Both the position numbers and the translations under genes were made by a program. DNA of 64,000 nt from the NCBI RefSeq assembly GCF_001046635.1, contig NZ_KQ130458.1, forward strand, positions 1-64,000, given 5' to 3'. This stretch comes from Novosphingobium barchaimii LL02 (GTDB taxonomy: Bacteria; Pseudomonadota; Alphaproteobacteria; Sphingomonadales; Sphingomonadaceae). Shown piece by piece: positions 1 through 64,000 of this stretch; position 1 is the first letter of the stretch, and each line of letters opens with the position of its first letter. The notes under the pieces are model-generated. The model was not told the DNA's origin. It did no database searches and was given only the letters and a program-made list of their open reading frames with translations.

Positions 1-51
1 GTAGGGTAGACGCGAGACGCCTCTTTCGAGGACGCCCCAGCGCCTCCCCCC

Positions 52-85
52 GAACCGTGCTTGCACCTTTCAATGCACACGGCTC
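52..85 (-). ncRNA. Group II intron domain V hairpin
   Basis: The minus strand reads GAGCCGTGTGCAT, then TGAAA, then a complementary arm ending GCACGGTTC: 34 nt in all. It has the AGC-type catalytic triad region and the size expected of domain V, the catalytic core of group II introns. Domain VI follows directly, with a CCTC-GAAA-GAGG tip. Confidence 0.88.
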
Positions 86-1935
86 TCCATTCCGCTGGGC
101 ATCCGGCCGCCATGATGGGCAACGTGACACTTTCGGCACAGGACGATTGTCCTGCGCCGTCGTGCCGATTGCACCCAAGGCGTCAGTTGGTCGCGCCGCT
201 TGTCCTTCAAGCGATTGGGATGATGCATCTCGAACGGACCATCGGTATCGCCACATGCCTCGCATTGCTCGGCACTAAGACGCGTGACCAGATCGTTCGG
301 ACTCTGCGCAAGGCGAGAGCCTACCGTGATGGTGTCGACGATGGGGTTATCCCACGTCTTCACGATCAGATGCTTCAGTTTCCACACCTTATGAACGCGC
401 GGCTCGCCCCGGACCACGGTCGTAATCCCGTGGTCCGACCCCATCTTCAGATATTCCTCGGCCTGCCGCCTCGTCGAGCGTCGCCGGCATGCCACAGTCG
501 CGAAGAGGCTCCTGAGCATGACCAGTTCCAACTTGTCGAGTGACGCTTTCACGCCATCGGCGATCGCGTAGTAGTTCGCGAAGCCTCGGAACTCCGAGTT
601 GTAGGCTACGATGATCTCCGGCACACTGGATTCCATGAGCTGCGGGCGCACCCGACCATTCCTCATGTCGAGGTTGCCGAGCTTTTTGCGCCTGCAGAAC
701 GCATAGACCCGATCCCGTGGCACCCACAGCTTGATATTCCCTCGCGTCGGCCGACGAAGAACGCTACGCGTTCCACCGCCGGTCTTTTGCCGCCCCGCCA
801 TTGTTCCGGCGGAGCGCAACGTGAAGGCGCATACATGGAAGCCAAGGAACGGCGATCCCTTCGATGCATCGCGAACCCCGGTTTTCTCCGGTGACACCGC
901 CAGATTGAGCCGATCAGCGAGAAAGCGCTGTATATCGGCCATGATCCGGACAGCGTCCGCCTTGCTGCCGATCACGCCAACGAGGAAGTCGTCAGCATAG
1001 CGACAATACCGCAGGCGGCGGAAGTTGGGGTCCATGTCATCGACGGAAGAGAGTTTCCGCCGATCCTGTTTGACAGCTTCGATTAGCGCCAATCGGACGC
1101 GAACCTCGCCATCGCCCGCACCATCGGCACGGACTGCATCGATCTCCTTGCGGAGAGCGGCGATTTGCTGAGAGCAGGCAACATACGCGGGGTTCGCCCG
1201 CCGTCTGTCGCCTTTGTCGAAGCCCCGCCGCATCGACTCCATGAACTCATCAAGTTCATGGAGATAGATATTGGCGAGCAGGGGCGAGATAACCCCGCCC
1301 TGTGGGGTGCCGCTATAAGTCCGTTCGAACTTCCAGTCGTCCATGCACCCGGCTTTAAGCATTGTCCCGATCAGATCGATGAACACTGGATCATCGATCC
1401 GCCGGGCCAAGAGGCCGAGCAGGATGTCATGGTCGATGTTGTCGAAGAACCCGCGGACATCCACCTCGATCAGCCATTTTACGCCCGTCCAGGTTTTACG
1501 GATCTCTTCGAGAGCCGTGTGACAGGAGTGACCCGCGCGGAACCCATGGCTGTGTTTCGAGAACACAGGTTCATAGATCGCCGCGAGGACCATCCTCGCC
1601 GCCTCCTGAACGATGCGATCATCCGCCGTTGGGATACCCAATGGGCGCATCTTACCATTGCCCTTGGGGATATAGACCCGTCGCACTGGACGAGGGCGGT
1701 AACGGCCTTCCGCCACGCTTTGAACCAGACGGTCGAGCCTCGCCAGCGTCATGCCGTCGAAGGTCTGTCCGTCCACTCCCGGCGTCATCGCACCCCGATT
1801 CCGGGATACTCTGTCATAGGCCCGCTCATATAAGCAGCGGGACCGCATGAGGCGGTTGAGACCATTGATCCGCTTGCCCGCCCGCGACAGGGCCGGAAGC
1901 TTCTCGATCCGTCTCAGGATAGTAGCGGTCTGCAT
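70..1935 (-). CDS. ltrA: Group II intron reverse transcriptase/maturase with HNH endonuclease
   Basis: This 621-aa protein is encoded inside the intron RNA. It assists intron splicing and copies the RNA into a nicked DNA target. Motifs in order: the RT0/RT1-2 region (PLGIPTADDRIVQEAAR, about 95-112), RT2-3 with VDVRGFFDNIDHD (about 158-170), RT4 TPQGGVISPLLANIY, and the RT5 catalytic box RYCRYADD. A maturase domain X follows (about 430-500). The C-terminal HNH nuclease has paired cysteines (CEACGD ... LCRKCH) around a central HH. Length and motifs are complete, and no frameshift is seen. The stop overlaps domain V, as is common. Confidence 0.95.
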   Translation of the reverse strand: MQTATILRRIEKLPALSRAGKRINGLNRLMRSRCLYERAYDRVSRNRGAMTPGVDGQTFDGMTLARLDRLVQSVAEGRYRPRPVRRVYIPKGNGKMRPLGIPTADDRIVQEAARMVLAAIYEPVFSKHSHGFRAGHSCHTALEEIRKTWTGVKWLIEVDVRGFFDNIDHDILLGLLARRIDDPVFIDLIGTMLKAGCMDDWKFERTYSGTPQGGVISPLLANIYLHELDEFMESMRRGFDKGDRRRANPAYVACSQQIAALRKEIDAVRADGAGDGEVRVRLALIEAVKQDRRKLSSVDDMDPNFRRLRYCRYADDFLVGVIGSKADAVRIMADIQRFLADRLNLAVSPEKTGVRDASKGSPFLGFHVCAFTLRSAGTMAGRQKTGGGTRSVLRRPTRGNIKLWVPRDRVYAFCRRKKLGNLDMRNGRVRPQLMESSVPEIIVAYNSEFRGFANYYAIADGVKASLDKLELVMLRSLFATVACRRRSTRRQAEEYLKMGSDHGITTVVRGEPRVHKVWKLKHLIVKTWDNPIVDTITVGSRLAQSPNDLVTRLSAEQCEACGDTDGPFEMHHPNRLKDKRRDQLTPWVQSARRRRTIVLCRKCHVAHHGGRMPSGMESRVH

Positions 1936-2581
1936 CAGCAGTCCCTTTCCATTGATCCATCGAGTTACAGAACTGCCGTCCTTCGCCCGGACGCAGCGGA
2001 TTTCGACAAGGATCGCTCCCGCTTATACCGCTACCCCGTCCGCCTCGCGGCGGCTGTCCCGGCCATTACACCGGGCGTTTGACTACTATGACGGCTCCGT
2101 CGCCATGCAGGTCCGGCGAGCCGTCCTGTTTAGGCGATCCCGCAGTTGCGCGAGTGAGGAGTCGCGATGCGGTTAGGTGCCCCGTTCGTTTCCTTAGTCC
2201 CCTGACAGGGGCCACGCCGAACGGATTGGCAGCGATTCACTGGGACGTGCTCCTCGCTCCGCTCGAGACGATGTGTCAGCCGCGTTCACCGTCACCTACC
2301 TAGTGGTCGTTGGAAACTGGGATTCAGACAATCCAGTCTTCACCATGCGCATCTTGCCTGCTGGTCAGCTGTCAGGCTGCGGCGCCCAACTTCGATCCCT
2401 ACCCCGACATGCTATGGTCCCGTCCCCCTTTCGGGGTCTCAGCCGATTCATCACCGGCCCCGGTAAGTCGGTCAGGCATGAGCTATGCCAATAAGCTCAG
2501 TTCATTCGAACACTCCTTTCTTCTTCGCGCCACAACGGCGCACGCCCATTCGGGTGACGATCCCTGCCGCGCGGTTCCCGC

Positions 2582-3127
2582 CTAACGCGCAAGAGATTGC
2601 CAACGCTCTGCCTGCCGATTGACGGCCAAGTGCTTTTCAGGCGGCCATTCAATCGTCGCCAGAAAGGCATTGAGCTGATCTATAGGCTCAGCGGCGCTGA
2701 GCACGCGGGCATCATTCCAACGCTTCGCATCTGCAGGCGCCGCTGCCAGGACATTGGCTTCAAGCGAAAGCAGCTCCGCCCGAGAAAGGCCAGGAAGCGC
2801 AATCGCTACCGCACGGCAATGTTCCCTGACGAAGAGACGGCGCAATTCCTTGGCGATTTTGCCATCCCTCGGGCAGGAGGCCGCTGCCTTGCGAGCGTGA
2901 AACATCCGGCCAGCATTGTAGACGGTCGAAAATTTGTGGCTGTTGTTATCACCGCCCACATGGCGCTTGAAGATCCGGTCGTTCAGGCATTTGGCGGTAA
3001 TGCCGATGTAGCGCGCATGGCCTTCATGATCGTAGAGCGCGTATATGCCCTGGCCCTGCGGAACCGTCTCAAGGCGGGCGGGCGCCGTCCCCAGCAATTG
3101 GGCGAGGATCGATGTTGGATCGTACAT
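2582..3127 (-). CDS. GIY-YIG nuclease-family protein
   Basis: This 181-aa protein has an N-terminal GIY-YIG fold (about residues 25-65): GIYALYD, then RYIGIT, then the family arginine in NDRIFKRH. A later glutamate in LSLEANVL could be the metal ligand. These single-strand-nicking domains occur in repair proteins, homing enzymes and phage-defence proteins. The gene is on the same strand as the upstream PLD gene but 131 bp away from it, so membership of that operon is plausible but unproven. The specific substrate is unknown. Confidence 0.75.
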   Translation of the reverse strand: MYDPTSILAQLLGTAPARLETVPQGQGIYALYDHEGHARYIGITAKCLNDRIFKRHVGGDNNSHKFSTVYNAGRMFHARKAAASCPRDGKIAKELRRLFVREHCRAVAIALPGLSRAELLSLEANVLAAAPADAKRWNDARVLSAAEPIDQLNAFLATIEWPPEKHLAVNRQAERWQSLAR

Positions 3128-3258
3128 AGTCTGTCGCTGAAATCAGATGAGGCGGCGCGCTTCAAGTGTCCCAGATGCCGTCGTGATCCGGAACGGTCAG
3201 TCCGGACGGGTGATCAACTTGGCCTCCGCGATCGCCACCCGTAGGTGACGACACGCCT

Positions 3259-5727
3259 TCAGCCTGTTTGGATCTGCTGGCTAAGCTGGCTGTAATGACC
3301 CAGCAGACGCTCGGTTTCTTCTGGATCAATGCCAAGCGCACCGTCCAGCTTGCGGACGAAATCCTGTTCGGCGCTGCCGTCAAGCGAGGGCCAGTTCTGG
3401 GTGGTTTTCCAGATGGCGACCGTGCTGCGGGTCACGAATGCCGCAAGCTGGGTTTGCTTGCTGCCATCGGCCGCCATTACCGAGCGGGCAAGGGCCCAAC
3501 GGCTCAATACGATCAGAGCGAAACAGTCATAGGGCAGCTCGGTTTGATGCTGCCCGATAGAGATACGGGATAGCAGCGCTGCTTCCGATCGGCTGCCCAG
3601 CCACAACCGTTGAAGGATGCGCCCGGCGCGAACGACGAAGGCACGTTCACGATCGTGCTGTTTGGGAACGAGGTCGAGCGCGAAGAGCTCGTCGCGCTGA
3701 TCGCCATCCTTGATCTGGAGGGGACGGCGGCAGGCCTCGACCATCAACCGAAGGATGAAACAGATTTCGGCCGTGAGTTTGCGTGGTGGAGGCGTCTCTT
3801 CGCTGGCCAGGCGGGCAATATAGGCCTCGAAGCTATCCAGAGCCTTCAAAATGTCGAGGCTTTGCCTCTCGGCTTCATCGCGGCGGTAAACCCGTGGCTC
3901 TCGCGGAGGTGGATTGCCGTCTTCGCTACCCGATGGATCCTCTAAGCGGTTGCCATGATCCGGGCCGGGATCATCGTCGCTTTGCGGCATCTCGTCGGTG
4001 TAGAGCGTATCGTCGTCGGCATCATCACCCTCTTCTTGCTGGGGCAGGTTGATCCCACGCAAGATGATCCTGAGGAGGTTGACTGCGTCCGGATCATCAA
4101 AATTGAGCCGCCCGCTGTCGCCCGTCGCCGGGACATTTGCTGCCATGGCCGTTCGGAAAGCTTCCGGGCTATCATAATCATAGACCTCGTGCTCGGCATC
4201 GCTGCCGCTGCTCTTCGTTCGTGCCTGTCCCGCCGACGTGGCAGGTGTCACCGCTTTTCGTCGGCCCTGCGGCGTCTCGGAAAATATGATGGCGGCCAGA
4301 TTTGCCAGTTCAAGAAAGTCGCCATCCTCCAGTTCGACCTTCGCAAAGGCTGAGCGCAGGCGCTTGTCGCCCATGCCAGGTGCGGCATGGGTCAAGCTGA
4401 CCTCATCGTTGACGATGACGGCGCTGGTTAGCGTTCCATCGGCCAATCGCACCCGCGCGATTAGAGGAGGGCGGGGCTTACTGGGTAGCTCGACTGACCG
4501 GCCACGGCTGCGGGTCGGATGGAATGGAAATTCACCCTCTGCTATGACGAGGGTGGCACCCTCCGGCTCCGTAATGCGGTTCGAGGGTGTCCATCGGATG
4601 GTGTTGCCGGCGGCTTCCAACGTGCCAGGAGGGATGCCCGCGTCGGACTGGGTATCGGTCAGTTGCTTGGCTTGCGGATATAGATGCTTACGATCAATCG
4701 GCACCGAAATATCCAGACCCAGAGCGCCTAGGCCGGTGCCCGCCTTGAGCCGGCGATAGATCGAACACTCCGCGTTGCGGGCCGCTTTGTCGGCGAGGCC
4801 AAGGGCATCATCTGAGCAATTCGCGCTACCATAAACGAGATGATCCCAGTGCTCGGTCTGGATGAGCAAAGCCTTGGCATGGATGAAGCGCGCGCGGTCA
4901 TTACCATCAAAGATGCTTGCGAACCGGGCATCGGGTATGAGCGGCAAGCCATCGAGTGGGAATTGGGGCCGGTGGGCGCTGAGCGCGATAATGATTTCCT
5001 GGGGGCGCATGGCATCGATCAGGCCGAGCAACCCGTCGAGATTTGCGTCCCAGTAAGGGGACATGACGATGAGCCGGGTTACGGGCACGGTGCCGACAAG
5101 CCCAGCGAGGCGCATGAGGATGCCAGCCTCGCCTTTTCCGGCTTCGCACAGCAAATCGACAAACGAGCCATCGCCTAGCGCGAGCGGCGCGTCATTGGCG
5201 TCTATCTCAAACAGCCAGGCCGCATCGCGTTCGATCAGATCAAGCTTGCGCTTCATCGCTTCAAGTCCAGCGTCCTTCAACCAGGGCGCGACATAGTCGA
5301 AGGCCTTGCGGATCAGCTGGCGACTGGCGTTCGCATCCTCATCGTCGCGTTTGCGCCACCATTCGATTTGACCGACGATCTCCCGGTTGCGTCCCCAACC
5401 CGCTGCCGTCGCATTGGCTGAACCGATGATCACGCAACCGGCATCGCTGCCCAAGCGGATGCTGACTTTCGGATGGAAGGCGCCGGGCACGGAAATCGGC
5501 AGCAGGGCATAGGCTGAGCCCGCTCGCGCAAAGGATTCCGGTGTCTGCGCGATCGCGCGCTGCAGCATGTTGGCATCGGCCATGAGGATGTTGTTGTCGC
5601 AGCCATAGCTGCGCAGCCGATGATGGAGCGATCCATCATAGAATGCCGCGTCTACAGAGTAGGTCGTTGTGATCGAGGTATGGAATCCGGTCCGCGCCAG
5701 ATCCTTAAAGAGGCTGATTCTGTTCAA
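3259..5727 (-). CDS. Phospholipase D-like (HKD) predicted nuclease
   Basis: This 822-aa protein carries two PLD-type half sites: HPKVSIRLGS followed by GSANATAAG (about residues 85-112), and HAKALLI followed by GSANCSDD (about 283-305). Such pairs form one phosphodiesterase active site, and in long multidomain proteins of mobile DNA they usually act as nucleases. The middle region (about 510-620) is acidic and low in complexity. The C-terminal 200 residues are helical and unrecognised. The start overlaps the end of the preceding unknown gene by 23 bp, so the two were probably translationally coupled. Combination with a helicase points to DNA processing or defence (inference). Confidence 0.8.
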   Translation of the reverse strand: MNRISLFKDLARTGFHTSITTTYSVDAAFYDGSLHHRLRSYGCDNNILMADANMLQRAIAQTPESFARAGSAYALLPISVPGAFHPKVSIRLGSDAGCVIIGSANATAAGWGRNREIVGQIEWWRKRDDEDANASRQLIRKAFDYVAPWLKDAGLEAMKRKLDLIERDAAWLFEIDANDAPLALGDGSFVDLLCEAGKGEAGILMRLAGLVGTVPVTRLIVMSPYWDANLDGLLGLIDAMRPQEIIIALSAHRPQFPLDGLPLIPDARFASIFDGNDRARFIHAKALLIQTEHWDHLVYGSANCSDDALGLADKAARNAECSIYRRLKAGTGLGALGLDISVPIDRKHLYPQAKQLTDTQSDAGIPPGTLEAAGNTIRWTPSNRITEPEGATLVIAEGEFPFHPTRSRGRSVELPSKPRPPLIARVRLADGTLTSAVIVNDEVSLTHAAPGMGDKRLRSAFAKVELEDGDFLELANLAAIIFSETPQGRRKAVTPATSAGQARTKSSGSDAEHEVYDYDSPEAFRTAMAANVPATGDSGRLNFDDPDAVNLLRIILRGINLPQQEEGDDADDDTLYTDEMPQSDDDPGPDHGNRLEDPSGSEDGNPPPREPRVYRRDEAERQSLDILKALDSFEAYIARLASEETPPPRKLTAEICFILRLMVEACRRPLQIKDGDQRDELFALDLVPKQHDRERAFVVRAGRILQRLWLGSRSEAALLSRISIGQHQTELPYDCFALIVLSRWALARSVMAADGSKQTQLAAFVTRSTVAIWKTTQNWPSLDGSAEQDFVRKLDGALGIDPEETERLLGHYSQLSQQIQTG

Positions 5728-7063
5728 GGAACGCCTCCCCGTCCGCTGTCACGCCGCTGGCATGCAGGTATCCCGCATCGCGCAGCACCCGGGTCAGATT
5801 GAAGAGCCGGGGCGTGGTGTAGCCATACTCCCCCAACCGCCCTTCGCTCAGCAGTCCGTCTTCAACCAGGAAATGATAGGTGAAGGTGCCCGCCGCCGAA
5901 AGCTTGCGGCCGGCGATGATCTGATGATCGATGATAATATGCCTGAACAGAACAGCGGCGATCGCTTGCTGAACGGGCTCCTGTCGTGCCGTATCGAGCG
6001 TGCGCAAAATGCCGTCCAGCGACCGACCGTCACGCCCGGCTACGGCGGCGATGATAGGTCGGACATTTCCCTCGTTCTCGGCCCATTTCGCCCAGAGGAT
6101 GCCGAGCAGCTTGAATGCATCGAGTAGTGTCCCCGGTGTTGGCTGCAAGCCCGACCTCAAATTTTCAAGGACGACTTCGGCGTGAAGCGCCTCGTCATTG
6201 TCGGCGAGCCCGACCAGAGCGTCCGCCCAATCCGACCAGGTTGATGTGTTCTGCGGGATCGCCTCATCCACCAGTTTGGCGACGAGTTGTCGTGGTTCGA
6301 TGCCGTTGGTGTAGCTCTCGCATTGTAGGCCTATCAGGCCATTGAGGGCGCACTCCAGGGCAATATGTCCATATTCATTGGCTTGATAGGCGCGCCATCG
6401 GTCGACGGTCTTGCCCGGGGGCTGATACGGTTGCCCGTTTGGAAGTGCGCGCGTGTAAAGCGCTTGGCGCAACCCGTTGATGTCGCCAGGCTCGATGCCG
6501 TTGCGATAGAGGTCGAGCACGAGCCAGATAGACGCCCGGCGCGCTAAACTCGCCTTGGATTGGTCTCCTTGCCCGAGCAGAAAGTCGCGCAACGCGGCCT
6601 GTTCGGGCGAACCGTGCGGAATGTGTGCAGGGTGGATGGCCGCACCAATGTTTTGGAGCTGCTGCGATGTCGCTGTTCCAGAAAGCAGGACGGTCTCGAT
6701 CTCATCTGCTATCGGACCGATCGAACCTGCAAAAGCGGCAGAAACCAGCTGGCCCTGACCCTGGGTGACCGGCACGGAAGATGCGGTGAGCCAGCCCATT
6801 TCGGTCAAAGTGGGCGCATAAGCCGCCCCATAGTTCCCCCGCGCCGCTTGCAGATAGGTTTTCTCGGATGTTCGGTCGTCGGTGAACGGCCTGAAGTCGA
6901 TGCCATTGCTGCGCGCTACGTCGCGCTGCTGGTTGGCCCAATTTGCTCCGCCCAATCCATCGCTGCCGTCCATATCATTGATAACCGTCGCGAGCGCGTA
7001 AAGCGCCTCGCCCCGTCTCATGAAGCGGGCAAAGCGGGCTGGATCATCCGAGTGGTGCTTCTT
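5705..7063 (-). pseudogene. Unknown operon protein, C-terminal part (cut by the IS21 element)
   Basis: This is the downstream part of a gene interrupted at 7058-7063 by the IS21-family element. The authentic frame begins in KKHHSDDPARF and runs about 450 residues to QNQPL. Any upstream extension of the frame is IS sequence and should be ignored. Joining it to the fragment at 9854-10153 with one copy of the 6-bp duplication gives 1,653 nt, exactly 551 codons, with no stop, reading ELYEKKHHSDDP across the scar. I do not recognise the family. It is mostly helical. A loose likeness to the unknown-function family DUF6361 (pattern PGxxNxxxRxRYY near the N terminus) is only a guess. Confidence 0.85.
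7058..7063. repeat. 6-bp target-site duplication, left copy (CTTCTT)
   Basis: CTTCTT lies immediately outside the left end of the IS21-family element and recurs immediately outside the right end at 9854-9859. IS21 elements create 4-8 bp duplications. Confidence 0.9.
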
Positions 7064-7120
7064 TGCGTGGCGACAACTACGATGGCCGGTTGAGCGGCAA
7101 CTATGATGGCCGGTAGGATC

Positions 7121-7181
7121 GGTTGTCTGGGCTGATCGTAGGGAGGGGCGTAGCCCCGACCGGAGAGCGGACCAGACAACC
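7121..7181. repeat. Long inverted repeat in the IS21 left end
   Basis: GGTTGTCTGG (7121-7130) is matched by CCAGACAACC (7172-7181), a perfect 10-bp stem enclosing a 41-bp loop that contains a further GC-rich palindrome (GGGGC-GTA-GCCCC). It lies 98 bp upstream of istA. It could be a transposase-binding site, or a hairpin that blocks read-through transcription into istA. Confidence 0.55.
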
Positions 7182-7279
7182 GGTGGCGATCTTTTTCCCC
7201 TTCTTTCGGGGGGGCTGATCGGGGCTGTGGCGGGCGGTGGTATCGGAACACTCATCGAACAACGAGCGATGGGTTTGCG

Positions 7280-8785
7280 ATGCCGGGCCACCACATTTCC
7301 GATCAGCAGGTATTTCTCTTCATGACCCATCGTCGCCAACACACCCAGGCCGTCGCGGCTGCCAAGGCCGGTATCAGCGAGCGCAGCGCACGCCGGATCG
7401 AGAACGATCCGCAGCTTCCGTCCCAGAAGAAGAAGGAGCGCCACTGGCGCACCCGCGCCGATCCGCTCGAGCCATTCTGGCCACGCGTCGAGGAGTTGCT
7501 CCAGATCGACGGTATCATTGCCGTCACGGTCTTCGAGACGCTCCAGGACGAGTTCGGCGAGGATGCTGTTCCCGATGCGATACGACGAACACTTGAACGC
7601 CGGATCGCCCGCTGGCGGGCACTGCACGGCGGCGAGAAGGAGATCTTCTTCCCGCAGCATCATGAGCCCGGTCGGCAGGGCCTGTCGGATTTCACGGTAT
7701 GCGACAGTCTCAAGGTCACCGTTGCCGGCGAGACCCTGGCCTATCGCCTTTACCACTTCCGCTTGGCGGCGAGTGGCTGGGAGCATGCGGCTGTCGTGCT
7801 GGGCGGGGAGAGCTTTGCCGCCCTTTCGGAGCACCTGCAGGATGCCTTGTGGAAGCTGGGCGGCGCGCCGGCCGAACACCGCAGCGATTCCCTGTCAGCC
7901 GCCTACAAAAACCTCGACGCCGATGCGCAGCGGGATTTTACCCGAAGCTATGACGAGCTGTGCCGTCATTACGGCATGCTCGCTACCCGCAACAACCGCG
8001 GCGAGGCGCACGAGAACGGATCGATCGAAGGTCCCCATGCCCATCTCAAGCGACGGCTCGATCAGGCCTTACGCCGGCGGGGAAGCCGCGATTTCGTCAG
8101 CATCGAGGCCTGGCGCGAGTTCGTTGAGGCGCAGGTCGCCAGACAGAACCGGCGGCATGCTGCGCACATCGATGCAGAACGCAGGGTACTCAAGGCGCTG
8201 CCCGCAAGGCGAACCACCGATTTCGCCATGGTCACCGTCGATGTCACCCGCAACGGCACCGTCGCCATCGATCGGGTTACCTATTCGGTGCCTTCCCGCC
8301 TCGTCGGACGGCGCCTCAACGCGCATCTCTTTGACGATCGCATTGAGCTCTTCCTCGGTCCGGACAGGGTAATGTCCACGCCGCGTGTGCGGATCAGCCA
8401 TCCCCACCGGGGGCACAGCATCGATTTCCGGCACATGATCGGTAACCTGCGCCGCAAGCCTGGTGCGCTGCGCAACCTCGTCTACCGCGAAGCCCTGTTC
8501 CCCGATCACGCCTACCGGCGGGCCTGGCAAGCCTTCGATGCCCAACTCGATGGACGGCAGGCCTGCCGCGATGCCGTCGCGCTGCTCGATATCGCCGCCA
8601 GGGGCGACTGTGTCGACGTGCTGGCCCGGCGGATCGATGAGGCACTCGACAGAGGGCGCTTGCCCGATGTCGATGCGCTCAGGGACGAGTTCCTGCCAAC
8701 CGCAAGATCGCAGCGCGATGTCACTATCCCGCCTCCCGATCTGCACAGCTACAACAGCTTGATCGCCAGCGGGGAGGTGTACTGA
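7280..8785 (+). CDS. istA: IS21-family transposase IstA
   Basis: This 501-aa DDE transposase cuts and joins the IS21 ends. The N-terminal region (about 1-60) is a helix-turn-helix of the type that binds the terminal repeats (AAAKAGISERSARRIE). The RNase H-like core runs from about 125 (FTVCDS, first acidic residue) to the segment NNRGEAHENGSIEGPHAHLK (about 240-258), which holds the catalytic glutamate. A beta-barrel domain follows. The start could be the ATG at 7280 or the internal ATG at 7322. The stop TGA overlaps the istB ATG, which implies translational coupling. Confidence 0.93.
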   Translation: MPGHHISDQQVFLFMTHRRQHTQAVAAAKAGISERSARRIENDPQLPSQKKKERHWRTRADPLEPFWPRVEELLQIDGIIAVTVFETLQDEFGEDAVPDAIRRTLERRIARWRALHGGEKEIFFPQHHEPGRQGLSDFTVCDSLKVTVAGETLAYRLYHFRLAASGWEHAAVVLGGESFAALSEHLQDALWKLGGAPAEHRSDSLSAAYKNLDADAQRDFTRSYDELCRHYGMLATRNNRGEAHENGSIEGPHAHLKRRLDQALRRRGSRDFVSIEAWREFVEAQVARQNRRHAAHIDAERRVLKALPARRTTDFAMVTVDVTRNGTVAIDRVTYSVPSRLVGRRLNAHLFDDRIELFLGPDRVMSTPRVRISHPHRGHSIDFRHMIGNLRRKPGALRNLVYREALFPDHAYRRAWQAFDAQLDGRQACRDAVALLDIAARGDCVDVLARRIDEALDRGRLPDVDALRDEFLPTARSQRDVTIPPPDLHSYNSLIASGEVY

Positions 8786-9594
8786 TGACCCGCACCAAGG
8801 ACCAGGCCGCCGCCGTGCTGCCTACCCTGCTCAAGGCCTTGCGCCTGCCGAGTATCAACCGCAACTGGAAGCGCCTCACCGACACCGCCGATCGCGATGG
8901 CTGGCCGGCCGCCAACCTGCTGGCCTCGCTTCTCGAGATCGAGATGGCCGATCGCTCCTCCCGGCGCATCCAGCGCCATCGCGACCAGTCCGGCTTGCCC
9001 GCAGGCAAGACCTTCGCCACCTTCGATTTCGACGCAGCCCCCGGCATCCGCAAACCGCACCTCTTGTCCCTCGCCGCCGGTGACGACTGGATCGAGAGCG
9101 GCGGCAACCTGCTGCTGTTCGGCCAGAGCGGGACCGGCAAGACGCACGCAGTTGCTGCCATTGGTCATGCCCTCATCGACACGGGGCGGCGCGTCCTGTT
9201 CTGCTCCACCACCGACATGGTCCAGAAGCTCCAGTCCGCGCGCCGCGACCTCAGCCTACCCGCCATGCTCGACAAGCTCGACAAGTTCGATCTCATCGTG
9301 CTCGACGATCTGTCCTACGTCCGCAAGGACCAGGTCGAGACCAGCGCCTTGTTCGAGCTCATCGCCCACCGCTACGAACGCCACTCGCTCGCCATTACCG
9401 CCAACCAGCCATTTTCGGCATGGGACAACGTCTTCCCTGATCCCGCTATGACTGTCGCCGCGATCGACCGCCTCGTGCACCACTCGATCATCATCGAGAT
9501 GAACGGCGAAAGCTACCGCAAACGTTCCGCCGTCGCCCGTATCAACGCCGGCGATTACGACCCGCCGAATGGCGCCCCGGACCGGCCATCATAA
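8785..9594 (+). CDS. istB: IS21-family ATPase IstB
   Basis: This 269-aa AAA+ ATPase, related to DnaC, selects target DNA for IstA. Walker A is GQSGTGKTH (about 112-120) and Walker B is LIVLDDLSY (about 170-178). An arginine-finger region follows near RYERHS. Its ATG shares a base with the istA stop. Full family length with no lesions. Confidence 0.95.
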   Translation: MTRTKDQAAAVLPTLLKALRLPSINRNWKRLTDTADRDGWPAANLLASLLEIEMADRSSRRIQRHRDQSGLPAGKTFATFDFDAAPGIRKPHLLSLAAGDDWIESGGNLLLFGQSGTGKTHAVAAIGHALIDTGRRVLFCSTTDMVQKLQSARRDLSLPAMLDKLDKFDLIVLDDLSYVRKDQVETSALFELIAHRYERHSLAITANQPFSAWDNVFPDPAMTVAAIDRLVHHSIIIEMNGESYRKRSAVARINAGDYDPPNGAPDRPS

Positions 9595-9850
9595 TTGTCG
9601 CTGGCTTCGCGCTCGGGAGCACCCTTGCTGAGGCAACGGGTAATTGTCGCCAGCGGCAATTACATGCCAACCATCCCATGCGCTTCAGACCCTCGCTTCC
9701 GGCCAGCGTCAGCGACAATTACCCAGCGTCGTAATTGTCGCTCGACGGTTGCTCCCCGCAACAGCAAATGGTAGCCAGAATTCACCAACCGGCGCGGCCA
9801 CCTATCGGCCATCATAATTGACGCCGACCGGACTCCGTAATCGTCGCGCT
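9587..9850. repeat. Array of IstA-binding-type repeats at the IS21 right end
   Basis: The 250-bp tail after istB holds at least six copies in both orientations of a short AATTGTCGC-like motif (around 9592, 9640, 9652, 9711, 9730 and 9816), ending with GTAATCGTCGCGC at the terminus. The left end has two copies (GCGACAACTACG, GCGGCAACTATG). No gene lies here. Confidence 0.6.
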
Positions 9851-9853
9851 ACA

Positions 9854-9859
9854 CTTCTT
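9854..9859. repeat. 6-bp target-site duplication, right copy (CTTCTT)
   Basis: Exact match to 7058-7063, directly abutting the TG...CA end of the IS21-family element. Confidence 0.9.
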
Positions 9860-10153
9860 TTCGTAGAGTTCAATCAACCATGGGAAATAGGCATAATATC
9901 TGAGGCGATTGGTGATGTTCGTGATGTTCGGAACCAGAGATTGGTAAATCCTGATGCTCGTCGCCTGGAGGCCAAGAGGGTCGAGGCCCATCGTCCAGCT
10001 GCCGGTCTTCGTCCAATAGGGATCGCCGTCCTGTTCAGATAATTCGAGTGCTACGCTCACTTCGTTCCCATTTTCCATTATTTTGACGCTGGAGAATGCC
10101 ACTTTGATACTTCCACAATCATATTGGCGTGGTTCTAGGCAGTGGCTCGGCAA
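9854..10153 (-). pseudogene. Unknown operon protein, N-terminal part (cut by the IS21 element)
   Basis: This is the 5' part of the gene whose remainder lies at 5705-7063. The native frame ends at LIELYEKK; the residues after that (CSATI...) come from the IS end. The start is either the ATG at 10153 or, more likely from composition, the ATG at 10078 (MENGNEVS), giving a full protein of 550 or 525 aa. It contains a motif rich in aromatics and arginine (TNRLRYYAYFPWL). The actin-like gene ends 16 bp upstream of 10153, so this was the third gene of the operon. Function unknown. Confidence 0.8.
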
Positions 10154-10169
10154 AGAATGTGCGCGAGCA

Positions 10170-11933
10170 TCATGTCATCTCCGGCCCGACGAAGCTGGAT
10201 TCCATTCGCACCAGCGGCGTGATGGAGGGCACTTGTGATGGCAGCTTGATCTCAGGAAGATCCGGTAGATCGCGGGTCAGGCCATAGGCGAGCAGCAGCC
10301 GTGATCGATCACATGACATGTCGGTCATGGCCTTCGGCGGGAGCGGGTGGATCGTCGGGGCTGCGCCCAGCACCCTTTCCGTCGGCATTTCAGCGATGAA
10401 CCGGTCATGGACTTCTGTTTTGCAGCCGCCACCGGTCACGAGCAGTTGGACCGGCTTTCTGCGGTAGGCGGCGTGAAAGCCGTCCTGAGCGCGTTCAGGC
10501 GAGCGCGCCCGGCCAAAGACCTCCTCGAATTCATGGTCGCATGCGCGCTTGAAATCTCCTGCGCTCAGCTGGCGACTAAGCGCGCTGTCTAGCGCAGCGG
10601 CGCCGAGAAGTTCGACGGCGGCTGAGAACACCGCGACACGCTCGCGGCCCACGAGATTGAAAGCGACGATATCGAGAGTCGATGCTCCAACATCGACAAG
10701 CATGTGGGAGCCTGGTTGGGAGGTCGGCGCGAACGCATAGCCCGCGACTGCCGCGGTCAATTCCGGCACGAGGTAAAAGCCTGTCGGCAATCGGTCCGGC
10801 GATCGAGAATGTGTCTGCCGCACCAGATCTGGGGTCAATCGCGAAGCAAAAGGGGCGAGCTCGACAGCTGCGGCAACGATCCTTTTGAAGATCGAGAAAG
10901 ATCTCGCATCATCATGCGCGGCAACGGGGATACCGACATTCACGGCCATGAACTGATCCGCACCCGCCGGACCGAGCGGCTTGGCCTGCCTGTACCATCC
11001 GAAGAAATGCGCGAAATGAAGGGCGAGAAAGGCGGCAGCCGCTTCGACCCGGGTGATGCTGACGTCGGGCCTCACCAGCTCGCCCCCATGGGCTCCGATG
11101 ATACCGGTTTTGAAGCCCTCGAGCGTTACCGCACCAGGCAGGGGGTAAAGCGAAAAACGGCCAGTTTTGGGGTCAAGCCACAAGGCAGTCTGCCAAAGAT
11201 AAGGATGCCCGAAGGACTGTAGGCCTTCAGACGCGGGCATGGCCTTGGTCGGGTTATCCGCATGATAGGGCTGGCTCACGGCGAGCTTGACCGAACTCGT
11301 TCCGAAATCGAAGCCGACGATGAAACCGTCGTCGAGGTCAGGCTGGAGCTTTTTCGCGAGCTGCGCCGCGCCATCAACGATTGCGCGGTTGATCATCGCC
11401 TGGTTCTGGGGCGTGATCGAAACCGGACGTGGCTCGATCATTGGCGTGGTGTTGCTCACTGCCGCAATGACCTTGCGGAATATTGTGTCCCTCGGAATGG
11501 CCGGCTCCGCTACGACTGGAGCAGGCTGCTTCACAGCGGCGGCGGCCCGCTCGGCTTCCAGGATGGCCTGATAGGCGGCCTTCATCCCTGGGCCTTTGAG
11601 GATGATTTTCTTCGGGCCTTTGGACTTGGGTTGTGGCTGGGCCTTCTTGTTTTTTGCTTTCTGCGCTTTGGCCCCCAGTTTGGAGGCTCGTTGGCCTGCC
11701 CCGTTCCGCGCCGGAAAAGTTGAAAGAGGAGGACACGACGTCGATTCGCCTTGCCCTACCGCCTGCTTCGCGAGCATTTGTTGCTCGATATCGGCAAAAT
11801 CGCCGTCCGCTGCCGGGGGCTTTCGGTCAGGGCTTCGGGACGGGGCATTTGTTCCGGCCAAGCTCGTGCGCAGGTCCATCAGGGCGGAAGCGGCATCAGC
11901 CAAGCTTGCGAAGCTCTTGCCTTTCTTGCTCAT
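10170..11933 (-). CDS. Hsp70/actin-fold ATPase-like protein
   Basis: This 587-aa protein has a charged, low-complexity N-terminal region (about 1-165, with a Lys/Pro/Gln-rich stretch near 95-120). An actin/Hsp70-type nucleotide-binding fold follows: phosphate-1 GFDFGTSSVKLAV (about 208-220), phosphate-2 MLVDVGASTLDIVAF (about 398-412) and adenosine motif LLVTGGGCKTE (about 495-505). There is no DnaK substrate-binding domain, so it is not a housekeeping chaperone. It overlaps the helicase stop by 4 bp (ATGA), which shows operon coupling. A regulatory ATPase for the helicase/PLD machinery is a reasonable inference. Confidence 0.78.
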   Translation of the reverse strand: MSKKGKSFASLADAASALMDLRTSLAGTNAPSRSPDRKPPAADGDFADIEQQMLAKQAVGQGESTSCPPLSTFPARNGAGQRASKLGAKAQKAKNKKAQPQPKSKGPKKIILKGPGMKAAYQAILEAERAAAAVKQPAPVVAEPAIPRDTIFRKVIAAVSNTTPMIEPRPVSITPQNQAMINRAIVDGAAQLAKKLQPDLDDGFIVGFDFGTSSVKLAVSQPYHADNPTKAMPASEGLQSFGHPYLWQTALWLDPKTGRFSLYPLPGAVTLEGFKTGIIGAHGGELVRPDVSITRVEAAAAFLALHFAHFFGWYRQAKPLGPAGADQFMAVNVGIPVAAHDDARSFSIFKRIVAAAVELAPFASRLTPDLVRQTHSRSPDRLPTGFYLVPELTAAVAGYAFAPTSQPGSHMLVDVGASTLDIVAFNLVGRERVAVFSAAVELLGAAALDSALSRQLSAGDFKRACDHEFEEVFGRARSPERAQDGFHAAYRRKPVQLLVTGGGCKTEVHDRFIAEMPTERVLGAAPTIHPLPPKAMTDMSCDRSRLLLAYGLTRDLPDLPEIKLPSQVPSITPLVRMESSFVGPEMT

Positions 11934-13815
11934 GCGCCGGCCTCCGCGACCTCGACCACTGCGATACCGACGAGCATTGGCTCGTCAAAGCTCAGGTCAT
12001 TTTCCTTACGGTTTATCTGCTCCAGCTTGAGATCCATCCGGGCGAGAAAGGCATTCAGCTTGCCCTGTATGGCATATGTGATGTTCATTTTCTTGGCGCT
12101 GCCCGAGGCGCGCAATTCGCGGATCTGGGTTTCGGCCCTGCTTTTCTCTCGTTCCTTGTGCTGCGTGATGAGCGCGCGCTGGGTGGCGACGTCGTCATAG
12201 TGCCGGGCGGCTTCCGCCCCTTCGAAGTCGGTTCGGCGTTCCTTGAGTGCCGGCAAAAGGTGCGATGCCATCACATCCGCGACATGGGGTAGATCGGCCG
12301 GTTCGAGATGTCGGAGCTGAGGGGCGCTGGCCAGCGATTCCATCAGCACTTGCTCGACGGCATCTTCTTCCAAGCTTGTGCCGGTGGCGAAGTCGACGCC
12401 AGCGAATGCTAGGCGATCGACAGGCAAAAGGCCATCGATCGACCAACGCTCGACTGCCACGACATATCGGCCTACGGGCAGAGGCCAATGCGGCTGATGA
12501 GGCACGCGATATGCGGTTACGGGCCGGGGCGCGACACCGACCTGCCGACCGTCGAGGAGCTGGGCGCAAAAGCGCGCCAGCGGATGGGTCATCGGAATGG
12601 CTTCCAGATTGCGATGGCGCAGCGGGTCTGGGTTGCTGCCGAACACGGCTTTCACGCCGCTGGCGGCGTCTCGAGAAAAGCGGGTCGGGTAGCGCCGGGC
12701 TTTCAGATTCCGAAAGTGCCCAAATTCGGCCTGCGCTCTTGGCGACAGGCGAACGTCATATGCTTCGATGTCGATGCCGTTGATCGGTTCGAAGCGCGTG
12801 CCCTCGAACGTATTGACCAGAATGCCGGCGATATAATCGCGCAGGTCGCTTTCGGTCAGCCGCTTGTGCGGCGCATAGGCTTCCTTGACCTTCTGAAGAA
12901 TGCTGTCGCCATGCGCCACCAGTCCAGGGGCTTCCCGCTCAAGCTCCTCTGCCTGCATTTTCCTCTGCTCTGCAGCCTGGATAGAGCGATCGAATTCACG
13001 TGCCCGTGCCTCTGGAGAAAGCTCGGGGTTGGTCAGGATGAATTCGATGTCGCGGATGATCTCACCCAGGATGGGTTCGAAGTCGCCCAGCGTCTCCTGG
13101 ATGATCCCCAGCCTCAGATAGAGCCGGTCATAGACCTGCTCTTCGATCGTTTCAGCGGCGATCAGATTGATGATGTCGATTGATGGCGATCGCTGCCCGA
13201 TACGGTCGATACGACCGATCCGCTGCTCCACCTTCATGGGATTCCAGGGCAGGTCCCAATTGATCAGAATGCGACAGAATTGAAGATCGAGGCCTTCACC
13301 GCCGACCTCGGACGTCAGCAGGATCGAGCCTGCGGGAGCGTCGGCAAAACGCGAGACGATTTCCTGGCGGTCAGCTTTGACGCCGCCATGGAGTTCCATG
13401 ATCGCAAAGCCGGCAGCCTGGAGCTTCGCAGCGAGATAGCTGATCGTGCGGCGAAAGCTCGAGAAGACGATGAACTTTTGATCGGGGTCCCGCTCGCGCA
13501 ACTGGCATAGCCAATCGAGCAGCTTTGCAAGCTTGGTATCGGCGGCTTCCAGTCCCGCTAGAACGGCGGGATCATCGCAGATTTCTCCAAGCGCGCTAAT
13601 CAGCGGGCCTGGCAACGCTCCAGGGGGTGATGCATCGTCCTCCTCGTCGAGCGTGAGGAAACCGCTTCTTTCGCCCCAATGGCGATAGGCAGTGGCCAGG
13701 CTCGAGGCGAGGAGTCGCTGGGTTTGGGCGAGCAGGAACCGCTCGTTGATGTCGTTGGCAAAGGCATATGCCTCGATGCGCTGTGTCGCCCGCTGATAGA
13801 AGGCGTCTTCCGCCT
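11930..13815 (-). pseudogene. SNF2-family helicase, C-terminal part (severed by IS6100 inversion)
   Basis: This 627-codon fragment holds the second RecA-like domain of a SNF2/RapA-type ATPase: FIVFSSFRRT (motif IV region), SILLTSEVGGEGLDL (motif V) and QRIGRIDRIGQ (motif VI arginine fingers). A long C-terminal region follows. It starts at the IS6100 boundary within EDAFYQRATQRIE. The continuation of the frame into IS6100 antisense is artefactual. The missing 412 residues, with motifs I-III, lie at 29239-30474 on the plus strand. Joined with one 8-bp duplication copy the frame is 3,114 nt, exactly 1,038 codons including the stop. The stop overlaps the Hsp70-like gene by 4 bp. Confidence 0.93.
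13808..13815. repeat. IS6100 8-bp target duplication, copy 1 (TTCCGCCT)
   Basis: TTCCGCCT abuts the left end of the first IS6100. Its exact reverse complement, AGGCGGAA, abuts the second IS6100 at 30467-30474. IS6-family elements make 8-bp duplications; an inverted pair marks an inversion between copies. Confidence 0.92.
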
Positions 13816-14695
13816 GGCTCTGTTGCAAAAATCGTGAAGCTTGAGCATGCTTGGCGGAGATTGGACGGACGGAACGATGACGGATTTCAAGTGGCGCCAT
13901 TTCCAGGGTGATGTGATCCTGTGGGCGGTGCGCTGGTATTGTCGCTATCCGATCAGCTATCGCGACCTTGAGGAAATGCTGGCGGAACGCGGCATTTCGG
14001 TCGACCATACGACGATCTATCGCTGGGTCCAGTGCTACGCCCCGGAGATGGAGAAGCGGCTGCGCTGGTTCTGGCGGCGTGGCTTTGATCCGAGCTGGCG
14101 CCTGGATGAAACCTACGTCAAGGTGCGGGGCAAGTGGACCTACCTGTACCGGGCAGTCGACAAGCGGGGCGACACGATCGATTTCTACCTGTCGCCGACC
14201 CGCAGCGCCAAGGCAGCGAAGCGGTTCCTGGGCAAGGCCCTGCGAGGCCTGAAGCACTGGGAAAAGCCTGCCACGCTCAATACCGACAAAGCGCCGAGCT
14301 ATGGTGCAGCGATCACCGAATTGAAGCGCGAAGGAAAGCTGGACCGGGAGACGGCCCACCGGCAGGTGAAGTATCTCAATAACGTGATCGAGGCCGATCA
14401 CGGAAAGCTCAAGATACTGATCAAGCCGGTGCGCGGTTTCAAATCGATCCCCACGGCCTATGCCACGATCAAGGGATTCGAAGTCATGCGAGCCCTGCGC
14501 AAAGGACAGGCTCGCCCCTGGTGCCTGCAGCCCGGCATCAGGGGCGAGGTGCGCCTTGTGGAGAGAGCTTTTGGCATTGGGCCCTCGGCGCTGACGGAGG
14601 CCATGGGCATGCTCAACCACCATTTCGCAGCAGCCGCCTGATCGGCGCAGAGCGACAGCCTACCTCTGACTGCCGCCAATCTTTGCAACAGAGCC
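13816..14695 (+). mobile_element. IS6100, copy 1 (880 bp)
   Basis: The terminal inverted repeats GGCTCTGTTGCAAA are at 13816 and (inverted) at 14682-14695. Length is 880 bp, as for IS6100. The left flank is helicase DNA. The right flank (TTGATGTG) enters a decapitated MarR-type gene. The encoded transposase is identical to that of the second copy at 30475-31354, which is in the opposite orientation. Confidence 0.96.
13841..14641 (+). CDS. tnpA: IS6100 transposase (IS6 family)
   Basis: DDE transposase of IS6100. The recognised protein runs from MLGGDWTDGT or MTDFKWRH to HHFAAAA (264 or 254 aa, depending on the start; 266 aa from the first ATG). A helix-turn-helix lies near EMLAERGISVDHTTIYRW (about 44-62). 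The catalytic acids are in WRLDETYVKV (first Asp), NTDKAPSY (second Asp) and NNVIEADHGKLK (Glu). It acts by copy-in replicative transposition, which makes cointegrates, adjacent deletions and inversions. Confidence 0.96.
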   Translation: MSMLGGDWTDGTMTDFKWRHFQGDVILWAVRWYCRYPISYRDLEEMLAERGISVDHTTIYRWVQCYAPEMEKRLRWFWRRGFDPSWRLDETYVKVRGKWTYLYRAVDKRGDTIDFYLSPTRSAKAAKRFLGKALRGLKHWEKPATLNTDKAPSYGAAITELKREGKLDRETAHRQVKYLNNVIEADHGKLKILIKPVRGFKSIPTAYATIKGFEVMRALRKGQARPWCLQPGIRGEVRLVERAFGIGPSALTEAMGMLNHHFAAAA

Positions 14696-15010
14696 TTGAT
14701 GTGCATTAAGGCGCAGATGGGAATGGCGCGCGCCGCCGACGTGGCCGAAATCATGAACCTTGCGCCCCGCACGGTGACGGAGGCGCTGGACGGGCTGGAG
14801 CGCGAAGGGCTGATCCAGCGCGTGCCGGACAAGGAGGATCGGCGGGTGAAGCGGCTTGCCATCACGCCCGCCGGAGAGGCGGCGGTGGCCGTGACGGAAC
14901 CCCTGCGGGTGGAATTGGGGGCAAGGCTTTTGAACGCCCTGACGCCGTCCGACAGGCGGCATTTTCATGCTGCGCTGCAAAAATTACTGCAGGGACTGGC
15001 TGACGCCTGA
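14696..15010 (+). pseudogene. MarR-family regulator fragment (5' end removed by IS6100)
   Basis: The open frame runs directly out of IS6100 and retains about 104 residues: the winged-helix recognition part (AEIMNLAPRTVTEALDGLEREGLI), the wing (DKEDRRVKRLAITPAG) and the C-terminal dimerisation helix. The first 35-45 residues normal for MarR proteins are missing, together with the promoter. The apparent TTG/ATG starts at the junction have no ribosome binding site, so it is probably not expressed as a working regulator. Confidence 0.82.
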
Positions 15011-15085
15011 CCTTTGATCCGCGCGATATTCTCTGTTATCATCGCCCGGTCGACCGGCATAAGCCCGGCGGCAGGGGAGAGTGCT

Positions 15086-15193
15086 ATGGAGCGTATGCAT
15101 TACAGCATGTGCCAATGCAGCGTCGGGTTGCTGAGCCTGTGCAGCGCATCGGCCCTGGCGTTGACCGGCACGCTCTATATCCTGCTCCACTGA
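15086..15193 (+). CDS. Small hydrophobic protein (35 aa)
   Basis: A short frame starts MERMHYSMCQC and contains one hydrophobic segment (about residues 14-34) ending ILLH. A good ribosome binding site (AGGGGAGA, 6-7 nt before the ATG) supports translation. Three cysteines lie near the N-terminal side of the membrane segment. It may be a small membrane protein; function unknown. It sits between the MarR fragment and the convergent ilvD. Confidence 0.45.
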   Translation: MERMHYSMCQCSVGLLSLCSASALALTGTLYILLH

Positions 15194-15257
15194 TCGCCTG
15201 CGGGCGAGCATCGGCAAGGCCGCGCCGCATCGTCGAATGCGGCGCGCAAGCTGAATA

Positions 15258-17111
15258 TCAGTCCTTTTCCACCTGGCCCACGTCCCGCACCGCGCCGCGC
15301 GCCGCATTGGTGGTAAGCGCCGCATAGGCCCGCAGGGCAGGGGAAACATTGCGCTTGCGACCGAGCGGCTTCCACGCCTTCGCGCCGCGTCCCTCCATCT
15401 CCGCCTTGCGGGCCGCGATGACGGCGTCGTCCAGGTCCAGCCTGATGACGCGATTGGGAATGTCGATGAGGATGGGGTCGCCGGTCGCGACCAGCGCGAT
15501 CAGCCCGCCCTCGGCCGCTTCGGGCGACACATGGCCGATGGAAAGGCCCGACGTGCCACCGGAAAAGCGCCCGTCGGTGATGAGCGCGCAGGCCTTGCCC
15601 AGCCCCTTCGACTTCAGATAGCTGGTCGGATAGAGCATTTCCTGCATGCCCGGCCCGCCCTTCGGCCCTTCATAGCGGATGACGACGACATCCCCCGCCT
15701 TCACCTCATTGCCCAGGATGCCGGCGACCGCCGCATCCTGGCTTTCATAGACGCGGGCCGTGCCGTGGAAGGTCAGGATGGACTCGTCCACTCCGGCCGT
15801 CTTCACGATGCAGCCTTCCGGCGCGATATTGCCGAACAGCACGGCCAGCCCGCCATCCTTGGAGAAGGGGTGCTCCGCGCTGCGGATCACGCCGGTCTCG
15901 CGGTCGGTGTCCAGTTCCTCCCAACGGGCGTTCTGGCTGAACGCCTGGGTGGTGCGGACGCCGCCGGGGGCGGCGCGGAAGAAGTTGCGGACCTCCTCGC
16001 TATTGGTGCGGCCGATGTCCCAGCGGTTGAGCGCGTCGCCCAGCGTCGGCGCATGGACGGTCGGCAGGGTCGCGTCGACCAGCCCGGCGCGTTCCAGCTC
16101 GCCCAGGATCGCCATGATGCCGCCCGCGCGATGGACGTCCTCCATATGCACGTCATTCTTGGCCGGGGCGACCTTGCAGAGGCAGGGAACGCGCCGTGAC
16201 AGACGGTCGATGTCGGCCATGGTGAAATCCACCCCGCCCTCATAGGCGGCGGCGAGCAGGTGAAGCACCGTGTTGGTCGACCCGCCCATGGCGATGTCCA
16301 GGCTCATCGCGTTCTCAAACGCGGCGAAGGTGGCGATGTTGCGGGGCAGGGCCGACGCGTCATCCTGCTCGTACCAGCGCTTGGCGAGGTCGACGATGGT
16401 GCGGCCCGCCTCCAGGAACAGCTTTTCGCGGTCGGCATGGGTGGCCAGCGTCGACCCGTTGCCCGGCAGCGACAGCCCCAGCGCTTCGGTCAGGCAGTTC
16501 ATCGAATTGGCGGTGAACATGCCGGAGCAGGAACCGCAGGTCGGGCAGGCGGACCGCTCGATGACCTTCACTTCCTCGTCGGTATAGCTGTCGTCGGCCG
16601 CGACGACCATGGCGTCGACCAGGTCCAGCGCGACGGTCTTGCCGCGCAGCTCGGTCTTGCCGGCCTCCATCGGACCGCCCGAAACGAAGATGGTCGGGAT
16701 GTTGAGGCGCATCGCGGCCATCAGCATGCCGGGCGTGATCTTGTCGCAGTTGGAGATGCACACCAGCGCGTCGGCGGTGTGGGCGTTCACCATATATTCG
16801 ACGCTGTCCGCGATCAAGTCGCGGCTGGGCAGCGAATAGAGCATGCCGTCATGGCCCATGGCGATGCCGTCGTCGACCGCGATGGTGTTGAATTCCTTGG
16901 CGACGCCGCCCGCCGCCTCGATCTCCCTCGCGACAAGCTGGCCCAGATCTTTGAGGTGCACATGCCCCGGCACGAACTGGGTGAAGCTGTTGGCGATGGC
17001 GATGATGGGCTTGCCGAAATCCTCGTCCTTCATGCCGGTGGCGCGCCAGAGGCCGCGCGCGCCCGCCATGTTGCGGCCGTGGGTGCTGGTGCGTGAACGA
17101 TAATGCGGCAT
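15258..17111 (-). CDS. ilvD: Dihydroxy-acid dehydratase
   Basis: This 617-aa Fe-S dehydratase of valine, leucine and isoleucine synthesis converts 2,3-dihydroxy-3-methyl acids to 2-keto acids. The signatures CDKITPGML (about 123-131) and [14 protein letters not shown] (about 194-207), and the C-terminal [15 protein letters not shown] motif, carry the cluster cysteines and metal/substrate ligands. Length is standard. It is a chromosome-type biosynthetic gene in an otherwise mobile setting, divergent from the LysR gene 92 bp away. Confidence 0.97.
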
Positions 17112-17203
17112 GGGTCTGTCCTCGGTTCCTCTCCGGCCCGCCTTACGCCATTGCGGACAGGTTGTGAAATATATTGCGGGCGCGCTATAAGGTCGCAGGA
17201 TGA

Positions 17204-18118
17204 ATGAATGACATGGATCTGCGCCAACTCAACCATTTCCTCGCCGTGGCGGAGGAACTGCATTTCGGCCGCGCCGCCGAACGGCTGGGCATGACCCAGC
17301 CGCCGCTCAGCCAATCCATCATGGCGCTGGAGCGCGAACTGGGCGCGCCTCTCTTCACCCGGACCAAGCGGCAGGTGGCGCTCACCCCCTTTGGACGGCA
17401 ATGGCTGGAGCATGTCCGGCCGGCCGTCGGCGCGGTGGCCGACCTGGCTGCCGCGGCGCGGCGGCTGCGGGCGGGGACGGTCGGGCGGCTTGCCCTCTCC
17501 TTCGTCAGTTCGGCGGACTACAGCATCCTGCCCGCGCTGGTGCGGCGCTATGCCAATGCCTTTCCCGACGTCGACATGACGCTGATGGAAGCGACGAGCG
17601 ACGTGCAAGTGGAGGCGCTGGTCGAAGGGCGGACCGACGCCGGCCTGCTGATCCCGCCCGCGTCCGGCCTGCCCGCCGCCATCGATTATCGCCCGTTGCT
17701 GCGCGAGCCGCTGGTCGCCGCCGTGCCGGAGAATTGGGCGAAGGACGGCCGCCTGCTGGTGGAGGAGGGCAGGCTGACGGGAGAGAGCTGGCTCGACCAG
17801 CCGTTGCTGCTTTTCCCACGCCACGTTTCGCCCACCTTCCACGACCTGATCGTCGACCATTATCGGGTCAGGGGGCGGGAGCCGCATGTGCGCCAGCGGG
17901 CGATCCAGATGCAGACGATCATCAGCCTGGTGTCCGCCGATATGGGATTGGCGCTGGTCCCCGCGTCCTTGCGCAACCTTGCCCGGACGAGCGTGCGCTA
18001 CCTGCCGCTGGCCGGCCCCGCTCCCCTGCTGGAAACCGGCCTGGCATGGCGCCGGTCGGACGAGGCGCCGACGCTGCGCGCCTTGCTGGGCATCGCTCTC
18101 GACATGGCCGAGGGCTGA
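17204..18118 (+). CDS. LysR-family transcriptional regulator
   Basis: This 304-aa protein has an N-terminal winged helix-turn-helix ([33 protein letters not shown]; about 6-45) and a periplasmic-binding-protein-like effector domain (about 90-295). It is transcribed divergently from ilvD, the usual arrangement when a LysR protein controls its neighbour, although control of ilvD is only inferred. An ATG at 17204 or 17213 could be the start; the AGGA at 17197 is spaced poorly for either. Confidence 0.92.
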
Positions 18119-18124
18119 CCGCCT

Positions 18125-18922
18125 TTACCGGACGACGGCGCGGGTATAAAGGTGCCAGGTCGCATAGCCCAGCACGGGCAGCACCACCGCCAGCCCCACC
18201 AGCGCGGGCAGGGCGCCCAGCACCAGCAGCGCCACCACGATCAGGCCCCAGGCCGCGACCGTCACCGGATTATGCCATGCCACGCGGCAGGATGTGCGCA
18301 CCGCGACGCCCCAGTTGACCGGCTTGTCGACCGCCATGGGAAAGGAAACGACGCTGACCGCCAGCGTCAGCAGGGCGAAGCCGAAGCCGACCAGATTGCC
18401 GACCACGATCATACGCCAGCCCTGCGACGTGCCGAACAGGGCCGAAAGGAAAGCGCCCGGGGAGGATGTCGACCCAGGCACATTTTCCAGCGTCGCATGA
18501 TAGATGAACCAGGCCGCCGCCATCCACGCCATGAACAGCAGCGCCAGCACGCAGGTCAGGTCGAACAGGGCGGAGCCGCCCGGCTTGCGGATCACGTCCA
18601 GGAAATGGCGCCAGCGCGCGTCCAGCCCCGCCTCCCGCCGCCGCGCCAGTTCGTAGAAGCCGCTGGCGAAGGCTGGCCCCAGCAGGATCGCGCCCGCCAC
18701 CAGCGGGAAGATCAGCGGCAGGATCGACATCTGGCTGGCGGACATGATCGCCAGCGCGACAATGATCGGATAGATGAAGCCGATGAACAGCAGATCGCCC
18801 CTTTTGGCGAGGAAATCGTCCCAGCCCTGGCGCAGGGCGATGCGCAGATCGTCGAACGTGATGGTGCGGACGGAAATATCTTTCCCGGCGGACGCCGCCT
18901 GGGACGGGTGAGCCATTGCCAT
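18125..18922 (-). CDS. DUF2189 membrane protein
   Basis: This 265-aa inner-membrane protein has about six hydrophobic segments. The DUF2189 hallmark is at the N terminus: VRTITFDDLRIALRQGWDDF followed by a first membrane hairpin. AGGAGA 7 nt upstream supports the ATG at 18922 over longer alternatives. It converges on the LysR gene with 6 bp between stops. Function unknown in the family. Confidence 0.85.
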   Translation of the reverse strand: MAMAHPSQAASAGKDISVRTITFDDLRIALRQGWDDFLAKRGDLLFIGFIYPIIVALAIMSASQMSILPLIFPLVAGAILLGPAFASGFYELARRREAGLDARWRHFLDVIRKPGGSALFDLTCVLALLFMAWMAAAWFIYHATLENVPGSTSSPGAFLSALFGTSQGWRMIVVGNLVGFGFALLTLAVSVVSFPMAVDKPVNWGVAVRTSCRVAWHNPVTVAAWGLIVVALLVLGALPALVGLAVVLPVLGYATWHLYTRAVVR

Positions 18923-19271
18923 GGTGCGCTCTCCTGACCGAACGCCATGAAGCCCTTTATTCCGATCTGTCCTCTGTCGGGACATGCGCGCCTTCCGGGC
19001 GAGCATCTCTCGGCATGAGGGATGCGCCTCATGGCCAATGGCGGCATCCTACACCCGGAACACCGCATCCGCCAGTCCCTCCGATCCCGGGCCGCAACGA
19101 CATTTCCGCCTTCGCTCATGGGTGGTCCTGAACCGGAACGCATAGCGTTCTTCTCGGCCATCTTTGCGAAGCGGGTTAACCCATGGCAATGAAAATCTGT
19201 TTTCGGAACCGGGACAAGGAACGGGAATCCCCTCCTCGCGCTTATCGGTGAACAGGCGGACAGGAGCGATC

Positions 19272-20273
19272 ATGGACAAGAGCCGCAGGAGCACGCGAAC
19301 GCCCTGCACGCATATCGTCATCACGGGCGCGTCGAGCGGCATAGGCCAGGCCACGGCGGAGGCTTTCGCGGGCCGGGGCGCAAAGCTGGTTTTGGCGGCG
19401 CGGGATGGCGAGGCGCTGGAAGCCGTGGCGGAAAGGTGCCGACGGGCCGGCGCGGAGGTGCTGACCGTGCCGCTCGACATCGCGGATGCGGAGGCGGTGC
19501 GGCAACTTGCCCAGTCGGCGCGCGATTTTTGCGGATCGATCGACCTCTGGTTCAGCAATGTCGGCGTCGGGGCCGTCGGCAAGTTCGTCGACGTCCCGAT
19601 CGAGGCGCACGAACGGACGATCCGCTCCAACCTCATCGGCCATATGAATGACGCCCATGCGGTGCTCCCGATCTTCATGGCGCAGCGGCATGGGATCTTC
19701 GTCAACATGATCTCGCTCGGCGGATTGACCGGCACGCCCCATGCCGCCGCTTATGGAGCGAGCAAATTCGGCCTGCGCGGCTTTTCGGAGGCACTGCGCG
19801 CCGAAATGACGGAATGGCCGGACATCCATATCTGCGACGTCTATCCGGCCTTCGTCGACACGCCCGCGCTGCGCCATGCCGGCAATTATACGGGCAAGGC
19901 GCTGACCGCTCCACCGCCCATGCTGGACCCGAGGAGGGTGGCGGCCGCCATCGTCGGCCTGGCCGACCGGCCCCGCGACAGCGTGCCGCTGGGGGCGCCG
20001 ACCTGGTTCGTGCGGTTCGCCCATCCGCTTGCGCCCTCGCTGCTCAGCCGGATCGGGAATCTGGCCTTCGGGCGCTACTTCGCCTCGGCGGAACGCGCGC
20101 CGGTCTCGCGGGGCAATCTGTTCGATCCGCCTCGGGACAACGGCGGCATCGATGGCGGCTTTCGCAAGCCCGCGCCGGAACGGCGGAGGGCGGTTCTGTC
20201 GGTGGGCGCAGGCGTGGCGGCCGGGGTTCTGCTCCTTGGCCTGCTGTCGGCGCGACGTTCGTTCGGGCGATAG
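19272..20273 (+). CDS. Short-chain dehydrogenase/reductase
   Basis: This 333-aa NAD(P)-dependent oxidoreductase has a Rossmann motif TGASSGIG (about 17-24) and a catalytic YGASK (Tyr/Lys, about 158-162). A hydrophobic tail ([13 protein letters not shown]) probably anchors it in the membrane. The start at 19272 is preceded by AGGAG. The stop is 4 bp before the next ATG, so it forms an operon with the flavoprotein downstream. The substrate is not predictable. Confidence 0.93.
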
Positions 20274-20277
20274 CGGA

Positions 20278-21192
20278 ATGACGGCGCCCCTGGATTGCCT
20301 GGTGGTGGGCGCAGGCCCAGCCGGCCTGACGGCGGCCATTTATCTCGCCCGCTTCCATCTCAGGATCGCCATCGTCGACGCGGGCAACAGCCGCGCCGCG
20401 TTGATCCCGCATACCCGCAATCATGCAGGCTATCCGGGCGGCATATCGGGCCGGGAACTGCTCGCGCTGATGCGTCGCCAGGCGGCGGAATTCGGCGGCG
20501 AGGTGACGGAAGGACTGGTCACGGGGCTGGAGAAGGACGGCGACATTTTCCTGGCGCATGTCGAGACCGGGGCATGGCAGGCGCGCAGCGTGCTGCTGGC
20601 GACCGGCGTGGTGAACAACGCGCCGCCCATGTCGCCCGACATTCACGATGCGGCGCTGCGGCAGGGCTTGTTGCGCTATTGCCCGATCTGCGATGGATAT
20701 GAAGCCACGGACCGGCGCATCGCCGTCATCGGGACGGGCGAGCGCGGCGCGAACGAAGCGATGTTCCTGCGCACCTATTCGGCCGACATCAGCTTGATTT
20801 CACCCCAGGGAGATCATGAACTGTCCGCCGACCAGAGGATAAGGCTGGAGGAGGCGGGCGTCGCGTTGGTGAACGGCCCTTGCGAACCCCTCCGCATCGA
20901 GGGCGAGCGCATATTGGTGCCGACGCCGAACGAGGCCGAAGCCTATGATACGGCCTATCCCGCGCTTGGATCGATCATCCGGTCGGAATTGGCGATGATG
21001 CTGGGCGCCGAAGCCACGGACGACGGCTGCCTCGTCGTCGACGACCATCAGCGCACGAGCGTGCCGGGCCTTTACGCCGCCGGCGACGTCGCCAAGGGCC
21101 TGGACCAGATCAGCCACGCCATGGGTGAGGGCGGCGTCGCCGCCACCACGATCCGCAACGACCTGGCGGCGAGGATTTCGCTGCTTCGATAG
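20278..21192 (+). CDS. Thioredoxin-reductase-like FAD/NAD(P) oxidoreductase
   Basis: This 304-aa protein has an N-terminal FAD site [18 protein letters not shown], a CxxC redox centre in [10 protein letters not shown] (about 139-148), an NAD(P) region [10 protein letters not shown] and a C-terminal FAD motif [15 protein letters not shown]. It resembles thioredoxin reductase but has CPIC in place of the usual CATC, so the electron acceptor may differ. Translation probably starts at the ATG at 20278, just after the SDR stop. A paralogue with the same [10 protein letters not shown] motif is at 54988-55875. Confidence 0.88.
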
Positions 21193-21198
21193 GCTGGC

Positions 21199-21462
21199 CT
21201 ATCGCCCGGACCCGTTTTGCGCCGCGGATGCACCCGAAGACCCTTGCGTCGCCGTGGGACTGTCGGCGGCGGAAACGGCGCCCCGCGTGCTGGTCTCTCC
21301 ATCCGTCATGGCGGTGCCGGGGCCTTCGCCGGGAATGCCGTCCGGCACGGTGCCGGCGGTCGTGTTGCTGGGCGCGAAGGTGGAATCGCCGGAATCGGCC
21401 TGATCGGATGGCGCGCATGCGGCCAGCGCGACAAGGAGAAATGCGGGAGCGGCCATTTTCAT
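21199..21462 (-). CDS. Small putative lipoprotein
   Basis: This 87-aa protein has a signal peptide and lipobox (LLVALAAC, Cys about residue 15), followed by a Ser/Thr/Gly/Ala-rich disordered chain. It lies convergent to the flavoprotein, 6 bp from its stop. Probably membrane-anchored in the periplasm; function unknown. Confidence 0.65.
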   Translation of the reverse strand: MKMAAPAFLLVALAACAPSDQADSGDSTFAPSNTTAGTVPDGIPGEGPGTAMTDGETSTRGAVSAADSPTATQGSSGASAAQNGSGR

Positions 21463-21590
21463 CGCTTCATTACCCTCTGATGACTGTTATTCTGCAACGG
21501 CCCAATTTCAGGGCCGTTCCCGCAAATCCGCCTCCATATAAAACTATATCAGCCCGCGCCGCCGGGTCGGACGGCGGAAAATGACGGAGG

Positions 21591-21765
21591 TGACACTTTA
21601 CCGAGTTCCGGCCATGTGCGCCAAAGTGTCACGGTTGATTTCGGGGAGGGGAGCGGAATGGGCCATCCCTGCGACATCGCCGGCATAATGACCGCTGAGC
21701 GATATAAATTTGCCTATGTCGTGAAAAGTGCCGGCGAAATCCCGCGCCCGTCGGGTAAAGTGTCA
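21591..21765. repeat. Inverted GGTAAAGTGTCA repeats (three related sites)
   Basis: GGTAAAGTGTCA occurs at 21754-21765 on plus and at 21591-21602 on minus. A third site with core AAAGTGTCAC is at 21623-21632. Together with the first it makes a GTGACACTTT...AAAGTGTCAC dyad with 23 bp between arms. All lie in the 373-bp gap between the lipoprotein gene and the gene at 21836. They may be operators or iterons for that protein. Nothing else is seen in the gap. Confidence 0.5.
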
Positions 21766-21835
21766 TCCGTGCTTTTTGTTGGAGGATCGCCGCAGAGGGG
21801 ATTCACACGGACTCAGCATGTGCTAGATTCCGCAT

Positions 21836-22384
21836 ATGTTCTACCAGCCCGATCTCTTCGAGCAATCTCCGCCGCCATCCAGCCCGTCATCGCGACGCGG
21901 GGCGGCCGCGCTTCCGGACCTTGTCGAACGCATATCGACCGTATCGAAACGGCCGCGCTATGCATTGCTGGTGCTGAAGCTGATCGCGCAGGAAGCCGGT
22001 TCTCATGACAGCGTCGGTCCCTATGTCGGAAGCGGCAAGGGGAGGGTGCCGGTGCGCGACTGGCTTTGCCAGGCGCTCGCGCCCCTTGCGCAACGGGATT
22101 GTCGGCGGCGCGCCATGATCGACGCGGTACGCGCCGATCTCATCTCGCGGGCAGGCATGGTCGACCCGGAAGAGATGGAACGCCGGCTCGAACAGGAGGT
22201 TCGGTCGCGGATCTTGCGGTCCGGCCGGACGAATGTGAGCCGGGTCGTGTCCGACCTGGTCCGCGCCGGCCTGCTGCGCCGCCACTATCAGGGGTATCGG
22301 GTCGATCATCCCAATCGCGGCGCCCAGCGCGAAGCCGTCTATACGATCACGGCCGAGGCGAAGCGGGCGCTCCAGCGCCATTGA
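21836..22384 (+). CDS. Hypothetical protein, possible winged-helix DNA-binding protein
   Basis: This 182-aa protein has no family I recognise. The first 30 residues are Pro/Ser-rich. The C-terminal half (about 105-180) has a winged-helix look: SRVVSDLVRAGLLRRHYQGYRVDHPNRG, then AVYTITAEAKRAL, like the wing of MarR/PadR or replication-initiator domains. It follows a gap with repeated AAAGTGTCA motifs, so autoregulation or origin binding is possible but unproven. Confidence 0.6.
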   Translation: MFYQPDLFEQSPPPSSPSSRRGAAALPDLVERISTVSKRPRYALLVLKLIAQEAGSHDSVGPYVGSGKGRVPVRDWLCQALAPLAQRDCRRRAMIDAVRADLISRAGMVDPEEMERRLEQEVRSRILRSGRTNVSRVVSDLVRAGLLRRHYQGYRVDHPNRGAQREAVYTITAEAKRALQRH

Positions 22385-22561
22385 GGGACATGGGATGACC
22401 GGAGTTCAGCAATCCTCGTCTGGCAGGCGTCGGGTTCTTGCCATTGAGGGCGGAACTCCCATCCTCTCCCTCCCGTCCGCACATTGTCCGGATTTAACAT
22501 AAGTAACATTATCAACCTTTTATCGTTTTATATCAATCATTTATCATCCGACGAGCAAGGG
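22385..22561. other. Gene-free AT-rich seam
   Basis: The stretch at about 22493-22552 is strongly AT-rich (runs such as AACATAAGTAACATTATC and TTTTATCG) in an otherwise GC-rich window. It separates the chromosome-like genes on the left from the mobilisation/partition genes on the right. It may be a recombination junction or an origin-like AT-rich element. No gene is seen. Confidence 0.4.
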
Positions 22562-22765
22562 TCATTCCGGTGAATTGATATCCGCCCAATAGGTGATCTC
22601 CTCGAAAAGGTGCATGCCTTCCGGATCTTCCCATCCCTTACGCCCGTCATCCCACCGGCCGATTACGGGACGATCTCCTTCCCAGAGCAGCATGAGGCGA
22701 CCGTCTTTTCGGTCGTCGGGCATCGCGCCAATCGGGTCCCACGGGATGTATTTCGCTGTGATCAC
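22562..22765 (-). CDS. Small hypothetical protein
   Basis: A GTG at 22765, with AGGAGA 6-7 nt upstream, gives a 67-aa acidic, Trp-rich protein (ITAKYIPW at the N terminus, RWDDGRKGWEDPEG in the middle). Longer starts lack a binding site. No known domain recognised. Confidence 0.55.
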   Translation of the reverse strand: MITAKYIPWDPIGAMPDDRKDGRLMLLWEGDRPVIGRWDDGRKGWEDPEGMHLFEEITYWADINSPE

Positions 22766-22953
22766 GCAAAATCTCCTCGCATGCCGGCGGCGCGCGAGTT
22801 CATTCACGCTGCGCTGCTCCAGCAACGGCATTGAAGATCGAATCGACGATGTCTAGAAATAAAGTGCCCCGACGGTTTGCAAAGCAGGGACCGCCGGGGG
22901 ATACCCAGCTCATATGGCGCAAGGGTGCCTAAAAATCAAGTGAAAAGGTTCCC

Positions 22954-23631
22954 GTGCCAACATTCGTTCATGCCTTGTCCGCTGACCGCTTCGACACTTA
23001 TCTGAAGTGGGCCGGAGCCGATCAGACGCTCGCAGAGCGCCTGTACACCTATAATGTGCAGCTTTCCGCAGCCCTCTATGGCCCTCTACACATGCTCGAG
23101 GTCGTGCTGCGTAACATGGCGGACGCGCGGCTTGCGGCCCAACATGGCGCCGCCTGGATCGACGATCCTGCGATCCTTGTGACGAACTATCAGACGGGCG
23201 CAATCGCAAAAGCACGGCAAACGCTGCAGAAAGACGGGAAGGCAGCGACCCGTCCGCAGATCGTAGCGGAGTTGAACTTCGGCTTCTGGGCGTCACTCTT
23301 CGGCCCCAAGTCACACCACCTCTGGCAAAGCCTGCGACCCATCTTTCAGGCCAAAGGCGTACAGCGCGGTGTGATCGCGCGGGACTTGCGCGACCTGCGT
23401 ATATTGCGCAACCGCGTCGCCCACTATGAACCCATCATCGCGCTTCCGCTCGCGCAGCGCTATGCGAGTATCACGACCTTGACGGGCTGGCTGTCTCCAA
23501 GCGCCGCGACATGGATCGCCAAGTATTCGACATGGCCGACACTTTATCCGGCCGTACCCATCCTTGTGCCCGACCCTGCATCTGGAGATTTGCTGGTGGC
23601 GCCAGCGGCGCTACCCTTTCTCCCTGCATGA
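22954..23631 (+). CDS. Abi-family (HEPN) abortive-infection-like protein
   Basis: This 225-aa protein matches the Abi_2-like pattern: FGFWASLFG in the middle, then LRDLRILRNRVAHYEPI (about 155-171), whose R-x4-H (RNRVAH) is the HEPN ribonuclease motif. Such proteins usually cleave RNA during phage attack or act as toxins. Start: GTG at 22954 after AAAAGG. Its 3' end overlaps the convergent AbiEi-like gene by 21 bp. Confidence 0.83.
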   Translation: MPTFVHALSADRFDTYLKWAGADQTLAERLYTYNVQLSAALYGPLHMLEVVLRNMADARLAAQHGAAWIDDPAILVTNYQTGAIAKARQTLQKDGKAATRPQIVAELNFGFWASLFGPKSHHLWQSLRPIFQAKGVQRGVIARDLRDLRILRNRVAHYEPIIALPLAQRYASITTLTGWLSPSAATWIAKYSTWPTLYPAVPILVPDPASGDLLVAPAALPFLPA

Positions 23632-24243
23632 CCTATCTCTCCGCGACGCCTGGATCTTGAGGACAATGTCGCCCATCCAGCCCGGCATGGCCGAGCGGGC
23701 CGCGACCAGCGCGCGCGTACCGGCATCGTCGAGGCGCGCGGCGAAGCGCCCGATCACATCCGCGTCGATATTGCCCTTCCCTAGATGCGCGAGCGCCTGG
23801 ACGATCGCATTCACAGACTCCGGCGCGTCGAGCACCGGCGCGCGGCTGTGCTTCAAGGTAACGCTGCGGCCGCCAGCCTTGGCGGTGCGGGTGCGGCCGC
23901 TGGTGGCGTAGCTCACCCGGGCGGGCACCTGCGTCGAGATACCAAGGCTATTGGCCGCCGCCGCTCCCGACGGCGCGAGCGCATCGCCGCTCTGCGCGGA
24001 GAGCGCCTGGGCCAGCTGCCCGGGATCCGGGCTCAGGGCACCAAGCTTGTCATGCTGGCGGGGATAGTCGTAGAGACCGCGGCCGATCCGACGGATGTCA
24101 CCGGCATGCGCGAGACGCGACAGCGCCATGTCGACCGAGCCGCGCGTACCGAAGTCGACGAACTGCTTGGGCGTAAACACCCAGCCACAGCCCTTGCCGC
24201 GCACACGCTTCATAATCCGGTCAGCCACCGCAGACATGTCCAT
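23611..24243 (-). CDS. DUF6088 / AbiEi-like antitoxin-type protein
   Basis: This 210-aa protein has an N-terminal winged helix (FTPKQFVDFGTRGSVDMALSRLAHAGDIRRIGRGLYDYP, about 24-62, shown here as a span) typical of AbiEi/DUF6088 transcriptional antitoxins. A less conserved C-terminal domain follows. AbiEi normally precedes an AbiEii nucleotidyltransferase toxin, and none is seen here; the only neighbour with toxin character is the convergent HEPN gene. Confidence 0.75.
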   Translation of the reverse strand: MDMSAVADRIMKRVRGKGCGWVFTPKQFVDFGTRGSVDMALSRLAHAGDIRRIGRGLYDYPRQHDKLGALSPDPGQLAQALSAQSGDALAPSGAAAANSLGISTQVPARVSYATSGRTRTAKAGGRSVTLKHSRAPVLDAPESVNAIVQALAHLGKGNIDADVIGRFAARLDDAGTRALVAARSAMPGWMGDIVLKIQASRRDRSCREKG

Positions 24244-24382
24244 GCTCCTGTCTGTTAGATAGTAGCATGGTTTTTTCTAACAAGCCATGGCCACAGAAAG
24301 CGCCAGTTCTCTCGATTTTCCAAGACATTCCAGCACATGGTAGTGGGAGCATCCCTTCGCAAGATCAACCGCCCCATGCAAA

Positions 24383-25489
24383 TCAACGCTCCCGCCCACG
24401 CTCCGGCGCTGGCCGCTCGGGACCAGCTCCACCCTCCAGCTCGCGCGCCGGCTCTGTCGCTTGCCGCCCCTGCATCATCTCGCGGGCCAGGGCCAGACGT
24501 CGGGAGACCGCCGGCGGCATAGCCGCCAGGAAACCCGCAATTTCGTCGGAAAGCGCCTGGTCGTCGGCCTCGCCGGTGCGTGCAAGCGCCACTGCCGCCT
24601 CCGCATAAGCACCGCGTATCTGCTTCTGGCGAACCAGCGCCATCACGTCTTGCGGCCGCCGTTCCTCATCGCGCGCGCGCGCAAAGGCCCGAGCGCGCAG
24701 CACGTTGAGTTCATCCATATTGAGCCGGCGCCCCTCCTGACCGATCCGAGCATCGAGATGCAGCGCTGCTGAGCGCACACGCTTTTGAACGTGACCGCGT
24801 GCGCGTCTGGGCGTCGCCTCAGCCGCGATGCCGCGCACCCGTAGCTCATGCGCGAATGTCTCTCGCATATGATGGAGGTCGGCCTTGCGCGGATTGAACC
24901 GCGTGCCGTCCGCACCTTCGGTGGCCACCGTCAGATGGACATGCGGATGATCGGTATCTGTATGGAGCGCCAGCATATAGGCGTGATTGTCCTCGAACAG
25001 GATCCGGGCGAACGCCTGGGCGGCGTCCTGCAGCGTCTCGGGATCGGTCGAACCGCCGGGCATGGAGAGGACCAGCGACAGCGAGGTCGGCCGATCGCGG
25101 CCATGCTCGTTCATCGCCTCGTCGAGCATGGTCCAGTCCTGCGCAATCTCCTTCAGGCGCTTGGGATCGTCAATGATCTCACCCTCGCTCGAGCGCACCG
25201 CGAGCTTCCCGTGCCGAGCAACATAGTCGAAATGCTCGGATAGATGATGCGCGCCATATTGCTTGCCCGAGACCTTGACCATGACCTCCGGGGCCTTGCG
25301 CACGATCCGCTCGAGCTTGGCCCGAGCCTCGGACTGGCTCAGCGGCGCGGCGCGCGCCTGCCCTCCCCGGCCCGATCCGCCCCGTCCGACGCGCACATAA
25401 GCCCCCCGCAGTATCCGTTTCCCACCGGTGGGCGGCCGCCATGCCTCCATGAGGCTGGGCAGCGGCAGGATGCCCTCCTCCTCAAGCAT
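24383..25489 (-). CDS. MobA/VirD2-type relaxase
   Basis: This 368-aa protein would nick the transfer origin and pilot single-stranded DNA in conjugation. The HUH-type metal triad is visible in HTDTDHPHVHL (about 200-210). The C terminus is charged. The start at 25489 (MLEEEGILPL) overlaps the MobC stop by 8 bp; longer frames run into mobC. There is no coupling protein or type IV secretion gene in the window, so the element is mobilisable, not shown to be self-transmissible. Confidence 0.88.
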   Translation of the reverse strand: MLEEEGILPLPSLMEAWRPPTGGKRILRGAYVRVGRGGSGRGGQARAAPLSQSEARAKLERIVRKAPEVMVKVSGKQYGAHHLSEHFDYVARHGKLAVRSSEGEIIDDPKRLKEIAQDWTMLDEAMNEHGRDRPTSLSLVLSMPGGSTDPETLQDAAQAFARILFEDNHAYMLALHTDTDHPHVHLTVATEGADGTRFNPRKADLHHMRETFAHELRVRGIAAEATPRRARGHVQKRVRSAALHLDARIGQEGRRLNMDELNVLRARAFARARDEERRPQDVMALVRQKQIRGAYAEAAVALARTGEADDQALSDEIAGFLAAMPPAVSRRLALAREMMQGRQATEPARELEGGAGPERPAPERGRER

Positions 25490-26018
25490 CAAGGCTGTCC
25501 CAATAGGCAAGATCGCCCTTGAGCGCGGCGCCGAGACCGGCAAGCGCGATCCGGATTTCCGTCCGAAAGCTTGCCACCCGCGCCGCCTCGCGCGCGACAT
25601 CGAGCCCGGATTCGACCATCACCGAAGCATTGAGCGCACGCGTTGCCTGATTGAGATTGATGCCGATCCGGTTGAGCTCGCGCCACGCCTGAGCCACTGC
25701 CGCCCGCTCTTCAAGCGGCAGCGGCGCCGCAGAATGCAGGCGGCGCCGCACAAGCCTCGTCACCCAGTCGGTGCGCTTCATACCCAAAGCATCGGCCTCG
25801 GCATCCAGCGCGGCAATTTCCGCATCGGTCAGCCGGATCTCAAACCGCCGTGTTGTTCGCTCCCGCCGGCGGACTGGTCCCGGCGTCCCGCCCGCCTCCG
25901 CGTCCACTGCAGTCATGACGAGGCGCCGCAGCAAAGCCGAGCGGCCACCGGCGCTGTCCGCCGCAGCATCGAAGCGCTGGGCGATGTCATCGTCGAGACG
26001 GAAGGTGAAGACGGGCAT
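25482..26018 (-). CDS. mobC: MobC-like relaxosome accessory protein
   Basis: This 178-aa protein starts with a ribbon-helix-helix-like segment (FTFRLDDDIAQRFDAAA). A second DNA-binding part follows (FEIRLTDAEIAALDAEADALG), then the MobC signature near LNRIGINLNQATRALN (about 120-135). It would open or mark oriT for the relaxase. It is encoded immediately upstream of the relaxase and overlaps it, the usual mob arrangement; oriT is expected in the upstream gap 26019-26158. Confidence 0.82.
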   Translation of the reverse strand: MPVFTFRLDDDIAQRFDAAADSAGGRSALLRRLVMTAVDAEAGGTPGPVRRRERTTRRFEIRLTDAEIAALDAEADALGMKRTDWVTRLVRRRLHSAAPLPLEERAAVAQAWRELNRIGINLNQATRALNASVMVESGLDVAREAARVASFRTEIRIALAGLGAALKGDLAYWDSLDA

Positions 26019-26091
26019 GCATCAAAGGCTATTGTCATACATCCCCGGCGTCACGCCTATCCGGCCCTCACCTTCACTCAACTCATCTGAT

Positions 26092-26109
26092 AGTCTGCTT
26101 GAGCAGACT
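26092..26109. promoter_or_regulatory. AGTCTGCT-N2-AGCAGACT dyad upstream of mobC
   Basis: A perfect 8-bp inverted repeat with a 2-bp spacer, 73 bp upstream of the mobC start. The same 18 bp occurs as its reverse complement at 28284-28301, upstream of parA. It probably binds one regulator (MobC, ParB or another) at both sites, or marks oriT or parS. Confidence 0.65.
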
Positions 26110-26158
26110 TCGACACTATTTGGTAAAATGCGCCTATCATTTACGCCTGATCCACGAA

Positions 26159-26181
26159 GGGCGGCGCCAACGGCGCCGCCC
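26159..26181. repeat. GC-rich hairpin between mobC and parB
   Basis: GGGCGGCGCC / GGCGCCGCCC, a perfect 10-bp stem with a 3-nt loop, next to the parAB terminator. It may be part of oriT or a second terminator. Confidence 0.5.
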
Positions 26182-26201
26182 CAGCTCGGACCTACGGAAA
26201 A

Positions 26202-26227
26202 GGCCGCGCCCCGAAAGGGGCGCGGCC
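26202..26227 (-). terminator. Rho-independent terminator after parB
   Basis: An 11-bp perfect stem (GGCCGCGCCCC / GGGGCGCGGCC) with a tetraloop is followed on the minus strand by TTTT. It lies 42 bp past the parB stop and would end the leftward par transcript. Confidence 0.8.
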
Positions 26228-26269
26228 GACATCCACACGAACAGGATATGCGAACGCGGAGGAAGAGGA

Positions 26270-27202
26270 TCAGAGCATCGCGGCGTCGGGACGTCCCTCA
26301 GACGCGGCGCAAAGTCGTTCGGTCGCCACCTCTTGCCGAGAACCATCGCCGAAGATCACGACAACACGCGGGCCAAGGACAAGACGCGCGGGACGGCCAT
26401 CGACTTCAACGGCAAGGCTGGCCTCTGGCGTTTGCTCCCCTGGTCGCGCGACTGGCTCAGTCCCTGCCCGCGGTTGGGGACGGGCGACGGTCACCGCCGC
26501 GGCCTGCATCGGCGCTGCCTCAATGCTGGGAACGTCCGTCTTACTCTTCAGCCCGGCAATGAACCGCGCGCCTTCCGCCAATGTCGCGCCGCTCTCATCC
26601 CAGGCGCCCACATAGGCCTCGACTTCCGCAGGATAATCCCTGGCTGTGCGATGCAGGTCATAGAGCAGCCGGATCGGCGCGCGCGGGAGCACCTCCCTGA
26701 GATAGGCAGGCATGTCACCATAGGCTGCATAGAGCGAGACGAACTGCTTGGAGCGGCCCAGCGCAGCGGCGATTTCGACCTGGCTCATGCCGCCCTTGAG
26801 CATACGGGCAATCGCATGAGCGAGCTCGACCGAAGACAGGTTCGCACGCTGATCGTTCTCAACGATCTGATCGGCGAGCAGATGGGTTCCCTCCCCCTCG
26901 GCCACGACGATCGCCGGGATCGTCACCCGGCCCGCGAGCTGGGAGGCACGAAAGCGCCGCTCGCCCAAACGGATGCGATGCAAGCCGGCGGCGTCGGCGG
27001 GCGCAACCGTGATCGGCTGCAAGACCCCGCGGGCCGCTATGGAGGCCGCAAGCTCGGCCAGGGCGTCATCGTCGAAACTGCGCCGGGGATTGCCGGGGTC
27101 GGGGATCACCCGCTCCAAAGGAATATCCTCGACCCGGCGCGCCATTTCATGCGCGCCGACGAGCAGGCCAAACTCCTCGATGCGTTCATCGAACTTACCC
27201 AT
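26270..27202 (-). CDS. parB: ParB-family partition protein
   Basis: This 310-aa protein has an N-terminal ParB/Srx domain with IPLERVIPDPGNPRRSFDDDAL and GERRFRASQLAG, which is the CTPase/arginine motif region. A helix-turn-helix follows (MSQVEIAAALGRSKQFVSLY, about 145-164) and a short C-terminal domain. It binds centromere sites for plasmid segregation. The ATG at 27202 overlaps the parA stop by one base; longer frames run through parA. Confidence 0.93.
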   Translation of the reverse strand: MGKFDERIEEFGLLVGAHEMARRVEDIPLERVIPDPGNPRRSFDDDALAELAASIAARGVLQPITVAPADAAGLHRIRLGERRFRASQLAGRVTIPAIVVAEGEGTHLLADQIVENDQRANLSSVELAHAIARMLKGGMSQVEIAAALGRSKQFVSLYAAYGDMPAYLREVLPRAPIRLLYDLHRTARDYPAEVEAYVGAWDESGATLAEGARFIAGLKSKTDVPSIEAAPMQAAAVTVARPQPRAGTEPVARPGEQTPEASLAVEVDGRPARLVLGPRVVVIFGDGSRQEVATERLCAASEGRPDAAML

Positions 27203-27966
27203 CAGGTGGCGGCCGCTGGCGCTGAACCAAGTCGCCGTTCGATCTCGGCGAGGATCGGCCGAATTTCCTCGGCCGCCGCCTTGGCGCCGCCACCACTCTC
27301 CATCCAGACCGGTCGATGATTTTCCGCCGCATGCTTGTAGGTCGGTCGCGCCTTGATGAACGCAGGGAACATCAGCCGCTCGCCCACCGCGTGAGCGAGC
27401 TTGACGGCATTGTCTATTTCGCGCCGGTCGAACGGGTTGACCATCGATGGCAGCAATCCGAGGAAATCGATCTTGCGCCCTGCCCTCGCCGCCTCGGCCT
27501 TGCGCAGCGCGGTCAGCAGCATCTTGGCGCATTCGACCGAATCTTCGGCGACCTGGACCGGCGCGATCACTGCATCGGCGACCGCGAGAGCGCTCAGGGT
27601 CAGCTCATCCCATTTGGGACCGGTATCGATCACGCAGAGGTCGAAATGGGGCGCAAGCGCAGGAAAGCGGCCGAGAAAGTCGCGCACATCCTGCGCCGAC
27701 TTGATCATCTGCAAACGCTGGTCGGCGGCGAGCAAAGTGAGCCCGACCCGGCCATCGGCGGCAAACGCCGCCGATGGATCGAAGAGATCGGCCGCGAAGC
27801 CACCCGGCCGCTCGCGGGCCAGACGGCGCGACGAACTGCCTTGCGGGTCCAGGTCGACGAACACGACCCGGCGTCCTGCCGGTTCGGCCAGATACCAGGC
27901 GAGATGCGTGGCGAGGAAGGTCTTGCCTACCCCGCCCTTGAGAAGGCTCACGGCGATCGTTCTCAT
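27202..27966 (-). CDS. parA: ParA-family partition ATPase
   Basis: This 254-aa protein has a deviant Walker A KGGVGKTFLATHLA (about 10-23), a Walker A' region VFVDLDPQGSSS and a Walker B region CVIDTGPKW. There is no N-terminal DNA-binding extension, so it is the short type whose promoter is usually controlled by ParB. Start: ATG at 27966; TGATG overlap with parB. It segregates the replicon together with ParB. Confidence 0.94.
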   Translation of the reverse strand: MRTIAVSLLKGGVGKTFLATHLAWYLAEPAGRRVVFVDLDPQGSSSRRLARERPGGFAADLFDPSAAFAADGRVGLTLLAADQRLQMIKSAQDVRDFLGRFPALAPHFDLCVIDTGPKWDELTLSALAVADAVIAPVQVAEDSVECAKMLLTALRKAEAARAGRKIDFLGLLPSMVNPFDRREIDNAVKLAHAVGERLMFPAFIKARPTYKHAAENHRPVWMESGGGAKAAAEEIRPILAEIERRLGSAPAAAT

Positions 27967-27979
27967 CGGTGCGGCCAGC

Positions 27980-28156
27980 TCAACAATAGTCGTCCGGACC
28001 ATCGCGTAGATTGCGCTCATAATGGTCACGCGATGACCAGTCGCCGCCACCGCCAATGCCGGGACCGACATAGCGGAACAGGTAGACGGTGAGCGCAAAA
28101 CAGCCGAACGCAAAGAGGATCGCGTGATCGGGATGGGCGGCGAAATAAGCGGACAT
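27980..28156 (-). CDS. Small membrane protein upstream of parA (58 aa)
   Basis: The frame begins MSAYFAAHPDHAILF, has one membrane segment (about 10-28) and a polar Gly/Asp-rich tail ending DGPDDYC. GAGGAG lies 6-8 nt before the ATG, and the stop is 13 bp before parA, so it leads the par operon. No family is recognised. Its conserved-looking position suggests a plasmid-maintenance or membrane-tethering role (inference). Confidence 0.6.
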   Translation of the reverse strand: MSAYFAAHPDHAILFAFGCFALTVYLFRYVGPGIGGGGDWSSRDHYERNLRDGPDDYC

Positions 28157-28283
28157 GACGGTAGCTCCTCAAACGGTCTGATCCCGCGTCGGCTCACAGC
28201 TTTGCACTGGCCGCACGGGGGCGACGCTCCAGTGCGCCCTCCCCTCCTCAAGCGCGCTTGGCGCTTGGAGATCCTTTGCGCGC

Positions 28284-28301
28284 AGTCTGCTCAAGCAGAC
28301 T
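28284..28301. promoter_or_regulatory. AGTCTGCT-N2-AGCAGACT dyad upstream of the parAB operon
   Basis: Same 18-bp dyad as at 26092-26109 but in reverse orientation, 127 bp upstream of the first gene of the par operon. Likely operator or centromere-like site. Confidence 0.65.
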
Positions 28302-28304
28302 TTT

Positions 28305-28338
28305 CACGGCCATCCCCCCGGTCAGGGGGATGGCCGTG
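28305..28338. terminator. Strong hairpin after the DUF3768 gene
   Basis: A perfect 14-bp stem (CACGGCCATCCCCC / GGGGGATGGCCGTG) with a 6-nt loop lies 5 bp past the DUF3768 stop. There is no T-run on the minus strand, so it may terminate inefficiently or insulate the adjacent operator at 28284. Confidence 0.5.
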
Positions 28339-28342
28339 CCGA

Positions 28343-28735
28343 TCAGTATTCTTCGGCGAGTAGGATCGTCAGAACCCGAGTGGTGACGTCGGGATTGGCT
28401 GGATCGGGTGAGCCCCAGGCAAGCTCGAGATCATAATAGTCGATCTTCCAGTAGAGAATGGCGCTGCCATATTCGAAGCGACCAAAATCATGCTCGCCCA
28501 ATGGATCGTTGTCGGAATTGAAGCTGTCATAGTTTCGCACCGTGCGCAGGATCTCAGCGCGTCTGCGAAATCCGCGGAAGAGGGAAACATCCCCGACCAG
28601 CGCGGCAACGCCCGCGGTCATGACGATCTGGTTTCGGCCAGGGCTGCAAATAGATCTCCGCAGGCTGTCATTCAGTGCGGCGATGCGGTCGATCCGCTCG
28701 GCTCGGTCTGCCGATTGTTGAGAAGGCTGCGGCAT
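28343..28735 (-). CDS. DUF3768 protein
   Basis: This 130-aa protein has the family core: RIAALNDSLRR, then YDSFNSDNDPLGEHDFG (about 70-86), WKIDYYDLELAWGSPDP (about 97-113) and TRVLTILLAEEY at the end. The family is common on alphaproteobacterial plasmids and genomic islands. Function unknown; no catalytic site is evident. Confidence 0.85.
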   Translation of the reverse strand: MPQPSQQSADRAERIDRIAALNDSLRRSICSPGRNQIVMTAGVAALVGDVSLFRGFRRRAEILRTVRNYDSFNSDNDPLGEHDFGRFEYGSAILYWKIDYYDLELAWGSPDPANPDVTTRVLTILLAEEY

Positions 28736-29238
28736 GGCTGTGACTCCGGTCTGGATCAGCCCCGCCCATCGGGGCCTTCCGACAGGCGCCCCAAGGGCGG
28801 CGTCATAGCGGGGTCGTGCACCCGGAGGGTCGCAACGCAGTGGAGAAGCCCGCTATGCGGGCTTGCTCGGCCCCGCGCGCCGACCAGGAAGCCGACAACG
28901 GACAAGGAACCTGATGGCGTTGCTCCTTCCGGTTGCACCCAGCAGACAGACGCTGACCATCGCCGAGCCGAGCGGTCCATCGGCAGCGACAGAATTTGTC
29001 ACCCATGCAAGCTATAATAGCCCCACCCAGGACGACGAAGGATCGACTCGATGAATTTCCTGCATGCCCGAACGGTCCGGGAAGTTACTTCCGCCCGTCG
29101 CAAGAGAGTGCGGCGCACATCTATCAATGCCAGCATCTACCAAAGTGAATGGCGCAGATTTTGAATGATTTAACATTCGCCTGACACTTGACGCTGTCGG
29201 CTTTCTATTGATCATCCTGTTAGGGGGGAAGTTTCACT
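28736..29238. other. 503-bp gene-free region upstream of the helicase
   Basis: No credible gene on either strand. It contains a hairpin AAGCCCGC-TAT-GCGGGCTT at 28846-28864 and an AT-richer stretch at 29130-29215, before a strong ribosome binding site (AGGGGGGAAG) ahead of the helicase ATG. It probably holds the divergent promoters of the helicase operon and the DUF3768 gene. Confidence 0.55.
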
Positions 29239-30474
29239 ATGTTCGAGGCAGGCGAACGGGTACGGCTGAAAAACGATCCGGCGGTTGTCGGTGTCGTAAC
29301 CGACCGGCCGCCCGAAGAACGAGCAGGACGCACCTTCTTTCAGATTGAGCTTCCGACAGGCCGCCGAAGTCTGCCGGCAAACCAGCTCGAACATGTCCTG
29401 GCCGCCCCCGATGCGCTCGTGGATCTGCGAAACGGCAAACTCTCCGCCCCAACCGATTTGCGACGCGCTCTGACCCATCTGCGCATGACGGGCCGCCTTG
29501 CCGACATGATCTACAGCATGGGCGCGACGAACACCGAGTTTCACGCTTACCAGTTCAAGCCGGTCCTCAAGCTCCTGAACGCGCCCTCTCGTGGCTTGCT
29601 CATCGCCGATGAAGTCGGTCTCGGTAAAACCATCGAAGCAGGGCTCATTTGGACAGAGCTGGTGGCGCGGAATCACGATTGCCGTCGACTGCTGGTGGTC
29701 TGCCCCAAGCCGCTCGTCGAAAAATGGCGGGCTGAGCTGCGCAACAAATTCAATGTCGACGCGCGTATCTGCGGTGCCGCCGAGTTGCTCGACACGCTGC
29801 GTGACGACCAGGAGCGTCGCGAGGGTTTTCAGGTCATCGCATCGCTGTCCGCCATCCGTCCGCCGCGCGGGTGGGACGATCCTGACGAGCCCGCCTCGGG
29901 TGCGCGCGCAGACCTCGCGCGGTTACTCAATGATTCGGCTCAGGATCTGTTCGATCTCGCGATCTTCGATGAGGCACATCATCTGCGCAATGCCGAGACG
30001 ATGAACCACAAGCTGGCAAAGCTTGTGACCGATGTGAGCGATTATTCGCTGTTTCTTTCGGCCACCCCGATCAATCTGCGCGCCAACGACCTGCGCGCGC
30101 TTTTGAAGCTCATCGATCCGGACACGTTCGAACGGGAATATCTCTTCGATATCCTCCAGGAAGAAAATGTCCCGCTGGTGCGGGCTTGGGAAGCGGCACG
30201 CGACACGCGCGTGCCGATGCACGAATTGGCGGAGCTTGTCGGGGATCTCCCCGAGGGACGGGTTCTCAAGACCGGCGAACGGCTGAAACGCCTGCGCGAA
30301 GAGCTCGAAAAAGGCATCGTCGATACCCCGGCAAACCGCGTGAAATTGGCAGCGCGGATCGAAGAGATGTCGCTGCTGGGATCCACGATCAATCGTACGC
30401 GACGGCGCGATGTTGCGGAATTCAAGGTCGAGCGCCGCCCCCAGACGGTAAAATGGCCGATGAATGAGGCGGAA
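29239..30474 (+). pseudogene. SNF2-family helicase, N-terminal part (severed by IS6100)
   Basis: This 412-codon fragment has a small N-terminal beta-rich domain (about 1-55, ERVRLKNDPAVVGVV) and then the first RecA-like domain. Motif I is ADEVGLGKTIEAG (about 121-133), motif II FDEAHHLRN (about 242-250) and motif III LSATPINL (about 273-280). It ends at NEAE, where IS6100 begins; the last residues before the stop are IS-encoded. The rest of the protein is at 11930-13815 on the other strand. An intact start and ribosome binding site mean a truncated, motor-dead protein may be made. Confidence 0.93.
30467..30474. repeat. IS6100 8-bp target duplication, copy 2 (AGGCGGAA)
   Basis: Exact reverse complement of 13808-13815, abutting the second IS6100. 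With one copy removed, the helicase frame NEAE-DAFYQ is restored. Confidence 0.92.
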
Positions 30475-31354
30475 GGCTCTGTTGCAAAGATTGGCGGCAG
30501 TCAGAGGTAGGCTGTCGCTCTGCGCCGATCAGGCGGCTGCTGCGAAATGGTGGTTGAGCATGCCCATGGCCTCCGTCAGCGCCGAGGGCCCAATGCCAAA
30601 AGCTCTCTCCACAAGGCGCACCTCGCCCCTGATGCCGGGCTGCAGGCACCAGGGGCGAGCCTGTCCTTTGCGCAGGGCTCGCATGACTTCGAATCCCTTG
30701 ATCGTGGCATAGGCCGTGGGGATCGATTTGAAACCGCGCACCGGCTTGATCAGTATCTTGAGCTTTCCGTGATCGGCCTCGATCACGTTATTGAGATACT
30801 TCACCTGCCGGTGGGCCGTCTCCCGGTCCAGCTTTCCTTCGCGCTTCAATTCGGTGATCGCTGCACCATAGCTCGGCGCTTTGTCGGTATTGAGCGTGGC
30901 AGGCTTTTCCCAGTGCTTCAGGCCTCGCAGGGCCTTGCCCAGGAACCGCTTCGCTGCCTTGGCGCTGCGGGTCGGCGACAGGTAGAAATCGATCGTGTCG
31001 CCCCGCTTGTCGACTGCCCGGTACAGGTAGGTCCACTTGCCCCGCACCTTGACGTAGGTTTCATCCAGGCGCCAGCTCGGATCAAAGCCACGCCGCCAGA
31101 ACCAGCGCAGCCGCTTCTCCATCTCCGGGGCGTAGCACTGGACCCAGCGATAGATCGTCGTATGGTCGACCGAAATGCCGCGTTCCGCCAGCATTTCCTC
31201 AAGGTCGCGATAGCTGATCGGATAGCGACAATACCAGCGCACCGCCCACAGGATCACATCACCCTGGAAATGGCGCCACTTGAAATCCGTCATCGTTCCG
31301 TCCGTCCAATCTCCGCCAAGCATGCTCAAGCTTCACGATTTTTGCAACAGAGCC
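30475..31354 (-). mobile_element. IS6100, copy 2 (880 bp, inverted)
   Basis: Bounded by GGCTCTGTTGCAAA at 30475 and its complement at 31341-31354. Same length and encoded protein as copy 1, but in the opposite orientation. The left flank is the helicase N-terminal part; the right flank (CGATTGGC) is the stump of a metal ATPase. Confidence 0.96.
30529..31329 (-). CDS. tnpA: IS6100 transposase (copy 2)
   Basis: Same translation as the transposase at 13841-14641, residue for residue. Intact DDE catalytic residues (LDETYV, NTDKAPS, EADHGK). Two active copies in inverted orientation make the 15.8-kb segment between them invertible by homologous recombination. Confidence 0.96.
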   Translation of the reverse strand: MSMLGGDWTDGTMTDFKWRHFQGDVILWAVRWYCRYPISYRDLEEMLAERGISVDHTTIYRWVQCYAPEMEKRLRWFWRRGFDPSWRLDETYVKVRGKWTYLYRAVDKRGDTIDFYLSPTRSAKAAKRFLGKALRGLKHWEKPATLNTDKAPSYGAAITELKREGKLDRETAHRQVKYLNNVIEADHGKLKILIKPVRGFKSIPTAYATIKGFEVMRALRKGQARPWCLQPGIRGEVRLVERAFGIGPSALTEAMGMLNHHFAAAA

Positions 31355-31629
31355 CGATTGGCAGCGATGCGGCGATCGAGACGGCGGATATCGCGCTGAT
31401 GCAGGACGATCTCTCCCGCCTGCCGTGGCTCATTCGGCATTCCAGGGCGACGCTCGCCGTCATCCGGCAGAACATCGGCTTCTCACTGACGGTAAAGCTC
31501 GTTTTCGCAGGTCTGACTCTGCTTGGCATGGCCTCGCTCTGGGGCGCGATCGCGGCGGATGTCGGCGCTTCGCTCCTGGTCGTGCTCAATGGTATGCGTC
31601 TTGTCGGTCGCGACCAGCGAGTTCGATAA
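31355..31629 (+). pseudogene. Heavy-metal P-type ATPase (CadA/ZntA type), C-terminal stump
   Basis: About 91 residues remain: GSDAAIETADIALMQDDLSRL, which is the hinge region after the GDGxND motif, and the last membrane helices (SLTVKLVFAGLTLLGMASLW, ADVGASLLVVLNGMRL). The HP/TM sequence is of the Zn/Cd/Pb class, not the Cu class. The first 600 or more residues were lost at the IS6100 boundary. No start is available; non-functional. Confidence 0.85.
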
Positions 31630-31694
31630 TCCGGTTACCCAGGCAGCGAAGCAACGATCTACGCTCACCCACCACCCAATAGGACCGCACTGCT

Positions 31695-32561
31695 ATGACC
31701 GGACAATGTGCCGCGGGCGTCGACACGGGCTTCGTGACACTGGGCTATGCCAAGGTCGCCTTCTTGGGCGTGGTGCAAGGTATCACCGAACTCCTGCCGA
31801 TTTCGTCAACAGCCCATATGCGGGTCGTCCCGGCTCTGTTGGGATGGCGGGATCCCGGCTCGGCTTTTTCAGCCGCGATGCAGCTCGCCGCGCTCGCCGC
31901 GGTCATCAGCTATTTCTGGCAGGATGTCCGCCGCCTAGCGGTCGGTTCAGTATCGGCAATCGGTCGTCGGCAGTTCGCTGATCCTGATCTTCGTCTGGCA
32001 ATCTGGATCGCTCTCGCGACGGTCCCGATCGTGCTAGCGGGCGCTCTGCTGTCGAACAGCCTCAACACATGCAACTCGCCCTTTCGCGCCTTGCCGGTGA
32101 TCGGTTGGGCTTGCATCGCGATGGCAGTGCTGATGGGTCTCGCCGAGATTTTGGCACGCCATCGCCGTGGCATCGAGGCTTCATCGCTGGCCGATGCGCT
32201 GCTCGTCGGTCTCGCGCAGGTTGGCGCACTCATCCCCGGCGTATCGCGCTCCGGATCGACCCTCACCGCCGCGCTCGCGCTCGGATTCAAGCGCGAAGAA
32301 GCGGCCCGGTTCTCATTCCTGCTTGGCATCCCGGCGATCGCGCTCGCCGGGTTCAAGGAGCTGTGGGAACTTCATCGGGTGGGACTCGACCTGCATGGCT
32401 GGTCTGTGCTGGCACTCGGCCTCTTTACCGCCTCGATCTCGGCCTTTGTGGCTATCTGGGCGCTGATGCGATTCCTCGAGCGCTTTTCTGCATGGCCATT
32501 CGTCGTCTATCGCGGGATGCTCGGCGTCCTTCTGCTCCTTACGACCGCCAACATCTTATAG
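31695..32561 (+). CDS. uppP: Undecaprenyl-diphosphatase
   Basis: This 288-aa, roughly eight-helix membrane enzyme recycles undecaprenyl pyrophosphate for peptidoglycan; extra copies give bacitracin resistance. The motifs GITELLPISSTAH (about 33-45) and PGVSRSGSTLTAAL (about 180-193) are the catalytic (E/Q)xxxE and PGxSRS boxes. It is probably an accessory copy. On metal-resistance islands it is often found near cadA, as here. Confidence 0.93.
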   Translation: MTGQCAAGVDTGFVTLGYAKVAFLGVVQGITELLPISSTAHMRVVPALLGWRDPGSAFSAAMQLAALAAVISYFWQDVRRLAVGSVSAIGRRQFADPDLRLAIWIALATVPIVLAGALLSNSLNTCNSPFRALPVIGWACIAMAVLMGLAEILARHRRGIEASSLADALLVGLAQVGALIPGVSRSGSTLTAALALGFKREEAARFSFLLGIPAIALAGFKELWELHRVGLDLHGWSVLALGLFTASISAFVAIWALMRFLERFSAWPFVVYRGMLGVLLLLTTANIL

Positions 32562-32764
32562 TGTCGGAACTTCAATTGCCCTGAAGATCGAGACCGTGTG
32601 AAGTGCGCTGAGACCAACCGTATTTAACTGGCCTTGCGGAAGCGAAGTCAGGTCCGCATGCCCTCCTTCCCCCCCGCGCGCCGAGCCGGGGGGATGGCGC
32701 GCTTGACGTCGTAGGCGCGACGAAAGGCAAAGCGCTCGCGAATTCATCACCAGCTCGTGAAGCC

Positions 32765-33652
32765 TCAAATCGCGTTGACCGGCAAGCGTAGGTAAACATG
32801 TCCCGAAGGCGAAGCCGGCGGCATTTCACCGGCGCGAATGTTTACCTGCAGGGAGGGCAGAATGAGCAGCGGCGCTTCGAGCCCGGCGTCGCGAGCTTTG
32901 CGCATTGCCACGAATTCGGCCTCTCCAACACCATCACGAACATGAAGGTTGTTGCTTCGGTGCTCGGCGACGCTCGCCTCCCAAGCAGGTTTGGCGCGGG
33001 ATGCCGGGGGATAGTCATGCCCGGTGAAAACGCGCGTCGCGGCGGGCAGGTCGAGTATTTTGCGGATCGAGCGATAAAGCGTTGCGGCATCGCCGCCGGG
33101 GAAATCCGCCCGGGCAGTGCCGTAGTCCGGCATGAACACTGTGTCGCCGACGAACGCGGCATCACCGATCAGATAGCTGACGCAGGCGGGCGTATGTCCC
33201 GGCGTGTCCATGACATGCAAGTTCTGCTCACCGAGCGGCAGCACATCGCCTTCGCGCACGAGCCGATCGAAAGCGCTGCCGTCGCGTGCGACGTCATTCG
33301 CCTCGAACAGATCGCCGAAGATCGCCTGAACCTCGGTGATGCGCGCGCCGATGACGACCGGGGCGCCGGTCTGCGCCCGCAGATAATGCGCGGCGGAAAG
33401 ATGGTCCGCATGGGCATGGGTTTCCAGCAAATAGCGCAGATCCAGTCCCTGCTCGCGGACCGCCGCCAGCAGCGCGTCCGCACTGGCAGTGCTGGTACGC
33501 CCATTGCGCGCTGTGAAATCCAGCACCGGATCGATGATCGCGGCCGCCTTGGTCGCAGGATCATGGACGATGTAACTGACGGTATTGGTCGCGGGATCGA
33601 AGAACCCTTGCACGGCGGGCCTGGCTGCGGAGACGGGGAGAGCATGAGACAC
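32765..33652 (-). CDS. blh: Metallo-beta-lactamase-fold persulfide/sulfide detoxification hydrolase (Blh-like)
   Basis: This 295-aa protein has the metal-binding HAHADH (about 78-83), DTPGHT (about 148-153), the GDTVFMPD aspartate and FTGHDYPP. It is of the Blh/persulfide dioxygenase group that oxidises glutathione persulfide. Start: GTG at 33652 with an AGGAGGT site 6 nt upstream. It is divergent from the bigR-like gene with a shared promoter region, matching the bigR-blh layout known in Xylella and Agrobacterium. Confidence 0.88.
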   Translation of the reverse strand: MSHALPVSAARPAVQGFFDPATNTVSYIVHDPATKAAAIIDPVLDFTARNGRTSTASADALLAAVREQGLDLRYLLETHAHADHLSAAHYLRAQTGAPVVIGARITEVQAIFGDLFEANDVARDGSAFDRLVREGDVLPLGEQNLHVMDTPGHTPACVSYLIGDAAFVGDTVFMPDYGTARADFPGGDAATLYRSIRKILDLPAATRVFTGHDYPPASRAKPAWEASVAEHRSNNLHVRDGVGEAEFVAMRKARDAGLEAPLLILPSLQVNIRAGEMPPASPSGHVYLRLPVNAI

Positions 33653-33719
33653 GAGGTTACCTCCTAATATCCTTCATATTAACACTTGCTAAATTAGAAT
33701 CAATGAATATAATTGGAGC
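33653..33719. promoter_or_regulatory. Divergent blh/bigR promoter region with AT-rich dyad
   Basis: This 67-bp, AT-rich region contains AATAT-CCTTC-ATATT (33666-33680) and TTAACA/GAATAT-type promoter elements. BigR proteins bind AT-rich palindromes in this position, so this is the likely operator; the exact half-sites are inferred. Confidence 0.5.
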
Positions 33720-34052
33720 ATGCTCGATCTCGCCAAATTCGACCTGACAACCTTCGAGGCCAACGCTGCTCGCGCCGCCACGCTCCTGCGCGTGCTCGCC
33801 AACGAGCGGCGACTGATGATCCTGTGTCAGCTTGCCGATGGGGAACTCTCCGTAGGTCAGATCCAGCCGCGCGTCGGGCTTAGCCAGTCCGCGCTGTCGC
33901 AGCATCTGGCGTTGCTGCGTGAAGAGGGCATCGTTGCTACCCGGCGCGCTGCGCAAACCATTTATTACCGAATTGTCGATCCGGCCGCGCTGCGCGTCAT
34001 CGCCACGCTCGCCGAACTGTTCTGCCCAACCGATGAGGAGCCAACGCCATGA
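33720..34052 (+). CDS. bigR: BigR-like ArsR-family sulfide-responsive repressor
   Basis: This 110-aa winged-helix protein has a recognition helix in GLSQSALSQHLALLREEG. Cys36 (MILCQL) and Cys102 (ELFCPT) correspond to the redox pair that forms a disulfide or polysulfide bridge in BigR/SqrR and releases DNA. It leads an operon with the rhodanese (4-bp overlap) and tauE, and faces blh. Confidence 0.88.
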   Translation: MLDLAKFDLTTFEANAARAATLLRVLANERRLMILCQLADGELSVGQIQPRVGLSQSALSQHLALLREEGIVATRRAAQTIYYRIVDPAALRVIATLAELFCPTDEEPTP

Positions 34053-34585
34053 CTGCGGGTCTGATCCCACTCTCGCCCGACGACACCCGCCGTCGGCTCG
34101 CAAATGGCAGCGCCATTTTGGTCGATATCAGGGAACCGGACGAATTTTCCCGACGCCATATTCCCGGCGCGGTTTCCCAGCCGCTATCGGGTTGGGAGGC
34201 GGCCCGCCTGACTGTCGAGCCCGATCGTGAGGTCATTTTCACCTGCCGGTCAGGCATGCGCACGGCTGGAGCCTGTGATCGCCTCGCCGCGCGCGTCTCC
34301 GGCCAGGCCTATGTGCTTCAGGGCGGCATCGACGCGTGGAGCAAGGCGGGCCTGCCGGTCGCCGTGGACGCCAAGGCACCGCTGGAAATCATGCGGCAGG
34401 TCCAGATTGCGGCGGGCCTGCTCGTCCTCATCGGAGTCATCCTTGGCTTCGTCGTGGCACCCGGCTGGTTCGGCCTGTCCGCCTTTGTCGGCGCGGGCCT
34501 GACCTTTGCCGGGGCCACCGGCTTTTGCGGTATGGCGCGGCTTCTGATGCTGGCCCCCTGGAACCGCCGCGCTCGCGCTGCCTGA
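34049..34585 (+). CDS. Rhodanese with C-terminal membrane domain (DUF2892)
   Basis: This 178-aa protein has a rhodanese domain (about 1-108) with the active-site loop FTCRSGMRT (Cys about 71) that carries persulfide sulfur. It is followed by two membrane helices (about 118-170) like E. coli YgaP. Start overlaps bigR by 4 bp; tauE starts 4 bp after its stop. It moves sulfane sulfur to or from the membrane in sulfide detoxification. Confidence 0.88.
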   Translation: MTAGLIPLSPDDTRRRLANGSAILVDIREPDEFSRRHIPGAVSQPLSGWEAARLTVEPDREVIFTCRSGMRTAGACDRLAARVSGQAYVLQGGIDAWSKAGLPVAVDAKAPLEIMRQVQIAAGLLVLIGVILGFVVAPGWFGLSAFVGAGLTFAGATGFCGMARLLMLAPWNRRARAA

Positions 34586-34589
34586 CATC

Positions 34590-35348
34590 GTGACGGAAAC
34601 GCTCCTCCTTGCGGCCCTCGGCGGCGTCCTCATCGGCCTGCTGCTCACCGTCTTTGGCGGCGGGGGCTCGGTATTGGCGACGCCCTGGCTGATCTATGTG
34701 GTGGGCGTCGCGGATACGCATGTGGCCATCGGCACCTCTGCCGCGGCCGTCGCGGTCAACGCCGCCACCGGCCTTGCCGCCCAGGCGCGTGCGGGCACCG
34801 TCAAATGGCCCTGTGCCAGCGTTTTTGCTGCGGCCGGACTCGTCGGCGCACTGACCGGAGCGCAGGTCGGAAAGATGATCGACGGTGCGGCCCTGCTGCA
34901 CTGGTTCGCATTGGCGATGATCGCGATCGCCATCTCGATGCTGATGCCGCGCAAGAGTGAGGGTGACCCCGGCGTCCGTTTGACCCCGCCGATGGTGTGG
35001 AAGCTGGCTCCTGTGGGCTTGGCAGCCGGCTTCGCGGCCGGATTCTTCGGCATCGGCGGCGGCTTCCTGATTGCGCCCGGCCTCATGGCCTCGACCGGCA
35101 TGACGCTTGCCAACGCATCGGCGTCCAGCCTCGTGTCCGTCACCCTGTTCGGCGGGGCAACGAGTATCAGCTACTCCGTCTCGGGATTGGTCGACTGGGC
35201 ACTGTTCACCCCGTTGGTGGCGGGCGGTGTCGCGGGTGCGACGCTGGGCTTGCCGGTTTCGCGCTGGCTCGCCACGCGCGTGACGGTCGCGCGAAGCGGC
35301 TTTGCTGCCATGGTGGTCGCGGTCGGTCTTTACATCTTGCTTAAATGA
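34590..35348 (+). CDS. TauE/SafE-family sulfite/sulfur-anion exporter
   Basis: This 252-aa membrane protein has about eight helices with the internally repeated TauE motif: GGGGSVLATPWLIYVVG in the first half and GFFGIGGGFLIAPGLM in the second. Start: GTG at 34590. The last gene of the bigR operon, probably exporting sulfite or thiosulfate formed by Blh and the rhodanese. Confidence 0.87.
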   Translation: MTETLLLAALGGVLIGLLLTVFGGGGSVLATPWLIYVVGVADTHVAIGTSAAAVAVNAATGLAAQARAGTVKWPCASVFAAAGLVGALTGAQVGKMIDGAALLHWFALAMIAIAISMLMPRKSEGDPGVRLTPPMVWKLAPVGLAAGFAAGFFGIGGGFLIAPGLMASTGMTLANASASSLVSVTLFGGATSISYSVSGLVDWALFTPLVAGGVAGATLGLPVSRWLATRVTVARSGFAAMVVAVGLYILLK

Positions 35349-35480
35349 AGGAGAGGCAACTTAACCGGCGACCGCCTTCGACTAACAGTGCCTTACTGCA
35401 ATGGCCCGTAAGGGGGTGATCAGCATGCGCGCCGCATTCGGTCATTGCCTGTCATCTCAACCGCACATCGGAGACAAACA

Positions 35481-35867
35481 TTGAGCTATTATTTTGCCAA
35501 GACGCTGTCGATGGGCTTCACCGAAGCAGTCCAGCGTGCGACCGAGGCCCTGAAGCAAGAGGGTTTCGGGATCATAACCGACATCGACATCAGCGCGACT
35601 TTCAAAAAGAAGATCAACGTTGATTTCCGCGAATATCGCATTCTTGGCGCCTGCAATCCATCGCTGGCCCATGAGGCGCTTCGGATCGAGGACAAGGTTG
35701 GGACCATGCTCCCGTGCAATGTGATTGTGCAGGATGTCGGCAACGGACAGGTCGAGGTGGCCGCGATCGATCCCGTTGCCTCAATGCAGGCGATCGATAA
35801 TACAGAACTGAAATCGGCAGCTCAGCAGGTCAGGGACAAGTTGCAGCGCGCGATCGCCTCCCTCTGA
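35481..35867 (+). CDS. DUF302 protein
   Basis: This 128-aa protein has the DUF302 core: EALKQEGFGIITDIDISATFKKK as a span (about 22-44), then YRILGACNPSLAHEAL and the end of the fold VGTMLPCNVIV. The best start is the TTG at 35481, with GGAGA 6-7 nt before it. The family is small and cytosolic or periplasmic, often near metal or sulfur genes; function uncertain. Confidence 0.82.
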   Translation: MSYYFAKTLSMGFTEAVQRATEALKQEGFGIITDIDISATFKKKINVDFREYRILGACNPSLAHEALRIEDKVGTMLPCNVIVQDVGNGQVEVAAIDPVASMQAIDNTELKSAAQQVRDKLQRAIASL

Positions 35868-35886
35868 CGAGAGGGGCGGCGCGGAC

Positions 35887-36138
35887 CTACGGCCCAACCT
35901 CCAGGTCCTTGCGTTTCTGCAGATATTCCTCGCGATCGAGGTCGCCCCGCGCGTAGCGTTCGTCAAGGATCTCCAGCCCGCTGCGTTTCTCGAGCGGCGC
36001 GTCGGAGCGGCCTTTGCGGACCAGCAGGATTACGCCGAAAACCAGGAATGCAAGCAAGGTCAAGGGGATGATCGCGTGCATCACCCCCCAACCGGCGGTC
36101 CAATATGCTGAGCCACAGGCTCGGTCCCACCACATCAT
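35887..36138 (-). CDS. SHOCT-domain small membrane protein
   Basis: 83 aa: an N-terminal Trp-rich segment, one membrane helix (IIPLTLLAFLVFGVILLV) and a C-terminal SHOCT motif (LEILDERYARGDLDREEYLQKR). Last gene of the leftward copper-island strand, one base after the preceding stop. Such proteins commonly accompany copper-resistance genes; the SHOCT motif is thought to aid oligomerisation. Confidence 0.82.
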   Translation of the reverse strand: MMWWDRACGSAYWTAGWGVMHAIIPLTLLAFLVFGVILLVRKGRSDAPLEKRSGLEILDERYARGDLDREEYLQKRKDLEVGP

Positions 36139-36139
36139 C

Positions 36140-36577
36140 TTAGCGGGCCGGGCGATAGAAGCCCGAATGACGATCGACCGTGTAGCGCTCGACCAGCGAA
36201 TTGCCTTCCGCCGTCACGATGTCGGCGGTGATCGTGTTGGCGTCGGTTTCCACGACCCGGCCAACCTTGAGGCGGGTGTTCTGATTCCATTGAAGCCATT
36301 GCTCGAGATTGGCGCGGACATCGGCGATCGAAAGGTTCAGATTGGCCTGCCGCTGATTCCACATCATCCCGCAGTGGGGGCACCCATTGGGACCCATCAT
36401 GCCCGGACCCATCATCCCGGGGCCCATCATCCCCGGACCCATCATGCCCGGACCCATCATTCCCGGACCCATCATCGTGCCGGGGCCGCCGTTCGACTGC
36501 GCGCCGGCCGGAACGGCCAGCACAAGGGAAGAAGCGGTCAAAGCCAATATGGTCGTAATCTTGCGCATCGAAACCAT
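36140..36577 (-). CDS. Secreted GPGMM-repeat, CxxC-containing putative copper-binding protein
   Basis: A signal peptide (ITTILALTASSLVLAVPAGAQ) is followed by a Met/Gly/Pro repeat (MMGP-GMMGP, six units, encoded by 36391-36480), then a CPHC pair and a folded C-terminal domain of about 75 residues. The Met-rich repeat and CxxC suggest periplasmic Cu(I) binding. The start at 36577 fits GGAGG best; 36583 is also possible. The repeat length may vary by slippage. Confidence 0.7.
   Translation of the reverse strand: MVSMRKITTILALTASSLVLAVPAGAQSNGGPGTMMGPGMMGPGMMGPGMMGPGMMGPGMMGPNGCPHCGMMWNQRQANLNLSIADVRANLEQWLQWNQNTRLKVGRVVETDANTITADIVTAEGNSLVERYTVDRHSGFYRPAR
36391..36480. repeat. Six tandem 15-bp repeats encoding Met-Gly-Pro units
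   Basis: The unit is GACCCATCATGCCCG on the plus strand, with one or a few differences per copy, in frame within the gene at 36140-36577. Coding microsatellite-like array. Confidence 0.85.
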
Positions 36578-36830
36578 GATCATGCCCTCCAGTGATCTGC
36601 AATTCGGGGCCGAAGATCATGGAACAACGAATTTGGCTCTATCCGTAAATGTCCCAAGCCAACTCGCTTTGGTCGACGGCCTCACGGGATAGAATCGGTC
36701 CCTTTGGCCGGTGCGTCATTGCGCGATATCAAACGTGCATTTTTTCAGCATCGGCCGGCGAAGCTGCCTCCGCAGGCCGATGCTGCATCATAATGGTGAG
36801 GCGGTGGCGAACGGCACCACGATCAACTGG

Positions 36831-37223
36831 TCAGGGCTGCGTGTGGATCGCAGTCACTTCACCCGCATTACCTGTCAGCGTGAGGTCGAAATCGACCTTG
36901 TCGCCGACCTTGGCCGCATCGGTGATCGCAGGCGCCGCCTTGAACGCCATCGCCATCGCCGGCCAATTGGCTTCGGGGATCGGGCCATGGTTAAGCGTGA
37001 TCGTGCCCGCCGTCTTGTCGATCGCGGTGACGGTGCCGTGGCCCTTGGCCTTGATCGCGGTGCGCGCCGCTGGCGCCATCGCCATGTTGCCCATGTCGCC
37101 GCTCATGGTCGCGGCGGGCGCCGCCTGGTTGGTCTCGGCCGCAACGGGCGTCTCCGCCTTCTTGCCGCAGGCGGCGGTCAGGGCGGCGAGGCCGAGGGCA
37201 ATGGTCAGTCGTGCACGGTTCAT
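36831..37223 (-). CDS. cusF: CusF-like periplasmic copper chaperone (lipoprotein)
   Basis: 130 aa: signal peptide with lipobox LAALTAAC, an Ala/Met-rich linker, then a CusF OB-fold (GHGTVTAIDKTAGTITLNHGPI), with the copper-site Trp and Met in NWPAMAMAF. The start at 37223 has GGAGAAG upstream; a longer start at 37238 would overlap the cusA stop. It delivers Cu(I)/Ag(I) to CusCBA. Confidence 0.88.
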   Translation of the reverse strand: MNRARLTIALGLAALTAACGKKAETPVAAETNQAAPAATMSGDMGNMAMAPAARTAIKAKGHGTVTAIDKTAGTITLNHGPIPEANWPAMAMAFKAAPAITDAAKVGDKVDFDLTLTGNAGEVTAIHTQP

Positions 37224-37234
37224 GGTCTTCTCCT

Positions 37235-40200
37235 TCATGAAATGAGAGGTTGAGGTAAGGGCTTGCTCTTCGGCCGCCGGAGCAAAAGATAGGCGGCAGG
37301 AAGGACGAACATCGACAGCAGCGGCGCGGTCAGCATGCCTCCGATCATCGGCGCAGCGATCCGGCTCATCACTTCGGAGCCAGCGCCCGAGCCGAGCAGG
37401 ATCGGCAGCAAGCCTGCGAGGATCACCGCGACGGTCATTGCCTTCGGCCGGACACGCAGCAGCGCGCCTTCACGCACCGCCGCCTCGACCTCGGCAGCAT
37501 CCGAATGGTTCTCGCGCTCCTCCAATGCGTTCTTGAGATAGATCAGCATCACCACGCCGAACTCGGCGGAGACGCCAGCGAGCGCGATGAACCCGACTCC
37601 GGTCGCGACCGACTGGTTGAAACCGAGCAGGTAGAGCGTCCAGATCCCGCCGGTCAGCGCGAACGGCAGGGTCCCCATGATCAGCGCGGCTTCATCGAAC
37701 CGTCCGAAAATCAGGTAAAGCAGTACGAAGATGATCAACAGCGTTGCCGGTACGACCAATTTTAGCTTGTCGACTGCCCTCTCGAGGTATTCGAACTGGC
37801 CAGAATAAGCGAGGCTGACGCCGGGCGAAAGCCTGACCTGTTTCGCCACCGCGCGTTGCAGGTCGCCGACTACCGAGGCGAGGTCGCGCCCGCGCACGTC
37901 GACATAGACCCAGGTCGAGGGCCGTGCGTTCTCGGTCTTGAGCATCGGCGGCCCCTCTGCGATCGATATATTTGCCACCGTGCCAAGCGTGATCTGTTGT
38001 CCCGACGGGGTCAGAACCGGCAAGGTGCGCAGCCCTTCAAGGCTGTCGCGCAGCTCACGCGGATAGCGCACGCTGATCGGATAACGCGCAAGCCCCTCCA
38101 CTGTCTCGCCGATCGTCTCCCCGCCGATCGCGCCCGAGACGATCGCCTGAACGTCGGCGACGTTCAACCCGAGCCGAGCGGCGGCCGCCCGGTTGATGTC
38201 GACGTCGACATAACGTCCACCAGTCAGCCGTTCGGCGAGCGCCGAGCTGACGCCGGGTACGGTCTTGGCCACCGCCTCGACGTCATGCGCGACGCGATCA
38301 AGCTGGGCGAGATCGGCACCCGACACCTTGACCCCGATCGGGCTCTTGATGCCGGTGGCGAGCATATCGATGCGATTCCTGATCGGCGGCACCCAAACAT
38401 TGGCGAGGCCGGGGAGCTTCACCGTGCGATCAAGCTCCTCGACCAGCTTGTCGGGCGTCATCCCCGGCCGCCACTGATCGCGTGGCTTGAACTGGATCGT
38501 GGCCTCGAACATCTCCAGCGGCGCCGGATCGGTTGCAGTCTCCGCGCGCCCGGCCTTGCCGAACACGCTCTCGACCTCAGGCACGGTCTTGATCAGCCGA
38601 TCGGTCTGCTGGAGCAGTTGCGACGCCTTCGCCGCCGAAAGGCCGGGAAGCGCTGACGGCATGTAGAGCAGGTCGCCCTCGTCCATATTCGGCATGAACT
38701 CACCGCCAAGGCGTGTGAGCGGCCAGGCCGTGGTCGCAAAGGCGAGTGCCGCGATCAGCAGCACTGTCTTCGGTCGCTGCATCGTCCAGTCGAGCGCGGG
38801 TCGATAGATATTGGTCAGCCAGCGATTGACCGGGTTCGACTGCTCGGGCGGGATTTTTCCCCGGATCAGCAAACCCATCAGCACCGGCACCAGGGTCACC
38901 GACAGGATCGCCGCTGACGCCATCGCATAGGTTTTGGTGAAGGCGAGCGGTGCGAACAGCCTGCCCTCCTGTCCTTCGAGCGTGAACACGGGAATGAAGG
39001 ACAGCGTGATGATCAGCAGGCTGAAGAACAGCGCCGGTCCGACCTCGGCAGCAGCTTCGGTGATGACGATCCAGCGCATTTCGCCTTCGAGATGCTTGTC
39101 CGGGTGATCCTGCTCCCAGCGCTCGATCTTCTTGTGGGCATTCTCGATCATGACCACGGCCGCATCGACCATCGCACCGATGGCAATGGCGATGCCGCCG
39201 AGCGACATGATGTTGGCGTTCACCCCCTGGAACCGCATCACGGTAAATGCCGCGAGGACGCCCAGCGGCAAGGTCAGGATCGCGACCAGCGCCGAGCGAA
39301 CATGCCAGAGGAACAGGCCGCAGACGATCGCGACGACGATGAACTCCTCGATCAGCTTGTGGGTGAGATTCGCGACGGCGCGGTCGATCAACTGTGAACG
39401 GTCATAGACCGTCACCACATCGACGCCGGGCGGCAGACTCTTCTTGAGGTCCGCCAGCTTGTCCTTGACCGCCGCGATCGTTTCCCGGGCGTTCTTGCCC
39501 GAGCGCAATATCACCACGCCGCCGGCGACCTCGCCTTCGCCGTTCAATTCGGCGATGCCGCGCCGCATTTCGGGGCCGATCTGGATCGTGGCGACATCGC
39601 CTAGCCGCACGGGCACGCCGCCCGCAGCGGTTCTGAGCGGGATCGCGCGGAAATCGTCGAGCGTCTTCAGATAGCCCGAGGCGCGGACCATATATTCGGC
39701 CTCGGCCATCTCCAGCACCGAGCCGCCCGCTTCCTGATTGGCCTGCTGGATCGCCTGGACCGCTTGGCTGTGGGTAATCCCATAGGCGGCGAGCTTCACC
39801 GGATCGAGCAGCACCTGGTACTGCTTCACCATCCCACCGATGCTGGCAACCTCGGCGACGCCCGGGACGGTCTTCAACTCGTAGCGCAGGAACCAGTCCT
39901 GAAACCCGCGAAGCTGGGCAAGATCGTGCCGGCCGGTTTTGTCAACCAGCGCATATTCATAGACCCAGCCGACCCCGGTCGCGTCTGGACCGAGCGCACT
40001 ACGCGCGCTCGCCGGCAATCGTCCCTGCACCTGGTTGAGATATTCGAGTACGCGGCTGCGCGCCCAATAGAGATCGGTGCCGTCCTCGAAGATCACATAG
40101 ACGAAGCTGTCGCCGAAGAAGGAATAGCCGCGCACCGTCTTGGCGCCGGGGACCGAGAGCATGGTGGTGGTGAGCGGATAGGTGACCTGATTCTCGACGA

Positions 40201-40378
40201 TCTGCGGCGCCTGTCCCGGATAGCTGGTGCGGATGATGACCTGGGTGTCGGAGAGATCGGGCAGCGCGTCGATCGCGGTCGATCGCACCGCCCAGACGCC
40301 TACACCGATGAGGGCCAGCACGCCGATCAGGACGAAGAAGCGGTTCTTGACCGACCAGCGGATGAGATGGGCGATCAT
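37235..40378 (-). CDS. cusA: Heavy-metal RND efflux pump CusA
   Basis: This 1,047-aa inner-membrane RND transporter of the HME class has 12 helices and two large periplasmic loops. It contains the HME signature region in TM4 ([24 protein letters not shown]), with the acidic residues that carry the proton relay. It has the periplasmic metal-binding Met-type region (about 560-680: [16 protein letters not shown]). Start overlaps cusB by 4 bp. It exports Cu(I)/Ag(I) with CusB and CusC. Confidence 0.95.
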
Positions 40379-41868
40379 TGGTCGGCAACCTTCGCCAAAC
40401 GCCGGATCGTCGGTCCGGCCGGTGGCTGGTCGAAGCCGAAGCGGACGCGATCGCCAGTCTTCAGGCCCCGCGCGATCTTCGGGTCTGGAAGTTGGAAGGT
40501 CATCGTCATTGCCGGCCAGCCGATGGCGGGCACCGGCTCATGGCTGAGCGTCACCGAAGTGGTGGTGATCTGTTCGATCTTGCCGACGGTCTCGTACAGC
40601 GCGGCTACAGCTGTGGGTTTGGCAATTGCCGGCGGCGCGCTGCCACCGATCGGCCGCGCTTCGACGCCGGACAAACTCGCCTCGGAGTCGATCAGGAACT
40701 GGCCCGAGGCGACGATCTTTTCACCTTCGCTTAGGCCAGCCAATATCTCGGTATCGTCACCGGATTCGCGCCCGGTTTGTACCTCGGCGGGGCGGTAACG
40801 CCCCTTGTCGAGCGCGAGCATCACCAACGTCCGCTTGCCGGTGCGGATCAGCGCCTCGGACGGCACCAGCAATGCCGGCTGCGTACTGCCGCCGAACGAC
40901 ACGGTCGCGAACATGCCGGGCCGCAAGCGCCCGCCGCGGTTGGGCAGCTCGATCCGCACCGTGAGCGTCCGGCTGTCGACCTGAGTCGTGGGCAGGATCG
41001 CCGAGACACGCCCGGAGATGGTTTCGCCGGGGAAGGCTGCAAGCGCGGCTCGCACCGCTTGTCCAGGCTTCAAGGGACCGGCGACCGCTTCGGGCACGGC
41101 GGCATTCAACCAGACCGTGCCGAGCCCGTTGACCTCGGCAAGCGTCTGGCCTGCCATCAAGGTCATGCCGCCCCGCACGTTCAACGTCTTGATCACGCCG
41201 CCCGTGGGCGTGGAGATGGTGATCACATTATGCGGTCGTCCGGTTTGCTCGACCGATGCGATCGTGCCGGAGGGCATGCCGAGCAGCATGAGCCGTTGAC
41301 GCGCGGCCTGGATCAGAGCGGCGTTGCCGGTGCGGCGGACCGCCAGAAACTCGGTCTGTGCGCCGCCCCATTCCGGCACCAGAACATCGGCAAGCGGCGC
41401 GCCTGCACCGATCACATCACCAGGTGCGCGGCCATAGACACGGGAAACGAAGCCGCCTGCACGCGCCTGAACGATCGCAACGTCGCGCTGGTTGAAGTCG
41501 ATCGTGCCGGTGGCGGTGAGACTGCTCGCCAATTCGCCGCGCCGCACAGCCACCGTTCGCATCCCGAGCGCCTGGGAGGCGGACGGGTCGATCGATATTC
41601 CCGGCTGTGCCGCGCTTGCCCCCACCTCATCCGCATAGCGCGGGATTGTTTGCATTCCCATCGACGACAGGCCTGGACCGTCATGATGCTCAGCGGGGAT
41701 CATCGGGTCATACCAATAGAGGATCTTGCGTGCCGGCGGTTTGGCGGCCGTAGCGTCGGGTGATCCTCCTCTCCATTCAGAGATGGTGAAACCGACCCCG
41801 CCAGCGGCGACCGCGAGCAGCGCCGCGGCACCGAAAAGGCCGCCCCGAGGGATTGTGAAATGGCTCAT
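40375..41868 (-). CDS. cusB: Efflux adaptor CusB with fused C-terminal CusF-like domain
   Basis: This 497-aa protein has an N-terminal anchor (about 8-30), then a metal-binding CusB segment [19 protein letters not shown] (span about 49-67, similar to the YxCPMHP-type site), lipoyl and beta-barrel parts, and the membrane-proximal domain. The last 75 residues repeat a CusF fold ([15 protein letters not shown], then [10 protein letters not shown]). The fusion gives the adaptor its own metallochaperone, beside the separate CusF. Four-bp overlaps with cusC and cusA. Confidence 0.93.
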
Positions 41869-43094
41869 TGCGATTCGCTCCGATACGTAAGGTTCAGTCG
41901 AACACCGTCAGCAGCGACAAGGGCTTCACGGTCGAGAGTGTTGAGGGTGACGTCGGCAAGGGCCGCATAGGCATCCGCGATATCGACAAGATTGGCGCGA
42001 CCTGCCCCGTAGCTTGCCGTCTCCAACGTCACCCGCTGCTCGGCGAGTGGCAGCAATGTGTCCCGCGCGCGCAGCCACTGTTCATGATGCATGATATGGT
42101 CCGCAAGATCGGTTTCGAGATCAGCGGCCAGCGCCCGCAGGGCCGCGTCGCGTTCGGCCAGGATGCGTCCGGCATTCTCCTGGGCCGCCGCAATGCCCGC
42201 ATTCTGTCGACTGCGGGTGAAGAAGGGCAGACTGACCGTCACACCGGCTGACACATAATCTCCAAAACGAGGGTCGCGGCGTTGATAGGCAAGGTTCACC
42301 CCGAAGTCGGAACGGCGGTTGGCATCGGCCATACGCACATCGGCCATTGCCTGACCGGACTGGGCGTCGATCATTGCCATGGTGGGAAGGCGATCCAGGC
42401 CAGCGCGCAGTTCGGCCCCATCGACAGGGAAGTCGGGAATAGATCCGGCAATTTCAGGCGCCGGGTCACCCGTCCATCGCGTCAGAGCAGCCCGTGCCCG
42501 CGCTATGTTTGAGACCAGTTCGCTGCGACGATCTTCTAATGAGGCGATAGCCTGTCGGCCGGCAAGAGTCTGCGCAGGCCGGGCATTGCCCGACGCGACG
42601 GCACTGGGCGTTGTCCGCACCACGCGCTCCAGACGGGCTAGAAGATCATCAAGCGCGGTCAGCCGGCGCTCGGCATAGGCAAGGTTGATCCAGGCAAGCG
42701 CAGTGCCGACCTCAACCGAACGCGCCTCAAATGCGGTGTCGGCATCTGCAGCCTTGATATCGCTGTCAGCGCGGGCGCGTTGCGCACGGCGCTTGGCGAG
42801 GTTGGGAATATCCTGGGACACGCCCACCCGCGCCATCGTGAAATTGTCCTGCCCGGGAGCAAACGCCAATGGCCCCGAGATCGGGAAACTGTCGAGCCCA
42901 ACGGCCAGAGTCGGATCAGGTAGCGATCCGGCGCCGCCACGAGCGGAACGAGCGGCCTCGGCGGCGAGCGCCTTGGCCTTGATCGACGGCGCTTCCTGCC
43001 GCGCGCGCTGGAGCGCAGCGTCGAAAGTGAGGGGACCAGCGAATGCAACGCCGGGGATCGCCGCGAGCAGCGGCAGACAAACAAACAATCGCAT
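41865..43094 (-). CDS. cusC: Outer-membrane efflux protein CusC (TolC family)
   Basis: This 409-aa protein has a signal peptide (FVCLPLLAAIPGVAFA) and two OEP repeats with long helices, including the typical VGVSQDIP and GVTVSLPFFTRSRQNA hairpins. AGGAG lies 7 nt before the ATG. First gene of the cusCBAF operon, preceded by a strong hairpin that separates it from the small genes upstream. Confidence 0.92.
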   Translation of the reverse strand: MRLFVCLPLLAAIPGVAFAGPLTFDAALQRARQEAPSIKAKALAAEAARSARGGAGSLPDPTLAVGLDSFPISGPLAFAPGQDNFTMARVGVSQDIPNLAKRRAQRARADSDIKAADADTAFEARSVEVGTALAWINLAYAERRLTALDDLLARLERVVRTTPSAVASGNARPAQTLAGRQAIASLEDRRSELVSNIARARAALTRWTGDPAPEIAGSIPDFPVDGAELRAGLDRLPTMAMIDAQSGQAMADVRMADANRRSDFGVNLAYQRRDPRFGDYVSAGVTVSLPFFTRSRQNAGIAAAQENAGRILAERDAALRALAADLETDLADHIMHHEQWLRARDTLLPLAEQRVTLETASYGAGRANLVDIADAYAALADVTLNTLDREALVAADGVRLNLTYRSESQ

Positions 43095-43149
43095 GGAAAA
43101 CTCCTGATCGGAGGATCAGGCCGGCGTCGCGCACTCTGGCAGGCATGTC

Positions 43150-43184
43150 AGTGGCGGCGGGATGGGGGCAATCCCGCCGCCACT
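43150..43184. terminator. Hairpin between the 94-aa gene and cusC
   Basis: A perfect 14-bp stem (AGTGGCGGCGGGAT / ATCCCGCCGCCACT) with a 7-nt loop. No T-run follows on the minus strand, so it may attenuate rather than fully stop leftward transcription into cusCBA. Confidence 0.5.
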
Positions 43185-43229
43185 GCTGGCCTGGCCGTCT
43201 ATGCGACCTTACACGGCCAGAGGCTGTGC

Positions 43230-43514
43230 CTAGCCGGCCGAGGGAGCCGACGAAGGCGATGCCATGCTATGCATCTCCTTCATGCAGTCCGCCGCGCTCA
43301 TCTTCATCATGTCGCAGTTGCAGTTCGCCATCTGCGGAGCATCGGGCACCCAGACGCGACGGGGGCTCATAGATGGCGCACGCGGGCCATAGTTTGGCGA
43401 TTGACGCCATTCATAATGGCCAGACTGCGAGTTTGTGTTGGGTTCGCCGGCGAAAGCGGCAACGGGAGCGGCAAGCGCAATGCCCAGCAGGGCATAGAAA
43501 ACACGGTTCTTCAT
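43230..43514 (-). CDS. Small secreted Cys/Met-containing protein
   Basis: 94 aa: signal peptide (YALLGIALAAPVAAFA), a basic Pro/Tyr-rich middle and a C-terminal cluster ANCNCDMMKMSAADCMKEM with three Cys and many Met, a plausible periplasmic copper site. AAGGATT upstream of the ATG. Family not recognised; the setting suggests copper handling. Confidence 0.65.
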   Translation of the reverse strand: MKNRVFYALLGIALAAPVAAFAGEPNTNSQSGHYEWRQSPNYGPRAPSMSPRRVWVPDAPQMANCNCDMMKMSAADCMKEMHSMASPSSAPSAG

Positions 43515-43617
43515 GACTGTAATCCTTGGGCAAAATATCGTGGTAGCCGCGGGTCAGACAGGATTTTCAGATGCGCGATAGACGCAAGAATCCTGTCAGC
43601 CTGGCAGCCGGTGTCGA

Positions 43618-43992
43618 TCAGCCAAGGAGAGTCGGTGGTTCCGGTTCGGGAGTGAGGTCACTGCCGTGCAGGACAGTGATGGTTGCCCAGAAGGGCAGAG
43701 CTGGACTGGCTTCGCGTGCTTCCAGCATAGGCGCGTCATTACGAACGGCCAGCGGAACGACGCAGCCCATGGCCGCGATGCATTCCAGGGTCATGCCCTT
43801 GCAAGGCTTCTGAGCAGGTTGTTGCTGCTGTGCCATTATCTTCATGCAGTCTTCCGACATCCCAGCCACGGCCTGCACAGACGTGGCCATTGGGGCGGAC
43901 ATCGCAGGCGGAGCGGACGCAAAGGCCGCCGCTTGGCCAATCAAGCCAACCATGGCTCCCAGAAGGAGAAGAAGTTGCAAAACGCGTTTCAC
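43618..43992 (-). CDS. Small secreted Met/Cys-rich protein
   Basis: 124 aa: signal peptide (LLLLLGAMVGLIGQAAAFA), then MSEDCMKIM, KPCKGMTLECIAAMGCVV (four Cys with Met between) and a Pro-rich tail. It looks like a periplasmic metal-binding protein of the copper island. No family recognised. Upstream of the 94-aa gene on the same strand. Confidence 0.6.
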   Translation of the reverse strand: MKRVLQLLLLLGAMVGLIGQAAAFASAPPAMSAPMATSVQAVAGMSEDCMKIMAQQQQPAQKPCKGMTLECIAAMGCVVPLAVRNDAPMLEAREASPALPFWATITVLHGSDLTPEPEPPTLLG

Positions 43993-44038
43993 AGCCGTTA
44001 TTTATTACGCCTCGTAGCATCAAAGATCAACGAGATGG

Positions 44039-44482
44039 TCACCCGCCGTGTCGGGCAAATACCGTCTGACCCGCCGATCCGAAGGCGATGACAGAGTAGG
44101 GTTGTGGTTTTTGGCCGGGGACTTCCATCCCCGGAGAACCCAGCGGCATGCCCGCTACGGCCAATCCCTTTACGCCCTTCGGGCGCTTCGCGATCGCGCG
44201 CTTCATGTCGGCAATGGGAACGTGGCCCTCGAAAACTATGCCATCGACAATTGCAGTATGGCATGATGCCAGCGCAGCGGGCACGCCTTGAGCGCGTTGA
44301 AAGCGGCCGCGTTGCTGGTCGTCGACGATATTGACGCTTTGTCCAAATTGTCTGCGCACCTGGGCCGCCCACTGTTCGCAGCAACCGCAACCAGGGTCAC
44401 GATGCATGATGATCGGGGCAGCTTCGGCGCTGGCGACGGAGAAGGCTGCTATGAACGCAGCGAGGGCAAATTTGAGTGTCAT
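44039..44482 (-). CDS. DUF411 copper-associated protein
   Basis: 147 aa: signal peptide (FALAAFIAAFSVASAEAA), then the DUF411 metal site HRDPGCGCCEQW (about 27-38). Conserved CHTAIVDGIVFEGHVP follows, and the C-terminal SPGMEVPG-type motif. The family is a thioredoxin-like periplasmic copper-binding protein. Confidence 0.9.
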   Translation of the reverse strand: MTLKFALAAFIAAFSVASAEAAPIIMHRDPGCGCCEQWAAQVRRQFGQSVNIVDDQQRGRFQRAQGVPAALASCHTAIVDGIVFEGHVPIADMKRAIAKRPKGVKGLAVAGMPLGSPGMEVPGQKPQPYSVIAFGSAGQTVFARHGG

Positions 44483-44498
44483 ACGATCCCTTATTGGT

Positions 44499-44520
44499 TC
44501 CCCCGCCCCTGGGCGGGGGA
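44499..44520. terminator. Hairpin between the DUF305 and DUF411 genes
   Basis: TCCCCCGCCC-CT-GGGCGGGGGA, a 10-bp stem with a 2-nt loop in the 46-bp gap. Probably a weak terminator or an mRNA-stabilising structure; no T-run. Confidence 0.45.
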
Positions 44521-44528
44521 GGAAAGGT

Positions 44529-44900
44529 CTATTGGGCGCGCTTGTTGTGGGCTCTCAGCCAGCCTTGAAGCTCGCCCACTTCTCGCGTTTGCTCGGTGAT
44601 TGACTTGTTCGCCATCATTCGGACCTGCGCGTCCTTGGTGTCGCGCAAAACGATGCGTGACATCGCAATCGCACCGCGATGATGCTCGATCATCTTGCGC
44701 ACCCAGGTCTCCGTTGCATCGCTGCCCGTGGCGGACATCATCTTCTGATGCATCTCCATTTCTGCAGGCGGGTAAGGATTGGCTGGCGTGGGGTTCATGG
44801 TCTGGCGCATGTCCATCTTGCTATGGTCCATGCCCTGCATTTGGGCGATCGCCGGCGCGGCCACCAATCCAGCGATGATGATGGGGACTATTTTCTTCAC
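44529..44900 (-). CDS. Secreted DUF305 protein
   Basis: 123 aa: signal peptide (KKIVPIIIAGLVAAPAIA), His/Met-rich linker (MQGMDHSKMDMRQTM) and a DUF305 four-helix core with the conserved MIEHHRGAIAMSRIVL. GTG start at 44900 with GAGGAGAG upstream. DUF305 proteins of copper operons are thought to bind copper through the His-His and Met residues. Confidence 0.87.
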   Translation of the reverse strand: MKKIVPIIIAGLVAAPAIAQMQGMDHSKMDMRQTMNPTPANPYPPAEMEMHQKMMSATGSDATETWVRKMIEHHRGAIAMSRIVLRDTKDAQVRMMANKSITEQTREVGELQGWLRAHNKRAQ

Positions 44901-44995
44901 AATTCTCTCCTCAGCGCCCCGCATTGATAATACGCATGGGCGCGCCATTTCCCTCGTGAGGCGGCACAAAATTTACGGGAACGGGAGCGCGAAGC

Positions 44996-45442
44996 CTACT
45001 TGCGGGCTAGAATAGCCTTCATTTCATCGATTTCGCGGCGCTGAGATTCCTCGATGCCGCTGCACAGACGAACGATTTCCGGATCCTTCAAGGAGGCCTC
45101 GCGGCACATCAGGATCGCGCCCGAATGATGCGGGATCATCGATCGGAGGAATGCTGTATCGCCGATCGTTGTTTGCGTGCGGATGAGGGCAAATGATCCG
45201 GCGAATATCGCAACTGACCCTAATATAAGGGCCGCGTTTGCCTTTTTCGACGGGAACATATGGCCCATCGCGAGGACCATCAGCACCACCATGGGCGCCA
45301 CCATCATTAGCGTCATGTAGAGCATATTCAGGTTGTTGTAGAAGCTCCCCAAGCTGTCGATCATGACGAACATCACCAGATACATGATGACGCCGCCAAC
45401 CAAGGTCTGCAGGGCGAGGCTCGCATAGGCATTTTTCATCAT
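44996..45442 (-). CDS. Membrane DUF305 protein
   Basis: 148 aa: three membrane helices (about 10-105), including the Met-rich NMLYMTLMMVAPMVVLMVL, followed by the C-terminal DUF305 motif MIPHHSGAILMCREASL. Widely linked to copper oxidase genes. Same strand and close to the secreted DUF305 gene. Confidence 0.87.
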   Translation of the reverse strand: MMKNAYASLALQTLVGGVIMYLVMFVMIDSLGSFYNNLNMLYMTLMMVAPMVVLMVLAMGHMFPSKKANAALILGSVAIFAGSFALIRTQTTIGDTAFLRSMIPHHSGAILMCREASLKDPEIVRLCSGIEESQRREIDEMKAILARK

Positions 45443-45484
45443 TGGTCGTCTCCTTTGGCCCCCGCCCCGATCCTGCTTGACTAT

Positions 45485-46204
45485 TCAACCCGTGCGGCGT
45501 CGCTTTCGCGGCCACCGAAGATACAAAAGTGCCGAACCCGCGATCGCCAATGCGAGACCACCTGCGGCAAACGCCATCAACCACGGCGTGTTGAAATTTT
45601 CGTGGTTTTTCCAATCCATGATGTGGAGCGCCCAGAAGAAATCGTACAGGCGCCACGTTCCATTTCTCACAGCGACGATCCGACCACTATTCTGGGCAAC
45701 ATAGACGCGGGTCGCTTCGCGGTCAGGGAAGTCCACCCGCCAGGCCGGCAGGACGCCCTTGAATTCTGGGGTCGACGCCACAACCAGGCGCACGCTCGGC
45801 GGCTCCGACGTACCACGGTAGGCCTGTATCGCCACCGCGCGAGCCATCGCAGCGTTCACGGGACCAAGTCGACGACCTGTTTCTGCATCGTGGAGTGAGA
45901 TCGTCCCATCGATAGACTCGACCTCCGCAATCTCGCGGCCGAGCAGCGCGCGATATCGGACTTCACGCACGGGTCTGGTCGCCGCGCGCAACACTAGGTC
46001 CAACGGCGCGCGCGATCTCGACTGTTCCAATATCGCCGGCGACGATCGCTCGACGAGATGTTCACCGCGGACTCGCTCGATCGGCAACAGGCTCATGACA
46101 AGACCGCTCGCAAACCAAAGCAGCAGCTGGACGCCGATAACCAGGGCTAACCAGCGATGAACGCGGCTAGCCCCGATGTGGAAGCGGAGTTTGGCGCTTC
46201 TCAG
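45485..46204 (-). CDS. PepSY-domain membrane protein (start uncertain)
   Basis: The first ATG in frame (46096) lies inside a typical first membrane helix. The frame is open upstream, with family-like sequence (RVHRWLALVIGVQLLLWFA), back to the copB stop, where only CTG codons (46204 or 46210) are available. The true protein is therefore about 240 aa, probably translated by coupling to copB from a CTG, or the start was altered. PepSY-type periplasmic region in the middle; C-terminal helix (LMAFAAGGLALAIAGSALLYL). Role in copper homeostasis inferred from context. Confidence 0.7.
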   Translation of the reverse strand: MRSAKLRFHIGASRVHRWLALVIGVQLLLWFASGLVMSLLPIERVRGEHLVERSSPAILEQSRSRAPLDLVLRAATRPVREVRYRALLGREIAEVESIDGTISLHDAETGRRLGPVNAAMARAVAIQAYRGTSEPPSVRLVVASTPEFKGVLPAWRVDFPDREATRVYVAQNSGRIVAVRNGTWRLYDFFWALHIMDWKNHENFNTPWLMAFAAGGLALAIAGSALLYLRWPRKRRRTG

Positions 46205-47466
46205 AACCAGGTCCGAACACCGATTACAAAGCTGGCCGCCTTCACGTCCCCTCCGTCTGAGCGTGCATAGTCCGCCGTCCGCCCGAACTTTCGGTCGTAA
46301 GAAACGCCGATGTAGGGGGCAAATTCGCGGCGCAGTTCGTAACGCAAACGCAGTCCCAATTCGGCGTTCGTGATGCCCGCTCCAATCCGCGTCTCCGGGA
46401 CATTTTGTGCTGAAAGGTTCACTTCCAGGCGCGGCTGGAGAATGAGGCGTTGCGTGATACGCTGATCATAATAGCCCTCGATCCGCCCCAACACCTCGCC
46501 TTTGTTCGACAGAAACAGGGCAGCCTCGGTCTCAAACCAGTAAGGCGCCACCCCCTCAATACCGATCGTCGCATAAGTACGGGATGGGTTGGGTTTGAAA
46601 TCGTAACGGACACCCGCCTGGAGGTTCCAATAAGGGTCGAGTGCACGACTGTAGAGCGCCTGAACTTCTGCGGTCTCCATGTAGGTGCCGCTTCTGCCAG
46701 CAAGAACGCCCTCACCCTCTGTCTTGACCACCAGCCGATCGAGATCCTTGCCGAACCACGCCTCCCCGTCCCACCGATAGCCGTCGCGGCCGTTACGGAC
46801 CTGATATTCCGCCAGATTGAACAGGATCATCGAGCTGGATGAGCCGCCATGTTCCTTATGCAGCATGATACGCGAAGCCGCCATCTCGCCGTTTTTGTAG
46901 ACGCGGTCGGCATAGTTGTCGGTAGGAGGTTGGGGTGCAGGGGCGTTGCCGGGCATGAGACTGGTGCCACCAGCGCCATGGGCTGCCATCGGCCCATCCA
47001 TCGCCATGCCGGGCATCGACGACATATCGTGCTGCATCGGCTGACCGCCGGGTGCCGCCTGCATGTCCATGCCGGGCATGTCGTGTTTCATCGTACCGCC
47101 CGCCCCATCGGGCATGGTCATGCCAGGCATGCCGGACATGTCGTGGCCGGCATGCGGGTCAGCCATTGGAGGCGTCTTGTTACCGGGCATCTCCATGCCG
47201 GACATAGCCCCCATGCCCGACATGTCGTGCGGCGCCGACTTGGGTTTTGCTGCCGGTGCCCGGCGCTTCGGGGTGGCAGGCTTGCCCTTAGCCGTGGGCG
47301 CAGCGGCGCGCCTGGGCTGGCTTGCTGGCTTGGCCACCGGCTTTTTCTTCGCCGCTGGCTGAGCAGCAGGCATGTTCATGCCCGGCATATTCTGCATCGA
47401 CTGCGCGCTGACTGGGGTCGCCAAGGCGAGCGGGGCCGCGCCGATCAGAAGGAGAAGCGACTTCAT
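46201..47466 (-). CDS. copB: Copper resistance protein B
   Basis: 421 aa: signal peptide, then about 130 residues of Met/His-rich copper-binding sequence (repeats like MPGMDM, DMSGMPGM, DPHAGHDMSGM), then a beta-barrel outer-membrane CopB domain (about 190-421) ending in the Phe (TWF) usual for outer-membrane insertion. ATGA overlap with copA. It sequesters or passes copper at the outer membrane. Confidence 0.94.
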   Translation of the reverse strand: MKSLLLLIGAAPLALATPVSAQSMQNMPGMNMPAAQPAAKKKPVAKPASQPRRAAAPTAKGKPATPKRRAPAAKPKSAPHDMSGMGAMSGMEMPGNKTPPMADPHAGHDMSGMPGMTMPDGAGGTMKHDMPGMDMQAAPGGQPMQHDMSSMPGMAMDGPMAAHGAGGTSLMPGNAPAPQPPTDNYADRVYKNGEMAASRIMLHKEHGGSSSSMILFNLAEYQVRNGRDGYRWDGEAWFGKDLDRLVVKTEGEGVLAGRSGTYMETAEVQALYSRALDPYWNLQAGVRYDFKPNPSRTYATIGIEGVAPYWFETEAALFLSNKGEVLGRIEGYYDQRITQRLILQPRLEVNLSAQNVPETRIGAGITNAELGLRLRYELRREFAPYIGVSYDRKFGRTADYARSDGGDVKAASFVIGVRTWF

Positions 47467-49358
47467 GCGGCATCTCCCCGGGGACGGACAGAGACGACGC
47501 GCATCATCCCGGCATGCATGTGATAGAGCATATGGCAGTGAAACGCCCAGTCGCCGACTGCGTCTGCGGTGACGTCGAAACTTACCTTGCCTCCTGGTGC
47601 GACATTGACGGTGTGTTTGCGCGGCGAATACTCGCCATGCCCGGTCACCAGCTCGAAGAAATGCCCATGAAGATGGATCGGGTGCGACATCATCGTGTCA
47701 TTGACGAGCGTGACGCGGACCCTTTCGTTTTCGATAAAGGGAATGGGCTCGCGCTTGTCACTGAGCTTCACCCCATCGAACGACCACATATAGCGTTCCA
47801 TATTCCCGGTCAGGTGGATTTCCATCGCGCGGTCTGGCGCGCGAACATCGGGGTTGCGCTCCACCGCCATGAGATCGCGATAGACAAGGACGCGGTGGCC
47901 AACGTCTTCGAGACCCTGTCCCGGTTCTCCCGTGCGATCCATCGGCATGGGCGAGATCGTCTGGACACCCGGTCCCATCTTAACCTGCGGCGCTTTGCTG
48001 GCGTCGCGCATGTTCATGCCGCCCATTCCGCCCATCGCCATGCCGCCCATTGTATCACCGGACCCGCTGCCCATTCCGGGCATGTTGGCCATGGAACTAT
48101 CCGCCGGTTTTTGCATGCTTGGCATCGACGCGCCGGCCCCCATATCCATGCCTGCCATCCCGCCCGCGGCAGCTCCGCCGGCAGACATGTCATGCCCCAT
48201 TGCTGCGTGGTCCATGCCGGACATGCCGCTCATATCCATGTCCCCCATGCCCATGTCCTTCATATCGGCAAGGGGCCGCTTGCGGAGCGGCGGAACTTCG
48301 GCCGTCATGCCTTCACGCGGAGCCAGTGTGGCGCGTGCCATGCCCGAACGATCAACGGATTCACCGACCAGCGTGTAGGCGCGATCATCGGTCGGAGTAA
48401 CGATGACATCATAGGTCTCGGCAACCGCGATCTGAAACTCGTCGACCTCGACCGGCCTGACATTGAGCCCGTCGGCCTGAACAACCGTAAGTTTGAGACC
48501 GGGAATCCGGACATTGAACGTCGTCATCGCGGAGGCATTGACGAAACGCAGGCGAACGCGCTCACCTGGCTTGAAAAGCGCGGTCCAGTTGTCCCGTGGG
48601 CCATGCCCATTCACGAGATAGGTATAGGTCGAGCCCGTGACATCGGACACGTCGGTCGGATCCATCCGCATATTGCCCCAGTCAAGTCGGTCCTTGAGGG
48701 GTTGGTCTTCCTTGGCCAGCAAACCGGCCAGCGTTTGCCGCTGATAATTGAAATAGCCACCGCCGACCTGCTTGAGCTTCCGGAAAATTGCGTGCGGATG
48801 CATCTGGCTATGGTCGGAGAGCACGATGACATGCTCTCGATCCGACTGAATCGGATCCTCGCCTTCCGGGTCGATGACAATCGGTCCGTAATGACCTAAC
48901 TGCTCCTGCAGCCCCGAATGGCTATGATACCAATAGGTGCCAGCCTGGACGATGGGGAACTCATAGACAAAGGTCGACTTGGGCTTGATGCCGGGGAAGC
49001 TGATGCCGGGCACGCCGTCGAACTGGAACGGCAAAAGCAGGCCGTGCCAGTGGATCGAGCTGTCTTCCTCGAGATCGTTGATCACCGACAGGCGGACGTT
49101 TTGGCCCTGACGCAGACGGATGAGGGGCGCAGGCACAGTGCCATTGATGCCGATGGCATGGCTTTGTCGGCCGTCGATCATCATCATCTGATGCGCGATC
49201 TTGAGCGTGATATCGTTCCCGCTGACCGTTGGCAGTGGCTTGGCAATCCCGGACGAAATGGGTTGAGCCCATGCCGGCAGCCATGCCGACAATGCGAGGC
49301 CACCGCCGGCCAGCGCAGCGCCGCGGAAAAGGTCGCGGCGGTTCAATCCGGGGGACAT
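47463..49358 (-). CDS. copA: Copper resistance multicopper oxidase CopA
   Basis: 631 aa from the ATG at 49358 (AAGGAGAT upstream). A twin-arginine signal (NRRDLFRGAALAGG) exports it folded. The four copper motifs are present: HWHGLLLP, WYHSHSGLQ, HPIHLHGHFF and HCHMLYHMHAGM. Between domains lies a long Met-rich insert (about 370-470, MGMGDMDMSGMSGMDH). It oxidises Cu(I) in the periplasm. The name clashes with the Cu+ ATPase copA at 55979. The upstream gap has a GTAAGGAT...GCGTCTT arrangement that could be an ECF promoter. Confidence 0.96.
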   Translation of the reverse strand: MSPGLNRRDLFRGAALAGGGLALSAWLPAWAQPISSGIAKPLPTVSGNDITLKIAHQMMMIDGRQSHAIGINGTVPAPLIRLRQGQNVRLSVINDLEEDSSIHWHGLLLPFQFDGVPGISFPGIKPKSTFVYEFPIVQAGTYWYHSHSGLQEQLGHYGPIVIDPEGEDPIQSDREHVIVLSDHSQMHPHAIFRKLKQVGGGYFNYQRQTLAGLLAKEDQPLKDRLDWGNMRMDPTDVSDVTGSTYTYLVNGHGPRDNWTALFKPGERVRLRFVNASAMTTFNVRIPGLKLTVVQADGLNVRPVEVDEFQIAVAETYDVIVTPTDDRAYTLVGESVDRSGMARATLAPREGMTAEVPPLRKRPLADMKDMGMGDMDMSGMSGMDHAAMGHDMSAGGAAAGGMAGMDMGAGASMPSMQKPADSSMANMPGMGSGSGDTMGGMAMGGMGGMNMRDASKAPQVKMGPGVQTISPMPMDRTGEPGQGLEDVGHRVLVYRDLMAVERNPDVRAPDRAMEIHLTGNMERYMWSFDGVKLSDKREPIPFIENERVRVTLVNDTMMSHPIHLHGHFFELVTGHGEYSPRKHTVNVAPGGKVSFDVTADAVGDWAFHCHMLYHMHAGMMRVVSVRPRGDAA

Positions 49359-49451
49359 AATATCTCCTTGTTCAACGTGCAGCACTTTGGGTCTGAAAAG
49401 ACGCTTAAGCGCGGTATCTCTTTATCCTTACGCGCGAGCAGCGCGCACCCC

Positions 49452-50024
49452 TCATTCCTCAGCGAGTATTTCTGCGAGGCGCGCGCGCGCGCGATACAGG
49501 CGCGTCTCCACAGCCTTGCTACTGACGGAAAGCGCTTTGGCGGCCTCTGATTGACTGAGCCCTTCGACGGTCCTGAGCATCAGGACTTCACGCAACGTGG
49601 CAGGCAATGCGCTGATCGCCGCCGACAGTCGCTCCACCTCTATTTTCGATTCAGCACTGGCATGTGCGGAGGGTGCGTCATCCGGCACTTGCTCAATCTC
49701 ATCATCCGACGGCGCGGAGCCAAATGTGAAGAGCTGCCGCACCCTCTGGCGGCGGCGCCAATCGCGACATTTGTTAATCGCGATCCGGGATAGCCAGGCG
49801 CGCAACGGACGCGCACCATCATATTTCCGCAGATGGCTGAACGCGGATACAAAGCAGTCCTGCGTGAGATCAAGTGCTTCCTCGGCATTCCCGACCAGGC
49901 CGCGCACCAGTCGAAATATCGCTGTCTGGTGCCGACGCATAATCTCGGCGAAAGCCGACTGCCGACCGGCAAGCGTCAGTGCCGCTAGTTCACCGTCCGA
50001 ACACGCCTGGAGATCCAGACTCAC
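49452..50024 (-). CDS. ECF sigma factor (CnrH-like position)
   Basis: 190 aa: sigma region 2 (FAEIMRRHQTAIFRLVRGLV, LDLTQDCFVSAFSHL; about 25-70) and region 4 (LPATLREVLMLRTVEGLSQSEAAKAL as a span, about 140-165). A short acidic linker joins them. It is the third gene of a Y-X-H-type triplet, overlapping the sensor gene by 4 bp. It likely activates copA and other island genes when metal is sensed. Confidence 0.9.
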   Translation of the reverse strand: MSLDLQACSDGELAALTLAGRQSAFAEIMRRHQTAIFRLVRGLVGNAEEALDLTQDCFVSAFSHLRKYDGARPLRAWLSRIAINKCRDWRRRQRVRQLFTFGSAPSDDEIEQVPDDAPSAHASAESKIEVERLSAAISALPATLREVLMLRTVEGLSQSEAAKALSVSSKAVETRLYRARARLAEILAEE

Positions 50025-50458
50025 CGTGCATCGTCGGTGAGCGCATGAACCACCGCCTGATCGAAGGTCTTGGCCTGATCGGGGCGAAGGATTTGCCGCA
50101 TGGCGAAGATGTGCCCGAGCGTTTCCTTTTGCAGTTCGCCCATTGCCTGATGCGACTGATCGACGGCCGCGGTCACACGCGGCCCTTCGCCATGTTCGAC
50201 CTCGATCGCGGCTGCGAGACGCGCATTGTCCGATCGCAGTTCAAGCTCCAGCGCGCGCCGACGCACGGCGAAACCCTGCTCTAGCAGCTCGATCTTGGCC
50301 TTCTGACGATCATCCAGATCGAGCTTGCTGTGCAAGACATCGTGGAGCTCGACGCCGGCTGCCTTGGGCTGCGGGAAAAAGTAGCGGCCCAGGAACACGC
50401 CCGCAACCGCCGATGCAAAGGCGACGATGGCGACGAGGAGGAGCAATTTGGGCTTCAT
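50021..50458 (-). CDS. CnrX-like periplasmic metal sensor
   Basis: 145 aa: an N-terminal anchor (LLLVAIVAFASAVAGVFL), then an all-helical hairpin. The CnrX ligand pattern is preserved: HDVLH (HxxxH) near residue 39, a Glu one helix later (QKAKIELLE) and HIFAM (HxxxM) near residue 115. In Cupriavidus CnrX these residues bind Ni/Co. Overlaps the upstream and downstream genes by 4 bp each. Confidence 0.82.
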   Translation of the reverse strand: MKPKLLLLVAIVAFASAVAGVFLGRYFFPQPKAAGVELHDVLHSKLDLDDRQKAKIELLEQGFAVRRRALELELRSDNARLAAAIEVEHGEGPRVTAAVDQSHQAMGELQKETLGHIFAMRQILRPDQAKTFDQAVVHALTDDAR

Positions 50459-50748
50459 TGAGAACCTACCAGCAGCGTCGAAGGGGCAAGCGGATTTGAT
50501 GGCCCGAAAGGCGATAGCGTGACCGACGCCTCGGCACGCGGCGTAAAGCCATTGCTGGCGATACCCAGCAGTACCGCTCCGAAAGCCGCGACCGCACCGA
50601 GGCGGAATTGAGACGCGGTCGAAACCTGCGGCAATGCCGCTATGCGTCGGAACACAGCATCCTCCAGACCAATCAGCCCCGGATGCGTCGGTTCGTTGCG
50701 TAAGCGGCTCAGCAGCCGGTCCAGGTCGGTATCCATCGAAAAGTCCAA
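50455..50748 (-). CDS. CnrY-like membrane anti-sigma factor (predicted)
   Basis: 97 aa: a short cytosolic N-terminal part with the hydrophobic/charged segment DTDLDRLLSRL, which would clamp the sigma factor, one membrane helix (LGAVAAFGAVLLGIA, about 48-63) and a periplasmic tail. Length, topology and position match CnrY in cnrYXH; sequence identity cannot be judged. First gene of the triplet. Confidence 0.68.
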   Translation of the reverse strand: MDFSMDTDLDRLLSRLRNEPTHPGLIGLEDAVFRRIAALPQVSTASQFRLGAVAAFGAVLLGIASNGFTPRAEASVTLSPFGPSNPLAPSTLLVGSQ

Positions 50749-50871
50749 TCCTCAATCAATCCGGGGCAACGGCCCAGGACGTGTTCTTTACTTTCCCCTC
50801 TATCAGCCTGTCCGTCAAAGCATCGCACATAGCGGGCAGATCTGAGCAACAGCGACGGAGCAGCCGCAACG

Positions 50872-51468
50872 CTATGGCGCCGTCTTCGTCATGCCGGGCA
50901 TATCCTTCATCATCGCGTCATGGTCTTCGGGCGCACTGGCTATTGCCGCCTGATATTGGGCGGGTGACATACGCGGAAGTTGCCTTACGAAAGCCACCAT
51001 ATCCCAGATCAGTTCGTCGCTATGGGTCTTACCCCAAGCTGGCATCGCGGTCAGCTTGACCCCATGCTTGATGATCCAGAATTGCTCCTTTGGCGATCTT
51101 TGCTCCTCGCGGGAAAGCTCCGGCGCCCTCGGATAGAGTCCCTGGCTGATTTCGGACTTTTCCAGTCCTGGCCCGAGATGGCAGCCGCTGCACATCTCGG
51201 TGTAGAGCCCCGCCCCGCTCTGCAGCCGCTTCACGTCCCCAAGGTTGGCCGGGACATTCACATCACGAGATCGCACGGCGATGGAACGATCTCGGAGCTG
51301 CTCGATCAGCCAATAGACCGGTTTGGTGTGCGGCGAATCCGCCCCGATGTCATAGGCACCCACATAGACGACGATCCCCGCTAGCGCGCCGCCGACCAGC
51401 GCTGTCGCAGCGATAAAACCTACACTTGGAAAGTGCCTGCGCAGCCAAGTCGTCCTAGCATTCTCCAT
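50872..51468 (-). CDS. Membrane-anchored cytochrome c
   Basis: 198 aa from the ATG at 51468 (GGGAGGAAG upstream): N-terminal anchor (VGFIAATALVGGALAGIVVYVGAY as a span), heme motif CSGCH (about 93-97) and a distal Met region (LTAMPAWGKTHSDE). C-terminal tail with Met (MMKDMPGM). It probably passes electrons in copper oxidation. Divergent from copC. Confidence 0.88.
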   Translation of the reverse strand: MENARTTWLRRHFPSVGFIAATALVGGALAGIVVYVGAYDIGADSPHTKPVYWLIEQLRDRSIAVRSRDVNVPANLGDVKRLQSGAGLYTEMCSGCHLGPGLEKSEISQGLYPRAPELSREEQRSPKEQFWIIKHGVKLTAMPAWGKTHSDELIWDMVAFVRQLPRMSPAQYQAAIASAPEDHDAMMKDMPGMTKTAP

Positions 51469-51691
51469 AGCTTCCTCCCGAGCGGCAGCGTCCCTTGGAT
51501 CCGGGTGGTTCTCACACCCATCCAATTGTCCATACGCACTGCAAGCTTCGATCCCTCATCTGTCGCGCAGATCTCATTCGCAAATCCCGCCGGGGTTCTG
51601 ATTTGCAGAATTCTTGCGCGCCTGATGAGGGGTGGCGCCGCGTGGTGCGTAATTCGATGTGTCGGCAGTCTCGCCGCCCATGGAGAAATCG

Positions 51692-52072
51692 ATGTTTCGT
51701 AAAACAATCTTTGCCGTCGCCATGGCGGCGTCTGTCCTCACCGCTACCGCTGCGCAGGCTCACCCTAAGCTCAATGCCGCCACCCCTGCCGCAAATGCCG
51801 TGGTCGCCGCCCCGACCAGAATTCAGCTCGTCTTTTCTGAAGCGCTCGTCGCACAATTTTCCGGGCTCGACCTGACGATGACCGAAATGCCAGGCATGAA
51901 GATGGCGCCGATGAAGATGAACGGCGTCAAGGCCACCGTGGGCGCCGATGGCAAGACGCTCGTCGCGACGCTTGCCAAGCCGTTGCCGGTTGGAACCTAC
52001 AAGGTCGACTATCACGTCGTCTCTGCTGACACCCATCGCATCCAGGGCAGCTACACCTTCAAGGTCCAGTAA
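51692..52072 (+). CDS. copC: Periplasmic copper-binding protein CopC
   Basis: 126 aa: signal peptide ending ATAAQA, so the mature protein begins with His (HPKLNAATP), which is a Cu(II) ligand in CopC. A Met-rich loop (MTEMPGMKMAPMKM) and a C-terminal VDYHVVSADTHRIQG motif follow. GGAGA 5 nt before the ATG at 51692 decides the start. Followed by copD after 4 bp. Confidence 0.93.
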   Translation: MFRKTIFAVAMAASVLTATAAQAHPKLNAATPAANAVVAAPTRIQLVFSEALVAQFSGLDLTMTEMPGMKMAPMKMNGVKATVGADGKTLVATLAKPLPVGTYKVDYHVVSADTHRIQGSYTFKVQ

Positions 52073-52076
52073 GACC

Positions 52077-53012
52077 GTGCCGGACATCATAGCGATCGCA
52101 GTGAGGCTGGGACTTTTCCTCGATCTCATGCTCCTCTTCGGGTTGCCGATGTTCGGCCTCTACACGTTGCGCGGGACTGAGCGGGCATCCGGCTCGGTCC
52201 TGCGTTTCCGGTCGGTGTTGGCGACAATCGCGCTGGCCGGTATCGTATTATCTATCCTGGGCATGATGGTCCTGGCGGCCTCGATGGGGGGCGTGCCACT
52301 CGATCAGGTAGACCGCGCCACGGTCAATCTTCTCATATCGGGCACTGCGATCGGGACGGTCTGGCAGGTACGGGTCGCGGCCCTCCTGCTCGTGCTCTAT
52401 TTTTCCATCGTCGGTTGGCGGCGTCCCGCTTTCGCCCTGTGGTCGCTGTCAGCGACCGCCGCTGTCGCTCTGGCGACCTTGGCCTGGACGGGGCATGGCG
52501 CTGCCGACGAAGGCTTGCGGGGATGGGTCCATCTTGGTGCCGATATCATCCATCTCTGGGCAGCTGGCATCTGGGTAGGCGCGTTGTTCGCGCTTTGCCT
52601 CCTCGTTTTCCGCCCTGCCGCGCGCATGGCGGTGGATCACATTCACCTCTCGCACCGCGCGCTGGATGGATTTGCGAAGGTCGGATCGGTGGTCGTGGCG
52701 CTGCTTATCGTGTCGGGTTTGATCAATAGTTGGATACTGATCGGCCCCTCCAATCTGGGATCCATGTTTACCAGCCTCTATGGCCTGCTGCTGGTGGCAA
52801 AGCTGCTGCTGTTCGGCTTGATGCTGTTGCTGGCGGCGGCCAATCGCTACTTTCTGACGCCGTCGCTCGCGGCGGCGATCGAGACAGGCAACACCTCCTC
52901 GGCGATAGGGTCGCTCCGCCGCAGCCTCGCAATCGAGACCGGCTGCGCCGTTACCATTCTTATCTTAGTTGCCTGGTTGGGGCTGTTGGCGCCACCTGCC
53001 TCCGGGATGTAA
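52077..53012 (+). CDS. copD: Copper import/resistance membrane protein CopD
   Basis: 311 aa with about eight membrane helices. Includes WTGHGAADEG and HLGADIIHLWAAGIWVGALFAL (as a span), with the conserved histidines of CopD. GTG start at 52077, 4 bp after copC. Partner of CopC; moves copper across the inner membrane. Confidence 0.91.
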   Translation: MPDIIAIAVRLGLFLDLMLLFGLPMFGLYTLRGTERASGSVLRFRSVLATIALAGIVLSILGMMVLAASMGGVPLDQVDRATVNLLISGTAIGTVWQVRVAALLLVLYFSIVGWRRPAFALWSLSATAAVALATLAWTGHGAADEGLRGWVHLGADIIHLWAAGIWVGALFALCLLVFRPAARMAVDHIHLSHRALDGFAKVGSVVVALLIVSGLINSWILIGPSNLGSMFTSLYGLLLVAKLLLFGLMLLLAAANRYFLTPSLAAAIETGNTSSAIGSLRRSLAIETGCAVTILILVAWLGLLAPPASGM

Positions 53013-53018
53013 AAGGCA

Positions 53019-54344
53019 TCAAGGCAGCGCGCGCGATATCGCCTTGATCGCCTTTAGACCCGAGCCAAACCGGGAAATCGCCTCCTTGTGCCGTTCGAGC
53101 TCGCCATAGGGAAGATAGGCGATTTCGAGGTCCGCGATCCGGTTGAACGCGGGCCTTGCGATTTGCGCGCGGACTTCGCTTTCGCGAGCGTCAGGAGCGA
53201 CAAGAAACAATCCGGCTGTCGCGTGAAGATCGCTGCCGCTCAGCGCAAGGTCCAGCATCCGGACGATACCCGAATAGATGGAGGTCGAATGTTCGACTTC
53301 GAAGGCTGCCGCGACCCGGTCGCCGCCTTGCTCCAGCCACAAAACATCGATGAGGCGGATCGCATCCGCTCCCGTCGATGTCGAAATGGAAGTTGGCAGG
53401 CTCTCGAGGCACCCCTCCCCCAAGCGCACCCCGTCATGCAGCCGTCCCCGGTCATTGGATGCGATCCAGATGTTATACCCCAGCGCTAGACCGATATCGC
53501 GCAGCCACGCCTGGATTTCCGAATGGGTGCGGTCACTCTCGCCCTGCTTTTGCAGCGCTTTGTTGAGGGTTTGAGCTTCGGCCCGGGCTTGCTCGAGGCG
53601 CGCGGCCCAGGATCTTAGAGTCTGGTCTTCCTCGTCGCGCGGGGGCGCGGGATAGCGGCCCGAGCCGATGTCGAACAGAAGGCCACCAATGGCGCCCAGA
53701 TCGTTCGACAGCAGATCGCGAAAACGCTCGTTCAGGTCGAGCACGCCCGAGCGCATTGCGAGAAAATGCTGCCAGCTTCCGAGCTTCACCTTGCCGCCGG
53801 TCAGCTTGTTATAGCCGTTGACGATCGCCGTGTTGAACGGCGGCACGAGGGTTGGATGCAGGAAATAGAGGAGGTTGGCCACCGCTGGCCCCAGCCCTTT
53901 GATGTTCAGACGATCAATCGTGTGAATACCTGCGATGATCTCTTCCGCGGTGTCGCAACAGGCGCAATGGTCCAGCAATCGACCAAACGCGCGTTGGTTC
54001 GCCGGGTTTTCATAGATGTCGGGAATGCGCAATTTGGGCTTCCAGAGAAACGCATGGTCCGCGCCCTTGAAGATCTGCCTCTGCTCGGCGACTGAATGAA
54101 CGACCGTCTCCAGAGAAGAACCGCGATAGGCCACGCCAAACCGACCGGCTTCGATCTCAGCAACCACCTGAGCCAGACCACGCCTGATCGAGCGAAAGTT
54201 CTTGATGCGCTCATCCCATAGAAACCAGCTCTGGTACGTCGCGTTCGGGTCTTCCTTCCATCGCTGGATCAGTTGCCGCGCCAGCAATTCAAACTCCGCC
54301 AAACCCCGCTCCCCTTTCGCGCCGATCCTCTCCGACGCTAGCAC
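53019..54344 (-). CDS. Predicted PD-(D/E)XK-type restriction-like protein with HhH segment
   Basis: This 441-aa protein has a helix-hairpin-helix segment (IDRLNIKGLGPAVANLLYFL, about 143-162) and a C-terminal nuclease-like core: IDVLWLE, then AAAFEVEHSTSIYSG (about 330-356), resembling the D...E-x-E/K pattern of restriction endonucleases that link binding to a coiled region (about 240-270). The Lys of the motif is replaced by His, so activity is uncertain. It lies convergent to copD, 6 bp apart. A defence or restriction function is inferred. Confidence 0.6.
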   Translation of the reverse strand: MLASERIGAKGERGLAEFELLARQLIQRWKEDPNATYQSWFLWDERIKNFRSIRRGLAQVVAEIEAGRFGVAYRGSSLETVVHSVAEQRQIFKGADHAFLWKPKLRIPDIYENPANQRAFGRLLDHCACCDTAEEIIAGIHTIDRLNIKGLGPAVANLLYFLHPTLVPPFNTAIVNGYNKLTGGKVKLGSWQHFLAMRSGVLDLNERFRDLLSNDLGAIGGLLFDIGSGRYPAPPRDEEDQTLRSWAARLEQARAEAQTLNKALQKQGESDRTHSEIQAWLRDIGLALGYNIWIASNDRGRLHDGVRLGEGCLESLPTSISTSTGADAIRLIDVLWLEQGGDRVAAAFEVEHSTSIYSGIVRMLDLALSGSDLHATAGLFLVAPDARESEVRAQIARPAFNRIADLEIAYLPYGELERHKEAISRFGSGLKAIKAISRALP

Positions 54345-54401
54345 TCCGTCCCGTATTCGACCAGTTTTTGCGTGGTCGCCCCGAATGAAAATCGGTCCTC
54401 A

Positions 54402-54674
54402 TTATTTGATATCGTCCGGAATATGCGTCAGCAGGTCACGGGTATAGTCGATCAGGAGATCGCCAGCGGTTGCCCCGTAAAGCGCGGGGAACAAGATGAA
54501 CGTCAGGAGCTTGGGGACGAAGCTCACGGTCTGTTCGTTGATCGATGTAGCAGCCTGGATCATTGAGATAATCAGCCCCACCACCAACATGATTATCAGC
54601 GGGGGGCCAGCGACGATCATGATCACCCAAAGCGCCTGGCCCATCGAGGCCGAGAAAGGGCTGTAGGTCTCCAT
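54402..54674 (-). CDS. fliQ: Flagellar export protein FliQ
   Basis: 90 aa, two membrane helices, with the family core VVGLIISMIQAATSINEQTVSFVPK (as a span, about 33-57) and the end LIDYTRDLLTHIP. Full length; GGGAG precedes the ATG at 54674. FliQ normally sits in a fliOPQR cluster, but no flagellar neighbour is present here, so it is a stray or translocated copy. Confidence 0.9.
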   Translation of the reverse strand: METYSPFSASMGQALWVIMIVAGPPLIIMLVVGLIISMIQAATSINEQTVSFVPKLLTFILFPALYGATAGDLLIDYTRDLLTHIPDDIK

Positions 54675-54987
54675 TGCTCCCACCCGACTATGATGCTGAC
54701 GCCCCTGCCCGTGATGCTGCAACCTTTGTTGCGGGGCGAGCGACACGGAGCGCGATCGGTTGATTCCAATCCGTCTTCCCCACATCCGCTCGCCCCGGCG
54801 CCACGCTGCGACCCGTGGGCACCTCGGCTGTCCATCCTGCCAGGCGATGGGCTTCATCTCAATTTACGCAGCGCTGGCGTTTACCCCTCACGACCCGATC
54901 TTTTTTTGGAAGAGCGTGTCTCTGTTCGAGGGAAGAGGCATCGTACCGCGTAATATCAGTGACGGCCGAGGTCAGCGAAAGGCTCGC
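54675..54987. other. 313-bp gene-free region between fliQ and the flavoprotein gene
   Basis: No credible gene is seen. It must hold the promoter of the rightward gene at 54988 and of the leftward fliQ. No fliP or other flagellar remnant could be recognised. Confidence 0.5.
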
Positions 54988-55875
54988 ATGTACGATTGCG
55001 TCATCATAGGCGGTGGCCCGGCAGGGCTGACAGCAGCCACCTATCTGGGCCGGTTTCTGCGTTCTACGCTGGTCATCGATGCCGGCGACGGCCGCGCGTC
55101 CTCCATTCCAGCCACGCACAACCTGATGGGTTTTCCAGACGGCATATCGGGCGACGATCTGCTGTCGCGGATGCGCCGGCATGCCCTGCGTTACGGCGCG
55201 AAGCTCTCCGATGGTTTAGCCAATGGGATTGTACAGACCCGGACGGGCTTCCTGGTCACTACAGGTGTCGAGGCCGTCAATACCCGCACGATATTGCTTG
55301 CCCAAGGCGTGAGAAATCATCGTCCGCGAATGGCGCTGGAAACGCATGATCGAGGCCTCGTGCAAGGTCTGATACGCTATTGCCCGATCTGTGACGGCTA
55401 TGAGGTACGCGGCAAGCGGGTGGCCGTGCTGGGGTGCTCAGACCATGGCGCCGCCGAGTCTGTGTTCGTGCGGCACTATAGCGACACCGTCACCTTGCTC
55501 GCGCAGGACGGCTCGCAACTGTCGGAGGCCGAAGAGGCAGATCTGGCTCGAGGCGGTATCGCGGTCGAACGCGCCCCTGTCCGAGATTTGTCGATCGATG
55601 GAAAGGATCTGATCGCTCAATTGACCGATGGCCGATCGCTTCGCTTCGACACCCTTTATGTTGCCCTCGGAACCTCCCCTCGCTCGGAACTCGCGCACAT
55701 GGCCGGTGCGAAACTGGACCAGGCAGGGTGCATTGTCGTCGACGAGCATCAACAAACGACGGTCAGCGGCCTGTTCGCTGCTGGCGACATGGTCGAAGGG
55801 CTGGATCAAATTGCTGTTGCGGCCGGTCAGGCCGCCAAGGCTGCAACGGCGATCCACAATCTGTTGCCCGGCTGA
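54988..55875 (+). CDS. Thioredoxin-reductase-like FAD/NAD(P) oxidoreductase (paralogue 2)
   Basis: 295 aa: FAD motif [18 protein letters not shown], redox pair in [10 protein letters not shown] (about 132-141), NAD(P) region VAVLGCSDHG and C-terminal FAD motif GLFAAGDMVEGLDQI. Clearly related to the protein at 20278-21192 but diverged. The ATG at 54988 is the natural start. Next to the Cu+ ATPase; it may keep copper-stress thiols reduced. Confidence 0.87.
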   Translation: MYDCVIIGGGPAGLTAATYLGRFLRSTLVIDAGDGRASSIPATHNLMGFPDGISGDDLLSRMRRHALRYGAKLSDGLANGIVQTRTGFLVTTGVEAVNTRTILLAQGVRNHRPRMALETHDRGLVQGLIRYCPICDGYEVRGKRVAVLGCSDHGAAESVFVRHYSDTVTLLAQDGSQLSEAEEADLARGGIAVERAPVRDLSIDGKDLIAQLTDGRSLRFDTLYVALGTSPRSELAHMAGAKLDQAGCIVVDEHQQTTVSGLFAAGDMVEGLDQIAVAAGQAAKAATAIHNLLPG

Positions 55876-55920
55876 GACGCCAGCGCAGAATCAGCCATCA
55901 AAAATATATGCATGTCGGGC

Positions 55921-55951
55921 TTGACCCTGACACGATGTCAGACCCCAGATT
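55921..55951 (+). promoter_or_regulatory. MerR-type (CueR) promoter and operator of the Cu+ ATPase operon
   Basis: A -35 box TTGACC (55921-55926) and -10 CAGATT (55946-55951) are separated by 19 bp, the over-long spacer that MerR-family activators correct. The spacer holds the dyad CTGACA-CGA-TGTCAG (55927-55941). It sits 28 bp before the ATPase start, and the operon itself encodes a CueR-like protein. Confidence 0.8.
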
Positions 55952-55978
55952 GCATTTCGTCGATAAGGAGACGAGCCT

Positions 55979-58348
55979 GTGACTGATCCTGTTCCAGCTA
56001 GCAATTCGGGCGCCCATAGCTGCTGCGCCGGCAAGCACGGTGGCGGCACGGACGTGAAAACGGTCAAAGATCCGGTTTGCGGGATGATGGTTGATCCGAC
56101 GGGAACGTCACATCATGCCTCGCATGACGGCGAGGACTATCATTTCTGCAGCGCGGGTTGCCGCACGAAGTTTGTCGCTGACCCGGAGCGCTACCTGTCC
56201 GAGGGTGAGAAGGAGGCGGCAACCGCTCAACCGGGCGCAATCTGGACCTGCCCCATGCACCCGGAGGTCCGCCAGGATCATCCCGGGCCATGCCCGATCT
56301 GCGGCATGGCCCTTGAGCCGGAACTTGTGACGGCAGACACTGGGCCGAGCGGTGAACTTCTGGATATGTCCCGGCGTTTCTGGATCGCCTTGCTGCTCAC
56401 CATCCCGGTGTTTGTCCTGGAGATGGGCAGCCACCTCTTCCCGGCGCTGCACAATCTTGTACCGCCCCAACTATCTGGTTGGCTTCAGTTTGCGCTGGCT
56501 ACCCCGGTCGTGCTCTGGGCGGGTTGGCCATTCTTTGAACGTGGGTGGGCGTCCGTGCGGACACGGAACCTCAATATGTTCACCCTGATCGCGATGGGCA
56601 CGGGCGTGGCCTGGGCCTACAGCGTGGTGGCAACCATCGCCCCGTCGGTATTCCCGGCAGCGTTTCGGATGATGGACGGGACGGTCGCGATCTATTTCGA
56701 AGCCGCCGCCGTCATTACCGTGCTCGTGCTGCTGGGGCAGGTGCTCGAGCTGCGCGCCCGCGAGCGGACTTCGGGCGCAATTAAGGCGCTACTCAACCTC
56801 GCGCCCAAGACCGCGCGCCGCATTGGCGCCGACGGGGATGATGAGGAGGTCTCGCTCGAGCAGGTGGCCGTCGGTGATCGTCTCCGTGTGCGGCCCGGCG
56901 AAAAAGTACCCGTCGATGGCAAGGTCGAAGACGGCCGATCCTCGCTCGACGAGTCGATGGTGACGGGCGAGTCGATGCCGGTCACAAAGGCGCTGGGCGA
57001 TGCGGTCATCGGCGGAACGATCAACCAAAGCGGCGCCCTCGTCATTCGCGCGGAGAAGGTCGGACGCGACACGATGTTGGCGCGTATTGTCCAGATGGTC
57101 GCTGACGCCCAGCGTTCGCGGGCACCCATCCAGCGCCTGGCCGATCAGGTCGCGGGATGGTTCGTGCCCGCGGTCCTGCTGATCGCGCTCATTGCCTTTG
57201 GCGTGTGGGGAATCTGGGGACCAGAGCCGCGTCTGGCCCATGGCCTGATCGCCGCTGTCGCTGTCCTCATCATCGCCTGCCCCTGCGCCTTGGGGCTGGC
57301 GACGCCGATGTCGATCATGGTCGGCATCGGCCGGGGTGCAGGGCTCGGCGTGCTGATCAAGAATGCCGAAGCGCTGGAGCGGATGGAGAAGATCGACACA
57401 CTGGTCGTCGACAAGACCGGCACGCTGACCGAGGGCCGGCCGTCGGTTACCCGCATCGTTCCCGCGACAAGCTATGAGGAGACCGAGCTGCTGCGGCTTG
57501 CCGCCGGCGTGGAGCGGGCATCGGAACATCCGCTGGCGCTGGCCGTGGTCGCCGCCGCCAAGGATAGGGGGATTGCGCTCCCCGAGGTCACCGACTTTGA
57601 TTCCCCAACCGGCAAGGGAGCGATCGGCACGGTCGATGGCAAGCGCATCACGCTGGGCAATGCCGGCTTCCTGTCAGAAAACGGGATCGAGGTTCGCGCC
57701 CTTGAGCCGCAGGCGGATGAGCTGCGCCAAGACGGCGCGACCGCCATCTTCATCGGGATCGACGGACAGGCCGCCGGCATCCTTGCCATTGCCGATGCAA
57801 TCAAAGAAACGACGGCTGAGGCTATCGCGGCGCTTCGCAAGGAGGGCATCCGGGTTGTCATGCTGACGGGCGACAATCGCACAACAGCACAAGCGGTCGG
57901 GCGGAAACTTGGAATCGATGATGTCGAAGCCGAAGTGTTGCCGGATCAGAAAAGCGATGTGGTCTCGCGATTGAAAGCTGAGGGGCGCATCGTGGCCATG
58001 GCAGGCGACGGAGTTAATGACGCGCCCGCGCTCGCCGTCGCCGATGTCGGCATTGCGATGGGCTCGGGCACCGATGTCGCAATCGAAAGCGCCGGCGTCA
58101 CCCTGCTGAAGGGCGACTTGAACGGCATCGTTCGTGCGCGCCGTTTGAGCGAAGCAACGATGTCCAACATCCGCCAGAACCTGTTCTTCGCTTTCATCTA
58201 CAACGCTGCCGGGGTCCCGATCGCTGCGGGGCTGCTCTACCCGATCTTCGGCATCCTGCTCTCGCCGATCATCGCGGCGGCCGCGATGGCACTGTCCTCC
58301 GTCAGCGTCGTGACGAACGCATTGCGGCTCAACCGGGTGGAATTGTGA
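55979..58348 (+). CDS. copA: Cu+-exporting P-type ATPase
   Basis: 789 aa. The N terminus carries a YHS domain ([10 protein letters not shown] ... FCSAGC, about 32-72) and a second metal site (CPMHPEV ... CPICGM, about 87-112) in place of the usual HMA repeats. Then the P-type core: TGES actuator, CPC in [20 protein letters not shown] with the phosphorylated Asp, the HP motif SEHPLA and GDGVNDAP. The last helices have YN and MxxS (YNAAGVP, MALSSVS), the copper class. GTG start; the stop overlaps cueR by 4 bp. Confidence 0.94.
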
Positions 58349-58731
58349 ACATCGGCGCGGCATCGGACGCGAGCGGGGTCTCTCAGCGGATGATCCGCCA
58401 TTACGAGAAAATCGGCCTGATCCCGTCGGCGGCGCGGCGGGATAGTGGGTATCGCGACTACTCGGATGCCGATGTGCATCGACTTCGGTTCATAGCCAAT
58501 GCCCGCGACCTCGGCTTTCCAATCGAAGAAATCCGAAAGCTGCTTGATCTATGGTCCGATCGGGCCCGCGCCAGTGCCGAGGTCAAGGCACTGGCAGAGT
58601 CCCGCGCAGCCGACCTTGGCCGCAAGGCGGACGCGCTTAATGCGATGCGAGCAGCGCTGATGGATCTGGCGAGGAGCTGTCACGGTAACAATCGGCCGGA
58701 ATGTCCGATCCTGACGCATCTGGAATCTTGA
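58345..58731 (+). CDS. cueR: CueR-like MerR-family copper regulator
   Basis: 128 aa: winged helix ([20 protein letters not shown], about 5-24), [13 protein letters not shown], a dimerisation helix (about 75-108) and the metal loop [12 protein letters not shown], whose two Cys match the CueR Cu(I) site. GTG start overlapping the ATPase stop (GTGA). Expected to activate the 19-bp-spacer promoter upstream. Confidence 0.92.
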
Positions 58732-58952
58732 ATCTAGTCTTCGCGCGGGGCCTTCGCGCTCATTTCTGCAACTCGCGACCCGCCAGTTTCGCGAGCCGGC
58801 GCGGAAGATCGGCAGCAATCTTGCGTTGCTGTTGAGGCTGCGCCTTCTTCCATGCCCGGCATTCGGGTTTGGACCTACCGCACCCTCGACACCACCCGGT
58901 CGTGCCATCGAAACGGCACAGGTCTATGCACGGCGACTTAACAGCAACCTCG

Positions 58953-59876
58953 TCAGTGGCATTCGACTGTTAGGTGCTTCAACTCATGGACCGGCACGAG
59001 CCGGTCGCGGATCACGCCTGCATTGATCCCCGCACTGCCGACCACTCCGACGATGGCGGCATGGGCCTCGGGACCGACACGCCAGACATGCAGATCGGCA
59101 ATACGCACATCGCCTGGCCCTTCAACGAGATCCTGTATTTCCTCGGCAACATGGCTGTCGGTCGAGTCGAGGAGGACTGAGGCGGTATCTCGCATCAGGC
59201 TCCAGGACCAGCGGGCGATTACGACGGCTCCCACGATCCCCATGACGGGGTCCATCCACACCCAGCCAAGGTAGCGGCCTGCCAGAAGGGCCGCGATTGC
59301 CAATACCGATGTGAGAGCGTCGGCGAGGACATGCACATACGCCGAGCGGAGATTGTTGTCGCCGCCATGGGCATGATGGTCGTGGGCATGATCGTCATGC
59401 CCATGATGGTGGTGGTGGCTGCCCGACAGCAGGAAGGCGCTGAGGATATTCACGCCAAGCCCAACGACGGCAATCAGGGTCGCCTCGCCGAAGGCAACCT
59501 TTATGGGCTCGAACAGCCGAAGGATCGATTCAATCCCGATCCCCAGGGCGATCAGGCCCAGCACCAGCGCCGAGGCGAAGCCCGCCAAGTCGCCGACCTT
59601 GCCTGTTCCGAAGCTGAACCGCCGGTTCGATGCATGCTGCTTGGCATAGGCATAAGCAATCGCTGCGACACTCAACGCGCCAGCATGCGTTGCCATATGG
59701 AAGCCATCGGCCAGCAGCGCCATCGATCCGGTGACATAGCCGGCGAAAATCTCGCCGATCATCATCACAGCCGTCAGCACCACCACCCACAGCGTCCGAC
59801 GAGCGTTGTCGTCGTGAGAGGCCCCCAGATACACATGGTCGTGCACAAAGGCGTCAATATCGCGGGACGTCGTCAT
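58953..59876 (-). CDS. dmeF: Cation diffusion facilitator DmeF
   Basis: This 307-aa CDF exporter has six helices. The metal site acids and histidines are in LLADGFHMATHAG (HxxxH type) and HVLADALTSVLAI (HxxxD). A His-rich cytosolic loop lies between helices IV and V (HHHHHGHDDHAHDHHAHG, about 155-172). It ejects cobalt/nickel-type divalent metals. The regulator gene precedes it by 10 bp. Confidence 0.9.
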   Translation of the reverse strand: MTTSRDIDAFVHDHVYLGASHDDNARRTLWVVVLTAVMMIGEIFAGYVTGSMALLADGFHMATHAGALSVAAIAYAYAKQHASNRRFSFGTGKVGDLAGFASALVLGLIALGIGIESILRLFEPIKVAFGEATLIAVVGLGVNILSAFLLSGSHHHHHGHDDHAHDHHAHGGDNNLRSAYVHVLADALTSVLAIAALLAGRYLGWVWMDPVMGIVGAVVIARWSWSLMRDTASVLLDSTDSHVAEEIQDLVEGPGDVRIADLHVWRVGPEAHAAIVGVVGSAGINAGVIRDRLVPVHELKHLTVECH

Positions 59877-59886
59877 GATCTCAGCC

Positions 59887-60162
59887 TTATTTCGCGTAGC
59901 GGCGTATGACCGCGATCAATTCGTCTGCTCCCGCGGCACGATCTTCGGCCGTGAGGTCGGGGTCCGCCACATGGGCTCGGACATGCTCTTCAATAATCTC
60001 GTCCATCAGCCCGTTCATGGCGCCGCGCGCCGCTGCAACGAGATGCAGAGTCGTCGTGCAATCGGCGTTGGCGGTCAGCGCTTTCTCGATCGCCGTGACC
60101 TGCCCGGCGATACGTCGCACGCGCTTCAGGAGCTCATCACTGCCTTCGGTCAAATGTCCCAT
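59887..60162 (-). CDS. dmeR: DmeR/RcnR-family metal-responsive repressor
   Basis: 91 aa, all-helical CsoR/RcnR fold: LLKRVRRIAGQVTAIEKAL (about 12-30), then a Cys at 35 (NADCTTTLHLVAA) and the His in TTLHL, which form the metal site. It represses dmeRF in the absence of cobalt/nickel. First gene of the pair. Confidence 0.88.
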   Translation of the reverse strand: MGHLTEGSDELLKRVRRIAGQVTAIEKALTANADCTTTLHLVAAARGAMNGLMDEIIEEHVRAHVADPDLTAEDRAAGADELIAVIRRYAK

Positions 60163-60264
60163 AGCATACCCCCCTACCCTATCTCGTTGGTGATAGCCAG
60201 AGCAGTCTCAGGCCCCCGAGCCGCCTAGGCGAGTTCGCGATTGGACAGATAGTCGGCTTACCAG

Positions 60265-61476
60265 TCAGGCCAATTTATTGAGCAAACGCCCGGCTGCGCC
60301 CGCCTCGGCAGCAAGATTGCGATTGTAGGCAAGCGGCATGCGCGGGCTCTTCCAGCGCAGCGCATCCATGATTCCGGCGAGATCCTCGCCGCTTGCGAAC
60401 AGGTCCTGGTTGAGCCCCACGCGTGTCGAATGCGCGCTGACCCCCTTGAGCAGTCGCGCGAGATCGTCGGCGGTGAGATCGCTCAGAGCCCCGCGATCGA
60501 ACGCCCGCTGGATGATCGACCGGTAGATCGGTCCGATCGACCCGGGATGCAGGGCAACACTGCCGACATCAAACTCCAACCGGGCCGGCACCGCCGGCTT
60601 AGAGAGCGTCTTGCGTAGATCCCAGGTTTCGCGGCTTGAGATACTATCGATTCGACGCCCCTTCACCGCTGCTCGCGCCTTGTAGCGCCGCACCTGGACG
60701 CGGCGAAACAGCGGACCAGAGGATATCCCTGCGGATTGCGTCCAGGCCGCAATCGCGCGCACCGAGCGCGGCGACAGGTACGCGGTCGCCCCCTCCCCTT
60801 CCTGGTCGCCCTTGCTGCGCTGTATCGTGAGAAGCCGCGCCTCGGGATCGAGCGCCTCGACAATGTGCTCAACCGCGATCGCCACCAACTCGGAGGCGCG
60901 CAGCCCCGTATCATAGGCAACCGACAGCAGCGCGCGATCGCGCAGTCCCGGCAGATCGTCGGGGCAGGCCTCGAGCAACGCCCGCACGTTCAGCCCTCGC
61001 GGTGCCTCGCGCTCCACATCACGGACCGGCCCCTTGAAGCGCAGCGGCCGTGCCTGGACCTGCGCGGTCCCCTTCTCGCGCCGGATCGCCCGGAGCCGCA
61101 GCTTGACCAGCTCGGTCTGCGTCGGATCCTTCAGATCGAGAAGCTGGTGGATCTTCGCGATCGACGCCTTGTAGCGGCCGAGCGAAGCCGGTTTGGCCCC
61201 CTTCCCCGCCCTTGCGTCGAGATAGTCAGCCACGAGTTCGGGGGTCGCTGGCAGCGACGCCCTGTGCGAGCACCGACACCAAAGATCGAACGCCTCCAGA
61301 TCGGATTTGAGGGCGCGGATGCTGTGGGGCGAGGAGGCGGCCTGATAGGCATCGATGAGCGCCTTGTTGACGGTGATCGTCTGGCCGGCCCCAAGCTTCG
61401 TCACTTCCCATGCCAGATCGACCCCCGATCCCGATGGCGGGTCCGTCACTGGGCTTATGGCGGGCAGTTGTTCCAC
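60265..61476 (-). CDS. Tyrosine recombinase/integrase
   Basis: 403 aa: N-terminal SAM-like core-binding domain (about 40-150) and a catalytic domain with Arg in DTGLRASELV, Lys in RSKGDQEG, HSTRVGLNQ (His and Arg), and W/Y in LRWKSPRMPLAYNRNL (Tyr nucleophile). GTG start, 2 bp after the TIR-like gene stop, so both are one transcript. It could integrate the element or resolve dimers. Confidence 0.92.
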   Translation of the reverse strand: MEQLPAISPVTDPPSGSGVDLAWEVTKLGAGQTITVNKALIDAYQAASSPHSIRALKSDLEAFDLWCRCSHRASLPATPELVADYLDARAGKGAKPASLGRYKASIAKIHQLLDLKDPTQTELVKLRLRAIRREKGTAQVQARPLRFKGPVRDVEREAPRGLNVRALLEACPDDLPGLRDRALLSVAYDTGLRASELVAIAVEHIVEALDPEARLLTIQRSKGDQEGEGATAYLSPRSVRAIAAWTQSAGISSGPLFRRVQVRRYKARAAVKGRRIDSISSRETWDLRKTLSKPAVPARLEFDVGSVALHPGSIGPIYRSIIQRAFDRGALSDLTADDLARLLKGVSAHSTRVGLNQDLFASGEDLAGIMDALRWKSPRMPLAYNRNLAAEAGAAGRLLNKLA

Positions 61477-61478
61477 GC

Positions 61479-62729
61479 TCAGGGCCTCGACTGTTCGATG
61501 ATCTGGTCGTGGGTGAACGGCTCCATGCCGTAAGCCGCGGCCAGGCCGTTGAAGGCCGCGACGGCGACGCGCTGGAGTTCCTCTACCCCGATCGACGTTA
61601 GCGTTGCATCGTACTCGTAGGAGTCCTCAACCGCCGCGTGGCCTTCGTCATTGAACTGGAACGGGCCGCGCGGCCACCAGCTGTCCCTGATGTCGGTGAC
61701 GCCGAGCCGGACATGGATCGGCAGCGAACCACCATGGGCGAGCACCAGCGCGCAGTTCCGCTCCAGAAAATGGAGCCAGCGCTGGTAGAAATAGCCGGTC
61801 GACAGGGTGAGCCGCTCTTCATCTCGCTGAAACAGGAACCCCCCGCCCACGCCCCAGATTTCGCCGGTCTTCTCGAACCACTGGGTCAAGGCGACCGTGG
61901 GATCGACGCCCTCCTCCGCTGTGCCTGGCCAGTAGACCATCGCTCCGCCCTTGCTGATTCCGAAATTGAGCGCGTTGGGCTGTGCCAGCAGCGCCGGATG
62001 CCCCTCACTGCCAGCCAGAGCTTGCTTTGCTCCCGGCTTCGCCGCCCATTTCGACGGAATGATCCGCGCATAGCCCGCGAAGTGCGGCTTCCACCGCAGC
62101 TTCGTCGTGCCGTGCATCGGATTGGTCACCGTCTGCACTTCGGACCGATCAAACCAGACGTCGGCATCACCCGGGAAATGCGACTGCCAGGGAATGGCTT
62201 CTGGCGGCAGCGGGGGAAGTTCGTCCAATGAGGCCTTCAACGCGCCCGCGAGCTGCTTTGCCAATTCTCCGCGCACGCGGCGTAGCTCGGTCGTATCGGC
62301 GCCAACCGGCAGGTGAAACGCGATCGGTCCGCGCCTACCCCGCATGTCGAACGGCAGCTTGTCGAGCGTGGCGCCCTCGAACGCGGTGTTCCAGACCTGG
62401 ATGACGCGGTGCTCGCTCAGCGCTCGGTTCGCATAGCCCATCTCGAGGAGGACGTTCGGGTTCGCGCAGGCTTTGCCGCTCTCGGACACGGCGATCGGCG
62501 TGACGTCCCCGACGAAGACCGCCGCCTCGTCGATCTTGCGAAGAATGGTCGCGACGATGTCGGGCGTGCCGGCCACGCCTTGCGTGTCCGAGGTCAGGCT
62601 CGGCCGGTCGGCTTCCTCGACGTCGGCCGAGAGCATCGTGATCGCGGCGTCGAGCGCGAAACGGACGACCTCGCGCGTGACACGCCCGTCGAGATCGCTC
62701 TGCCATGACCAGAATACCGTCTTTTCCAC
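61479..62729 (-). CDS. TIR-like/nucleotide-binding domain protein (possible defence effector)
   Basis: 416 aa. The N-terminal domain (about 1-140) has the WSWQSD opening (FWSWQSDLDGRVTREVV), then ADVEEADRP, VFVGDVTPIAV and NPNVLLEMGYANRAL, a TIR/Rossmann-type pattern of bacterial immune and stress proteins. The remaining 270 residues are unrecognised and Trp-rich. No obvious partner besides the coupled recombinase. NADase activity is untested. Confidence 0.65.
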   Translation of the reverse strand: MEKTVFWSWQSDLDGRVTREVVRFALDAAITMLSADVEEADRPSLTSDTQGVAGTPDIVATILRKIDEAAVFVGDVTPIAVSESGKACANPNVLLEMGYANRALSEHRVIQVWNTAFEGATLDKLPFDMRGRRGPIAFHLPVGADTTELRRVRGELAKQLAGALKASLDELPPLPPEAIPWQSHFPGDADVWFDRSEVQTVTNPMHGTTKLRWKPHFAGYARIIPSKWAAKPGAKQALAGSEGHPALLAQPNALNFGISKGGAMVYWPGTAEEGVDPTVALTQWFEKTGEIWGVGGGFLFQRDEERLTLSTGYFYQRWLHFLERNCALVLAHGGSLPIHVRLGVTDIRDSWWPRGPFQFNDEGHAAVEDSYEYDATLTSIGVEELQRVAVAAFNGLAAAYGMEPFTHDQIIEQSRP

Positions 62730-62899
62730 GCTTGATCGCCCCTGCCCACCGAGGATGCTTGATAGCCCACCCTATAAAGTAAGGTCAATTATGGACATGT
62801 GATAACTGCAATTATCATATGTTCCTATTTCAACGCTAAGGATAAGGGAAACCAACTTATCAATTTGGTTTCCTTCTGAATCGCGTTAACGCTAGCGGT

Positions 62900-63820
62900 A
62901 TGGCACGACCGATCATAGATCCATCGCTCACAGAAAACGCCCTGCTCATGCTCGGCCGCCTTGATGGTCGACTTCGCAACAGCCCCTGGGCCGATATATG
63001 GCTTGCCCGGGCGCGGCTATCCGGCGCGGCGGATTTGGCTGGTCTTGCAGGCGTGCCGGTCGATGTCGACCATCTTCAGGACTGGATCTGCGGACGCACG
63101 CCCCCTCCTCGCGCGTCCGAGGGCCTCAATGATCCAGTTTCGGTCGCGGCCGTGTTTCATCTCGCCATCGAAGCTACGGCAAACGAACGCGACCCGATTG
63201 CACGGGCTACGCTCAACATCTTGCGCACCGTCCTTGATGACCGCGCTGAGGCCGAGACCTGGGCCGCGAGCGACCTCGCCTATTTCGGGTCCGCATGGCG
63301 CCAGGCTCGCGTCGCGGCGCAGGCCCCCTACTCTGCCCCAACGCTTCGCGCGGTCGCGACACGGATCATCGACATGCTGGCGGTGGTAGGATCGTCCGAT
63401 CAAGCGGCAGTGGACATAACAACCATCGATGGGCGAACGGTCATGCTCGAACCCCGCGCGCGTGATCGGTCCTGGCTGGTGGCCAGTCATGTGCCGACCA
63501 TACTCCACGCCGCCGGTCTCACGCTTGCCCCCCTGCCCTCACTCATCTTGCTGCCGAAATTTCCACCTGCACAGATTGACGACATGGTGGCTGTCATCAC
63601 CCGTTCGCTACGCACGGCCTGCAAGGCAGGTCTGAAAGATCTCGACTGGCTCGAGCGTCGGGGACCATCGTCCTTGAATGCAGCAGCGACCCGTCGGAGC
63701 CGCGCGCCTCTCCTGGCTCGCCTCGAACTCGCCTATCCAGGTCTGCGCCAACCTGCAGTGACGCGGTTGCTCGGCATTACCCCGCAAGGCGCCCGCAAGC
63801 TGATGGCGAAGCTCTATTAG
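62900..63820 (+). CDS. Putative DNA-binding protein of unknown function
   Basis: 306 aa. The N-terminal half (about 30-110) is Ala/Arg-rich with LAGLAGVPVDVDHLQDWICG. The C-terminal 50 residues (RAPLLARLELAYPGLRQPAVTRLLGITPQGARKLM as a span) look like a helix-turn-helix. A resemblance to the plasmid-associated DUF1612/HTH family is possible but not certain. Confidence 0.55.
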   Translation: MARPIIDPSLTENALLMLGRLDGRLRNSPWADIWLARARLSGAADLAGLAGVPVDVDHLQDWICGRTPPPRASEGLNDPVSVAAVFHLAIEATANERDPIARATLNILRTVLDDRAEAETWAASDLAYFGSAWRQARVAAQAPYSAPTLRAVATRIIDMLAVVGSSDQAAVDITTIDGRTVMLEPRARDRSWLVASHVPTILHAAGLTLAPLPSLILLPKFPPAQIDDMVAVITRSLRTACKAGLKDLDWLERRGPSSLNAAATRRSRAPLLARLELAYPGLRQPAVTRLLGITPQGARKLMAKLY

Positions 63821-63828
63821 ACCGCGTC

Positions 63829-64000
63829 CTACTGCCAGTGCTTATCGAGCAATAGCTTGAGCGCATCTTCAGCTTCAGCACGCGTCCCCCCCGCCTGCGT
63901 CAGCAACGTCACCCTAACCCCCTTACGATCCTTGCCATCGATCCTCACAAGCGGCCTACCCGATTGCGAGGTGAGCGTTTCAGTTGATCCTGACCTCTTG
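63829..64000 (-). CDS. C-terminal end of an unidentified gene (runs off the window)
   Basis: The frame is open from the right edge to a TAG at 63829-63831, ending LLLDKHWQ. It encodes about 56 residues with a basic, beta-rich piece (SGRPLVRIDGKDRKGVRVT) and an acidic helix. Not recognised; the start is beyond the window. Confidence 0.45.
   Translation of the reverse strand, partial: KRSGSTETLTSQSGRPLVRIDGKDRKGVRVTLLTQAGGTRAEAEDALKLLLDKHWQ

Follow-up and report, generated by a model that had tools for sequence, protein, structure and literature searches.

How does one gene come to lie in two distant parts on opposite strands, with a copy of IS6100 at the end of each part? This question is raised by the locus described here, which belongs to a 64,000-nucleotide stretch of Novosphingobium barchaimii LL02 (contig NZ_KQ130458.1, positions 1 to 64,000); the whole stretch is called the window below. 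A preliminary description of this DNA had interpreted the two parts as a single helicase gene split by an IS6100-bounded inversion, and the existence of uninterrupted, collinear relatives bears out this interpretation. The features concerned are listed in Table 1.

Table 1. Coordinates of the split helicase gene, the two IS6100 copies, their flanks, and the adjoining genes in the window.
Feature	Position	Strand	Remarks
Helicase C part	11930-13815	-	Pfam Helicase_C; begins with the other 8-bp target copy
Target copy TTCCGCCT	13808-13815		Left of copy A; reverse complement of AGGCGGAA
IS6100 copy A	13816-14695	+	880 nt; perfect 14-bp ends; IS6 transposase
Inverted segment	14696-30474		15,779 bp; bounded by two IS6100; orientation relative to relatives
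Donor flank TTGATGTG	14696-14703		Right of copy A, in truncated marR
marR-family gene, 5'-truncated by copy A	14696-15010	+	Pfam MarR; whole in pSRL1
Helicase N part	29239-30474	+	Codons 1-412; Pfam SNF2-rel_dom; ends with one 8-bp target copy
Target copy AGGCGGAA	30467-30474		Left of copy B; single in four uninterrupted relatives
IS6100 copy B	30475-31354	-	880 nt; opposite orientation to copy A; perfect 14-bp ends
Donor flank CGATTGGC	31355-31362		Right of copy B, in truncated heavy-metal ATPase gene
Heavy-metal P-type ATPase gene, 3' remnant at copy B	31357-31629	+	TIGR01512 and related models

A helicase gene in two parts

Comparison with the PADLOC DrmD profile PDLC02623 (1040 positions) demonstrated that the N part covers positions 4-408 and the C part positions 414-1039, and no internal stop was found in either half. 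The lengths of the halves minus one 8-bp copy amount to 3114 nt, namely 1038 codons with the stop (1037 aa), as previously calculated in the preliminary description, and this is also the annotated length of the uninterrupted gene in Sphingobium fuliginis ATCC 27551 pSF1 and Sphingobium sp. CAP-1 p1. The split site corresponds to helicase codons 410-412, where the residues NEAEDAFYQ, which the same description had expected across the scar, were read in the uninterrupted genes of pSF1 and CAP-1 p1. Judging from its sequence, the protein is one SNF2-type, DrmD-like helicase of 1037 aa cut in two by IS6100. As the two helicase domains are now located on separate fragments, the function of the helicase is likely to have been lost.

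The gene is whole in four relatives, namely pSF1, CAP-1 p1, Novosphingobium colocasiae, and a contig of a Rhizorhabdus MAG, in all of which AGGCGGAA occurs once at this position, the frame has no internal stop, and the neighbours are collinear. Compared with pSF1, 16 of the 1236 nt of the N part are different in the window (15 synonymous and 1 non-synonymous), and so are 11 of the 1886 nt of the C part (6 and 5, respectively). The changes private to the window were 4 synonymous and 0 non-synonymous in the N part, and 2 and 1 in the C part. Decay following the inactivation was considered and set aside, as the private changes are too few to read, and no inference is drawn from the differences to pSF1 either.

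With regard to annotation, an 897-aa open frame (11930-14623) combines reverse-strand sequence of IS6100 with the C part of the helicase and could be called as a gene.

The IS6100 copies and their flanks

The sequence comparison revealed that copies A and B are exact reverse complements over 880 nt, supporting the earlier claim of two opposite IS6100 copies at the ends of the half-genes, and a repeat search of the window reported this pair as its sole repeat of at least 100 nt. All four ends of the two copies have perfect 14-bp terminal inverted repeats, and the DNA of copy A is 100% identical to annotated IS6100. The transposase is an IS6-family DDE enzyme (NF033587, 285.4 bits against a cut-off of 125; Pfam DDE_Tnp_IS240). 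Thus, the features expected of IS6100 were all found, namely the length of 880 bp, the perfect 14-bp ends, the IS6 transposase, and the 8-bp target duplication, and the sizes of the element and its ends agree with the accessible text of the IS6-family review PMC7986276. Divergence between IS copies was of no use for dating, as many records contain one and the same IS6100 sequence.

On each IS6100 copy, a target flank lies on one side and a donor flank on the other. The target flanks, TTCCGCCT and AGGCGGAA, are exact reverse complements, as had been noted before, indicating that the 8-bp target is present twice, once in each orientation; for one named pair of 8-mers, the probability of agreement by chance is approximately 1.5e-5 (4^-8). 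TTGATGTG and CGATTGGC are unrelated and not reverse complements, and the flank comparison found no direct 8-bp repeats at the marR and ATPase edges.

As a control, we used 12 IS6100 copies with intact ends (copies with altered ends being uncounted) on three other Sphingobium plasmids, namely pSRL1 (4 copies), pCHQ1 (4), and the YC-XJ3 plasmid (4); the stretch fetched for pSRL1 contains all 4 IS6100 copies detected in the whole record. None of the 72 flank pairs from these copies agreed, and the TTCCGCCT/AGGCGGAA pair of the window was the sole match among 76 flank pairs. A direct 8-bp repeat was found in 0 of the 12 control copies, which is a small sample from three plasmids.

The inverted segment and its neighbours

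The DNA between the two copies is inverted relative to the uninterrupted relatives. Positions 22487-30475 of the window match 12017-20009 of the pSF1 stretch (L003), where the match resumes at once, with window 13815->9854 corresponding to 20001->23962; the overlap at this join consists of the 8-bp target and one chance base. The same join was observed in the Rhizorhabdus MAG contig, in CAP-1 p1, where an IS110-family element is inserted upstream, and in N. colocasiae, from window position 23642 onward. The preliminary description had placed the two parts 15.6 kb apart, which holds as an approximation: the inversion covers 15,779 bp, and 16,659 bp separate the break points within the gene. In a circular plasmid, the remainder may equally be called the inverted part.

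Positions 14696-22536 of the window are collinear at 98.4% with Sphingobium indicum B90A pSRL1, in which marR is whole. The ATPase remnant gave fragment matches to TIGR01512 and related models, under the cut-offs for whole proteins, and the ATPase gene is whole in Sphingomonas sp. CL5.1 pTSSC1. No IS6100 was found anywhere in pSF1, CAP-1 p1, or pTSSC1. The two helicase parts adjoin opposite ends of the element (for the C part, the left end of copy A; for the N part, the right end of copy B), and the coordinates place marR and the ATPase remnant likewise at opposite element ends.

One replicative event and its alternatives

We consider that the helicase was probably split, and the segment inverted, in one step by intramolecular 'in trans' replicative transposition of IS6100. 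The donor would have been one IS6100 on the plasmid, located without direct repeats between the truncated marR and the truncated heavy-metal ATPase gene, which, in the inverting ('in trans') configuration, would have attacked AGGCGGAA within the whole helicase gene of its own molecule. This single replicative event would generate a second IS6100 in the opposite orientation, double the 8-bp target as inverted repeats, cut the helicase at codons 410-412, and invert the intervening 15,779 bp. The window shows what is expected of an 'in trans' event, namely opposite copies bracketing inverted DNA, an inverted target, and one target and one original flank at each copy, and the accessible text of PMC7986276 draws the same signature for an intramolecular 'in trans' attack by IS6-family elements. 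As intramolecular transposition costs the element its flanking repeats, according to the same text, a donor copy without repeats fits this pattern. The preliminary description had dated the inversion after the insertion, which does not follow, since one event can do both.

The flank signature, together with the lack of direct repeats in the 12 control copies and of agreement in the 72 control pairs, leads us to prefer one replicative event over a route in two steps, which we regard as rather unlikely. In that route, IS6100 would insert in the helicase gene and be flanked there by direct 8-bp repeats, in the IS6 family via a cointegrate and its resolution, and would then recombine with an older, opposite copy between marR and the ATPase gene, inverting the segment. 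The preliminary description had proposed both routes, and both are compatible with the data: they yield identical DNA, exactly as found, and no sequence feature separates them. Recombination between identical 880-bp inverted repeats may be expected to be possible, and the IS6100 inversions of Pseudomonas aeruginosa were described by their authors as recombination between inserted copies (accessible text of PMC10040652). Against this stand the requirement for at least two events instead of one and the control copies, since the lone insertion with repeats that is needed was unseen in that small sample. Nor was an intermediate found: the exact 28-base word joining helicase and IS6100 was absent from the genome contigs searched, the 20-base word was found in 0 of 14 genomes from the genus of the nearest genome, and the 160-bp helicase junction query was covered to 80% by no plasmid record. 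The proposed donor state (ATPase remnant-IS6100-marR with a whole helicase) gave the same picture, its junction words being found in 0 of these 14 genomes, while the 160-bp marR and ATPase junction queries were likewise covered to 80% by no plasmid record, for one of the queries among the 5000 records listed. None of the IS6100 junctions of the window was found in another record searched, a search that perhaps did not extend to the records of the window's own genome.

An assembly artefact, in which IS6100 lies in the helicase gene without an inversion and the wrong flanks were joined at the identical copies, or in which both isomers coexist, appears improbable. The repeats are identical and, at 880 nt, exceed the length of short reads, and the accessible text of PMC10040652 states that short-read assembly is unable to detect repeat-bounded inversions; on the other side, the same text reports IS6100 inversions that are real in other genomes, and the window bears no sign of a mis-join, which is weak counter-evidence. 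The idea that the halves are naturally separate genes, which the preliminary description had named as a refutation, can practically be discarded. Relatives of the helicase were confirmed 236 times in genome contigs, of which the 80 best were retained (78 of them distinct), and 76 of these 78 span the scar region (residues 395-425) in one aligned stretch. One relative (L085) matches from residue 407 only; its open frame enters the helicase directly from unrelated sequence, and this MAG contig looks chimeric. The other exception (L108) aligns only in part, over a short stretch starting at residue 497, and the whole genes of the four relatives described above contradict the idea directly. Finally, a scenario consisting solely of replicon fusion through a cointegrate was rejected by reasoning, as it would leave direct copies and the observed copies are opposite.

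Gene cluster and possible defence role of the helicase

Concerning the identity of the helicase, an intact relative gave a full-length match of 720 bits to PADLOC DrmD PDLC02623, whereas the helicase misses the cut-off of NCBIfam DISARM_DrmD (391.5 bits against 610). Apart from the helicase, 0 of 6 pSF1 proteins matched a Drm profile in PADLOC (7 of 34 annotated features scanned); DrmA and DrmB are the DISARM core according to the accessible text of PMC9142583. A DISARM label for the helicase is not justified, and a defence role would be a guess from resemblance.

In pSF1, the helicase is the first of four genes and is followed by genes for proteins of 587 aa, 533 aa, and 822 aa, the last with a PLD domain. 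In the window, the third gene of this cluster is separately broken by an IS21-type element (7064-9853) with the 6-bp duplication CTTCTT. The helicase and its 587-aa neighbour, as compared across loci by sequence, are a recurrent pair: 28 of 78 loci have the 587-aa gene within 2 kb downstream of the helicase and on its strand, with identity down to 23%, and 75 of the 78 loci hold at least 1.5 kb downstream of the helicase. The 587-aa protein of the window had no Pfam match. Among 20 aligned relatives, weak actin-like matches were obtained (ALP_N in 3 and FtsA in 2), along with SLH matches in 3 that had a better E-value (0.00021) than the actin-like ones, and the best match to a solved structure was ParM (E = 0.02). 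The partner is possibly an actin-like ATPase, its family being uncertain. No match to the helicase-ATPase pair was recognised among the papers listed, nor does the accessible text of PMC12839542 describe it, and for the PADLOC name Zac the papers listed were unrelated.

It is conceivable, but quite doubtful, that the split gene heads a plasmid-borne defence module (the helicase, the actin-like ATPase partner, and the 533-aa and PLD-domain proteins) that was disabled twice, by IS6100 and by the IS21-type element, because its loss was favoured. The pair of the helicase and the 587-aa protein may merit a study of its own.

Comparison with known systems

The case has a practical side for annotators and assemblers, as the 897-aa frame and the identical inverted repeats, which invite mis-assembly, serve as a warning. 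In the single paper found on IS6100, Sphingobium, and inversion together, the accessible text has the word 'inversion' once, within a reference title.

With IS6-family 'in trans' transposition (IS26/IS6100), as presented in the accessible text of PMC7986276, the window shares the opposite copies around inverted DNA, the inverted target, and an original and a target flank at each copy; no differing feature was found, and the event is read here from the sequence alone. In P. aeruginosa clone C and PA14 strains, IS6100-bounded inversions split warA, PA4029, mutS, and rbsC (PMC10040652, which also cites Kresse et al. 2003). These resemble the present case in having IS6100 at both borders and a gene in two distant parts, and differ in being chromosomal, 0.228 to 4.6 Mb in size, and from cystic-fibrosis isolates, whereas a 15.8-kb plasmid segment of a sphingomonad is concerned here. 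The accessible text of that paper has no analysis of target repeats, the terms 'target site duplication' and '8 bp' having 0 occurrences. The value of the window lies in a target duplication that is readable at both ends and in the four uninterrupted relatives available for comparison, through which the locus illustrates cleanly how IS6100 in nature both disrupts a gene and rearranges the plasmid of a sphingomonad, perhaps in a single step. Gene-splitting inversions by IS6100 are already known, and this locus adds one further case with unusually complete comparative evidence.

Results and Discussion

Features discussed in this part, with positions in the window
Feature	Position	Remark
Reverse transcriptase/maturase gene stretch	1–2559	
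IS21-type element	7064–9853	istA/istB
587-aa gene	10170–11933	immediately downstream of the helicase
897-aa open frame	11930–14623	IS6100 reverse strand joined with the C-terminal helicase part
Gene with weak PD-T4-5/AbiD matches	22954–23631	adjoins the AbiEi-like antitoxin gene
AbiEi-like antitoxin gene	23611–24243	
Metal-resistance block	40005–58819	94.6% identity to Sphingobium yanoikuyae plasmid NZ_CP053022

The comparison with pSF1, the Sphingobium fuliginis plasmid carrying the uninterrupted helicase, revealed uneven divergence over 22487–30474, ranging from roughly 1 to as many as 31 differences in every 500 nt, with the fewest at 23000–23500 and 29000–29500. This unevenness suggests patchy recombination among the plasmid represented in the window, pSF1 and their kin.

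The 897-aa hybrid frame is one that annotation would probably mistake for a gene. Concerning IS6100 elsewhere, none of the 12 copies with intact ends in the stretches examined of pSRL1, pCHQ1 and the YC-XJ3 plasmid kept a direct 8-bp repeat, as if most of them had been involved in further rearrangements.

Among the best 80 of 236 relatives, which represent 78 distinct loci, 28 loci have a relative of the 587-aa gene no more than 2 kb downstream of the helicase. Weak evidence suggests that the product of the 587-aa gene may be an actin-like ATPase. One of the 78 loci, the MAG contig L085 (1–2517), is probably chimeric; in its open frame an unrelated stretch gives way to a helicase relative at residue 407. 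In the window, the IS21-type element breaks the third gene of the helicase cluster, which is intact in pSF1 (23714–25315 of the stretch L003). The element is flanked on both sides by CTTCTT (7058–7063 and 9854–9859), and over 7064–9600 it is 100% identical to one carried by a Novosphingobium sp. EMRT-2 plasmid.

Positions 1–2559 share 97.8–99.8% identity with three other Sphingobium plasmids among the matches listed, and the gene names in the metal-resistance block include copper resistance genes.

In pSRL1 of Sphingobium indicum B90A, the DUF6088 counterpart of the AbiEi-like antitoxin gene adjoins an AbiEii-type toxin gene, whereas the window has the gene with only weak similarity to PD-T4-5/AbiD in that place.
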